Positions 1 through 64,000 of a stretch of DNA of 64,000 nt are shown in pieces. The notes under the pieces were generated by a model. It had not been told where the DNA came from, did no database searches, and was given only the letters and a program-made list of their open reading frames with translations. The translations under genes were made by a program, and so were the position numbers. The stretch comes from Branchiostoma lanceolatum (Eukaryota; Chordata; Leptocardii; Amphioxiformes; Branchiostomatidae), in the NCBI RefSeq assembly GCF_035083965.1, contig NC_089740.1, positions 7,375,552 to 7,439,551 of the forward strand, read 5' to 3'. The first letter of the stretch is position 1. Every line of letters begins with the position of its first letter.

Positions 1-640
1 TAAACAGTATTAGCGACTAAAACAGTCGATTTGTCGCCAAGGTCAGTCAAAATGTTCAGCTCAACTTTTTCCGACTAATTACCCCGTGGTCCCGTTAATG
101 GCACACCTTAATCGTTTGTAACTGCTTCTTATGTAACTGTTTTAAAAGGCGGTGGCAGTCTAGATCAGATTAAGAGACAAATGTCAAAGAAAAGATGGTT
201 GTATCTCAACAGAGCGATGCACTGAAACTGTATTTTGGAATTTGATTCACCCGTACTTTGTCTTCGAAAAAGTCCAATGACACGAGGTTAGTTTGCATGC
301 CCCATAATTGTAGCTTATGTCATAGGACGAAAGTGTGCCCTGGGAGTGAGCCTCGAGGCCTTCGAAAGAACAGGTTTGACGATAGTTAGGAGCGAGGCAC
401 GTTTACACGAGGCCTGGCCCGCATGAGGTCAAAACCGGGGGCAAACTCTGAGTCCTTTCTTTGTTACAGTGCGAGTGTAATTGTAACAATGTCCACATGT
501 CCGGATCCTGAATCCAGACAGTTCATTGTCTTAAGATGGTTTTGGTATCAGTGATATCCTCTTAAAGACCAGAGTGATATTGTGGTGTAAATCTCGTGTT
601 CTTTTAAGAAGACGACAACTAACAAGGTAAGACAAATGGC
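1..640 (+). promoter_or_regulatory. 5' flank of gene A, paralogous to that of gene B
   Basis: Several blocks match the flank of gene B in order. Examples: about 408-490 (GAGGCCTGGCCC, then AAACCGGGGGCAAAC) against 10469-10555, and about 566-660 (AAGACCAGAGTGATATTGTGG) against 10600-10690. Near 625 lies a possible donor (AACAAG|GTAAGA), matched in B near 10658 (AACAAG|GTGAGA). Both genes have an acceptor just before the ATG (TTTTCAG at about 1128 and TTTGCAG at 11739), so a non-coding exon 0 is likely in both. The promoter itself is inferred; no TATA box is clear. Confidence 0.5.
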
Positions 641-1141
641 TTTGTTTGAAGGTGTATATTTCGGGCACCTGTTTAATCGTCTGGATCGTTGAAAAATTGT
701 TTGCACAAAAAGAGTATAAAAGTTAAGGACTATTAATCGACCACTATGTATTATAGTCTTAAACCACTAAAGGCAGATAACCAAAAATATAGAATGTGTT
801 TAGATATACGTGATATCAACATAATCATAGATTAAAGCCTAATATATGTGCATTTTTTGCCACAGAGTCGCATGTCCAACTAAATGAACCAAGTTTACTG
901 ATATACAATCAATATACGGTATATCATGTGTACAGAAATATGTAACTGATGATTAAGCCACTAGATGTTCTACTATTGTTTCTTTCTTTTCATATAAAAG
1001 GCACAGCGTTATTACTGTATATACGTGTGCATGTATGTACGTGTATACTGTATTGATATATACACGTACGAGTGCGCCAACCAATATTATGTTTCCGAAC
1101 TTACTGACATTTCTTGACTCATTTTCAGCATCTTGATTACC

Positions 1142-2193
1142 ATGGCAACGGTGACTGCATTCGCCTTTGTTCTGTTGTACCTCTGTTACTTTCAAAATGG
1201 TAAGTACCTTTTTATATTGCAAATTTATGTGCTCTTTGGTAAATTTGTCCCCTTCTTTATTTTTCAACATTAGTAGTAATGAAGTGAGATTTCATGTATT
1301 TTGATACTCTCAAAAAATGGGACAGAGGATAAAAAGGTCATGATCTTCTCCACTAACCTCTGCTTGGACAGTATGATTGAGTATATACAAGAAATGTACT
1401 GAAAGCTATTATATATTAGGAATCTAAGTCGGCCATTACTATTGCCCAGTTACCAGTGTGTCGGAGAGGAAAGTGGCGGGCACGTTACTGACACTTTACT
1501 GACATGTTACTGATATGTTACTGACATATTACTGACAGTTTACCACTATTTCTCATAGCCTACCCATGTGCCGCTGTGTACAAGAGGGAAGTTTGTTGAC
1601 ATGTTACTGACTATCATGTTACCGGCAGTGCACTAGTACTACTTTTCATACCCCGTTACCGTGGTGTCGTACATGTAACTGACATGTTACTGGATTGCAA
1701 CTGACAAATTACTGACAACTTACCACTATTTCTAATACCCAGTTACTGGCGTGACTGAGAGGGAAGTGGTGGACATGTTACTGACAGGCTATCAGAAAGA
1801 GGGCCGGCCTGTACAAGACCCAACACAAGCCGTTGTAACATCGCTGGATGTGTTCCTGATACAGATAGTCAAACTGGTACGACGCAAAATCACTCTAAAT
1901 CATCTCGAATCCTAACTTCTTTAGTTGGAATATAAACAGCAATTTCAACAACAATAGAGAAATTATGATGATATTCGTTGTGTAGTTAACTTGACATAAT
2001 GTAGAATGAATAGCCAAGTGGAATGGGATGACGTCACAATGACTTCAGAATGGTATTGTTTGCAAGGAGTGGCGCGAACCCATTTCTAATTGACTGTATA
2101 ATCAAATGATCATGATTTCTACATTGACTGGGCTAAGTACAGGTCATTGGATTTACACACAAAAATACGCACACAGACACGTGCACACACACA

Positions 2194-2266
<73 letters not shown>

Positions 2267-4910
2267 TACACCATCACATACACGAAACATAAACAAAAGT
2301 ATATAGATACGAATTTACATATAGTTACCAGAAACGTATCGTCTGTCAAAATAAAGACTGTTCCAGCCGCCAAGCCACGCTCTCGATGGAACGGAAATAG
2401 AACAGTCTTTCTTTGCATTCATATCAATCTGCTTCCCTGCGAAGGGTGTCGACGCCCGCGCGCATGGAACGGACTACTTTCTCTCGCGGAAGGAAAAGAG
2501 AAATGCATAGAACTCTCGACGTGGCTTGGCGGCTGGTTCAAAACAACCCTGCCTAGAACATGTTGTCTGTAGACACTGATGTTGGATTTTGCTATTTGCA
2601 GGTCCCCCAAAGACAGGTCCTCATCGTTAACTTGTGGCTTCTGCAGGTAAGAAATTCTGTTTAAAAACTACATGGATCTGGTTGCATAGGTTATGCATAA
2701 GCCATAATCGTAAACCATTACAACACTTTAAAATGTCAGAATGAACAAAATGGAAACACATAACATTTGCATACAACAGGGCAAATAGATTGGTCAATTT
2801 GTGAAGATATTCATAAGCAATGTAGGATAACGAAATAATATTTAAGTAGGCTTACAGTTCACTTAAAGCAGCTTATCAAACGATGAATCCAACGCAAATA
2901 ATTAGATGCCTGAAATTACAGTTCACAGAAAAAAGTTTGGGACCGCATTCTTCACACTGAAGCAGCGACACCTAGCTGCAGTGCAAAGTATTAGCAGTCA
3001 TGGTTTTCTTACGAAAGATGACAGACGTCCAAAAACATCCGCTGTTGTAACTCTTTAGTTGCATTACTACATTGTACACCAATTTCTTGCAGCGGTGGAA
3101 GGACGACTTTCTATCCTGGAATCCTGCTGAATATGACAACATTTCAAGTATCAGACTTGGGATTAATAAGATATGGAGGGCAAGACTCGTGCATTATAAC
3201 AGGTAGGGCTACAAAACAACGACAACTAAAGCCAGTCTTCAAACTGTCTTAAGTAAAAATATTGGACTTTACTGATTAAAAATTGTATTGTCTACCAAGA
3301 CAAAGCAAAAGAGTAAGACCAATGCTAATGACAGGATATTCCAAATAAGGACATACTAGATTGGGCCTCCTAGCGATTTTTCTTGGTACTGTAGCAGAAT
3401 TTTCTGTTTTTTGTATCTTTTGCTCTGGACATGCTATGGTCTTGATCTTCCTGTACTAGTGCAGGCTGAAAGTGTGTGTGCCTTGCGCATGTATGTGTAT
3501 GTATGGGCCTGTTTTTTTCTGTAGTTTTATTTCTTCGCAATATCAATGACGTTTTGGTTGACTCCCGCAGACAGCACGAAGAAGGTTGGTCAAAGACACC
3601 GGACACGAACGCCATCGTGCGAAGCAACGGCGAAGTGCTTTGGGCGTACCCAATTACCATACACAGCACATGTGTCCTGGACATTGTTAACTTTCCTTTC
3701 GACGTGCAGAGATGTCCCCTGAAGTTTGGCTCCTGGACCTACGATGCATCCAGCCTGAAGCTACTCAATGTTTCTGTCAGAGGGAATATGGATGAGTTTA
3801 TTGAAAACGGTGAATGGACATTGCTGTCCTTTGACCTGGAAGTGAATCATGTGGAGTACTCCTGCTGCCCCGGTGTATTGTGGGACGACATGACGTACAC
3901 AATCACCATAAAACGGCGTTCGAAGTTTTACGTGCTCTACTTTGTCTCGCCAAGCGTGCTCATGGCTTTTATGGCTGTGTGTGGGTTTTGGTTGCCACCG
4001 GATTCAGGGGAAAGGTTACTGCTTTGTTTCACCTTGCTGCTGTCTCTGACTTGGTTGTTGCAGGTCGTTACCCATCATCTTCCAGACACCGCCACAAGCA
4101 TCCCTCTAATAAGTACGTATAGCATAAGATATTTTAGCATAGACTGGACACAGGCATAGGCAGTACACAGGCAGTACATAAAAGTAAACAACACATATAG
4201 ACAGTATATAGTCAGTACATAGCCAATGCATAATCATAGACAGTACATAAACAGCACATAGACAGTGTATAGACAGTACATAGACAGTACATAATAGTAA
4301 ACGGCATCCACAAAGACAGTATGTAGTCAGTACATAGCCAATGCATAATCATAGACAGTACATAAACAGCAAACAAATAATACATAAACAGCGCCATAAA
4401 CAATATCTTAATCATCTGCTTTGCCATAACTTGTAGATTCACATTAAACTTTGTTTACTAAAGCCAAACGTTGTTATTTTTTCAGGCGCATTCTTCATTG
4501 CGACCATCCTTCTTGCTGGCACATCGTCCGCTCTAACCATCTTTACCCTGAGTCTGCATTTCAAGACATTCGACCTCCAGCCCGTCCCAAAATGGCTGCG
4601 ATATATCTTTTGTCTTGGCCCCCTTCATCCAAACATAGTCAACGCACCAAAGGCCAATGACCATGAGGACATGGATGCGTCGTTTGTGACTGATGATGCA
4701 ATGCCAATGGAAGCATTACAGCCTTCCCGCACGCTCAGAGCCAGAAACGTCTTGCAGCATCTCAAAGATGAACACCAAAGCATGTCCCGTTATGGGAGAC
4801 TAGAGAAGGAGTGGAGAATCCTGGCTGGAAAGATAGACAGATGCCTTTTGGTCGCATTTTTCATTGTTCTGGTTGTCCTAACTGGAGCGATTTTTGGACC
4901 ACATGTGTAG
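1142..4910 (+). CDS. nAChR-like subunit gene A (alpha-type loop C, divergent pore)
   Basis: Six coding exons with GT-AG borders: 1142-1199, 1743-1876, 2602-2646, 3093-3202, 3571-4112, 4486-4910 (437 aa). The 45 and 110 bp exons are typical of nAChR genes. Seen: N-terminal signal peptide (MATVTAFAFVLLYLCYF); loop D around LWLLQRW; Cys-loop with 13 residues between cysteines (CVLDIVNFPFDVQRC); loop B GSWTYD; vicinal cysteines YSCCPG, the mark of an alpha subunit; M1-M3; a short M3-M4 loop; M4 ending FGPHV. Family knowledge: plasma-membrane pentameric cation channel gated by acetylcholine. Odd: loop A reads WRARLVHYN, with Arg where the near-invariant Asp of WxPD sits; M2 has Leu at 2', Trp at 13' and His at 20'. 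The start codon is the only ATG that gives a signal peptide in frame with exon 2. Ligand and assembly partners cannot be told from sequence. Confidence 0.9.
1443..1742 (+). repeat. Degenerate tandem copies of the exon-2 acceptor region in intron 1 of gene A
   Basis: The real exon 2 starts at 1743 after ATACCCAG with TTACTGGCGTGACTGAGAGG and then GACATGTTACTGACA. Upstream, the intron carries recognisable copies of this junction at about 1444-1490 (TGCCCAGTTACCAGTGTGTC), 1555-1612 (CCGCTGTGTACAAGAGGGAAG then GACATGTTACTGAC) and 1655-1690. Between them lie runs of an 11-bp unit resembling TTACTGACATG. Splicing to the first decoy would run into an in-frame TGA after about 16 codons. The same arrangement is found in gene B. 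Confidence 0.7.
2183..2266. repeat. (CA)n microsatellite in intron 2 of gene A
   Basis: About 84 bp of nearly pure CA dinucleotide with one early TA interruption. Reading frames across it encode only Thr-His runs and are not genes. Confidence 0.95.
4150..4400 (+). repeat. 11-bp minisatellite in intron 5 of gene A
   Basis: Variants of an 11-bp unit (ACATAGACAGT) are repeated for about 250 bp between the M2 exon and the M3 exon, with larger duplicated blocks such as ACATAGCCAATGCATAATCA at about 4217 and 4332. Gene B has a related array in the homologous intron at 14700-14990. Confidence 0.8.
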
Positions 4911-5390
4911 TCGACAGAAAAATGTTAAATATAAGAATTATGAAAGGTTTTGTGGTTGTTATCTTTGCAAAGCTATATATGTTTGTGTCTCATATATATC
5001 CGTTTTCACAATCGTTTGCTAATGTTTTAATGATGACCAATCCAATACATTATCTTAATGCACTACATGATATCCAATAGTATAAACACTATGCTGTATT
5101 AGTGACCTTATTTGATTGTCTGATTATTCTTTGAACAGAGAACCAACCAGAAAATGTCATTAGACAATTTTTATTCATTATTCAGACATTTGTTATGAAT
5201 ATGATGAATACCCAGTTGATAACCATTGTCAAACTATGTCACTATTTACTTTTCTTAAGACTAAAACACTATACCAAACGCCTTTTAACATTCTATGGAT
5301 TTGGAACATGCTATGAAAGGTACAGGAGAAAATTTACCAGAATGTTTTTAAATAACATAGACACTGCAATTTCTGAATCTGTGTGTAATG

Positions 5391-5396
5391 AATAAA
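5391..5396 (+). other. Polyadenylation signal for gene A
   Basis: AATAAA about 480 bp after the gene A stop codon, in AT-rich DNA. The opposing signal for gene C lies less than 200 bp away, so the two convergent transcripts end close together. Confidence 0.5.
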
Positions 5397-5572
5397 GTGA
5401 ACTTGAATATGATATTTATGCTAAGACTGCATTGTATATCTCCTTATTGACTTAAAATCTATCATCCAGAAGCTATAGACTCAGAAATGCCTTTCCATTA
5501 ATCACAATAATCCCTTTACTTATTACACATACATTATAGGTTTATAGTCCAGTAATCTAACATACTTACTTA

Positions 5573-5578
5573 TTTATT
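5573..5578 (-). other. Polyadenylation signal for gene C
   Basis: TTTATT on the + strand (AATAAA on the minus strand), about 165 bp past the gene C stop codon. Nothing else is recognised between the genes. Confidence 0.45.
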
Positions 5579-5738
5579 GAAAAAAAGAAAATTGCAAACA
5601 TTGCAATCTCACAGTGAATGACTATTTCTCGCTATTGAGTAAAATTAAGATAAGTTTAAACACCCCTTTCTTACTTTAACGATGTTTTCTACACCTTAAT
5701 TAATCGATTGTACAATCCAGCTGAAGTGAAATGTTGGA

Positions 5739-8700
5739 CTAATTGTTACGTGCAAGGTAACTAGGTAACAGAAGAGACAGCGACAAAATGATCAAAAGGA
5801 TGAAGAACACAGCAAGAAGGAACCTGTCAAAGATGATGGCCAGCTGCTGCCACTCATCTTCCATTTCTCTCTTTCTCTCTTTCTTCTCGTGCTTTGCCAG
5901 AAGGTAGTCCATATTGTCTGCAATTCCCTCCACATGCTCTTTCTCGGAGTGGATCGTTTCCATTTCCTCGTCGGTGACGGATTGCAGGGTTGCCCTCCTA
6001 CGCTTGTTGTTGGAGTTCTCCAAGACGACGAGGACCCAGGGCTTGTCTTGGGTCTTGTTTTCCAGCCGGCAGAGCTTCCGCAGCCAGTTAGGAACAGGGC
6101 GGATTTTGGGGCCACGGTAGTGAATGCCGAGGATGAAGATGGTCATGGCGGCTGACAAGGCGATCAGGACGATCATTGCCCCAAAGAACTGACCTGCAAC
6201 AGAGCAAACGGAGATAGACTTAAATCTTTTTGATTGGCCGGTAGAAATAGCTATTCGCGCTAGTTGGGCAACCCTGGCTGTTCATGTAGCAACGTGTTTA
6301 TGCCAAACCAATAGATAAACACTTAAACTCGTGCAATCCCACCGCTGACGACATGTTAAGAAGCTTTGTTACAAGCTCATCTCATGCCATGTTCATAAAA
6401 GAGATTTTTATGTAGTAGTTACGTTCAACGTTCAACCGTCTTCTACGACGCCGTTTTTACAATGCAATCAGGAAAAGAATAGTACTTTATTAAACAGAAA
6501 ACTACAGGTTACTTTTATAGATATAGGATAGGAATACAATGGTGATTGTTCTTTATACGCAACTCACCAATAAGAGGAATGCTTGTGGAAGTGGCAGGCA
6601 GACTTGCAGTGACCAGTTCCATGAAGACCACTAGTGACAGCAACATGACGATACTGAGGGACAGTTTCTCCCCGGAATCCGCCGGCACACTGAATGTCAA
6701 CAGACCGAGGACGACCAGAATGATGCTCGATGCCACCACGTAGAAGTTGTAGTAGAGGGCCCTCCTCGAGATCTCTACAGTCCAGGTCAGAGTGGTGTAG
6801 CCGCCAATGGATCCATTTATCACATCTTTCTTGGCGCTTATCGACAATAAGAACCACTCGCCGTTCTCGATGTATTCCTCTCTGTCGTTGTCAGTGCCAT
6901 TTTCCCGTTCCATTTCCAGCATATCATTGGTGTACGTCCACGAACCTGTGACATTTAATCCTATAGTTAGATTTATTCACATAATACACATGTATGTAGT
7001 CTTAGCTAGCCTTGTGTAATAATTTAGTTTATGTCTATCATGTCGAATTATGTGCATTCCTAACATTTCATTATGTATGTGAGATTGCATCTCTTGGTTG
7101 TATTTATGTTATCATATTAATCGAGCATTCCAGGATGATCGTCGAGTACGTGTTTGTATTCTTGAAATGCAGAGCTCTAGTAAAAACAAATAACAAGTAA
7201 ATAAAAGCAAACAAACCTAATGTTAGAGGGCACCGCTGAATGTCGTACGGGAAGCGGGATACGTCCATCAGACAGGTGGAGCGTAAAGTGACCGGATGAA
7301 ACCAGTTCACCCTTCCGTCGTAGAAAACCTCCGCGTTTGTATCTGGGGTGGATGACCATCCTTCGTCCTGGAGTCTTTAGCGGATGAAAATAAAAAGAAA
7401 CAATTATGTTTAGAGAGCTAACACGTAGCGGTATCGCTTTGCCCACCGCCATTTTGGTGTCCCAATTTGCACACTAGTGAATCATGACCCCAGCCATCTA
7501 AAGATTTCCTGATCCCCTGAACTAACCACATTAAATGTCTATAGTTGAAAGAGGAATAATTATTCAAGAATACAGTTACCTAAATACCTTGTGTCCGCAT
7601 AAGCAGTCAGCCACCTAAATGCAAATAGGGACACCAACATGGCGGGCACCACCGTGAGAACGCTCTTTTACGTTACAATAGGTACACAAGAATTCTACAA
7701 GGATAGACCACAAGCAAAACAACCTTATTATCTTGCATGTTATCGATTACTAGTTGTCACGCGGTAAATGGACAGCCGTCTTCAATCTCAGACAGCAGAA
7801 AAAATATCATGCGTCATTATAGCATTATTGTATATCACACGGTACCTGTTGTAGACGAGTATGTCAGGTCGCCATATATTCTCACTGTTCGTATGGATGC
7901 TCTCGATGCCGCCATATTGTGTGACATTCCAGGTCAAATACTCGTCCACCCAGTTCTGTGTACAGCGAACAATACATCACAGTTTACTCACTACGTCACA
8001 TTTAGTGTAATATTTATCTGTTTATATCATACATAGCTTTCATCACAACGATGGGAAATGTTGGAAACATACAATGTACAGCATACTGTTCAACGTTTTT
8101 GTTGTCAGTTAAAAATGTCAATCAAAATGACAGATAGATACACAGGTCGCCCAAATGTCTGTCTCAGTTTGAAAGAACACATAATCATTTCAAGGAAAGT
8201 AACTGTTGGTGTAAAGAGTTGACAAGTACATAGTAACTCACGTAACGAAACCACAAGTTTGATGTCATAATCTGCTCCCTGGAATTCTGAAATAAAGAAG
8301 GTAAGGTAAGGCGAGTAGTTAACATATTTGATCAATCTTATAAGAATCAAAACAGAAAAACAACACCGCAGAAAGCTACTAGGAGGTCCACTATCAAACG
8401 TGAACCTTTGCTTTCCCGAAACATATCCACCTATCAAAGATCATAAAGGTCCATATGCATCTTCAATCATCTTCAAACAAACCCAACCACAAATAGTATA
8501 GAAATCATGACCTTCTTGGCAAAGGCAACAAAACAAAGCAACAGATACGTATGACACAAGTCCTTACCACTTCTATGATTTGTGCAAGGATAACAGCCAT
8601 GACAACGTTGACAGTTGTGGACCAGTCTTTCACAGGCCTTGTTTCCCTCCTGTAGTCTTCCAGTAAGTCCTGTATCAACTCAGCCTCAGGCACGGCCTGT

Positions 8701-9716
8701 GTCACTGTGAGATAAGTAAAAATAAGATATAGAAACTTACTGTAGAATAGCAATATAGAATGATTTTGTATTCATGTATACCTTTGTTTTACCTTACATT
8801 TGTATTTCGACATTGTTGTCAACATGCAATTAGCCTACGGGCATGAATTTGCAATAAACTATTATAATAACAACTTTGTCACACAAAATTTGTATGAGAT
8901 GTGATGGTATACATTGGGAAGTATATCAAAGGATGTCTAGACGTTAGAAACTCCTCCAATGATTGTAAAATCCCATTGCATTCCCATACTACTACACCAT
9001 ATTGTATAAGATAGACTGATTAGCCTAATAGAATGTTATCTATGTACCAGTGAATGCCATACTTTGTACCTTGTACAATTGTTGTGCAATAAAGTTATCA
9101 GTATCATTATTATTATGATATGTACGATATGAGAGTTGTTAACATTCCATGTTATTTGTCATACATTGTACATGATGCAATAGTTGTGCAATTAACTTTG
9201 ACTTGACTATAAAGTATGAAGCATGGTAACTTCTACAACTCCACGTAAACTTATCTATTCTACAAAATACTATATATTCTAGTATTTACTTGTAGAGTCA
9301 TTCGTGGAACGCTTATGCTGTTTCTTATGTTCATATCTTATCACATTTCAGTAAACGAGTACTGTATATATAAACATATATATAGTACAGGTAGGTTCTT
9401 TATATATTATCATTTGACATATTGACAAATTATGGTATCAGATGACATACATATATGTAGTATATTACACATACAATAACACTTGGGGCATTCAAGTTGA
9501 AAATAATATAAACTCTTCACCAGTTCTGGACAAAATTTCAACCATTCCATAAACAAACGTTATTATTTCAGAAATCACTACCTTGATAAACACAAAAAGA
9601 ATGATCTATAATGTCTAGGGATGGGCTATGTTGGAACAATTAATACTGAACAAAATAGTCAACTTACTGTCAAACATGGTCAACACCAATAGTCCAAGTG
9701 TTATACGGAAAAACAT
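5739..9716 (-). CDS. nAChR-like subunit gene C (non-alpha type)
   Basis: Seven coding exons on the minus strand: 9668-9716, 8568-8704, 8242-8286, 7846-7955, 7217-7374, 6568-6945, 5739-6193 (443 aa). Reading phase is kept throughout. Seen: signal peptide (MFFRITLGLLVLTMF); WRPDILVYN loop A; Cys-loop CLMDVSRFPYDIQRC; loop B GSWTY; M1-M4; M2 close to textbook (Ser 2', Leu 9', Val 13', Ala 20'). There is no CC pair in loop C, where the chain reads AKKDVINGSIGGYTTLTW, so this is a non-alpha or structural subunit by the usual rule. Unlike A, B and D it has an intron inside the Cys-loop region (after CPLTL). Its start codon faces gene B about 2.0 kb away. Inference: it may co-assemble with an alpha-type neighbour. 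Confidence 0.9.
7446..7645. mobile_element. MITE family 'TTGGTGTCC', copy 1 (intron of gene C)
   Basis: About 200 bp with terminal inverted repeats. The left end reads CCGCCATTTTGGTGTCCC then AATTTGCA. The right end, reversed, reads CCGCCATGTTGGTGTCCC then TATTTGCA. A second copy with the same ends lies at 42592-42812. There is no coding capacity, so it is non-autonomous. The superfamily was not determined. Confidence 0.75.
8815..8880. repeat. Dispersed repeat fragment (GCCTACGGGCA motif)
   Basis: ATTAGCCTACGGGCATGAAT then TTGCAATAAAC closely matches 22868-22902 (TTTGCCTACGGGCAAGAACT then TGCAATAAAC). It resembles the 3' end of a transcribed repeat because of the AATAAA. The family is not identified. 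Confidence 0.5.
8890..9110 (+). repeat. Dispersed repeat, copy 1 (in intron 1 of gene C)
   Basis: About 210 bp that align with 30735-30958, including TATATCAAAGGATGTCTAGA, CCATACTTTGTACCTTGTA and GCAATAAAGTTATCAGTATC. The AATAAA near the end suggests the tail of a retroposed element. No ORF is present. The other copy sits in an intron of the polycystin-like gene. Confidence 0.65.
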
Positions 9717-11752
9717 GGCGTTTCTTCTTCGTTCTGACTCGGAGAGAAAATATCTATAACACAAATTCCACAATTCATGAACATAGATAGTACATAATCA
9801 TACTTGATTACATATCAAGTACAGGCTTTATGTATATTAGATATACCTTTGTATTGTGGAGGGATATGAAAGAAACTGTGAAAATCTCACAGCTGCTATA
9901 ATATGACTGCCTGCATCATTATTGTCAGTAGTTGGAACGACTTATGACCTAAAGATTATTCTTTGTCACTAAAACTAGAGCAACGCAAGTTATATCTACA
10001 AACATACACACGGAGAAAAACAAGTAAGACACAGTGAACTATAGATCAACTTACTGATACGACAGTAAACAGTTGTAGCTAATAAACGTACCCGTGTTCG
10101 ACCTGCCGCCAAGTAGACAAAATGTCAGCCAAAACGTTTGGTTTGATTTCTTCCAACCGATTACCCTACTAAAGGCACACCTACCTTACTCTTATTTGTA
10201 TCTGTTGAGTTTGTTTTGAAGGACGTTGGCAGTCTTGACTAGGGGCAAACGTCAGAGGTTATACTATATCCTAATAAGGTGATGAACTAGACAACCTCTT
10301 GAAATGTGCTGCGCCCTTCTTCCACGAAAATATTTTTGAAAAATAGTTTGCAAGCACCCATATTGTTGCCGAGGTCATAGGAGGACGATATGTGGTAGAA
10401 TGAGCCTAAAGGCATTCGAAATAACTGGTTCGACCATATGTCAACACACGACTCGTCTGCATTTATTGAGGCCTAGCCCCCATAGGGGTCAAAAACGGGG
10501 GCAAACCCTTAGTTCTTTCTTTGCTACATTGTGAAAGCAATTGTAACAGTGTCTGATAACGACATCTTTCTTGATATGACTGAAGTAATATTATCTTAAA
10601 GACCAGGGCGATATTGTGGCGTTGATATAGTGCTCTTTCGAGGATGCAACGTTTAACAAGGTGAGATGACTTAGTTTGAAGGTAGAAATTTCAGACAAAA
10701 GTTTATTTTTTCCAGGAAAAAACGTCTGGATCGTTTGAAGATTGTCTACACAAGATAACCGAAATGGACTACTAATCGAAAGCTATATACGCGTATTATG
10801 AGTCTTAAACCACTAAATACAGATAGTAGCTATCTATACAGGAAATGTGTACCAATATAGAGTATCAATATATATCATATCAGGGATCGAAATAGTGGGT
10901 GCATGTGCACCTATGTGCACCCAAAATTGGAGCTGTGCACCTAATTTGTGACTGTGGGTGCACCAGTGCACCTATATAATTTTGTACACTATATGATAAC
11001 GGTTCTCTTGTACACTAGCGTAGAGAAAATTCTTCAAATGCAAGTATCAGAAAAAGCAATATAACCCTTTGTTGTACTTTATTTGATGTATTACTTTGTT
11101 GAAATTTGACCTCTGGATAGAATTAAAGACTGAAGTTCTTAATCAAGGGACGCAGTAGTGTCAAACTTATGTTTTGCTGACATTCAACTTTATTTTAATG
11201 TGGTGTATCCAACATTGTTTTCTGTGCGCATAATTTTGTTGGTTGGGCGCACAAGTGCACCTATCTCCAAAACAGAATTTCGAGGCCTGCATATACTTCA
11301 AGCCTAGTATGTGCTATATAACATGTTGGCAGTTAATAGTATGTCATGTCTAAATTATTAAGTAAGTGAGAAGTAAGACATGCTATAAATACATGATAAG
11401 TCACATGTACAGAAATATGTTACGAATGGCTAAATCACTTGATGTTCCAAGTTGTTCACAATTGTTAGTTGATTTATGAGATAAGTTACAAGTGCACTAT
11501 TGTTTGTTGATTTATCAGATAAGGCACAACAACAATGTACAAAGCAACAGCAGGAATATATATCTTACTACTAACCCATACGCTCACTTGTACGACTTCT
11601 ACCTTAATAGCTTTTTTTTTCTAGTTCATATACTCGTGCGAATATATATCTGAAATGTATTCACCATGTATACGCCAGCCAAATCACAATATCATGTTTC
11701 AGAAATTATCTACAATAATTATTGTTTACTTGTTTGCAGCGTCTAGATCATC
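9717..11752. promoter_or_regulatory. Head-to-head intergenic region between genes C and B
   Basis: About 2.0 kb separate the start codons of divergent genes C (-) and B (+). The stretch about 10065-10870 is paralogous to the flank of gene A, so it travelled with B in the duplication. A possible donor of a non-coding first exon is at about 10658. The rest holds a dispersed repeat (10885-11300). A shared regulatory region is an inference from the geometry. Confidence 0.45.
10885..11300 (+). repeat. GTGCACC-rich dispersed repeat, copy 1
   Basis: Both ends are packed with GTGCACC motifs (GGGTGCATGTGCACCTATGTG at the left; GGGCGCACAAGTGCACCTAT at the right). An inverted, shorter relative lies at 26645-26960 in the presumed 3' UTR of the polycystin-like gene (GCACTGGTGCAAC, AATTAGGTGCAC, GTACACTA). 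No coding capacity is visible. It is unclassified, probably a non-autonomous transposon. Confidence 0.55.
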
Positions 11753-15553
<3,801 letters not shown>

Positions 15554-15827
15554 CGGTCAGAAAATGCTAAGATTAAGGATCGATGATGAATTTTTCATCT
15601 TTGCAATTAGCTTTGATATTTACCTGTGTGTCTCATTTCTGATTTGCCGATGTTTTAATTAATATGACTTCTTACATCTGCAACTGTCTTAAGAAGCGAG
15701 CTGATATTGCATCTGTACATAGTACTACTAATTTGTCTTTAGATGAAATAAGACATCACGTTCTTATATCACTATAATTGTACTTCTACTTGATCACCAT
15801 GACCTGTACTGAGCTTGTAATAGCATA

Positions 15828-15833
15828 AATAAA
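15828..15833 (+). other. Polyadenylation signal for gene B
   Basis: AATAAA about 275 bp after the gene B stop codon, within CATAAATAAAGGTC. A second AATAAA lies near 15937. The DNA from there to about 16270 shows nothing recognisable. Confidence 0.45.
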
Positions 15834-16746
15834 GGTCTTTCGTCCATTCATTGTCCAATTCTGAAGCAGTAATTGTACTACATGATGTCCAATGTAAGTA
15901 TAAACAATATTATCACGTGAATCTGCTATGTTGTAAAATAAAGATTTGCTCATCTTGTTTGATTGACTGATTCTTCAAATGTAATCTTGCTGTACACGCA
16001 TCAAGCTAGCTAGGAGCATCTCTGAAAATGAACTTCCCGTATTGCTCGTTAGAGGTCGCTGCTGAGTCAGATAAACACAAGAGACCTACCAGGCAAAATA
16101 TATCAACTTCAGATTCGGTGACGAAACTGGGAATTCCGCAGAAAAATTGTATCCAAGCAGGGCTCGTATCCTCTTGTAACTACATACGCTAATTCAGTTT
16201 ACAGCCAACACACATCATCTACACAGACTTTTTATAATAGTAATAAGACACCATCGTGAACAGAGGATAGTTGTTCAGTTTTATTCATTAACAAGAGTAC
16301 GAATCGTCTGCATCTTAGTCGCTGGTTTATTTTCTCAGACAAGGCAGCTGTAAGTGTTCCTGAATAGAAATGAAACGCATTTAGATTAGTTTGATACTCA
16401 TAACACTTATCACACCATGTGGATGGGTTTAGAAATTATTTACAAATTGATACGTTAAAATGATCTGATGATTCAAATAAACCAGTACAACATTCAAAGT
16501 ACGCATGCGCAGCGAGATGCTTTGTGGGTAACATGTAAAAATGAAGGCTCCTGAGACAAACAAAACACGTCTAAACATGTATTGAGCATAGCCTGGACAA
16601 TAACTGTTTACACAATAAGGGCATTCCCCTTTGACATATCACCCACAATGCACCTCACTGCGCGTGCGCAGTTTAATCCGTTAAATGGCTCGTTCAAATG
16701 CATGGTTATTAGACTTTATTTTCTTCAGATAATAGCCTGAACACAT

Positions 16747-16888
16747 CCTCCGTTGCAGGCTTTCTGGCCGGTGTAGCCGACAATTATGATTTCTCCAGAA
16801 GATCTGGCCCCGATATGTTGAAAATAACGAGTCAGCGCTCCCCCGAAAATAAACGCCGACGCCGGCCAGAAAGACTGCAACGTAGGCC
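16747..16888. mobile_element. MITE family 'GGCTTTCTGGCCGG', copy 1 (3' flank of the DNase gene)
   Basis: Inverted ends: CGTTGCAGGCTTTCTGGCCGG at the left and the reverse complement CGTTGCAGTCTTTCTGGCCGG at the right. It lies about 55 bp beyond the DNase stop codon, so it probably forms part of the 3' UTR. A full relative is at 58738-58878 and a one-ended remnant at 52215-52298. Confidence 0.7.
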
Positions 16889-16941
16889 TGAAGTGACATA
16901 CCATTACTGTGAGTCCCCCATAGCCGCTGTGCTGAGAGCCA

Positions 16942-18427
16942 CTAGATGATATCCATCTCCACTGGCCAGTGGTCACTCACTGCCTCGGCCTGTGGGAAAC
17001 AATTCAGCTGTTTTATAACCCCTAAACAGTTATTGCTGTACTTGAAAGTTTATGAAACGTCAATTTGTTTATACACTTAGCTTTATTATTAACCTCCTGA
17101 AGGAGTATTGTAGTTACTCTTGTCCATACGTCCGTACGGTTCGTCTGAAATTTGACATGTAGGTTGTTAAAGAGGGTTTCAAACACCTTTAGCTCACATC
17201 AAATACCACAATTACTTCACGGAGGATAGTGTCCTACGGGCTCTTGTTAGGAATATCGACATGTTACATATTTCCCACAAAGCTGATAACGTTCATAGCT
17301 ATTTGACTTCTGTGTGTACCTCGGTTTGAGTCAGACGATACTCAGACTTGTAGTCGAAGACGCTGTAGCTCACAACAGCCGCCTGGAGCTGGGGACCAGC
17401 CACGACCAGCCTTGAAAATGAAATATAGATTCATACAATGTAACCTTCATTAACATTCATCCGCCGGGTTACATAAATCCGCCACTTTAAAAAGAACAGT
17501 GGGTTTGAGGTATCTCTATTGCAGCACCCATCAGGTATGCACAGCTAAGATATACAGGAGTGCATTATACTGGGGGACGTTGGGTTGGAGATCTGTTTGG
17601 ACGCATTTTTTCATTGTGGCGGAATTATGTACCCTGGTAGAATTATGTTAGTAGATGTTACTATATCATACGTATTTCTAAAATTTCGTCGAAAGTTAGA
17701 CATTTTCTTGACAGCTTTCTAATAACAAGTGTGGACTCGCTATGATAGGTGTTTCCAAAAAAAGTGCCTGTTTATTTTAAAGGATTCTTTTAATTTGAGT
17801 CATAAAAGAACGACCATATAAAGACGAGAAGCAGCAGAAAAAGCAAGATGCATGTGTTCAGGCTATGTCGTTGGAAGCTACCCTGAGCGCATGCGTACCG
17901 ATCATAAGCACAGTGGGTGCTCTTGACGGTTGTGTCAGCCTCGTTGCCGATCAGCCAATCGAATCGGTTGTCAGTCCAGATTCGAATGCTCGACCAATCA
18001 GAGGAGCCCACGTAGCTGCAGTCGGCGTTGAGATCTCCGAAGATGAGAACGTCCTGGTCGCCCCAGCGGTCCACAGCGTCCAGGTACACGTTGTACAATT
18101 GGTTGTTCTCCACAACTGCGTCTTCGGGGTCAGCATGCAAGGGGACAAGCACGAAGTCTTGGACAGCTAGAGACAAACGGGAAATATAAGAGTTCGAAGC
18201 AACAGTAAGGTGCTGAATCGTGAGCTGAAAGATTACGGTTGGTATAGATACCACTAGTGCAGGCTTCTTCAACTTTATTTTCCCCTTTTAGGGATACTAA
18301 AAACCAGGTGTCTATGTGTATGCGCGCGCTCTCGCGTGTGTGTATGTTCGTGCTTGTGAGCGTGTGGGTTTGTTAGTGTGTGAGTTTTGGCGTATGTGTA
18401 TGTGTCCGTGTGTTTGTCCGCGCGCGC

Positions 18428-18458
<31 letters not shown>

Positions 18459-20708
18459 TGTTTGTGTTTGCATGTGCGTGTGCGCGTGTATGTGTGTTTG
18501 TGTGTGTGTGTCTGTATGTATGCGCTTGTGAGTGCATGTGTACAACATAACTTAAGAAGTTGTGCATGTATTTTGATATTTGGTGTAAAGGCAGGTGTCA
18601 GCAAAACGAAGGACAATTCTGATTATGTGCCCCCTAGCGGCTTTCTATGGCCCTACACCAGAACTAGAAACACGGTAAAGTTATACTAAGCTTATAAGTA
18701 CATGTAGTTCCAGACAGGAAGCGGATGACGTAGGGCTCCCTGTGGAAGATGTCTCCCGGGTCGCTGTAGTGGTAGTCTCCGATGGGGGTCAGATCTCGGT
18801 CGTTCCTTTCGAGGGAAAACAGTGGATATCTTTGGCATCGTACCGTTTTCTTCGTATGAATATTCAAATTCTTTTCTTTTCTTGGACCCTAACCGACATT
18901 AAATGACCTAGACGCACTTCATCGCGACTTATGAGTTATGCTTAGGTCCCAATTGCGCCGGTGCCCGTCGGGGGTGCGGTCCCAGCCGGGCCCCGAAGCC
19001 ACAAAGTTGTCCCGGTGGACTGCTGGGTACCGGGGGGTACCACACGGTGTCTATTTGTTACCGGGCCCCACGTTGATTTTAAGAACGAGTTAAAATGATT
19101 CGGGGTCCCGGTCGGCATTCGCAGGGTGTCCCACGAGGCCCCGTATGGGTCACGCTGGAAAGGGCAAAAAAAGCCCGCAAACTAAACAGCGGGGCCCCTT
19201 TTTCCGATTGTCACCTAAGCACAACTAGTTTTAGGGGCCGATTCAGTACAAATCGATGTGATTTCGACATGAATTTGTTTACTGTATCTGCACCCACCTG
19301 TATAGAATGGCGTACTGTTCCATGTAGTAGGAAGACCTTCCCAGACGCTCACTCAACAACATGGAGTAGTCGTTTCCTTGGCGCCTGCAGTACAAAGTAA
19401 AATTCATAGATTGTTTTATCAAAATTCTAACCTCCATCAACATCTGTTTGAGAGATCTCTAGTGCAGCACTCCCCAGCTAGGCACAGGTAGATATTACAG
19501 TAGAGTGTGGGAGACGTTGGGTTGGAGAACTGTTTGGATCTTACCAAACGCGAACAAAGGACTGTGGAATCCGTCCAATACCAGACCACCAGAATCATCA
19601 GCGGCCACTTCGGGCTACCGTATCCTTCATACGAAAGTCTCTACACCGAACTATCACTACCGTCACTCCAGTACCGACGCAAGTTCCACACAACTGTGAC
19701 TCTCTACAGACTTTTGAATGGACGCTGCCCTTCGCATCTACAAAGTTTGCTGCCCCGAACACGTGCGCCTGTCACCAACTCCCGCTATCCCCTTAGAAAC
19801 AGTGAACACTTGACTATTCCAGCGTGCAAGACTACCAGATCCCAGAGAACATTTCTAAGTAGAGCGATTTCACTGTGGAACTCTCTTCCTGGTAATATCC
19901 GAACATCACCCACCGTCAGCTCCTTCAAAAACAAACTCTACACATCACTCGGCAACAAATACTCTGTAAATACTGACTGAAATATTTTATATATATATTG
20001 TATATCCTAGTACGTAATGTAAACCTAAGTTTTGGCTTTGCGTTGTCAACGATTTTATATATAATTTAGTCTCGTGCATTGTTTACCGTAGGCGCTTCAG
20101 TTTTTGTGATATTTTTTGTGTTAAATTTGTTTCTTCTATGTTTTAAGCTTGGCGTTTTATGTATCTGTTTGGCGTGCTTTGTGAACGTTTGTAATGAACT
20201 CTGTGAGCGTTTGTATTGAATACTGTTACCAGGGCTAACCCTTTGTAATAGCCTTTAGCTAGTTGGGCAGCCCTGGCTGTACTTTTTACAGCCGAATAAA
20301 TCAAATCAAATCAAATCTTTTTAGGGTGGTGGAATTATGTATCCTGGTGGAATTATGTTAGTAGATGTTAATTATACAGAAACTTCATATTTGATTCCCA
20401 AAACTGCCAACTTCTGAGTTTGAAAATAGAATCCATACATTCCTACATTAGTACATTGTTCCAACAGACTGCTTAGCTAGCTAACGAACAGACGAAAACT
20501 CACTCGTTGAGCTGGTCCAGGAAACTGTAGATGGCGGTAAACGTGCTGTCCCGGATCTCTTGGATCAACAAGATGTCATAACGCTCTGCAATCTGTGATA
20601 ATGTTTAGAAAAAGACCGTAGCCATAGTAGTAGCATACACTACAAATATGTCTGTTGTTTGTCTGTTTTTTTCTCTGTCTTCTTGTCTGTCTGTCTGTCT
20701 GTTTCTCG

Positions 20709-20748
<40 letters not shown>

Positions 20749-21089
20749 CACACACGCACACACAGATAAGAAAACTTCAACAGATACAATCTGAAAAGCA
20801 GTGAACAGTCCATTCCATGAAGGAAGTTGGATCAAAAATCTTTAGTTCCTGTTCATGTTCATGATGTTATACAGTGCCTGGGGGCCTATGTCCGATACTA
20901 CATACACGGTAAATGACTTTTTTCAGATTTGTGACTTTTACGTACCTGAAGCAGAATCTCCACGACTTCAGGCTTCGACATCTTACTCCTTCCGAAGGTC
21001 TGGATGTTGAAGGCGCCGATTTTCAGGGACGTACAGGCACCAGAAAGGGCCAAAACCCCGAGGGTCACGAGCACAAAACCGTACCTCAT
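16942..21089 (-). CDS. Secreted DNase I-like endonuclease
   Basis: Seven coding exons on the minus strand: 20946-21089, 20504-20592, 19298-19384, 18702-18805, 17899-18166, 17320-17410, 16942-16989 (831 bp, 276 aa; vertebrate DNase I is about 280). Seen: signal peptide [31 protein letters not shown]; catalytic Glu in LLIQEIRD; catalytic His in [19 protein letters not shown] and THCAYDR, with the conserved disulphide pair and catalytic Asp; catalytic His in the last exon, SDHWPVE. Family: Mg2+/Ca2+-dependent endonuclease that nicks double-stranded DNA outside the cell, in digestion or clearance of extracellular DNA. All active-site residues are present, so activity is expected. Introns carry a LINE 3' end, two related repeats and GT/CG tracts. 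Which DNase I-family member it matches was not resolved. Confidence 0.93.
17495..17680 (+). repeat. Dispersed repeat lacking the LINE insertion ('empty' relative)
   Basis: GTTTGAGGTATCTCTATTGC through GACGTTGGGTTGGAGATCTG and GGAATTATGTTAGTAGATG-like sequence matches 19447-19540 joined directly to 20322-20375. The relative at 19.4-20.4 kb is interrupted by the LINE; this copy is not. Both lie in introns of the DNase gene. Confidence 0.6.
18310..18540. repeat. GT-rich region with (CG)n(TG)n core in a DNase intron
   Basis: From 18419 to about 18460 the sequence is an unbroken alternating purine-pyrimidine run, CG repeats followed by TG repeats, the classic Z-DNA-forming type. Flanks are degenerate GT. 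The frames on both strands encode only low-complexity Cys-Val or Thr-His runs. Confidence 0.9.
18955..19210 (+). mobile_element. Dispersed element 'TTGATTTTAA', copy 1 (DNase intron)
   Basis: Shared landmarks: GTGTCTATTTGTTACCGGG, CACGTTGATTTTAA, GAGTTAAAATGATTC, CGCAGGGTGTCCCA, AAACTAAACAGCGG. The same string of landmarks recurs at 43995-44255 and 47035-47245 (same strand) and inverted at 61258-61410. It is GC-rich against its surroundings and has no ORF. The class is unknown. Confidence 0.65.
19536..20320 (+). mobile_element. 5'-truncated non-LTR retrotransposon (CR1/L2-like RT C-terminus and tail)
   Basis: A frame ending at 19980 reads [52 protein letters not shown] and [13 protein letters not shown]. 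This is the usual C-terminal signature of CR1/L2-type reverse transcriptases (RRATRII ... LWNSLP ... SFK). About 320 bp of 3' UTR follow, then a terminal (AAATC)n tail at about 20297-20320. The frame is open but only the last 150 or so residues remain, so it is dead on arrival. It sits in a DNase intron, sense to the + strand and antisense to the gene. Confidence 0.8.
20708..20765. repeat. (CA)n microsatellite in DNase intron 1
   Basis: About 58 bp of CA repeat, preceded by a short (GTCT)n run at 20684-20700. Confidence 0.95.
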
Positions 21090-21774
21090 TGTCCTGGCTT
21101 GCTTCTGTTCGTGAACGTTCGAACAGTACGGACAAAATGCCAACTGAATCCTTCACTTGAGTTTATATCCATTCAGATCGATCTAAAAATATCTATACAC
21201 TTGCAGAAGGATATGATGCCATAAATCTCCTTTTGGAACAAACATGACACTTTAAAAATATCATAGTTTAGGAAATGAACAAGTGTTACTTCATAATTGA
21301 GGCAATAGGTCTTGTTATGACTACCCATTTATAGAATACATACTTAATAGTTATATAATTAGAAAAAGGCATGTGGTCCATGTTAGGCCACAGCATGTCA
21401 CTGTTTGGATGGCATCGGCCCGCGCATTGATTTTCGCCTGATGGGTGAATGACGATTACAATCCTTGGGAACAGCCACAGCTGATCATTATTCATTTGTT
21501 TACAAATATCAAACACTAAACATAAAAATCAACGGAGATCTATTGTTTTATAGCTGCTCAAATCAAGTACGTCCGGTACGCACCTTATAACAGCTGCATT
21601 GGTATTTCTATGGCACTTCAATTTGAAGTACTGAGAGTTTATTTCACCCGTTAGCAGCTGTTAACGAAATGGGGAGGGAGCACAATAAAGAAAGCTTATT
21701 CCATTGAGCTGGTCCAGGAATTGGACTACATTATGAATTCATCTCCTAAAAAACAATAATTGAAGCTATCATCC

Positions 21775-22470
21775 TACATCGTTTGCTAAAACAAACAGTC
21801 TGCCTAATCGCCGAGCAGATGTTGGGGTGAAAGTTCGTAATGTTTTTTTGTGTGACGACCGGGTTTCTCTGACAGCCCCTTACCCGTATTGGCAGACGAA
21901 TAGTTGTTAAGAGAAAAAGTAAGATGTCCACAAATGTCCTTAGTCTACTCATTACGTATAAGAAGTGATGTGTACATGGATATATACAATGTAGGTGGCG
22001 CTTTGGCGTGCGGCCGAGGCTCAAACATGCGACGCCTTGAAACGATCTTATCTGTGCCAACTCGTGTTTGTAATTGTCTTAAAGGTATCTTGAATGAAGA
22101 TGAGAACTTACTGGATCTGTTCGAGAAATGTTTAGAGGCTTTAGCCCTATGCATTTTATATGTTCACACTTTTACAAGTCGGGAAAACAAACCCTATCAG
22201 AGCCTAAACTGCAGTACCGCTCCCGGCCGTATCGGGAAAAGTGACAAAGGAGTCCGTCAAATTGCCTAATTTCCGTCTTTTCGGGAATGGGGAGACCGTG
22301 AAAGGCTCACAAAGGGGTTTGAATTTCTTAGGCTTATTTCACTTATTTTCGAACAATGCGACCATTTAAGATCAAGAATGCCAATATTCAAGACATTTCG
22401 GCAACAAGACCATTGAATATTAGGTCATAAATGACACTTTTTCTTTACAGTATTCCAATAGAAGGATCGA
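21775..22470 (+). mobile_element. Dispersed ~700 bp element, copy 1
   Basis: Landmarks in order: GAGCAGATGTTGGGGTGA, GACCGGGTTTCTCTGACAGC, AACTGCAGTACCGCTCCCGG, AGTGACAAAGGAGTC, GGGAATGGGGA, CTCACAAAGGGGTTTGAA and CCAATAGAAGGATCGAGTGT. The same order occurs at 22935-23640 (+) and, inverted, at 25165-25870. No intact protein frame is seen. The gene-poor region between the DNase and polycystin genes consists largely of these copies. Confidence 0.7.
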
Positions 22471-22934
22471 GTGTGCCTGGCGGTGCAGCGAAGTTGGGAG
22501 TGGACCAAAGCTAACAAGGCTGAACTCTAGTCTATCTCGATTTCGTCTATATATTGTCATGTTCTGAAGAAATACCACCGACACAGATGGACTTTCAAGC
22601 AATCTGTCATTGTTTTGCGATTATGTTACTGTCACAGAAGTACTAGTGTTATCTTCTGAGAACTGTGTAGATGTGCTAGATTTAAAACGGTCTTTGGGTA
22701 TTCGAAGCGTCTACATACTTATCAAATGTACAGTATTATATATGTCTACTTATCATATGTCTCGGAAAAAGAAGTCGAATCCAATAAGTTGAAAATATTG
22801 TCAGTTGTTAAACTAGAGTTATAGAATACTATATTGTTCACTGTCTGCCCGTTCTTTTCATGTTAAATGTATTTGCCTACGGGCAAGAACTTGCAATAAA
22901 CTTTTATATACAAGCGGATGGACAATCAAGTAAA

Positions 22935-23640
22935 AGTTGTTCTAGGAAATCGGCTAAGGCCTCCAAGCAGATGTGGGGATGACAGATCGTGATGTTTTCT
23001 GAGTGACGGCCGGGCCTCTCTGACAGTCCCTTACTCCATATAAACGGATGGGCAGTTGAGTAAAAGACCAAAGTTGTTTTAAAAATGAAAACTGATGATG
23101 TCAACATATGTCATTAAAATACTCATTACGTACAAGATATGATGTATCTATGAATCTAGGCGGCGCTTCGACGGGCGGACATGGTGTTACATGGGCTCCT
23201 CACGCAGTGCCTTCAAATCGATCCCTGTAGGTCAACAGGTGTCTTAAAGATCTTTCTGTATGTACGTGAAGCTGTCTGGATCTATCTAGGAAGCTTTTTA
23301 CTGGCTTTTGTCGTAGTTTCGTCCATATTCTAACATTTCAAAAGTCGGCATTATATACCCTATCATAGCCTTATCTGCAGTACCGCTCCCGGCCGTTTCC
23401 TGAAAAGTGACAAAGGAGACAGTCAAATTACCAAATTTCGGTCTTTTTAGGAATGGGGAAATCGCGAAAGACTCGCAAAGGGGTTTGAAGTTTTCAGCCT
23501 TATTTGACCTTGAACTTTAAACTGTGACCATGTAAAATCAAGAATTATAATATTCAAGATATTTTGTCAAAAATAAAATAGGACAATAGTTCATAAATCG
23601 TATATTTCCTTTATATTTTACCAATAGAAGTGGTCGAGTG
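22935..23640 (+). mobile_element. Dispersed ~700 bp element, copy 2
   Basis: Landmarks AAGCAGATGTGGGGATGACA, GGCCGGGCCTCTCTGACAGT, TCTGCAGTACCGCTCCCGGC, GAAAAGTGACAAAGGAGAC, AGGAATGGGGAAATCGCGAA and CCAATAGAAGTGGTCGAGTG appear in the same order as in copy 1. Just before it (22845-22915) lies the GCCTACGGGCA fragment also seen at 8815-8880. Confidence 0.7.
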
Positions 23641-24149
23641 TATATTTTCCGTATTTATTAATTTCTGAAAAGCTATCAATGGTACATTCACATTTCCATC
23701 GTCATTAATAATACAGGAAGACGTTGAACAAACGCAACGTTGTTTATATTTATCAATCAATAGGTCCAATATCCTTTTAAAATGCTGTGAGGTGTTAACC
23801 TATCTTCTGCAACGGTGAACTTTATGTTGGCTATTATCATAATCTATGCATATGATGCGCTGGTCGCTAGTACATAAAGTTGCGTTGTTGGGAAATGCAT
23901 TTTATCTGTGACATGTTGTGCTTAATGATGTACTGGTTCCAGAGAAATAGGTAGTCAGAGAAATTCAGTAGGTTTTGTTGCTTGAAGCTTTATGTTGCAC
24001 TAATGTTTCATAAAATAAGACCACAAACAAAATGTGGATAGTCAGAGAGCTTGCAGAGAGATGCTCCGAACGCTAGACATGACAACTTAGCTTGCTATTC
24101 CATTGGAATAACATCTACAAAGTGTTGTCAGTTTATAGCTAGCGTGAAG

Positions 24150-24450
24150 ATATTATCTGAGCTTGGCAAGATGACATCTGCTGTCAAGGCCCAGACCCTA
24201 GAAGCCTTCAAGACTACCCTACATTAACTCTTTACTCACATTGACGGGTACTCGCCGTCCCCCAGCACCGGGTGACGGTCAGGGAGTGGCGCCCCTGCCC
24301 TCTGAGGAGCCAGAGAACACCGGACACAAAACACAAATACTAGTAGACTGCGAGCAACCAGTGCCCTAATTGACCTTGACCAAAATACTGTGCCGTAGCC
24401 CTCAGCATGATGAGGTTGTGCACATAATCACAAGAAGAAGAAGAAGACAT
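24150..24450 (+). mobile_element. LINE 3' end with (AAG)n tail
   Basis: A frame across about 24172-24228 reads MTSAVKAQTLEAFKTTLH and then a stop, the typical C-terminus of L2/CR1-like ORF2 (V..A.TLEAFK..L). About 200 bp of 3' UTR follow, then a terminal AAG microsatellite at 24433-24447. Only the extreme 3' end is present. Confidence 0.6.
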
Positions 24451-25164
24451 TGATTGTCAATTGTCTTGGAGATCGATTGGTAGCTTCTTCAAGGAAACTA
24501 CGAATGGATGGACAATTTAAGTACAGAAAATTTATTATGCTGTATAATCATATACACATATTTCGTAGACGTTCCTTTTCTGTCATATACGTTGTCCTTC
24601 CATGTACTCATTTAGACAACAGGTTTCCTTAAGTAAGCTACCTACGTTCAAGACATAAGGCTTACAGTTCGTCTTGACACACTTGGCTACGATAAGTAGG
24701 TGTCCTTTAAAGGACCTACACCTAGGAGTTGTCATTGCCGGTGTGTGAAGCAGCTCTATGTAAGGACCCTGGCTATAAAAGTTTTGTTTGTGGTCTTGTT
24801 TATGTCGAAACATCAGAACAACATCAGGATTACAACAAAAATGTCACTGAATTATCTGGCAAACCATTTCTTTGGAACCAGAACATCATAATGTACAACA
24901 TATCACGTATCAAATACTTTTCCCGACAACGTAACTTCATGTATTAGTGACTAGCATATCACATGAATAAATTATGATAATAGCCAACATACCATTCACC
25001 GCGTTGTAGCCTTAATACATCAAAACACCTTACAGCATCGATAAACAGACATAAACACCGTTGAATTTGTTTAATGTCTTCTAATGTTATCAATTACGAT
25101 TGAAATATGGATGTAACATTTAGTCGCTTTTTAGAAAGGAACAATTTAAATAAAATGTACACTC

Positions 25165-25870
25165 AACCACTTCTATATTGGTAAAATGCAAAGAAAACAT
25201 ATCATTTATGACAAAATGTCCCATTATATTTTGGTGAAATGTCTTGGATATCGCAATTTTTGGTTTTACATGGTCACAAATTCAAGTTCAAGGTCAAATA
25301 AGTCTCAAAACTTCAAACCCCTTTGTGAGTCTTTCGCGATTTCGCCATTCCCCAAAAGACCGAAATTTGGCCATTTGGCGGTCTCCTTTGTCACTTTTCA
25401 GGAAACGGCCGGGAGCGGTACTGCAGATAAGGCTATGATAGGGTATGTAGTCCCGACTTGTAAAATGTGAAGATATGGACGAAACTAGGAATAAAGCGAG
25501 TGAAATGTTACCCAAATAAGCCCAGACATGTTTACATACATATAAAAAAAACCCTAAGACACCTGACCTAAAAAGGATCGATTTGTAGGTGCCGCGCAAG
25601 GAGCCCATGTAACACCATGTCCGCCCGTCGACGCGCCCCCTACATTCATGTATACATCATATCTTGTACGTTATGAGTAGGATAAGGATATATGTGGACA
25701 TCATAAGTTTTCTTTCAACAACTTTGGACTTTTACTCAACTGTTCATTCGCTTGCATGGTACAAGGGGCTGTCAGAGAAGCCCAGCCGTCACTCAGAAAA
25801 CATGGCGATCTTTCAACCCAACATCTGCTTGGGGATCAGCCGAAGTCTCTTGTTCTTTACCTTGAGGCTT
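25165..25870 (-). mobile_element. Dispersed ~700 bp element, copy 3 (inverted)
   Basis: The inverse of copies 1 and 2: TTCAAACCCCTTTGTGAG, TTCGCCATTCCCC, CCTTTGTCACTTTTCAGGAA, GGGAGCGGTACTGCAGATAA and GGGGCTGTCAGAGAAGCCC in reverse order. Copies 2 and 3 form a long inverted repeat separated by about 1.5 kb. The DNA from 25870 to 26200 shows nothing else. Confidence 0.7.
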
Positions 25871-26207
25871 ATTCGAACCACGTTAATGTCGGATTCAACC
25901 ATGAATAATTCGTTATAGCCCTACTTTTTCTAATTTTGAGACATGCTTTACCAGAGGTGGTTGAATAAACTCTGCTTTCTTGTCACTGTTTAGTTTCACT
26001 ATTGTTCCATACATACATTCATGCATACATACATGCATATATATTATCAACGTCCATACATACATATATACATACATACCTGAATTACCTTTATGATTTA
26101 CTGTCACTTAGAATATTTGAAACATTTCCCTTTCCTTAAAGTCAAGAAATATAAGCCGGTTCAACTTTAACAAAATAAAGACAGAAACATGACTATTGGT
26201 TCAAAAC

Positions 26208-26213
26208 TTTATT
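26208..26213 (-). other. Candidate polyadenylation signal of the polycystin-like gene
   Basis: TTTATT on the + strand (AATAAA on the minus strand), about 960 bp beyond the stop codon. If used, the 3' UTR includes the inverted GTGCACC repeat at 26645-26960. No nearer signal is clearly better. Confidence 0.35.
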
Positions 26214-26644
26214 TACACAAGAAAAAAACAAAGTCAACTCATATATAATCCAGTCGACCCTTCATATTAAACATGATTTAAAAACAGCTGAAGGAATTTG
26301 TACCAAATTTCTTAGTCATCATTGACATAATTTGTTGAATATTCTTACGAATAAAGTCTAAAGAGACAGTCAAAACTCTTACTACAAAGACTGCAGTGGA
26401 TGAAGGATATGAAGTGTTTCTTCTCTAATCTGTCGGATCAAATACTAGTACTGTTCTCCACTTTGGTCAAATACTGTTTACATTTCTACTGCATTGCAAT
26501 AACCTAAACAAAAGAACAATCAATGATATCAATATCTCATGAGAAGGTCACAAGGCAAGAATGATATCACAAAAGGTTGAACGCATCACCAACAGTATAG
26601 AAAAATGAGTAACCTTATAGTTATGGACGTCAAAACAACACAGG

Positions 26645-26960
26645 GCTCAAAATTTATATTACTGAATAGATGCACTGGTGCAACTAACCTTAAAATCTAG
26701 GTGCAGAGAATGAATTAGGTGCACAACATAAATTAGGTACACTGTCAGCGAAACGTATTCACAGACCCTACTGCCTATCTCAAGAACTTCAATCTGTAAT
26801 TCTATAGCTAACTTCAAAATTTCAAACAAAGGTTTAGTTGCTTTTTCTGATAATTTCAAGAGTATTCTGTACACTACTAGTCTTCATATTTGTACATTAA
26901 TTTCCAACACGTTTCATCGAAGTTTGCTATTTACATGCTTTTGCTAAGCGAAACAAACCA
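26645..26960 (-). repeat. GTGCACC-rich dispersed repeat, copy 2 (inverted)
   Basis: GATGCACTGGTGCAAC, TAGGTGCAGAG and TTAGGTGCACAAC, then CTTTTTCTGATAATTTCAAG and TGTACACTACTAG, read on the minus strand, follow the order in 10885-11300. It is diverged and shorter. Confidence 0.5.
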
Positions 26961-27173
26961 CGAATGCCATCACGTAATTACATTATCTAATATCTAAACT
27001 TTTTTTATCAAAAGTAACAGACACACTTGTAAATCATATAAATAGACCACTATTGACATTATCTACAATTCTCCTGATCACTGTATCAATATTAGTATTA
27101 TCACGTTCCATCTCAACAAAAGGGTCTAGTCACATGAAATACATAAAACTGACGTTCTTTGTCGAGTTGTGTT

Positions 27174-28744
27174 TTAGATTTTCAAACCACTTCCGCTTCC
27201 GGTATCTTTGACCTTCAGTTCCGGAAAGCCCCGACACTCGAACTTGTACATCAGGTCAGTGACCCTTTCTGCCTCCTGCAGTACCGCTTCCGTCCGCTCG
27301 AGGGTCTCGTCGATGTAGCGGTCCGGAAGTGGTGCTTCATCTTTAGAAACGATACGATTTCATTCATGAAGGTTTGACATCCAGGTAATAAGATACGCCA
27401 AAACAAAAAAAACAGTTACTCAAGCAGCCAACTAGATACAATTTTGAAATTTTCATTCAGGTGCTTGTGAGTAACTGTTTTTCACGGATAAAAGTTCACT
27501 CACTGAATTATGGGCTGATTTCGTTTTTTTTATAGAGATGAAAGGCACTGGAAAGGAAAAGAAGTCACTAAGAAATTATAATAAATAACTGTTTTTTTGT
27601 GGATACAAGTTCACTTACTGAATAATGGGTTAATTTCCTTTTTTCACAAAGATAAAGGGCCTTGGAAGGGGAAAGAAGGTCATAATAATTGTCTGTGCCT
27701 AAACCAACCAACCAACCAACCAACCAACCAACCAACCAACCAACCAACCAACCAACCAAACAACCAACCAACCAAACAACAAACCGAAAAACCAAGAAAC
27801 AAACTAACTAACAAACTAACTAACAAACAAACTAACTACCTAACTAACTAACTAACTAACTAACTAACAAATAAACGAACAACAAACAAACAAATAAATG
27901 AAATAAATAAACAGCAAATGGGGTGTTACCATCAAAGGCTTGTGTCTCATGGCGCATGCCCAGAAGACTTCTGAAGGAGTTCCAGAAGTAATCTCCCATC
28001 GCAGTGTCGACCTCAATGTCACCTGACGTCTCACAGTAGTTCAGCCAGTTACACAGCATCCCCACCCCAAGATTCACCTGTAGAAGGTAGAAACATTTTG
28101 TTATGTCATCTTATGATTCTGCTGAAAAAATGAGAATTTTTTAGCAATAAGGCTGTATAGTAAATTCCCATCGCGATTACTCCAGGGACGACTTTAAACG
28201 TAGAAAGAAAGAAAGACCAGTAAATCTAAAAAGTATTAAATACATAGATAAACAGCAGCTGCTGTAATCGTGCTATAAATAGCCATTTTCCCATGCATGG
28301 AGCTTACGTTTTAGTTGCTATATGTCTAGGCCACCCCGAGTGGTGTAGCCATGAATGAATTCCCTAGCCTAGGAATGCATCCATGCACTCTCTCGCATAA
28401 CAGCCATTGTTAATTTCAAACTTAGCCTTATGCTATACATTAAACTCCACCCCTGAGGCATCGCCAAAAAAGAAAGGATTTGGTCTCACCAGACAGCATA
28501 TGAAGACCAGGACGAATGTAGTGTAGTACAGTGGTCCCAGAACACTATCAACTCTCTTGATGTCATCCCCAAAGACGTCGCCAAACGCCCTCCCCAAGCT
28601 CAGCTCGAACAAGACGTAGGAGGTTTCCTTTAAGGCGGAGAAGCTCTTCATGTGTTTTCCAAATATCAAGATCCCACAGATGGTGTAAGACAGTAGCAGG
28701 ATCACCATGTACATCAGGAACCCAAAGGCATCACGGTACATCAA
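27174..28744 (-). CDS. Polycystin-like gene: S5, pore, S6 and C-terminal tail exons
   Basis: Exons 28490-28744, 27930-28077, 27174-27340. The first encodes S5 ([20 protein letters not shown]), a pore helix region ([19 protein letters not shown]) and the family's S6 start ([16 protein letters not shown]). The second finishes S6 and the cytoplasmic start ([16 protein letters not shown]). The last has an acidic/basic helical stretch ([19 protein letters not shown]), possibly a short coiled coil, and a stop at 27174-27176. Where polycystin-2 proteins carry LGD in the filter, this one reads LGR, so cation selection like PKD2 should not be assumed. Confidence 0.85.
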
Positions 28745-31700
28745 CTAGTCCGAGCGGTGAAAAAAAGAAAACGTGACATGTAGTAAACTGTAGGGGATTA
28801 CTTCTCGACGGTTCAAAAGCGCCGACTAGCAGTTTAGAATATTATGACAGCAAATGGAAAATCCCGCCGATACTGAGTACCAATACATGTTATCACATAA
28901 CATATCATAGCCAACTATTGCTACTTTATCTTAACGTCCCTGTGTGAAGGCATATATCAAGTAAGCCTCGTAAGAACCTAGAGACTTGGTTTTCTTAAGA
29001 TGCGAGGTATGAGGAGAAGACTGCCTCTACTTACACGAGGAAGAGCGAAGACGGTCGCGACGTTCTTGGAGAAGTTGAGAACCCGGAGGATGCTGAAGGT
29101 GCTGATGAAGATGGAGAAGGACAGGACCACCTTGAAGGTCGCGTCCCATTGGCTGGCGGCACTGATGTCTATAAACTCATTAATGCCGTGTGGCCCTGGA
29201 GTAAACATGGAACAGCATTTCTCTTTAGATGTACCGCCAATTATAACTTTAACTTGTATCGCAAGAATGAAACTCGGCTTATTTAGTTCCTATGATATAG
29301 CTACTTCCTTATAAAATGCACGATATTCCTAAAGAAAAATTGAACCACGTAGCAAAAGGATATATCCCAAAGTAGCCACAAAAATGGAATTTTTCTCTGG
29401 CCAGTATTTTGGTTCTAGATTCGAATGGCCCGTTAACAATAGGTAGGTATTAGTTGCGTATCAACAGTTTGGGGGTAAGGTAAAGTTTGCAGGGAAGATG
29501 TTTTCTACTTTGACACATCGTTGTGCAGTCTAGTTATCGAACCGAAATACTGACTTCTTTGGCTGCAAACTTTACCTATACCAAAATTGTGTGAATTTTC
29601 TATCCTGAAAATTACTGGTTTGATGCTACATACCTGTAGCTTGATTTATCTCAGTCAGTGCAGCAGTGGCCAAGATGTAACGTAGTCCGAATATAACTAT
29701 AACAGCCGTGGACAACCCAATGTTGCACAGGACCAAGATGTTAAAGAAACTGCTAAAGTAGATCCGGCCGCTCTTCCGTATGCTCCAAGCCTCGGCAAGA
29801 ATGTTGTACATGTAGAAGATGAGAAATAGGATGTGGAAAAGTAACTGGACAAAGTCGTCTGTTGTTTCGTACTGGAACAGGCGGAAGGTTTGGATGCTGG
29901 GCAGCAGTTCAACAGCGCCCCCTGGGATGTACTGCAGGGTGATGGCCAGGGTGCTGAACAGCTTCACGTCAGGGTGGTAGAAGTTGGCCCGGAGAATGAG
30001 AGTGTCTGAAACCATCAGGATCCAGTTGTTCCGTTGTAGGAAGTCTATCACAGTAGCAGCCTGACTAGCATCCCGTGGTAGGTCCACTGTGGTGTACCAC
30101 TCAACTGTTCCATTTTTTGCCCCGTTTCTGAAACAAATGAAAGAATAAGAATTGCAACAATTACCTAGCAAAAACAGGAATACTAATAAATCTGTACATT
30201 TCAAGGATTCAAAAACATTGAAGGGAAGTCCAACGACTAATGCACAAAGACTGATCAAAAGCTGATTGGTAAGAGCATTCAATTTACTTTGTGTACGGAA
30301 ATAGAGTATAAAATCTCTACAGTGTTATTTACCGTCAAAGATGAATTTTGATTCAAATCTAAGAACTCTTTATCAGAAAAAGTTATCAACACATGTGTTC
30401 ATACCTCTTACTGTCCACAGAACTTGTGTTGTGAACTTGTGAACATGTCACTCCACTCTGTCGTTCCAGAGCGTCTTGTCTTTGCTTGGCCATCAGCTCG
30501 GGATGTAGCTTAGAGCCACTAACCTCCAGATCTGAGTCTATGGGATCCTCTGAAGAAAAATGGACATCCAAATGATACAGGGTAAAGCGTCCAAGCTAGT
30601 TTTACAAAGTATCGCTCAAGCTTATGCTGTAGAAACTTGACATGTCTAGGAAAAACGTTTTAGCACGAAATGTGAAAAATGTAGATTCAAAAATAGTAAA
30701 ACAAGGCTTGACAGGAAAGAAATGAACACATGTTTATATGGTATACATAGGAAAATATATCAAAGAATGTCTAGAGGATAGAAATTCCTCCAATGCATTA
30801 ATGATTGTAAGAACCCATTCTAAACTCATACTATACACTCTTGTATTAGGTAGATTAGGCCTTAGATATATATAGAACTGTGGTTATGTACGAGTACCAA
30901 CCATACTTTGTACCTTGTAGAATTAATTGTTGCGCAATAAAGTTATCGGTATCAACAACATCTAAAGCCACAAACACTGAAATATCAAAATCGATGATGT
31001 TTTGTCACCTGGATAGATGGTGGTTCTCTCCAGGCGAACTGGACCGATCCGGAATGCGTTTGTTCCGACCGGAAACTGTTTGTCCAGCCACCTCAGCTTC
31101 TTCCCGCTGTATCCATACTCTGGGTGAAGGGACGGTATCAGTTCAGACGACAGCCACTTCCAAGCACCGTCCGCTGTAGTCACCTGCAGACAAGACATGT
31201 AAAGTATGTTTAGACATTTTGTAATAACTCATGGCAAAACGTTAACGCGTAGGTAATCAGCAAAAAGGCAAGTCGTAGCAAACGTTGAACGTTGACAAGT
31301 TTACCTCGATTCCTTCATGTCACACATAATGTCATTCTATGTTACAGACACGAGCATGTGGCTTCAACAAGGAGTAAATAGTGCTAAAAATCCTCAACCA
31401 AACCTCGAAGAATGGTTGGTGCAACCTTTGACCCATTGCCGATGTCCAATGTCCGTGAGATCACGTGACCGAGGTGGTGGGTCATTAATCTCGAGGCAGA
31501 CTAAGACCCCGTTCACACTCATTTTTTTCAATCGCGATTGAAGTATAATCGCGATTGAATCGATCCGATCGCGATTGATTTTTTCAGTGTGAACGCTCCC
31601 AATCGCGATTGGAACGATCCAAAACGATCCAATCGCGATTGGATTGTAACTACCTCCGGAGGTAGTTTGATTGGATTAATCGTGATCGGATCCAATCCAA

Positions 31701-34700
31701 TCCTATCAAATTTTGAGTGTGAACACAACTACGATTCATTCCATCGCGATCGGCGGAGATTTCGGCTGGTTCCGGGGGTGGGAGGTCATACATGCGGGTA
31801 CGTGGGGTCATAGTTCGCATCGCGCGGGAAAACAAACCCAATCCGCACGTCAGATAGCTCTTTTACAACAACAACAACTTTTCATCGTCAACAATGCCCA
31901 AGAAGAAGAATAAAACTCCGTCAGCAACTTCAGCTGGTGGCAGATGGCGCAATGAGGAGACCAGGGTCCTCATCGCAATCTGGGGGAGTGAGGAGGTGCA
32001 GGCCAAACTGGGGAAATGTCACCGAAAGAGGGACATTTACCGCACCAAGTGACAATGTCTAGCGGAAAAATAGACACAAAACAAGGACAACAAGGACAAC
32101 AAGAACATTTACCAGATGATCGCCGATAGCATGCTTCAATCGTGCTTCAATCGCGATCGGATCACGGCGTACTTTAATCCACTTGGCCAAAAGCAGTGTG
32201 AACGCAAAAGTTTCTTTGCGTTCAATCGCGATCGGATCGAACAATCGCGATTATACTTCAATCGCGATTGAAAAAAATGAGTGTGAACGGGGTCTAAATG
32301 ATTGGCCGAATAAGTCGGTAATTATGCATTTTTAGCGTACATAAACAGAATTTTAGTCTCTTATTGTTCATTTGATTTGATTCAAAAGAAATGCAACTAA
32401 TCCATTCTGCTTTAAAAGCCTTAGGAACTGGCCACTGGAATGTTTTGATGATGTTGAAAAAGAGGAAAAAAATGTATCGTAATGGCATCTTTGAGAAGAT
32501 GCCATTACGATGCACTTTTATGGCTGTATTACTGATGATGCATAAGATACCTCGTTTTCGAAAATCCCGGATTTATGTTCCTCATGGATTTAGGTGAAAT
32601 AACGTTATCTTTAAGGAGGATAAGGCTTACCTCCTCATATCCCGTTAGGAGGCTGTTCTCTAGCGAGGTCCTGACGTAGTAAGCGTGCATGTCCGTGTCA
32701 AGCACTCCGATGTAGAAGTACGTCAGACTCATGATCAGTAGAACCACCAGACGAGCCAAGATGTCCCTACCCTGGGTCATCCTCTCGGGCCAGTTCGGGT
32801 CGTACTCGGCTTTCGTCGGCGCGGGGGGTAAAACCCTCGGTGCCGGGACTTGGGAACACAGAAAGAAAATTAGCGACATGTTTTTTTTATGTAAAACGGC
32901 AAACATAAAACTCCATGACGTTGTTTTCCTCAGTTGATAGACAGCTAAAACCATCTAACTGACCGAAAATCTATGGTAAACTTTGTTACAAAATGTAATG
33001 TTAGATGATAGAAACGTCAGCATATGATAAACTTCTCTAGCTCATGTTGGTAAATTCTCATCTGTTACCTTTACGTTAAACAGGTTGGAAACGTTTGACT
33101 TTGGCACATTTTACATAACAACTTCATCTCCTAGCGGTTTGTTGAAGTAGTACATGTGGATGATGATGGGACATACCTTCATAGTTACCCTTGTATTTTT
33201 CAACAACTTCGATGGGAATAGGTTCTTTCTTCACTGTCTTCATCCGTAAAACTCTCCCAACACGAGATGTCAGAGGCATCAACACAGGTTTGATGAAGAC
33301 CGCCTGGGCGTAACTCACCAGAAAAATCTGCAAAAAGTGGATAGAAATCTAAGTAACCAGTTAAAACTGCCATTTCATCTAACTGTGCCCTCCTGATAAC
33401 ACTCATAGTCTTCCTCAACTTAGACATTCCCCATCTTCAAACTATACCGAACGATGAGTCTATACGGTATACCTTGGGGAGGCTCTGCTAAACCGGGCTG
33501 AGGTTTTCACTTTTGTGGGCGTTGCCTCTAACCAGCTGTCATCCAATCAGAGAATCGGCCCTATCTAAAGAAAAAAATGAGGGCGACTCTTTGATTGGCT
33601 GACAGCTGGATCGTTAGAGGCCACGCCTAAAAAGTGTAATCCTCAGCCCGGATAAGTAGACCCTTCCAAAGGTATACAGTATAGTGCAGGCGAGGCTCTG
33701 TGAAGGAGAATGATGCCTCGTGTGGTTTGGGGCTTAGAACACTGACATTTCAGAGTACTAGAAAATTATTGAAACATACCTCAATGGGTTCCAGTAAGAA
33801 CGTAGAGAGCAGGAATGTTAAAACAAAGTCTTTCAGCCAGGCCTGGCTTCCGTCAGCTCCAAACTGCAGACTGTACACGATAACAAAGAAGCTACTGCTG
33901 ACAGACGTCAGGATGGCGAGGATCCACCCTATTGTCTTGTACGGAAATCGGCAGGTGGATTGAGATGACGTCATCTGTTCTACCAACGGACGCTGCTTGC
34001 AAAACATCGGCACAAGGATGACATACACCGGTAGGGATACTGTAAACGATGTTGCTGCAGTACTGAACAAATCCGAAAGGCGGAGCGTGAGGACACCAGT
34101 GTCTAGAAGAACGACGTCTGGACGCGTGGCGATCCCGTACCACATGGCGCTGCCCAACATCCACAGGGTGATCTGAGTCAGGCAGCAGACCAGGCGCTGG
34201 GCCCGGCTGAAGTGTCTCACACCGGAGTTACACACGGCTGACAGGAGAAGATGTTCATCATACAGCAGGTACGAAAACGTCGGTAGGGTGTTTTCAGCTT
34301 TCCTAAGTTGAGGATAAAGAAGGAACCGTTATTAGTATGCCAATCATCCATTGTCATCAAGTAAAGGAGAATGAATAGATAGATAGATAGATAAAGGAAA
34401 AAATATGCTTCTACCAGGCTGGTAAGGTACCCTTTGCAAATGCGTCAACGGCCAGATGATTATATATCATATGTGGTTATTTATGGCTACCGAGGACGCC
34501 ATTATATTTGCTACGAATATCAACGAAAATATTTTTTCTATATAGTATATAAAGAAAACTGACTTTCTAAATTGCAATTTTTGTTTTCGCTGTTTTTCCA
34601 GCTTAGTACAATGTGCAATGGCATTCTGTGAAATTGTTAGTTCAATTTTGAAGTATTTTTTTTTCAAAACGTCTTCCAAGTGAGAGCATGCGTGTAGTAC

Positions 34701-37700
34701 TTACTGCGTTTCTTCATCGGGAACTGCCTTCAGGGTCCTTATTGTTCTACAGTCTTCTTTGTTAGAGGACAGCCAGGTGAAACATGGGAAGAGGAACCTG
34801 AAGAGAAACAGGTAGCAAATAAATGTCTTCGTCTGTATATTTCTTGGACAAACTTATGCCTCCCTGAAATATTTAGAGTTCTTTAGAATGAGAAAAATAT
34901 AACACAACCATGTCTATTTCACACATTACATGTTCCACTCTCGGGCACATGTCCTCACTTCCTACCAGCCTGCTGAAAAAAATTAGACCCAGCTAGGCCA
35001 GCTCAACCTTCGCATCCTGCCAGTCTTAGGTTACAATTCACCCAGGAGCAACTTGGTCCCGGAACAGTGGGGACAAACTTGCTCGCACACACCAAGACAA
35101 ACAAACAAACATACCGAAAGCAATACCTCAATTTTCGTGAAGGTGATGAGCCTTCATGTTTACGAAGGTAATAAGATTGTGATGGTAATGATTTGTAATT
35201 TGTAGGTTCATGCCTGCAATACTTAGTAACTAGAGTTCGGCGACCTCATACCTCCATGAAATATTTAAAGCTTTGGTAGATTTTATGCAAATGACTTACA
35301 CGTTTGCATAATTTATGGGTAGTGATAGTTCCGTTCATCTAACGCTGTTTGTGCGTTCAGATTACTACTATAGATTATCGTATTCACCTCTGTGATGTCT
35401 GTATGTCCCAGACAGTGATGTTGTCTATGAAGAGTGACTCCATGGCGCCGTTCCCGGAGCTGTCGTGCCAGACCTGTACAGACTGGAGCTTGCCAATGGA
35501 GGCCGGTGTCGTCATGATGTGGTACGTGTCATTACCTCTGGCTAGGATCTGAGAAAATTCAGGAACAAGAACGTGTATTTTGTTATGCTTTCTCTTCTGA
35601 CTTGTTTAGTTATAGGTCATAGTCAAAGTTAATTGTACAATGTAAGGCAAAGCTACATGTTGATAATCTTAAGTTTCTATTTTACGGTTTGTTTTTGACA
35701 TGGAGGTATAGATATAACCCTTCCAAACGCATTTCCAGCCGGGTTTGGAAGGGTTGAAGATGGCATGAAGAAGCCATTTCTCCTTGTCGTTTCGGGCTTT
35801 CCTAAAATACAGATTTATTCCTGGATAGCCAGTACAATGACAATCATTCTTATACTTCTTACCGAGCCAGCGGGGTTGAGAGTGACCATGGCTGTCCTGC
35901 CCTCTGACCCTGTGATCATCAGCCCGACTACAGACGCCGTGCCGGCATCAGGCTGTGTTCCCGTACGGACAGACACGACGTAGACGTAGTCCGCACCGGG
36001 AACCTCTGACGGGATCGTGGAGACTTTGGGAACAACAGCGTTGTAGACGTTCGATTTCGAAGCTTGTCCAATGGCAAAGCCGTCTGCCACTGCGTTGCTT
36101 CTAGAAGTCTGATTCTGATGATAAGAAATGAGATCTTCAGAGAGCATTATAGACAATCAACGACGGAAAAATACGACTTGTATTTTTGCGGCAAAGGAAA
36201 ATAATGGAGGAGGAGGAGGGATGGCAGATACTAAACAAGGTCACATACCAGGGTGTCAAAAACTGACCTTGACCTTCGTCTTTCAAAGACGTACCAACAC
36301 ACCAAATGTCATTATAATCCATCCAGAGATTCCTGACTACAAGCTCTGAAAAACAGACAGACACGCACACAGACACGCCAAAAACTATACCTCCATTTTC
36401 ATGTCGGTAATAAAGTATTGCAAACATTCGTATCGCGTGAAGCTTTAAGTATAACAATTAAGTTAATTAACATACTTTGATGTTTGAACGTAGTATCAGT
36501 AGTTGGGCCATCAGAAACATCATCCACATCGCTATGATGGTTGCAAATACGGTAGAGTTTGAGGACAACTTCTCAAAGTTGCTGCCCAGGTTGGTGAAGT
36601 CCACAAAATTTGGAATCGGCAGAAAAGACGACCCCAGTATTACCCTGGAGCTTTTCCCATCGCTGTTTACGGCCATGTCACATGAGCACTGTGTGGTCGC
36701 CTCGTCAGTTTGGGTACCGACCTGCAGCATAGAATCAATTGAAAGTTGTTATTCGTAGATTCTTGAGAAACTCAACGATGATTGATTGAAACATAGTATC
36801 AATATTCCACTGTTAGATGTAAATACTTAACGTACATACCGAAGTTAGCTGTGAGTCTGGAAGATTCGACTCTGAATTTGAATATGCTGACCAAACAAAC
36901 AAACAAACAAACAAGTAATATTGCTTTGCCTCAGAGACGATGATACGTGTACACATAGAACGCAGTAACTTCCAACTTAGAGCCTGTGTTTAGTTTATTC
37001 TACCTGATAAACCAGCTAATTAATATAAATTAGTAACCTTGCAGCGGTGGTCGTTCCACGCCTGGTTCTCCATCTCCCACATCAGACAGGAGACTGCAGC
37101 AGTCTGCAGAGTGAATCCGGATGGGTTGCTATGACGACCAGGAGGGGGCGTGGTCTGGGAGCCTCTAGCTGCTGACGTCAGCAGTCGTCGGAAGCCACTG
37201 TCAGGTGCATCTCTACCTGATATCACATACACATAAGGAAAATATCAATATCTGCTTTTGTCATTCTTTCAAACTTGAAAGGCAAAGATTAAGCGGGCGA
37301 CCTCACATTGAGAAAGAAGGTTGATGCTTTTTCATTTAGCTTTTTCTTATAAATGCCGAAATATGAATTTGATTGCTGAAATCTAAAAACATACTGACAG
37401 TGGAAAAACTTTGTCTACCTTTCTTCTTCACGCCAACTATGACCCAGCCATGTTCCTTCTGTACCTCCAGAGTGAATATAATTGTGAAGTTGGAGTAAAC
37501 TAGGCCATATGGCATCGGAAAGCCGTCGATATCAATGAACTCAGGAGGTTTGACAGTCGTCGTGTAGTCGTATTCTTCCTCGGTTGGGAAGTCGTGAAAC
37601 CGAACGTACACCTGCAGCTGTGTGTCGACGTCATCGACTGAGAATTTGAACAATGGCACCTGGCCCTGGTGGTCCGTGTATAACGCATGGTACGTCATGT

Positions 37701-40700
37701 TGGTATCATGTCTGGGTACCATTGGAAAAGAGCTACTGGCATTATGGACTTCCTTGCTGTAAGACGTCAGCTGGGGATCGTGGTCGTGGTCTTCAGTGTC
37801 AGTCGTGACACCAAAGACCACACCAGATTGTAAGTTAACGGTGATGTTTGATGCTGGAGTATCGAGAGGCTGTTCTGTATCTGTTGTGATTGACACCATG
37901 ACTACTGAAGAGGATACTTCAGTTTCCTCTTCACTCCATACAAAAGGGTCATCGTCGAATGCCACAACCTGTCAGAACCACAAGGTGCATACTTTGTAAA
38001 TTTGATACAATCTCAGTATTTGACATTCACTTCATCGTCGAAAAGGATGCATCAAACATTTGCAGCTATAGTTATCATAGAAACATCTTTTAATGCCATT
38101 GAAACGGTTTAATGCGTGAATATGCCACTTTTAGTTTGTATAATAATACTGCAGAAAGAAACGGTAACAACTGAGTTTGTGCCTAATTCAATGGAACAAA
38201 GGAAGGCTTTATTAATTTTTTAGTATCTGTTTATATTTTTCAATGTCTGTTTATATTTTTTAATGAAAATGAAACAATAAAAAGATCAACTGTGAGAATT
38301 TGAGGCGAGCAAAACCCCTTATGTTGTGACCAAATTTAGAGCAAGAAACGCCACAGAAAGAATGTCTTACCTTGATACTGGAATTCTCAGGAAGGTTGTC
38401 GTCCTTTGTGAACACAATGGAGCCGATGTCCTGGTCGATAGGAACGATGCCGACATCTGGGACGGACTTCACCACAGCCGTGAGCACGCCGTCAGACCGG
38501 ATGTGCGTAGCCACTCCTTCCGGTGCGGTCTTCTGCAACAGCTTGCCTGCTGCTGCCTCCAACAGGTCCAGAAATCTCATGGTTTCATTCTTCATCTGCA
38601 TTGCAAACCAAAGTGTTGCATTATCATGAATATTGTACCTTGTGTCCAGATCTTGAAAATTTCATGTCTTTGTGGGCTTATCTTTATATATATAGATTGT
38701 ATGTACAATCTTTATTCACACAACAAAAGTACAGCGACTTCCGTAAGGTCTTCTTCAACTTTACATGCAAACAAACAACTTGATACAAAAGAGTTGACCC
38801 ACGTACAAATATATGGATAATTCAGCATGTTAAGTCTAACTTATATGTATTTCTGTGTGATGAATAAGCCATTTGATAAAATATGTATTATGAAAAAAAC
38901 ATGCATTTTCAATTACAAAATCCTGACACTAAGCTAAGCCTTTTCCGCTTTTGGTTGAATGAAAGATAAACACCTACCCGGGACTTAAGACGTTCTTGTT
39001 CTTCTTTCCTTTTCTCCAGTTGTTCTATCGGCGACATATCGAGGGAATCAACGTCTATCAGATCCTTCACGTCATCAGTGACGCCGAAGGAAAGGTCAAA
39101 AGTCGTCTCCATAGCAACAGTCTCCCTGCTACTGCTCTGAGCTCGAAGTATTGACGACGATCCGTCAGTCACCTCTGCATGTTTGTATATGACACGCAGT
39201 CAGTTACTTGACAAGATGAATGAGAAGATTAATTGACAAAACATTATCTTTGACTAAAGCATTACAGCGAGAACATGGTTTATCAAAAAGGAAAACATCT
39301 GAAGGACGGCCAACCTTTTAGAAGCTCTTGATGATCCTCCAGTGACCCTCTGAAGTTGTTCACCTTGTCGCCAAGAGTTCCAATAAGGCCAGGTATTTCC
39401 TCCTGCAGTTTAGGAAATTTGACACAGGTTGGAAAATGATAAAAACAATAAAAGTATTGCGACAACTGATCAAAACTATAACAGGTTTGGCACGATGTTT
39501 TTAAAGTATCTATTACCTCCATTAGAAAGGTCGTCTGGGTTGAGGATTCCTGGGTGGTTGTGAAGATACGAGGCAGGGGCGTGGGGTCAGCTGTACTTGG
39601 TGGCAACGGTGGGATTGTGGACATGGTCGTCACTTGCTCGGTGAAATATTCAGTTGTTTCCGAACCTAATTCTGTCCCAATGAACAAGGAAGGTCATGAC
39701 TAGAAAGTAGTCCTAATAATCTTGATTTTATATCATCTATCCATATTCAAGAGAGACAAATACAGGTATATCTCCTACATTAATTTTCATTTTTTGCACA
39801 TGCTATCAAATAATGTGATCTCATTTTTACCTCCCCAGACGAAAAGCGTTGTCGTTTTCATGGTTGTTGATTTTGTAGATACCAAAGATGAAGTTGACGT
39901 GTCCATATCCGTTGGAAACCAACTGGTTGATGGAACAGGAGATGTAGTAGACGCTGTTGTGAAAGATGTAGTTTGCTCTGTAGTGCTCGGTGTTGTTACT
40001 GTTGATGTTGTAAGCTCTTTGGGATAAGCGACAAAGAAAATTAGATTGGAAATTGAGTAAACATTCGAACTTGCCAACACTCATGATCAGTAGTTACATT
40101 TAAAAAAAAAGAACAAACAGCTTCATCAGAGAAATTTCACAAGGTTGGAAGGCATTTTCTTAAGAATCCGGACAAACACGTACGTTGACAATTGTTCCCA
40201 TCGCCTGTAAACCCGTCCAGACACACACAGTAGTAGGTCCCAGCCGTGTTCACGCAGAAGGCGTTGACGTCACATGATGCCTCTCTACTGGTACATTCAT
40301 CGATGTCTGTGAGGAATTAGTTTGTGATGTTATTCAACTAAACAACTCAATGGAAGTTACTTCTAGTAGCCGCATGAAATCCAACTCTTTAGAGACTGAT
40401 TTGTGCATCTTGACCAATATTCATTATCAAGTCTGCCCCAACTTGGGATCTAGTCTTGTTCTAGACAAAGAACACACCTTGGCAGCCGCCTGACCCCATG
40501 ACGAATCCAGTGGAACACACACAGTCGAAGTAGCCGTAACCGTTGATGCAATCGGCGTTGATGCCACAGATGGTTGGATTTTCCAAGCACTCGTCAACAT
40601 CTGAAACAAAACAATTCCCTCTGTTAAAAATCTTGTTTTACAAATGCCTGATACTCAATCGATGATACTTGCTCAGAGTAGCCACTAAGACTTATGCTAG

Positions 40701-43700
40701 TAAAAGGTACTCAATAGAAATGTACATGTTTTGAAACATACCATCACAGTTATGGCCGTCAGCATTCAAGCTGAAACCGTCCCTACAGAGGCAGTGGTAG
40801 CTCCCACCAGTGTTGATACAGGTATGTGCACAGCCGCCATTTGATGTCGCACATCCGTCCACAACTATTTATGAGGTAAAATCGCAATACGACGTCATAC
40901 TTTTATCTATAATTTGCAATACACAAAGACAGCTATTCTTTACAATTGACAGTGAGATATGTATGCATTGTCTATGATATGATAATGCATAATCCTCATA
41001 ACAAGTAGCTAATGCTACGTCACCATTCTCAATGTTTATGTCACACAGAAAATAACAAAAGTGTTATCCATAAACAGATATCATTTTTGTAACAAATTCA
41101 TCGCCACAAAACCGCTACTTCACACAAACATAGCTGATCACTCTCAGCGAAGTATACACTGCTGATGTTCAATGTTGCTGATGTTAAATGACGTTGCACA
41201 TCTTTACTTATGTATTTCAAACTAAATCAACGTTAGATTTCTTTCATACCTTGACATATCAGATGCGTCTCCGTCCATTCTCCGTTAGGAAGGCACGTTC
41301 TTGTGATGACGTCACCGGATATTACGTGATATCCTGGTGCACATGGGTAGGTGCAGTTTTCCCCCAGCACATAGGGGCAGTTGCATACGGGTGCCGTAGT
41401 GTTAGGTTGGATTGGTGGGTCAGAGCAACCTTGGGGGAACTCATCTGGTGGAGACAGGAAATTGCACAGTAAATATGGACTAATATCATGAATATATGAT
41501 AACTGGTATTTTTGTTTGCTTCCAAGAGATAGGCAACGTACTTCAATTTTAGAAAGTTAGCTTCAGGTTAAGCCCTATTGCATGAGGGTCAGATGAAAAA
41601 TTAATTTCTCAATTCTTGAGCTAATGCGAGAGATTACGTGACGTCACAAGCCCAAACCAAAAGTATTCAGTACCTTGTGTGCAATTCAATCGGAAGTCGC
41701 CAGGCTGCACTTGGGTACGGTATCGGACATATCCGATAGGCTTTGGCTCAGGATCAGTCCAGTTCAGAAACGGCTCCACGTCTCCATATCTACCAACGCC
41801 AATGTTTCCACTGAGAGACCAGCAAATCCAGAATTTGCGAAGATCCTCAGAAGATATGATACCTAAAAAGGTTTAAAACAGCATTAGATTTTGTTCTAAT
41901 ATCTCCCTCGGAACAGCAAACATTTGGAGGATTACTATTCCATGCAGCAGGCAACGACTCTTTGTCAAATCTAGATATTAATGGAACTTTCTGAGGACAT
42001 CACAGGCTCCGCCGGGAAGAGGGCTGATTTCAAGTTAAAATCAAAATCAACCGCGGGACCCGCCCAAGCCAAAAGATAGCCCGTCCGCCACCGGGGGTAC
42101 CAAGGGAAATAAAGATAATGATTAACAACAACAATGGCAAAAAAGACCGTTAACCTCCCGGCCAGACTTTAGTTTGGGAAGCCGCCGCCCCTGCGCCCCC
42201 CCCCCCCCCCCCCCTAGAAATGTGCTAGAGGCTATGTGGCTATACACGCATAGCCTGAATCAAGTAGACACATTTGAGTATGACTCTTACCGTCAGTGAC
42301 CTGATGATCGAGGTAATTTTCCCGGTTGTCAACCTTCGCGATACTTGACTGTCTACCCACAAATACGACGTACTCCATTCTTGAACGGTGATGCGAGAGT
42401 CTGACCCATACTGCTCGACCCGTTTTGACCTCAAATATAAAGGGTGATGGGATAGGGTTGTCGTTATACACGTGGTAACTTAGGCCTCCGTCCGTGTGAT
42501 CCTGTTTGGAGCATGTAGCTAGACATGAACAGAAAAAAAAGGTTAAAATGTGCTCGATAGGGCAGTTTCATGTGTCGTCATTGCTGTGAAAGTCGCCATG
42601 TTGGTGTCCTAATTTGCATTTTAGCGAATCATGGCTCGACCGTTTTCGGACATTCAAAGATCTTTTAGCCCTTACAAATAACCACTAGCATATGTCTACA
42701 GCTCAAATAAGAGAATATCAGGAGACTAATAAAAAGCCTGCTAAAGGAACACAACGTATACATACGTTTGAACGAGCCTTTAGAATGCAAATACGCACAC
42801 CAGAATGGCGACCTATTAAAACTAAGTCCAGTAGTGATACGGAGACCAAAGAAGAGGCTAGCAAGCAAATGACCTACCAGTACAGTTGTGTCCGTCTCCG
42901 TCCAGCAAGAATCCTTCAGTACAGGAACAGTTGTAACCTCCCGCAGTGTTGTTGCAGTTGTGGCTACAGCCGCCGTTCTGAATGGTGCACTCGTCAATAT
43001 CTACAGACAAAAGAAATGAATTAGACAATGTACCAAGAGTTATATAATCTTTACCTTTTTTCTCATACCTCTTAGCGTTTTGTAACTACAGATGCTGTTT
43101 AAAAAGTTTTTTTTTAAAGTATAACATTCGCCAGACAGTTTTCTTGGAAGTACATTTTCTCGAGGCACATATATACCTTCTTCTCATGATAATGAGCCCA
43201 TTGTTGTCTAATATTAATTTTTCTTCAAGTAAATATTAAGATTACCTTGATATATAATTTCAGATCCTCCTGAGCCTACAGACATGTTGGGGGGGGGGGG
43301 GGGTGCTGATTTAAAACTGTTAATTGAATTTTTACTAGTTGCAGATAACTCATACCTTGGCAGATAAGATCCGTATCTGTCCACGATCCATTTGCAGTGC
43401 ATGTTCTGGTGATGACATCACCGGAAATGACGTAATATCCCGGGAAACATGGGTAGGAGCAGTTCTCCCCCAGCAGATAGGGACAGTCGCACACGGGGCC
43501 GGTAGTGTTGGCTTGGGTCGGCGGGTCAAAACACACTCCCGGATATCCATCTGAATAGAAAATCAGAGTGGCAACAATGGCATTTTCTACAAATTATTTT
43601 AAAATTGAAATAGACATGATAGGTGGTTGCTACATGAACAAAGTCTTTAAAAATGATACAGTGGGATTCATTGATAGATATATCAAGAAAAGTCAACAAC

Positions 43701-46700
43701 ACTCACCAAGTGCACAGTTGAACCTGAAGTCCCCGGGAGCATGCATGCTCTTGTAACCAGCTTGTATAATTCTGTCAGTGAATGGTTCAGGATCTGTCCA
43801 GCTCATAAAGGGTTCGATATCTCCATCCCTTCCCACACCAATACTTCCACCTCTTGACCCGCAAATCCAGAACCTCCGAAATTCGTCCGCTGATGTGATA
43901 TCTGCAAATTAGAAAACGATAGTTGGCAACAAATTGCGCACTCGATCATGCAAAGGTAGTTGGGAATATTGTTGCTAGTTCAACTTGTCATCGCAGCGTT
44001 CTGTTTTGTTTATCTTCCGGTGTACTGCTGGGTTCCAAGAAGGTACCCCCGGTGCTCGCACGATTAGCTCACGATGTCTATTTGTTACAGGGTCCCGCGT
44101 TGATTTTAAGGCCGGGTTAAAATGATTCTGGGTCCCGACCGGGCCTAATAATAGCCCGGCAGCCGCAGGGTGTCCCACGTAGGTGTCATGCCCGAAAGTG
44201 CCAAAACTAGTCCGTGAACTACCCGGCAGGGGCCGTTTTCCAGAGACCGAAGCTTAAACCTTCCGTTTCTCACCTGGCGTACTTTGACTTGCGAAGACAG
44301 TGATGTCATTAGCCACGACTTTCGCAATGTTGGACTCGGATGATGACCGGATAAAGATGCGATACCCGCCATCGGTCAGCGTGTCCAGACGGATAACGCA
44401 GTACCCAGTGGTGTTGAGCTTGACCTCGAAGATGAAGGGTGAGGTGATGACCATAGGAATGTCAAATGACACGGTATATAGATCTACACCATCACGGTGC
44501 CTCTTGATCGGACAGGGATCTGGGTTGGAAGAACAAAAACATTTCTGACATATGTTCCTTTAGAGGTATATTAGATCATGTGTTGAACCCATCACACGAA
44601 GGAAGCAGATGTGTGTCGCTCGAAGAAGCTAAGAAGAAAAGACTTGCTTAGAGAAAAAATTGATTATTTTGGAAAACATGGTAGAACTGACGTTACCCTT
44701 GATCTCGTGACAAGGAAAAACTTTCGTACATCATTAAACATTAGTCCATACATCAGCCATTGGTATGTTTTGCACCCCCCTCCCCAAATATGCCAACCTA
44801 TCAAATGTGAGTGCTAAGCCATGGTTGATGTTAATGAACAATGAAAAAGGCACGAGTCAACAAAAGTTTTAAAACCAAAGGGGCCAAACGGAAATATATG
44901 CAGACATATTGGCTGTGAAAGCAATGGAAATCTATTTTAGGTGACAGCAAAAATTTCACTGTAGGAAACAACGCACTAAACTACACACCTGTCCAGCTAG
45001 AAATATGAATATAAAAAAAGGCCTACCAGTACAGTTATGTTCGTCTCCGTCTAGAACAAACCCTTCACTACAGGAACAGTTGTAACCTCCTACAGTGTTG
45101 GTACAGGTCTGGTTACAACCGCCGTTCTGACTGGTGCACTCGTCAATGTCTACAGATAAGACAAAGCGTGAACTGAGATCATTTATTTTTCAATACCTCA
45201 TTGTTTTCCTCAATGACAGACATTTCAAATGATATACAGTATATGTAAAATCAAAGTGATGAAGTTCACGTCAATATGGCTGAAATAACATTCTAGGCAT
45301 TGATATACACAATCCTTCTCTCAACCGGGACGGGGGGACGGGGGTCGGTACCGACTTCCGACGAACTTTGACCCAGTGCTGACGTCACACGTGCGAAATT
45401 TTGTGTCTACAGCTGTGTCAGATAGCTGATGAAGGGATTCGATCGAAAATTCCGGAGAGTGAATTTTTTTGAGCTGGAGAACAGTTTATTTCTCATCATA
45501 ATATAAATAAATGTTTTATTTGGCGTTGGGTAGACGAGCATAAATATATATTGACCATAGTTGTCTTTAGATATGAAAGTTTAGTTTAAGTAAATCATCT
45601 TATATCGTATCAAGTGCTTCAGGCTTTCATACGTAAAATCATCTTTATCTAGATGTTATTATTTGTACCTTCGCAGAAAAGAGCCGTCTCCGTCCACAGC
45701 CCATCTGGACCACACATTCTGGTTATGACATCACCGGAAATGACGTGATATCCTGGAGAACATGGGTAGGTGCAGTTCTCCCCCAGTAGATAAGGACAGT
45801 CGCACACGGGCCCGGTAGTGTTGGCTTGGGTGGGAGGGTCAAAACACACTCCCGGAAATCCATCTGAGGAAAAACATACAAGTGAATTTGGATGAGCGAG
45901 AGCACATTATCATAGGGACAGATAGTTTCCTTCAACATTGAAGAATCTTTCTCTTTGTAGAGTAAAAGGACTAAGCAGTAATCCTCAATTGAGGTGAAGC
46001 ATAATGTTCTTTCAAGTAGCTTTCTGGTAGGGCAGTGTGGCTTCGCTACGGCTCGCGTTTTTGGCCAAGCATGCTGGGTCACCCCTACACTTCTCGACAA
46101 GTGTGTTGGGTTCTTTTACGTGCAGATATTTGACAGCGTTTGAAGCTACCTCATACACGGGGCCGCCGACTTTACGTCACCCTCCAAAATGATGAATGCA
46201 ATCCCTTACAACATGTCCGAGCTGGAGTCGACCCTAGGATCGGCCAGTATAAGTCAATAACTAAACGCTTGGAAGACTTGTCAAGGAATGCTAGCCCTCA
46301 CCTAGTGCACAGTTGAACAGAAAGTCTCCGGCATCATCTGTAGTCCGATAGCCGACTTTACTGATGTTAGTGAGTGGTTGAGGGTCTGTTCCGATCATGA
46401 AGGGTTCAACCTCTCCACCCCTGCCTACACCAACACTTCCGCCTTTCGACCAGCAGATCCAGAACCTCCGAAACTCGTCAGCTGATGTCATATCTGTGCA
46501 TTAAATTACAAAACAAGAGTAAGTAACAAACATGACACTAAAAAATGTAGGTGTTATGAAGCCAAGTTTGCAGACACAGAAGCTGAACAAATCTACCACA
46601 GTCATGAATAATGCTGAGGGCGAGTACAAGCTTAGTCACGTTTGGGACCGCGTTCGTCTCGCTGCAGCGCCAACTAGCGCCACGTATAGAACTGTTCAAA

Positions 46701-49700
46701 ACCATAGAAGAATGTCGGAATACGGATATTTCATAACCATGCACGTTACCTAAGGCGCTGTGTGTTGCAAGGGTGTAACTGAAAAGTCTCGCGCTACTAG
46801 ACTGGCCAGACGCGATCTTCACACGATAGCCATCGCCATCATCCGTGTCAAGTCTGATGATGACGTTTCCGGTGGTGTTGACCTTGACCTCGAAGATGAA
46901 GGGCGACGAGGTGATCTCAGGAAGGTCCCACGCCAGGTTAGAGTCATTGCCCACGTGCTTTGGTGTGGAACAGGATGCTAGGTAAGGATGAAAAAGCACG
47001 TCTGATTTCACATGTTTTTGTAACGATAAACTCTTGGTGTTCGCACGAGTAGCTCACGGCGTCTATTTGTTACCGGGTCCAGGGTTGATTTTAAGTCCGA
47101 GTTAAAGTCACCCCGGGGCCCGGCCGTGCCCCAAAATAGCCCGGTAGCCGCAGGGTGTCCCAAGGGGACACGTAGGGGGTCCCAAAAACTGAAAAAAAAA
47201 CATCCCTTGAACTAAACGGCGGTGTCACTTTTTTCAATTGAATGATGACCGAAGCATAAGACTGGATTGTGTGGTATTTTCTTAACATGCTCGAGGTATA
47301 TATGGCTCCCCTCAAACATGGGACATCCAAGAGAACGTCTCTAACATGACAGAAGCTATTTTTTTCATTATGTTATTAGAAATATTTTGGAATCCTTCGT
47401 ACAGGTTCGTACAACGTCGAAATCACTATTTGGTCGTGTCAGTCTATTCTATTTTTGCATGGTGGGCAGTATCAATAACAGGTGAATGATGTTTGACAGC
47501 ATCATCCTGGTGTTTCTTTTGTCCCCACTATGCACTCGAAAAGCAATATCAAGAGTCATTATTTTTAAAATGAGACACACCCAACCCGCAAATTGATAGC
47601 GGCAAACATGCCTTATTTATACATATAAAGCACGCTGCAGATAAAGTTGTTTACAATTATGATTTCTGAAAAAAAAAGAGATACTGGGCCACATATAGTT
47701 GTTGACCTATGGTATATACCTGTTTAGAGAACACGTGATTATGTTTTATGACTTTAAAAAAATGGTGAATGTATCGTTACCTCTGACCTGTTAACGAGAA
47801 GAAAATGTCGTACCTCATAAGTCAATACATCAGTCACGGGTATATATGTTTTGAACACAACCAAAATATCGTAACATATCAAGTTATCTGTAGTATATAT
47901 ATATATATATATGGGACTATGGGTTATATGTGCATATTACACACCATAGCAGTAATTTAAATACGATTATTTCCTGTAGTACTAGTGTTTTGAATTTAAG
48001 CTCAATTTTGCTGCGTTTAAAACAAGAGAAAACAAGAGAAGTACGTTTATGGCATGATCAATTGCTACACTACTTTACTTTGGTCGAGCTCCCACTCGAA
48101 CCAAACTTGAAAGCCTCCTCCACTCCACCCTATCTTCCATCAGGGACTGGATTCCCTTCACTTCAGTAAGGTTGGCATCGGCTCTTAGTGTATCGATGAA
48201 GGTGCCTTTTGGTCTTCCACGCCTTTTTTTCCCTTTTGTAGGCTCCCATAACTCTAGTCTGGAGGCTATGATATCAGGTGTATTTGCAGCCAGTGCCACA
48301 GGCAGGTACCCAATGTGCAGGGTAATGAGGCTGTTTAACGTGTTCGAGGCACCTCCTCGAGCACGGGACCCCCGTTTTACGTCCCTCCCGGAAGACGATT
48401 TCGTGGAAAGCTTCGTGAGGCTACAGCAATCCGGACGTCCTTGGTTGGTCTCCCATCCAAGCACTGTCCGGACCGCGCGTTGCTTAACTTCCGAGATCGA
48501 GGGATCGGGTGTATCCAACGCGCCACGCGGCCGTAGCTATCAGGGTGTCTAATGCAATGAGCAGCTAATTTCAATCTTATCATATCAATATATTCAATCT
48601 TCTTGCTCTTATTTTCTCAGAGACTGGTGTTAGGTCTTGATATAGCTGTTCATTGGTGAGTTTTTGCTCCCAGGAGATGTTAAGATGTCAATTGCTACAA
48701 TCTATATCTTATTTTCTTTCGATGTAAAATTCCATGTTGTTTACTACGAAAATAAGCAGAGACCTTGCTCAAACAAAAGGGCCGGGGGCGCTAGCCTGTC
48801 CTCTCTCCTTCTATAGAAAACCTCCTCGCTCAAACCAAGGTCTCCAATCGATGACCAAAGCAGTCGACTAGTCTTAATATCATAAAAGGGTTATTGTATG
48901 ATAATGATAGAACCCACCTTTTACACTTGATACACAGATAAGAATGATACAGCAGGTGAACATGATGACAACACCGTGCCGTGAGGCTATCCTTTTAACC
49001 GGTCTATCCTTCAGAGTCTACGGGAAGAGACTCAAGTGGTCCCGTGTGAATGTTGTCTCTGATCCGGTCAAAGTCTTTTTCCGACGTTAAATCGTACGGC
49101 AAAGTGCAAAGACAAAACCTTCCTCGGATAAACACCTTTTATGGACCTATGACTCCGGCTATCCAAAGATCTATATCAAAGGATCGGTTTTGGGCAACTC
49201 CTTAGCAACCATCCTGACAACAAGAAAACATGGCCTGAACCATGAAATGTTTAATGAACTATTCATTTCGAAAAAAAGGCTAAATAGATGTTTATTATCG
49301 TGAATGGTTAATGAACATTTTTTCTTACCTAGAAAACAACAGTTTTTTTTACGATATTTTTTCAGTCTTTTTTTTCTTAGTATTTCTGTCATGCTGCCAA
49401 AATATCATAATTACACCTTTCGTCTCTGGGCGTTGGCTACATTTTGGGATGAATTACTATGAAGTTGTCATAACATGGCTGGAACCTGTAGTTGCTGAAG
49501 AATATGGTCGGCTCTAACGTTTTCATTACAATGAGTGGCCTATGAAATATTCGAGCAACAACGCAAAGGGGCCATACATGTAGGCTGCTTTATATTATAG
49601 CGTCATTTTTCGTAGAACCTTTTTACATGTTTTCAACTATGAAATGCGTGGTTTTGACTGTTTTGAGTCATCTTTACGTCTTTAAAATCCTTATAATCTA

Positions 49701-52700
49701 TCAAATTCCTTGTTTTGGCACCAACTCTCGTGCGCTCTCGCCCGACTGTGCTCTCGCGGGATGACATTTCAAAATGGCGCTCGTTTCAAAATGGCGCTCG
49801 TAAATAAAATGAGTCTATTGATCTAAAACGTTCCAGCAACACCAAATAATAAGTTTCTATGTATATATGAATAAACCATCACTTTGTACGCAAGTTGTAA
49901 TTTTTCATAGCTTGATGTCATGACTTACATGTACCCGTGCAGTTATGTCCGTCGAAGTCCAGTACAAACCCCTCAGTACAGGAACAGTTGTAACCTCCTA
50001 CAGTGTTGGTACAGGTCTGACTGCACCCGCCATTCAGAATGGTGCACTCGTTAATGTCTGAAGAAAAAACAACAACATCAGTTTGTTTAAAGACTGGAAG
50101 GAGGGGATGTCGTTTACGATTTGCCTGATTATTTTGAGATGTCTCATTTTACAGCTACAGATGTTCAATGTAAAATACAATTTTTAGAAAGTGATAACTG
50201 GTGTCTATGCGGATAACAGAAGTAATCTCTTAGAAGATATTCTGTACCTTGGCAGAAAAGATCCGTTTCCGTCCAAATCCCGTTTGCCGTGCATGTTCTG
50301 GTTATAACATCACCCGAAATGACGTGATGTCCCGGGGAACATGGGTAGGTGCAGTTCTCTCCCAGCAGATAGGGGCAGTCACAAACGGGACCGGTAGTGT
50401 TGGCTTGGGTCGGTGGGTCAAAACACACCCCTGGGAATCCGTCTGAAGAAAAACATACAAGTGAGTTCGGATGCGCGTTATGATATGTTCATGGATACAG
50501 AGGTTTGTTTTCATCAATTTGAAGCGTTGTCTATAACCTGTTGCTTCATATACCCAACCATTCGCAAGAACTTAACGTTTCCTACTAATGTTAGTCGGAG
50601 AAATGAAGTACAATCAAACCTCACCTTGTGTGCAGTTAAACAGCAAGTCTCCAGGAACGTCTCCAATCCTGTAGCCGACTCGACCGATACCAGCGACAGG
50701 CTGAGGGTCAGTCCAGCTTATGAATGGCTCCCCCTCCCCACTCCTGCCCACACCAACACTTCCTCCTCTTGACCAGCAAATCCAGAACCTCCGAAACTCT
50801 TCATCTGAGGTTAAATCTGCGCATTACAAAGTAAGAGATCTGACACACTATGAAACAAAAAGATATTGGGAAGCCAGGGTCAAAGACAGAGAGGCTGTCA
50901 GAAAAGCTACTCCAGTCATGAACAGTGGAGAGAAGGGATACACACTTAGTCACGTTTGTCTCGCTGCAGTGCCACATAGCGGCGGGAAAAAGTACGGCTC
51001 TTAGAAAGAAAGCATAACGCCCCCCTCTCACTTGATCCGCGGCACGCTGGCGTACGTCGCTGCGGCCGGTCGAATTGACAAAGGACTCAACAGATCTCAT
51101 CGACAAAAAACGAATCTTTTTGTGTGTTTTGTTGTATTTTTGGTCATACTTGTACGTTTTGAATGCTATTCCCATTGTCAAGTCAAGGGCAATACAAATC
51201 CAGTTTAGGACGCAGCGACGCCGCCAGCGTGCCGCGGGTCCAGTGAGAGGGGGGGGGGGGGGGCTTAAGGGCTTCCAAAACGGTGAAAAGTATGAACGGC
51301 ATTCACTCTGCGAAAGAACTCCAATAACAAGGAACTGGGATATCTTTCATTAAAACAAAAGTGAAATCCAAAATTGTATCGCATCATTCCAAACAGAACA
51401 TGAAATCGTATATCAGGATCGCCGTATTACCTGGTGTCCAGGCTGTTGCCTTGGTGTTAATAGCACCATGGCTAACTCTTCCAAGCCTGGACTGTCCAGA
51501 CTTGATCATAAAACGATATCCGTTGTTATCCGGCCTATCTACGCGGATCTCGCAGAGACCACTGGTGTTGACCTTGACCTCAAAGATGAATGGTGATGAG
51601 GTGACCTCAGGGAGGTCACGGGTCAACAAGCCTGAAGCTTCCTGGTGCTTTGGAGTCGAACAGGATGCTGGGTATAGAAAGCAAGTAAAAATGAATTGAA
51701 ATTTATGTCATAATCACTTTATCGAAACAAAGATAACAGCTTTTATGGTCATTGAGTCCTTTGGTCGATTCCTTGAAACCCTCACACCGACTTATATTCC
51801 ACCCTTTGAATACGAACGACATCTCTATATTATACACCCTATTTTAGAAAAGCACCCTGCGTTTTAGCCTTAGAAAACGCAATGGTTTTCATAGAGTCAT
51901 AGAACATTTTCAGTTAGGCTCCTTTTTTTAATTATTTTTTGCTTTGATAATGTAAGAAAAATAAATGACTCAACGGTGACTCGTAATACGGCTGCTGCCA
52001 AACCGTGATGTATTTGAAGTTTTTCGACAATTTTTTGTTTGCAGTTTCGAAAAAAGCAACGACAGTTTTTATAGTGTAGAGGCTATTGACCTCTTTGGAG
52101 ATTATGACACTCTTCCATCCACCATGGAGCTGTTTTGAGCACACCAAAAAACTGTCACGTTGCAACTGTACGTGACGAACCAGATATCAGCCATGGAGTA
52201 CAATGAAATCGTAATTGCCGGACACGGATACCCCCCCCCCCTCCCCCCCTGCCGAAAGTAGACGACGGCGCCGGCCAGAACGGCAGTAAAGGAGGCTGAT
52301 CATGACTGTTTCGAGCTATCTCACGTCGTCAAAATCCTCCCTTTGGCACCAACTCACGCTCGCTCTCGCCCGACTGTGCTCTCGCGGGAGGACATTTCAG
52401 AATGGCGCTCGTTTCAAAATGGCGCTCGTAAATAAAATGAATCTATTGATCTAAAACGTTCCAGAAACACCAAGTACTAAGTTTTATATATCAACTTGTT
52501 AATAAACCATCACTTTGTACGCAAGTGGTAATTTTTTATAAATTGATGTCATGACTTACATGTGCCGGTACAGTTATGTCCGTCTAAGTCGAGTACGAAC
52601 CCTTCAGTACAGGAACAGTTGTAACTCCCTATTGTGTTTGTGCAGGTCTGGCTGCAGCCGCCATTCAGAGTGGTGCACTCGTTAATGTCTGAAGAAAAGA

Positions 52701-55700
52701 ACATCAGTTTGTTTAAAGACGGGATGTCGTTTACGATTTCCTTGGTTATTTTGAGACGTCTCATTTTACAGCTCCAAATGTTCAATGTAAAATATGATTT
52801 TTTCTAAAGCGATAACAGGTGTTTTTCTTTATGTGGAGAACACAAAAGATCTACTCTGAACGTATCTTTTACCTTCGCAGAAAAGATCCGTTTCCGTCCA
52901 AATCCCGTTTGCCATGCATTTTCTGGTTATGACATCACCGGAAATGACGTGATATCCCGGGGAACATGGGTAGGTGCAGTTCTCCCCCAGCAGATAAGGA
53001 CAGTCGCACACGGGCCCGGTAGTGTTGGCTTGGGTCGGAGGGTCAAAACACACTCCTTGAAATCCATCTGAGGAAAAACATACAAGTGAGTTCGGATGCG
53101 CGTTATGATATGTTAAATGTCTACAGAGATTATTTTTCACTAATTTGAAGCGTTGTCTATTACCTGTTGCTTCATATACCGAACCATTCGCAAAAACTTA
53201 ACGTTTCCTACTAATAATGTTAGTCGGAGAAATGAAGACTCTAGTACAATCAAGCCTCACCTTGTGTGCAGTTAAACAGCAAGTCTCCAGGAACGTTTCC
53301 AATCCTGTAGCCGACTCGATTGATGCCAGCGACAGGCTGAGGGTCAGTCCAGCTCATGAAGGGCTCCGTCTCTCCACCCCTGCCCACAGCAACACTCCCT
53401 CCACTTGACCAGCAAATCCAGAACCTCCGAAACTCTTGATCTGAGGTTAAATCTGCGCAGTACAAAATGAGAGTTCGTAACAGATCTGACACACATAAAA
53501 ACAAAACAATATTGGGAAGCCAAGGTCAAAGACAGACAGGCTGTGTGGGATAAAAAATCTACTCTAGTGATAAAACGTGAAGGGGGAATACAAGCTTAGT
53601 CACGTTTGTGACCGCATTCGTCTCTCTGTAGCGCTACCTAGCGGCGGGAAATAGTACTGCTCTCACGAACAAAGCATAAGGGCTTCCCAAACGGTGGAAA
53701 GTAAGAACAGCATTCACTCTGCAAAATAATTTCAACAACAAGGAACTGGGATATCTTTCATTGAAAAAAGCGGTGCTCAAAATGTAATCATATAATTTCA
53801 AACATTATAAGAAATGGTAAATTAGCATTGTCGTATTACCTGGTGTATAGCCTGTTGCCATGGTTTCAACACCAAGGGCGATTCTTGAAATACTGGACTG
53901 GCCAGACCTGATCATTACACGATAACCATTGTTATCCGGCCTGTCAAGGCGGATCGTGCAGATCCCACTGGTGTTGACCTTGACCTCAAAGATAAATGGT
54001 GATGAGGTGACCTCAGGGAGGTCATAGGTCAACGAGACAGAAGCTTCCTGGTGCTTTGGAGTCGAGCAGGATGCTGGGTAGAGATAACATGTAAAAAAAA
54101 AACTTTGAAATTTATCTCAAATTTGCTTTTTCAAAACAAAGATAACAGCTTTTTTTGGTCATTGAGTCATTTTGCTGATTTAAACCCTCACACCGGGCCC
54201 CGAGTCTCCACCCTGTGGAACCATGGAACTCGATTCATATGGCGAAGCACTGGGGTCGTTAACCGATTTCTCCACAAGGGCTGATTTATATAGTTATTAA
54301 TTTCAGTCTGTTTGACATGACAAGGGCACTCAATTAGCCATAAACGAATCATACACTATAGGAGCAACTACCTATGGTTTAATGGACATAGTTTTATAGT
54401 CAAATATTTTACAAAGTAAGCGAAGAGTAAAGACTGATTTTTGGTTCTGTTTGTGAGAGGTATGAAGGCCACAAGGGTTAACGCCCTGGCACAAGGTCAT
54501 CTAGATCATATGCTGATGATACCGGTCAGTGGAAGCAGCGGGAGGTCCTAGTGGAGAGCTTTTGGAGCGTTTGCCGCCTCCTTTCATGTTCCATCAGTCA
54601 CAAGGATGTGTCCTTCGACACATAGAAACGCATGCACGAGAATGTTTTGATGATGTTTTCAGAGCAGGACACATTGTAGTTTTGTGTGTAAAGTTTTCTA
54701 TTTTTCATTACGTCAATCTTAATGAAGCTTTTTTGTGAATAGCTTCATTTGCTTGGCAAGTTTTATGAAAGTAAAGTCATTTTTCAACATAAAGTTGTTG
54801 TTTTTCGTCCCGTCGAGTTGACGTAACGGTCGGGGTATTTGGACAGGTCCTGGGTTCGTATCCCCTGACATGCCCCCTTGACGTTGTGCCCTTGGGAAGT
54901 CCACTTTACACGACTTTCCTCACTTTACTTAGGTGGAAATGATCATGAGCACCTAGCTTTGGTTGGGAACGTCCCACGGATAGGACATTAAATGGAGGTA
55001 CCGTGTTTGAGGAGAGCCATACCTCGAGCACGTTAAAGAACCCGACACACTCATCGAAAAGGATATGGGTCTTTTCCGGAGTGAGTAGGTGAAATAAATC
55101 TGCCAAAATATGCAGCTTGTGCCCCCTGTTTAGCCGTTATTAATGTCACAGTTACATGATTAGTTGCTTTGCAGAGGGCGGCTCGTAGGGAGCGCCTACA
55201 ACATAAATATCCAACTCAAGAAAATATCATACATGTTAGTGGATCGGGTCATTGCATAGCTACATGCAGCTATCAAAAATATGTGAGAAAGAAACGTAGA
55301 CTCTTTATGAATCATGCTTATTCTTTTGTGATTATTTTCGAACCATTGAACAGGCCATTTTATGGTTTACGACGCTGAAACTCATACTATTTCTCCGTTA
55401 TGGCTTGAGGCAAACTATGAATAAATGATAAGCTATGACTGATCGTCGCTTGACCACACCCTAACGACATCTCTATTTAAAGTCTACTTAAAGGAGAAAG
55501 GCGCCCTGCCTTTTGGCTATAGAAGGCGCATTTTTTTCTTTACCTTTTCAGTTATCCTACGCTTTTTTTTGCTTTGATAAGAAAACGAAATGATACAATG
55601 GTGGCGCGTAAGACGGTTGCTTCCAAACCGTGATGTATTTGAAGTTTCATCTTCTTTAGGATGTAGAGGCCAGTGACCCCTTTTCAGGGAGATTATGGCA

Positions 55701-56733
55701 CCCCTTATAATGTCATTTATCCATTATGGAGCTGTTTTGAACACACCCACAAATTGTCACGTTGGCCTGTACGTGACGAACTAGATATCAGCAATGGGGT
55801 ACTATGATATCATTTGAAGTTTCAAGTATTTTGTTTTGTCAGCTTAAAAAAAAGAGACAGCAACATTTTTTTATATCATGGAAGCTAATGACCTCTTTGG
55901 AGAGTATGACACTCCTCATCATGTCATCCATCCATCATGGAGCTGTTTTGAACACACCCAATTGTCACGTTGCAACAGTACGTGACGAACTATATATCAG
56001 CAATGGGGTACTATGAAGGCTTCGGTGTATGTTACATTACTTGTTGTATGGATTGTTTTAACATCATTCTTGTTTTGCTGGAGTCTGGTAGTTGGGGAAT
56101 ATCTTACTGCAATTTACAAAGTATACAAGTCTACGGCGAACGACGCTAGAAGAAAGAAAACAAAGACGCCTTTCCATTTCTGATGTAGGGTGATATGCAA
56201 ATGTACAAGTACATAATTATTAAGAAGTAAAAATACATGGCATGATGCGTTAAATGGAAATTTTAAACCATACATCTGTATCGATCAGCAAGATCCTTAC
56301 TTTAATCTAGAAAAGGTCGGAACAACTTCAGTTTTTGCTATATAGAACTGCAGCTCCAGAATAATCATTTCTTAGAGTTGTTATATACATGTATACACAA
56401 TTCTTCATCATAAAAACTGTAGAAATCGTAACATTTTATAGTTTGAAACAGCACCTAAAAATTCGGATGACTAAAGTAAAGGTTAAAGAGTTTTGTTTTT
56501 AGTAGTTGCTTGATTTAACTAAATGTAGATGCTCGTTCCTGCGTGCGATGATGGCATGTTACGCCGAATAGTGGTTACTTTGTGTTAATAATACACATTA
56601 TATTGATGAAGATGATTCTTTTTATGCCAAATGATATTAGATCATTACGTTAGAGCTTACCTTTCACACGCAATGCACAGGTAAGAATGATACAACAGGT
56701 GAGGTTGAAGACAAAACCACGACGCGAAGTCAT
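27174..56733 (-). CDS. Polycystin-1-like receptor/channel with five FAMeT-Sushi-EGF modules
   Basis: A 44-exon model on the minus strand, 8817 bp, 2938 aa; every junction is GT-AG and in phase. Order with rough residues: signal peptide 1-24; five [Methyltransf_FA - Sushi - EGF] modules 25-1269; two further EGFs to 1351; Thr/Ser-rich mucin-like stretch to 1465; GAIN-like region to about 1860; GPS 1861-1895; TM1 about 1932-1955; PLAT 1961-2095; TM2-TM11 with a TOP-type luminal domain and pore about 2127-2860; C-terminal helix. GPS + PLAT + 11 TM defines the polycystin-1 family, and the S5-pore-S6 block is of PKD-channel type. Family role: large membrane receptor/channel subunit, often ciliary and often paired with a polycystin-2. 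No REJ, PKD-repeat or lectin domain is seen; the FAMeT modules replace them. A second possible first exon at 48918-48963 would give about 2428 aa. One merged gene is the simplest reading; two genes is the alternative. Confidence 0.85.
27701..27880. repeat. (CCAA)n then (CTAA)n microsatellite
   Basis: About 80 bp of CCAA repeat followed by about 100 bp of AACTA and ACAA variants, in the last intron of the polycystin-like gene. The Gly-Trp-Leu-Val frame across it is a repeat artefact. Confidence 0.95.
29035..31183 (-). CDS. Polycystin-like gene: TOP domain to S4 exons
   Basis: Exons 31009-31183, 30405-30549, 29634-30127, 29035-29195. They encode the extracellular TOP (polycystin) domain between the sixth and seventh membrane segments ([55 protein letters not shown]-like [12 protein letters not shown]), then S2 ([20 protein letters not shown]), S3 ([20 protein letters not shown]) and S4 ([18 protein letters not shown]). 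The TOP domain carries several N-glycosylation sequons. Exon phases 1, 2, 1 and 0 join without a break. Confidence 0.85.
29455..29597. repeat. Short imperfect inverted repeat (MITE-like) in an intron
   Basis: GGGTAAGGTAAAGTTTGCAG at about 29473-29492 pairs with CTGCAAACTTTACCTATACC at 29562-29581, with weaker pairing outside. No second copy was found in the window, so a transposon origin is only a guess. Confidence 0.4.
30735..30958 (+). repeat. Dispersed repeat, copy 2
   Basis: Matches 8890-9110: ATGGTATACATAGGAAAATA, TATCAAAGAATGTCTAGAGG, CATACTTTGTACCTTGTAGA and GCAATAAAGTTATCGGTATC. It is intronic in the polycystin-like gene and antisense to it. Confidence 0.65.
31505..32294 (+). mobile_element. 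Harbinger-like DNA transposon derivative with long TIRs and TAA target duplication
   Basis: The 790 bp element begins GACCCCGTTCACACTCATTT and ends with its exact reverse complement. The inverted repeats run for about 70 bp and are built around ATCGCGATTG palindromes. Both sides are flanked by TAA (31502-31504 and 32295-32297), the 3-bp target duplication typical of PIF/Harbinger. Inside, from the ATG at 31893, a frame reads [20 protein letters not shown] then [17 protein letters not shown] and a stop at 32049. This is the start of the Myb/SANT-like DNA-binding protein of Harbinger elements. A likely continuation ([10 protein letters not shown]) follows out of register at about 32100. No transposase is present, so it is non-autonomous. 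Confidence 0.85.
32471..32515. repeat. Perfect 16-bp-stem hairpin in an intron
   Basis: ATCGTAATGGCATCTT, a 4-base loop TGAG, then AAGATGCCATTACGAT. Pairing extends three more base pairs outward through one G-T wobble. The total is too short for a typical microRNA precursor. Confidence 0.6.
32631..34797 (-). CDS. Polycystin-like gene: TM2 to sixth membrane segment
   Basis: Exons 34705-34797, 33780-34302, 33177-33327, 32631-32848. Membrane segments seen: [71 protein letters not shown] and [15 protein letters not shown], then [20 protein letters not shown]. The segment [19 protein letters not shown] just after PLAT and the motif AMWYG are typical of polycystin-1-family proteins. The loop with [18 protein letters not shown] is cytoplasmic and basic. 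Confidence 0.85.
33493..33651. mobile_element. 159-bp MITE with ~60-bp inverted ends
   Basis: The left end reads CCGGGCTGAGGTTTTCACTT, then GTGGGCGTTGCCTCTAACCA and AGCTGTCATCCAATCAGAGA. The reverse complement of the right end gives CCGGGCTGAGGATTACACTT, TTAGGCGTGGCCTCTAACGA and AGCTGTCAGCCAATCAAAGA. The arms make up most of the element. It lies in an intron of the polycystin-like gene. Only one copy is in this window. Confidence 0.7.
35388..36114 (-). CDS. Polycystin-like gene: PLAT domain exons
   Basis: Exons 35863-36114 (or 36108, by alternative in-phase acceptors) and 35388-35548. [37 protein letters not shown], then [18 protein letters not shown] and [12 protein letters not shown] show the PLAT/LH2 beta-sandwich with its hallmark VWHD motif. 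In polycystins this domain sits just inside the membrane after TM1 and binds lipid or protein partners. The order of TM1 before and TM2 after confirms the polycystin-1 topology. Confidence 0.88.
36476..39174 (-). CDS. Polycystin-like gene: GAIN-like region, GPS and TM1 exons
   Basis: Exons 38978-39174, 38371-38595, 37419-37968, 37038-37216, 36476-36721. The 550-bp exon and its neighbours fit the GAIN region: helical [17 protein letters not shown], then beta-rich segments with several N-glycosylation sites. The GPS has its cysteine/tryptophan frame, [16 protein letters not shown] then CSC. Where the cleavage triplet HLT/S belongs, this reads MAV after CSCD. TM1 follows ([20 protein letters not shown]). 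The splice from 37038 directly to 36721 keeps the GPS intact, so no exon is placed between them. Confidence 0.82.
39315..40016 (-). CDS. Polycystin-like gene: mucin-like Thr/Ser-rich linker exons
   Basis: Exons 39831-40016, 39517-39671, 39315-39402. The first two are dense in Thr, Ser and Pro (for example [20 protein letters not shown] and [15 protein letters not shown]), so a stiff, O-glycosylated stalk between the EGFs and the GAIN region is likely. The third is a short helix ([15 protein letters not shown]). Confidence 0.75.
40184..40864 (-). CDS. Polycystin-like gene: three EGF exons
   Basis: Exons 40742-40864, 40478-40600 and 40184-40306, each 123 bp and phase 1-1. The first ([17 protein letters not shown]) completes module 5. 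The next two start [12 protein letters not shown] and [12 protein letters not shown] and have the calcium-binding EGF signature and six cysteines. Equal length and phase show simple exon duplication. Confidence 0.9.
41250..42518 (-). CDS. Polycystin-like gene: module 5 (FAMeT + Sushi)
   Basis: Exons 42291-42518 and 41674-41862 encode a FAMeT-type domain ([56 protein letters not shown]). Exon 41250-41444 encodes the Sushi-like domain ([20 protein letters not shown]). Of the five modules this one is the most diverged, so it is probably the oldest. Its EGF is the exon at 40742-40864. Confidence 0.85.
42592..42812. mobile_element. MITE family 'TTGGTGTCC', copy 2
   Basis: The left end is GTCGCCATGTTGGTGTCC then TAATTTGCA. 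The reversed right end is GTCGCCATTCTGGTGTGC then GTATTTGCA. Same family as 7446-7645. It lies in an intron of the polycystin-like gene, about 65 bp from an EGF exon. Confidence 0.7.
42878..44519 (-). CDS. Polycystin-like gene: module 4 (FAMeT + Sushi + EGF)
   Basis: Exons 44274-44519 and 43707-43901 (FAMeT halves: [40 protein letters not shown]), 43356-43550 (Sushi: [20 protein letters not shown]), 42878-43000 ([19 protein letters not shown]). All are phase 1-1. The intron between the FAMeT halves holds a TTGATTTTAA element (43995-44255). Confidence 0.9.
43995..44255 (+). mobile_element. Dispersed element 'TTGATTTTAA', copy 2
   Basis: GATGTCTATTTGTTACAGGG, GCGTTGATTTTAAGGC, GGGTTAAAATGATTCTGGG, GCAGCCGCAGGGTGTCCCAC and CCGTGAACTA. 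It ends about 20 bp before a FAMeT exon. Confidence 0.65.
45027..46977 (-). CDS. Polycystin-like gene: module 3 (FAMeT + Sushi + EGF)
   Basis: Exons 46750-46977 and 46302-46493 (FAMe[53 protein letters not shown]), 45669-45863 (Sushi), 45027-45149 ([19 protein letters not shown]). The pattern [19 protein letters not shown] matches the Pfam Methyltransf_FA (FAMeT) signature as I know it. This is the first module of the short isoform that would start at 48963. Confidence 0.88.
46020..46250. mobile_element. SINE-like remnant in module 3 intron
   Basis: TTCTCGACAAGTGTGTTGGG then TTCTTTTACGTG, ACACGGGGCCGCCGACTTTA and GAGTCGACCCTAGGATC resemble the tail segments of the tRNA-type SINEs at 54800 and 58250 (TTATCGAAAA and CCACCACACTT regions). 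It is diverged, so the family assignment is tentative. Confidence 0.4.
47035..47245 (+). mobile_element. Dispersed element 'TTGATTTTAA', copy 3
   Basis: GCGTCTATTTGTTACCGGGT, GGTTGATTTTAAGTCC, GAGTTAAAGTCACCCCGGGG, GCCGCAGGGTGTCCCAAGGG and GAACTAAACGGCGG. It is intronic in the long polycystin transcript. The next 700 bp (47250-47940) show no gene or clear repeat, apart from a TA microsatellite near 47890. Confidence 0.65.
48045..48700 (-). mobile_element. LINE ORF2 C-terminus (RTE/CR1-like), broken, hosting a SINE
   Basis: On the minus strand: [20 protein letters not shown], then after a frameshift [13 protein letters not shown]. The SINE then interrupts it. It resumes as [35 protein letters not shown] and [10 protein letters not shown]. 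The HC.RHP, LWEP..GKR.RGRP and DR..WR motifs are a common C-terminal signature of LINE reverse transcriptases. It is a pseudogene fragment with at least one frameshift plus the SINE insertion. Confidence 0.78.
48282..48538 (-). mobile_element. 5S rRNA-derived SINE with target-site duplication
   Basis: On the minus strand the first 120 bases (48538 to 48419) follow 5S rRNA: GCTACGGCC start, CCTCGATCTCGGAAGTTAAG, GCTTGGATGGGAGACC (box C of the internal promoter) and GCTGTAGCC end. A tail follows with GGTCCCGTGCTCGAGGAGG, CCTCGAACACGTTAAA and so on, resembling the tail of the tRNA-type SINEs here. It is flanked by ATCAGGTGT (48273-48281) and ATCAGGGTGT (48539-48548), a near-perfect target duplication. 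The head diverges from true 5S in the arms. Confidence 0.85.
48918..48963 (-). CDS. Candidate alternative first exon (second signal peptide) of the polycystin-like gene
   Basis: ATG at 48963 on the minus strand gives [15 protein letters not shown], then a phase-1 donor (AAAAG|GTGGGT). It is paralogous to the first exon at 56661-56733 (the shared run is [16 protein letters not shown] there). Upstream, the position matching that exon's ATG is ATA here, so the start would shift to the internal Met, which still leaves a good signal peptide. Its phase fits the next exon (46977), giving a three-module protein of about 2428 aa. The long transcript would skip it. Confidence 0.55.
49929..51667 (-). 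CDS. Polycystin-like gene: module 2 (FAMeT + Sushi + EGF)
   Basis: Exons 51431-51667 and 50625-50816 (FAMe[41 protein letters not shown]), 50248-50442 (Sushi: [20 protein letters not shown]), 49929-50057 ([19 protein letters not shown]). Exons and introns are very close to module 1. For example, the intron after the Sushi acceptor shares GAGTTCGGATGCGCGTTATG. The EGF donor at 49928 could splice on to 46977 in phase. Confidence 0.88.
51020..51256. mobile_element. MITE 'CCGCGGCACGCTGGCG' with ~45-bp inverted ends
   Basis: The left end is CCCCCCTCTCACTTGATCCG then CGGCACGCTGGCGTACGTCG. The reversed right end is CCCCCCTCTCACTGGACCCG then CGGCACGCTGGCGGCGTCGC. It is intronic, between the FAMeT halves of module 2. 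Module 1's matching intron has no clear copy, so the insertion followed the module duplication. A half copy is at 61995-62135. Confidence 0.75.
52215..52298. mobile_element. One-ended remnant of MITE family 'GGCTTTCTGGCCGG'
   Basis: GGCGCCGGCCAGAACGGCAG then TAAAGGAGGCT matches the right end of 58738-58878 and 16747-16888. A C-rich run replaces the left half. Confidence 0.45.
52560..54073 (-). CDS. Polycystin-like gene: module 1 (FAMeT + Sushi + EGF)
   Basis: Exons 53840-54073 and 53261-53452 (FAMe[41 protein letters not shown]), 52873-53067 (Sushi: [20 protein letters not shown]), 52560-52688 ([19 protein letters not shown]). All exons are phase 1-1, so whole modules can be added or lost without a frameshift. 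The Sushi exon is nearly identical to those of modules 2 and 3, pointing to recent duplication or gene conversion. Confidence 0.88.
54800..55105 (+). mobile_element. tRNA-derived SINE, copy 1
   Basis: Near 54820-54870: GACGTAACGGTCGGGGTATT (weak A box), then GGGTTCGTATCCC (B box). The shared body follows: TTGACGTTGTGCCC, CACTTTACACGACTTTCCTC, GAGCACCTAGCTTTGGTTGG, GATAGGACATTAAATGGAGG, GAGCACGTTAAAGAACCC. It lies in a roughly 1.25 kb stretch (54195-55450) that splits the otherwise duplicated DNA upstream of module 1. Confidence 0.7.
55456..56020. repeat. Tandem copies of the module upstream region
   Basis: 55456-55800 matches 51800-52205 (TTTTGCTTTGATAA, CCAAACCGTGATGTATTTGAAG, CATGGAGCTGTTTTGA, GTACGTGACGAACTAGATAT). 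A second, partial copy at 55801-56020 repeats GAGCTGTTTTGAACACACCC and CGTGACGAACTATATATCAG. So this intron DNA was duplicated with the modules and once more locally. Confidence 0.7.
56661..56733 (-). CDS. First coding exon of the polycystin-like gene (signal peptide)
   Basis: [20 protein letters not shown] then LRVK, a classical signal peptide, ending at a phase-1 donor (GTGAAAG|GTAAGC). It joins the module 1 exon at 54073 to give KASCSTPKH. The start is the first in-frame ATG. The upstream 900 bp show no clear promoter. Confidence 0.75.
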
Positions 56734-57989
56734 TCTGACGGGCGGGTCCTTCAATAGCCGGCGGTGACAGACGCACGGGGTCCCGTAAGAAATATGCTCC
56801 TGGTCCGGTAAACTTGTGTTTTACTGAATATCTACCTTTTTAGATGCGAAGTTGTGAGTTGAATCAACAGAGAACAATTCTCTCGAAGGTTTTGGATAAA
56901 GATCAGCCAAGACAACGATATTCGCGCATCTTCACATGGCATTCAAAAATAACGGTCTAAACGAATTCTGTGCCGTTATGATATGAATGAGTCGGACGAG
57001 ACCAATGACAACAGAAGGGGCCCGAGAAAAAAGGTATTTTTATAAAACGTATTTCTGTAAACGCTTTACCACTATTTACCAGTCATTATTCTTATACCTA
57101 AAAATATAGTTCTTTTTTGTGCTTAATGGGAACGAATTTGGTCGATGTTGCATTTTTATCATTCCAGAATTGTTGAAACTTTATGGTATAGATTAAATGC
57201 ATGATATTTCGTGACTCAATGTCCTTGGTTGGAGAATGATGATCATAATGATTCTTTACGATGGAGCCATGAGAGGCAATATAGAAGGCGTCTCGTCAGG
57301 TGGAAATAAGAGATCGAAGGACATATCGGCACGTACAAAATAACCAAAAAAATGTAGAAAACGTCTTCTCCATTTAAAGAAAGAAATAAGACAAAACTGC
57401 GATTCGATCAATGTCATACAAACTATACTATGTGTTCTTCCATCTATGAGACAAGGAAAGGAAGATACAGACTTTCCCGATATGATAGCTAAGAATCAAC
57501 ATGGTTTGACTGCTATTACAGAATTTGCTGATTGATCATCAAATATTAATACGCACTGCTTTGATGGTGTTAGTCATACTATTTGGATGAACTTTATTTG
57601 ACCCTCATAAGTACGCGCGTACACGTTAACTGTATACTGCAGAAAAAGGTAAACAAAATTGTTATAAGAGGGCATGGTATAAAACACGTTGAATTGTAAA
57701 TGGAGTCAGTCATCACATACCTGTATATCGTTGGAAAAAAAACACCACAACAACAATAGAATTACATCTTCTATTCATTTGTATACGTTTTATGCAGAAA
57801 TTTGGTGCACGAATAAGACGTGGTATTTTCATACTATAACAAGATTGAGGTAGGGTGGGTTGGAATGTACGTTTTCCGTCTGGAACAAGCAGATACAGGG
57901 CGGAGAAATAAATTAGGCTAAACTTTAAAGTACAGGAGTGACGGCCTCCGGCGGGAGTTCGTTCAATCAATCATTCGCAGGCATCAGTG

Positions 57990-58562
57990 TCTGATGCATG
58001 GCGGCTACAGACGTGCATAGGGCTCGCCAGGCTGGTCTGCTCTCGGCATAGACCCTCCAGTCAGTTCTGGTGATCTCCAGCCCCTGGAGTTCGTTGGCCT
58101 TCTTGAATTCGCATGAACTTTGCCCTCAGTAACACATCAGGTTTGCACTGAACTGTACAAGCTGCATATCTGGACAGATATATATGATCCACTCACACCG
58201 GGAAGGACCCCTATGCAGCGCCACGTGCCTGCGAAGCTGGTGTGTTACGCCGAAGGGCGGTTATAACAGCTATGTAGATATAGATACTCTTTTCGATAAG
58301 TGTGGTGGGTTCTTTTTGAGTGCTCGATCGCGAGGTGTGGCTCTCCTCGAACACGGGACCTCAATTTAACGTCCTATCCGAGGGATATCCCTAGCCGAAG
58401 CTAGGTACTCATCTTCAACTGAGTGAAGAGAGGAAAGTCGTGTAAAGTGCCTTTCTTAGGGGCACAACGTCAACGGGACAAATCAGGGGACCCCGGATTC
58501 GAACCCAAGACCTCAGGGCACTTAGCCAAACACCCTGTCACTGCGCCACCGCGACCCCACTT
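57990..58562 (-). mobile_element. tRNA-derived SINE, copy 2 (inverted, fuller)
   Basis: On the minus strand, starting at about 58562: GGGGTCGCGGTGGCGCAGTG (A-box region) and GGGTTCGAATCCGGGGTC (B box). The body shared with 54800-55105 follows (TTGACGTTGTGCCC, TACACGACTTTCCTC, GAGTACCTAGCTTCGGCTAG, ATAGGACGTTAAATTGAGGT, CCACCACACTTATCGAAAAG). A further tail to about 57990 may belong to it. The tRNA-like head does not fold as a clean tRNA, so no tRNA gene is called. Confidence 0.75.
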
Positions 58563-58737
58563 AAAAGATAATAGTAAAAATTGCTATAATCTTCGCAGAA
58601 CGCAAGCACTTCTTCCTAGAACTGCTATTGTTTGCGGTTGAATCACAATACGTCGATTATTCTTGACTCAGTCGGTTCTTTCATAGCCTTGTTGATGAAA
58701 ATGGCACGGTAAGAAAAAGTACAATGTGACGTAATGT

Positions 58738-58878
58738 TAGCCTCCTTTACAGGCTTTCTGGCCGGGCGCCCTGGCGTTTATTATTAATTTTTTTTTTTTT
58801 TTGGGGGGGGGGCTAATTCGTGATTTTCAGCATATCGCCCCCATAAACACTCAGGCCAGAAAGTCTGAGAGTAGGCTA
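58738..58878. mobile_element. MITE family 'GGCTTTCTGGCCGG', copy 3
   Basis: TAGCCTCCTTTACAGGCTTT then CTGGCC at the left. The reversed right end is TAGCCTACTCTCAGACTTTC then TGGCC. About 141 bp with T and G homopolymers in the middle and no coding capacity. Confidence 0.7.
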
Positions 58879-59687
58879 ACGTATTGTAGCTGGGTTTTGA
58901 CATGTCATAAGGGTGGGACGATAAATCAGGGTACGACCATTGTTTGAATGTAGGTACAGTACCCAATTTTCGGCTGGCATGTGGCTGTAGCCGGTTTTTC
59001 CACTCATGCATACGCCACATAGTATGGCAAACCCACAGCCTGACACGCGACGACATCCCCCATTGTCTCGGTATGTTGTTTTTATCATATCAGTTTATCG
59101 TATTCAGCGGAATTGGCAACATTCAGACGTACTTGTTTCAGTAGTCGAAGAATCGTGCTGTATTTACGACAATTATTCTAGTACGTACTAACACTAATAG
59201 ATCACTTAATCTTGACACGTTTTGCGTAACAAGGACGGCAAGTTGTCCTATAATGTAGCTAAGCGTAATGCTAAAATGACACTTATGTAAAACGTTTGGA
59301 ATACCCACAGTAGTAGACTATGATAACTGTGCTTATATTGCTATGCTACGTTGGACCAATGGTAAAAGCCCTTTCTTTGTAGGACTAACAAAAATTCGTA
59401 TATAGTCGAAATCTTTCTGTTGACCCTTTTGTGTATTTTTGGAACAGAGCCAGATGTATGACATGTATAAGCTATTATGTGTAATCTTTGTTAAGTTACA
59501 CCTCACGAAACTCTTTATGAAATAAATGGGTAATAAAATTTGATCTTTACAGATATCTTAGTGCAGAGGTACGGAGATCAACAGAATCCTTGTCACATAA
59601 AAAGGACAACAAGCTTAGAATTACGTCTTGAGTTGACCCAAATTGTTCTGAATTCTTTTCATATTTTGCTCTGAATTATTACAAAAC

Positions 59688-62600
59688 ATGGCGTCCATTC
59701 TTATCATTTTCCTGATTCTGCTGCATAACTACGGTGAGTACAATGGGTGTTATTGAGTTATTATATGATAGTTATTACTGCTACTGTTTCTCCTTCTGTT
59801 AAAAGGTCAGTGATTATCGTGACCTTGCCAAAGGGTTAGGCCTGGTTAATCGCCCCCTGGGGGGGGGGGGGGCTACTCCAGCACCGGACAACGGGAGATT
59901 GTCTAACGTTACTGTATAAAACAGGCTGCAAAATGTTGAGTTGTACGGTCTAAGGGTCAGTGACCTATACGAAAGTCCAAACCTCGTTGAAATGTTTTTT
60001 TTTCTAGTTCCCCCTTCCAATATTATCATTGCAAATGGAAAATTCCTTTGCAAGTATAAGTTGTAAGATGACAACAAAGCATTGAACAAATTTAGGACAA
60101 GGACATTATGTATGATGTCCTTGGTTACTGTAACAACTAAAGTAATGTTTTCAATACACACTGTGTTCAGTTTCTACACCGATAGTTCCCTTTATAGTAA
60201 TAATTTGCAAATGAAACATTTGTTAGTATGTCCTGTTGTAAAATGACAACATAGCTCAGGACAAATTTTGGGACAAGGACATAATACATACTGTCCTTGG
60301 TTTTAGGGTATCAACTAGAGTAATGTTGTCAATATAATTACGTTCAATCTCTGTAATTATAGTTCCCTTTATAATAATAATTTGAAAATGAAATATTTGT
60401 AAGTATACCCTGTTGTAAAATGACAACAAAGCCTAGTACAAAGTTAGGACAAGGACATGATATATACTGTCCTTGGTTTTAGGGTATCAACTAAGAGTAA
60501 TGTTGTCAATATAATAATCACGTTCAGTTTCTGCACTGACAGTTCCCTTTATGTTTATAATTTGCAAATGAAAACATTTGCAAGTAAATTCTGTTGTAAA
60601 ATGACAACACAGCCTAGGACAAAGTTAGGGCAAGGACATAATGTCTATTGTCCTTAGTTATGGTAACTACAGTGACAGTAATGTTGCCAACACATTTACG
60701 TTCACCTGCTGCACTGACAGTTTCTTCATAATCATAATTTGTTGCAAAAACATTTCTAAGTATGTCCTGTTGTAAAATGACAACATAGCCTTGGACAAAG
60801 TTAGTTCAAGGACATAATACAAATGTTATAGATTAGGGCATAAACCGGACTAAAGTTGTCAATACAATTATTTACAGTTTCTGCAGTGCAAGAACGCGAC
60901 CTTGTTGCTTCGTTGATGTCCGGTTATAACAAGGACGCCCGGCCTGTACGGAATCCTTCAACACATGTTACTGTGACTTTGGATGTAGCCCTGGCACAGA
61001 TAATTGACGTGGTGGGTTGATCCAATCATCAAAACAGAGTTAAAAGATATTACGTGACGTCACAACCGCGATGCTGATTGGGTGAACCATTAAAAGTCAG
61101 ACCAATAGATTTGCTTTTGTATGACGTCATGATTATGTGAATGTAATTACGTATACAACTTCCAATTTGCCAGGCAAACTCCTGGTTCAACCATCCAATA
61201 TGGTGGACAATGCTTACATCAAGGTCACGTGAAAGTTAACAACCTATAATGCAACGGTCACAATTGCAATAAAGGACCCCACTGGGTAGTTAACGGGATA
61301 TTTTATGGCAGTTTCGGGTGTGACCCCTATGCGGCCCCTGTGGCTACCCGGTTATTTTGGGGCACGGCCGAGCCCCAAGTTGATTTTAACTCGGAATTAA
61401 AATGTGATCTTAGTATAATCCGTTGTAGCCCAATAGTAAGCGAGAAACAATGTACTAAAACTATGTAGTAAATTTAATCTAATCGCTTTGTCATGTTTTT
61501 TCTCCCATTTGGCAGAATGTTAAAGAGCAGTTTATGACCACTAACCTGTGGCTTCGACAAGTAAGTGACACGTTTTTTTTTGTGGTTTAACGTATAGTCA
61601 AGAATTATGAAAGGAGGGCAAAGACATATATAAGTATATCAAATATAGGACGAAGGCCTGCCAGCACGCACTGCATTGTTATTGAAATCATCTATTTCTA
61701 GAAAATAGAGAAAGAACGTCACTCTATTTATATGTCTCAGGCCTGCAATAGACGTAAATGTACGCTCTTGCTATTAAGAAGATGTACCCGCCCTTCAATT
61801 CGTTCCAATGTTTTAGTACTGTTTCTTATTCTAGCGCTGGAGGGATGAATTTCTGACATGGAATTCCTCGGAACATGGAAATATCCAAACTGTCATCATT
61901 AAGAGCGACCTCATATGGCGTCCTGATATTGTTCTGTACAACAGGTAAAAAAAATCTAAACCAATCATCGAAAACATCTAAATAGTTATTTAAGCCCCCC
62001 TCTCACTGGACCCGCGGCACGCTGGCGGCGTCGCTGCGTCCTCAAGTGGATTTGTACTTTATAATGCGAATATCATTCAAAACGTACAAGTATGACCAAA
62101 AAGACAACAAAACACACAAAGCTAAAAAAGATAAGTTTTTTTATACATCATATCTCGAATGTTTATATCATAGAATATAGAATGCACAATAGGTATTTTG
62201 TGAATGCTGATATATTTTGGCGACGCCTCTGGCGCGGTGTCTGCTTTATGGTATGGGCAACAGTAGTAGGCTTGAAAATATTCTATAAATTTGATCTGTG
62301 CCAAAGTCCAGCTGTGTTTCCTACTGACTCATTTATTTTGGCTACACCTCACGGGGCGATCCAGATAAGAACCTCGCAATTATATGTAATGCAATACAGC
62401 AAGACACTGATGCAGCGTTCAAAATATACCTTGACAGGATTCACGAAGAGGGCTGGTCAGATACTCCCGACACCAATGTCCGTGTCAGCAGTACCGGTGA
62501 CGTCATCTGGGGGTACCCGGCCACCATCCTGAGTTCCTGCGTCATGGACATCTCAAACTTCCCTTACGATGTCCAAAGATGCCCCATGAAGTTCGGCTCC

Positions 62601-64000
62601 TGGACCTACAATGGCAATGACCTTAACCTGATCAACTTTACCAACAAGGGAGACACTGACAACTTCATCAGGAATGAAGAGTGGACGGTACAGTCGTTTG
62701 AAGTAGAAAGAAACGAGGTTGTCTACTCGTGCTGTCCGGGTGTGCCATTTCCTGACGTCACCTATACGGTGGTCATTCGGAGGCGAAGTCTCTACTACAA
62801 TTACTACGTAATGGCGCCGAATGTGTTGCTGGCCGTCTTGGCTCTCTTGGGGTTTTTCCTGCCACCGGATTCCGGGGAGAAACTGTCTCTCAGCATCACC
62901 CTGCTGCTAGCCTTGATGGTGTTCATGCAACTAGTGACTGACACGCTACCGCCATTGTCAACCAGCATCCCTGCCATAAGTAGGCGTTTTTGATAATAAC
63001 ATGATAATAATGGTGATAATAATGATAATTAAAATTATGATATTGATATTAGGTGTTGTAGTCAGTTGATTTGTTTGTTTGTCTTGGTGTTAGTTCGCAG
63101 TTATGTAAATAGCGGAGAGTGGTAGGATGTAAGGGGGATTGGTGTAATAGGATAGTCGGAGAGTTGGAAGTATGGTTTGGCTCAGGTCCAATCTTACAAT
63201 TAGTTGAGGGCCCGAAAGTGCTTGTCACAACAATGTTTAGCCAATCTATTAGGCCCTGATAATTTCATACAGTGTCTTAGTGTGTTTTTGCTTGATAAAG
63301 ATCTGAAGGACTTCATACTGTAAATTAAAGAAAGATTGCTTATTTTCTTTGCCTTACATTCCGCCATAAAGGACGTTTTGAAGACGTCCCTAGAAGTATC
63401 GCGTTGAATCTTGTTAAATGCATGTAATTAGTTAAACTCAGGGAATTTGCCATCTAGAATACAAGGCACTTTGGACCAGTACCTGCTGTATGCCACCCTA
63501 ATGTCACTGGCTGGTTTTACCATGGCCCAGTGCAGGTTAGGTACAGGTAGAAATCAGAAATACCTACGCCACTCCAATTTTACTTGCACCGTCTTACATA
63601 TTCAGGTACTATTTGGAGCCCTTATATGGTTGTATTCCTTACGAGTTTATATGTATACATTCACGCAATCTTATAACCTCTTAATTATCTTCCTCAGGCG
63701 TTTTCTTCGGGGCAATCATCGTCTTGGTGGGCCTTTCGTCAGCTTTGACCATCTTCATCTTGACCTTGCACTTCCGGGGTCCTTATGTCCGACCGGTACC
63801 AAAATGGCTCCGAACCATCTTCTTTCTCGGCCCACCAAAAGCGAGAACGACCGTCATCAATAACAACAAACACCTGCACCAATCAGGAGAGCCGGAAGTG
63901 ACGCAATCTCCCAGGCGTGAGGTCAACGAGCCTTCCGCTTTAGGTAGAATTGAGAAAGTCATGAATCATTTCAGGGATGAGGAAGAAATTATAACTTACA
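59688..64000 (+). CDS. nAChR-like subunit gene D (alpha-type), 3' end outside the window
   Basis: Exons 59688-59733, 60887-61011, 61516-61560, 61835-61944, 62438-62979, and 63698 to the window edge (at least 390 aa). Seen: signal peptide MASILIIFLILLHNY; LWLRQRW; intact loop A WRPDIVLYN; Cys-loop CVMDISNFPYDVQRC; GSWTY; YSCCPG; M1; an ordinary cation-type M2 (GEK, Ser 2', Thr 6', Leu 9', Val 13', Asp 20'); M3 (GAIIVLVGLSSALTIFILTL); part of the M3-M4 loop. M4 and the stop lie beyond 64000. Exon 5 is 542 bp, exactly as in A and B. It is the least derived of the four and probably a normal acetylcholine-type alpha subunit. Confidence 0.9.
60020..60886 (+). repeat. Five ~176-bp tandem repeats in intron 1 of gene D
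   Basis: The landmark ACAAGGACATAATATA, with CTGTCCTTGG soon after, recurs at about 60098, 60273, 60449, 60630 and 60806, spaced 175-181 bp. Each unit also has TTGTAAAATGACAACA, TAATGTTGTCAATA and CAGTTTCTGCACTGACAG. The last unit's CAGTTTCTGCAGTGCA is the real acceptor of exon 2 (60887). Confidence 0.85.
61258..61410 (-). mobile_element. Dispersed element 'TTGATTTTAA', copy 4 (inverted fragment)
   Basis: TGTGGCTACCCGGTTATTTT, GGCACGGCCGAGCCCC and AAGTTGATTTTAACTCGG are the other copies' landmarks (TAGCCCGG, GGGGCCCGGCC, GTTGATTTTAA) in reversed order. It lies in intron 2 of gene D. Confidence 0.5.
61995..62135 (-). mobile_element. Half copy of MITE 'CCGCGGCACGCTGGCG'
   Basis: CCCCCCTCTCACTGGACCCG through ACGTACAAGTATGACCAAAA and ACAAAACACACAAA matches the reversed right half of 51020-51256. 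The other end is missing. It lies in intron 4 of gene D. A short frame here (62092-62532) merges intron DNA with exon 5 and is not a separate gene. Confidence 0.65.

Follow-up and report, generated by a model that had tools for sequence, protein, structure and literature searches.

The minus strand of the window (the whole stretch of 64,000 nucleotides of Branchiostoma lanceolatum DNA analysed here) carries a conceptual polycystin gene, which in the final model runs from an ATG at 56733 to a stop codon at 27176-27174 and comprises 44 coding exons that encode 2940 amino acids with no internal stops (Table 1). A sequence-only reading, which named no strand, had proposed a single long gene with a product of 2938 amino acids; the span was retained, and the length proved close. 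The encoded domains are, in order: a signal peptide, five cassettes of FAMeT (Methyltransf_FA), Sushi and EGF_CA domains, two further EGFs, a Thr-rich stretch, a GAIN-like region, a PLAT domain, a TOP domain, and a polycystin channel.

Table 1. Features of the conceptual polycystin gene (positions in the window)
Feature	Position	Strand	Details
Whole conceptual gene	27174..56733	-	44 coding exons, 2940 aa; splice scoring and homolog support
Exon 1, signal peptide SP1 (24 residues)	56661..56733	-	ends in phase 1; 59% identity to P0001 residues 1-27
Cassette M1	52560..54073	-	FAMeT 54073-53840, 53452-53261; Sushi 53067-52873; EGF_CA 52688-52560
Cassette M2	49929..51667	-	FAMeT 51667-51431, 50816-50625; Sushi 50442-50248; EGF_CA 50057-49929
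Second signal-peptide-like exon SP2, in M2-M3 intron	48892..48993	-	72% DNA identity to SP1 exon over 102 nt
Cassette M3	45027..46977	-	FAMeT 46977-46750, 46493-46302; Sushi 45863-45669; EGF_CA 45149-45027
Cassette M4	42878..44519	-	FAMeT 44519-44274, 43901-43707; Sushi 43550-43356; EGF_CA 43000-42878
Cassette M5	40742..42518	-	FAMeT 42518-42291, 41862-41674; Sushi 41444-41250; EGF-like 40864-40742
Two extra EGF_CA exons	40184..40600	-	40600-40478, 40306-40184; EGF-EGF-EGF-Thr-rich order as in B. floridae P0004
Thr/Ser-rich linker exons	39517..40016	-	40016-39831, 39671-39517; alignment with P0004 and P0008 spans the EGF/linker border
GAIN-like region, degenerate GPS, TM1	36476..39402	-	CSCDMA in place of HL(T/S)
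PLAT domain exons	35388..36114	-	36114-35863, 35548-35388; sequence match to human polycystin-1 6a70_B
TM2-5, TOP/polycystin domain, S1-S6 channel, C-terminal helix	27174..34797	-	Pfam, homologs, structure-sequence matches

Splice borders were set by simple GT/AG site scoring, with approximate matrices, and then corrected against homologs; the C-terminal exon borders were adjusted against P0001, P0002, P0004, and P0122. The Pfam profile search used a 3013-aa draft whose residues 1-1351 are the same as in the final model. The drafts behind the domain, homolog and GPS comparisons treated the short intron 39516-39403 as coding, and the earliest ones also misplaced other borders in the interval 38974-30405; the ectodomain is the same in all of them. 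When 121 homologous proteins were compared with the window by tblastn, 5020 of 5021 matches overlapped draft-model exons by more than 20 bases, and the single match off the model (48990-48916) is the second signal-peptide-like exon.

Each cassette consists of four exons, two for FAMeT and one each for Sushi and EGF_CA. Each of the 20 cassette exons is bounded by GT-AG sites and has phase 1-1, and the same is true of the two additional EGF exons, although in three cassette exons (one border each in M1 FAMeT, M2 Sushi, and M3 EGF) a higher-scoring splice site was passed over for the site common to the other modules. Five four-exon copies in one order, frame and phase are no chance pattern, and the uniform phase of the 22 exons marks them, by sequence, as shuffling-competent.

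Domains of the ectodomain and channel half

In the Pfam search of the draft protein, PF12248 (Methyltransf_FA) matched five stretches (E=7.6e-69), Sushi five, and EGF_CA seven. When modules were scored singly, all five exceeded the cut-offs for PF12248 (43.3 to 58.6 bits, cut-off 24.2) and Sushi (21.2 to 27.7 bits, cut-off 20.7), which bears out the five Methyltransf_FA-Sushi-EGF modules of the sequence-only reading. HRM (PF02793) also matches the Sushi stretches, with 38.5 bits summed over five (cut-off 26.2); among single modules it is listed for two only, both under the cut-off. PKD repeats, REJ, C-type lectin, LRR, and F5/8C were not detected in the draft protein at E<=1, in keeping with the earlier description of an ectodomain that lacks PKD repeats, REJ, and lectin, and tblastn with the 121 homologs found no F5/8C remnants in introns within the window. 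The first 1352 residues contain 32 N-glycosylation sequons. PF12248, Sushi, EGF_CA, PLAT, and PKD_channel, all named in that reading, were thus matched by profile, with GPS sub-threshold.

The function of the FAMeT domain has been called unclear or unknown in the consulted portions of the literature (PMC10015273, PMC9382459). According to structure prediction, FAMeT is all-beta and adopts a galectin/concanavalin-type beta-sandwich; the model is of mid-confidence, with no residue reaching a pLDDT of 90, and depends on close relatives. Foldseek matched it to galectins, CBM66, and neurexin LNS domains, whose overall sandwich fold resembles the predicted one, in loose superpositions (rmsd 4.0-9.0 A) and with 6-13% sequence identity in the matches listed. 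Neurexins and the receptor-binding domains of bacterial neurotoxins were also among the matches listed, with only the sandwich fold in common. A search of the FAMeT sequence against the PDB gave no match at E<=1. The galectin sugar-binding motifs, in the form that we presume for them, are not apparent in FAMeT by eye. A prediction for a whole cassette reached a pLDDT of 55 and was kept out of the fold search. The predicted galectin-like fold backs the earlier suggestion that the domain is a sandwich that binds a ligand or carbohydrate, but sugar binding does not follow from a common fold alone.

The C-terminal half is polycystin-1-like, as had been read from the sequence: PLAT (E 3.2e-13), Polycystin_dom (4.1e-8), and PKD_channel (2.4e-29) are matched by Pfam, polycystin-2 structures match the channel half by sequence (E 9e-24), and human polycystin-1 (6a70_B) is matched over PLAT and TM2 (E 9e-23). 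Hydropathy gives 10 transmembrane segments after the GPS; the eleventh (TM2, 22 residues) is sub-threshold and was placed by eye. In the filter region, LGRAFGDVF has a four-residue insertion relative to the LGD of polycystin-2, and close relatives carry LGRPF(V/A/D)(G/D)VFADD. Pore function is uncertain, since the LGD filter is not clearly kept, and the chain may shape or gate a pore instead of forming a standard filter.

The GPS proposed earlier stands as a GPS-like site, but it is degenerate, with a profile score of 16.3 bits against a cut-off of 22.5, and lacks the cleavage tripeptide. The sequence at the site is CSCDMA in the window protein, as against CTCDMT in each of the seven relatives that have the exon (P0007 and P0124, alike there, may be one gene; four more models are without the exon), so that none of the eight has HL(T/S). 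PKD1L1 and PKDREJ also lack the tripeptide and are reported to be uncleaved in the text consulted (PMC9672506), and its loss is therefore no bar to membership in the PKD1 family. By its sequence, the GAIN of the window protein is probably not self-cleaved.

Of the traits of the PKD1 family, the TOP/channel region and a PLAT domain after TM1 are present, the HL(T/S) tripeptide is absent, and PKD repeats and REJ gave no match at E<=1. The gene resembles human PKD1L2, PKD1L3, and PKD1 in its GAIN-like region, PLAT, TOP, channel, and C-terminal helix, and would match their 11 transmembrane segments if the one placed by eye is counted. It differs from them in its FAMeT-Sushi-EGF head, in the lost GPS tripeptide, and in the lack of any match to PKD, REJ, C-type lectin, or SUEL. 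The head domains of the human family are described in the consulted part of PMC1934368, where hPKD1L3 is counted in the polycystin-1 family without having REJ. Sea urchin SpREJ proteins likewise represent a deuterostome expansion of the PKD1 family with variable, partly lectin-type heads (PMC1934368, as excerpted); they are defined by the REJ domain, whereas the window gene has none at E<=1. FAMeT is also found in other multidomain animal proteins, namely the footprint proteins (Sfp) of sea stars, where it occurs with EGF in Sfp3, Sfp4a, and Sfp7, and CPAMD8. Unlike the window protein, these are secreted or thioester proteins and have no channel, as far as the sections consulted describe them (PMC9382459, PMC9363628).

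Relatives and history of the cassettes

The three protein searches took candidates whose length was 0.55-1.75 times that of the query and that had 5-residue words in common with it, a filter that distant FAMeT-polycystins of other phyla could escape. With the draft full-length protein (words from the first 500 residues), 480 of 7970 candidates passed; the best 120 of these were mostly fibrillins, matched through EGF, and included 7 proteins with PF12248, all from Branchiostoma, 5 of which also had PF08016. The M3 FAMeT query passed 8 of 344 candidates, all Branchiostoma (5 with PF08016), and the query from PLAT to the C-terminus passed 18 of 4325, among them 15 from Branchiostoma and 7 with PF12248. 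Several B. floridae models are among the matches, some of which may be alleles or split or fused models of fewer genes.

The closest comparisons are uncharacterised Branchiostoma FAMeT-polycystins: P0001 (B. lanceolatum), P0003 (B. belcheri), and P0004/C3YTK2, P0005/C3ZGE4, and P0008/C3ZGE9 (B. floridae). They have FAMeTs of the same family, close Sushi/EGF exons and, in the better models, a GAIN-like region, PLAT, and channel like those of the window gene. They differ from it in that they carry repeats of F5/8C (discoidin), and their complete FAMeTs number one or two, as detected with profiles of the window's domains. Precomputed Pfam annotation gives P0002 C-type lectin and SUEL in place of these, and lists F5/8C and C-type lectin, but no FAMeT, for P0006; P0007 contains four FAMeTs and has the appearance of a fused model. 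None of the inspected relatives' models has five FAMeT-Sushi-EGF cassettes without F5/8C. The sequence-only reading did not recognise the cassette as a standard polycystin ectodomain; the pairing of FAMeT with polycystin is shared, however, by several Branchiostoma proteins.

The membrane-proximal order of P0004 is the same as in the window gene (FAMeT-Sushi-EGF-EGF-EGF-Thr-rich-GAIN), and an alignment spanning the EGF/linker border has 138 identities in 271 residues. P0001 has a signal peptide, FAMeT cassettes, and the channel within one model. These two proteins, though themselves predictions, independently support the joining of the domains. In best stretches, the C-terminal half of the window gene is 63-69% identical to nine Branchiostoma relatives (50-60% in second pieces of P0004-P0006), and eight of those nine are 73-83% identical to P0001 (second pieces 65-77%). 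The lower identity of the window gene could reflect an old paralog or, as judged from the sequence comparison alone, a separate lancelet lineage.

In a FAMeT tree of 19 rows, which omits two partial P0010 FAMeTs and a sub-threshold P0001 piece, M1-M5 are unplaced outside a supported nine-row clade of longer-insert FAMeTs, and the branches of M4 and M5 are long; alignment A1 (18 rows) also leaves out one P0007 near-copy. Sushi sequences were too short to resolve a tree. Two other proteins bear on the wider distribution of these domains. P0124 (B. floridae) has a divergent FAMeT at residues 1600-1715, after the channel half, and FN3 in the same protein; the tail is probably a fused neighbouring gene, and suggests a second FAMeT type near such genes. 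P0129, from the crinoid Anneissia japonica, is a polycystin with F5/8C (PF00754), REJ (PF02010), and a PKD repeat, and the pairing of F5/8C with polycystin is thus not confined to lancelets.

The FAMeTs of M1 and M2 are 80% identical, and the two copies lie about 2.4-2.7 kb apart with their introns included in the likeness, which identifies them, from sequence comparison, as recent duplicates of each other. They differ by 35.5 nonsynonymous and 14.5 synonymous changes in FAMeT as against 9 and 23 in Sushi plus EGF (Fisher p=1.2e-4, on rounded counts), and dN/dS is 0.73 in both FAMeT exons, 0.12 in Sushi, and 0.06 in EGF. In all seven module pairs computed, dN is higher in either FAMeT exon than in Sushi or EGF. 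The contrast in dN/dS is clear only in M1-M2 and shrinks in older pairs. For instance, Sushi ratios of 0.34 (M3-M4) and 0.40 (M1-M4) come near the 0.23-0.46 of FAMeT because Sushi dS is low there, for which gene conversion is one possible reason; the M4-M5 and M1-M5 pairs are near saturation.

The first FAMeT exon ends in a 20-codon stretch, chosen post hoc, that has a pN of 0.33 and a pS of 0.07 between M1 and M2 (p=0.05). In the predicted FAMeT structure this stretch corresponds to strands 6-7 and their loop (residues 59-78). Of the elements tabulated across the five modules, loop 6-7 is the most variable by mean entropy (1.91 bits), followed by strand 2 (1.78 bits), and strands 3, 8, and 9 of the model are near-constant. 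If the galectin plan holds, the strand 6-7 hairpin would lie on what we take to be the sheet that binds sugar in galectins.

The signal peptide of P0001 is matched more closely by SP2 than by SP1 (68 vs. 59%, protein). The SP2 codon aligned to the start of the homologs is ATA, and an internal ATG downstream leaves a short leader. The simplest history would be a gene of signal peptide, M3, M4, M5, and channel, whose 5' end was duplicated, bringing M1, which was then doubled to give M2. In the M2-M3 intron near SP2, the minus strand has a long open stretch (48536-48081) that by eye resembles a retrotransposon remnant and has no Pfam match at E<=0.001. Short dispersed repeats, 83-87% identical, lie in or beside introns of different cassettes (44051-44177 with 47036-47162; 46617-46679 with 53581-53643), and are possibly pieces of mobile elements that aided the duplications.

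Proposed function and alternatives

Judged from its domains, the product most likely serves a polycystin channel as a multivalent recognition subunit. Each FAMeT would bind a glycan or glycoprotein, and Sushi and EGF_CA would form a glycosylated, calcium-stiffened stalk that spaces the five heads for avidity. With a GAIN that probably escapes self-cleavage, ligand binding at the head, or tension on it, could be relayed along a single chain through GAIN, PLAT, and TOP to the channel, which would be formed together with a polycystin-2-type subunit; the channel half is like that of polycystin-1 family members that have partners of this type. The ectodomain would have arisen as phase 1-1 cassettes were shuffled as exons and duplicated in tandem ahead of a constant channel half, with amino-acid change carried by the FAMeT heads more than by the stalk. 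There are precedents for lectin-type heads in the cited excerpts: the lectin domain of polycystin-1 is needed for activation of its channel (PMC7728438), and the lectin domains of sea urchin REJ relatives are under positive selection, with a probable role in gamete recognition (PMC1934368). Taken as a whole, the explanation of a cell-surface polycystin-1-like subunit with a five-FAMeT ligand-binding head, an exon-shuffled origin, and uncut-chain signalling seems to us evenly balanced between right and wrong.

Several other readings were weighed against this subunit. The sequence-only reading had placed modules and channel in one protein, and the open model does join them, but SP2 between M2 and M3 leaves room for two transcripts. 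It is conceivable, if rather unlikely, that two transcription units or alternative promoters are present, in which SP2-M3-M4-M5-channel would be the receptor and SP1-M1-M2 one of three things: a separate two-cassette protein that is secreted, an isoform extended upstream, or a duplicate of the 5' end without function. The likeness of SP2 to SP1 at the DNA level, its closer match to the P0001 signal peptide, and the recent M1/M2 duplication, which implies that the 5' end was duplicated more than once, all speak for such a division; against it are the ATA at the aligned start, with a short leader only from the internal ATG, and the splice sites. The phase-1 donor of M2 is good (score 5.2) and the acceptors of M1, M2, and M3 score alike (2.6), so that M2-to-M3 splicing needs no special assumption. 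We regard as very improbable that the gene is decayed or an artefact of assembly or modelling. Lancelet domain architectures are often mispredicted, according to the parts consulted of PMC6071037 and PMC4967905, and B. belcheri chordin, with its false PKD_channel fusion or extension, is an example of such gene-model errors (PMC6071037); here, however, 44 exons are open without a stop, the cassette and EGF exons are uniformly phase 1-1, and the low M1-M2 ratios in Sushi and EGF argue against decay.

The remaining alternatives concern what the head does. A gamete-recognition receptor of the sea urchin REJ type, in which binding of egg-coat glycans by the array of FAMeTs would open a calcium channel in sperm, would explain the faster change of FAMeT than of the stalk between M1 and M2 by sexual selection; it is unlikely, given that the REJ domain is absent and that immunity or ciliary sensing would yield the same pattern. 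The head could also be cut off by another protease and then serve polycystin channels as a soluble ligand, a mode of action suggested for the N-terminus of polycystin-1, of which a soluble fragment with the lectin domain activates channels according to the excerpt available (PMC7728438). With the GPS self-cleavage tripeptide missing, that other protease must be invoked, and we consider shedding quite improbable. Scarcely credible is a FAMeT enzyme that methylates farnesoic acid, in a hormone-making or hormone-sensing receptor: only the Pfam name favours it, and the predicted all-beta fold speaks against it.

Beyond the recognition subunit itself, a broader and more tentative proposal, which we think somewhat more apt to fail than to hold, is that lancelets possess a multi-gene set of 'interchangeable-head' polycystin channels. 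In these, a constant GAIN-PLAT-channel half would be preceded by 1-1-phase recognition cassettes (F5/8C, FAMeT, C-type lectin, SUEL, Sushi, EGF) that have been shuffled and multiplied separately in each gene, and FAMeT would be a galectin-fold lectin with diversifying selection in one hairpin. The window gene would be an extreme member, pentavalent and an uncleavable single chain, for recognition of gametes, microbes, or surface glycans.

Significance and genomic surroundings

FAMeT-polycystins are already known as uncharacterised Branchiostoma database proteins; what is new here is a head of five cassettes that lacks F5/8C, together with the galectin-like fold predicted for FAMeT and the absence of the GPS tripeptide across relatives. 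No description of FAMeT-polycystins was found in literature on amphioxus polycystins and FAMeT, represented mostly by titles and the beginnings of abstracts, and a term search found neither polycystin nor farnesoic in PMC12373286, PMC4284660, and PMC4967905. Domain innovation in lancelets has been argued to be real, through phase 1-1 exon shuffling (PMC4284660), and to be largely annotation error (PMC6071037), as far as the consulted portions of both papers go, and the window gene offers a base-level case for this dispute. The predicted structure would also give a galectin-like fold and a recognition role to the misleadingly named FAMeT domain. A receptor channel with repeated ligand heads and a probably uncut GAIN would also be a natural setting in which to ask if a freed tethered agonist is required to activate polycystins.

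Elsewhere in the window, a long open stretch at 19504-19974 (+) resembles a retrotransposon remnant by eye and has no Pfam match at E<=0.001. A DNase-I-like gene fragment lies at 18287-17796 (-) (Exo_endo_phos, E 2e-7), possibly joined with 21152-20904 (-), which has no Pfam match. Pieces of Cys-loop ligand-gated ion channels (nicotinic-receptor-like) are found at 3470-4153, 14126-14749, 15056-15547, and 62328-62987 (+), and at 6521-6976 (-); three match Neur_chan_LBD (E 5e-28 to 9e-31), and Neur_chan_memb is matched in 5 of 9 open reading frames scanned. With such pieces on both sides, the polycystin gene seems to sit within a cluster of Cys-loop receptors.
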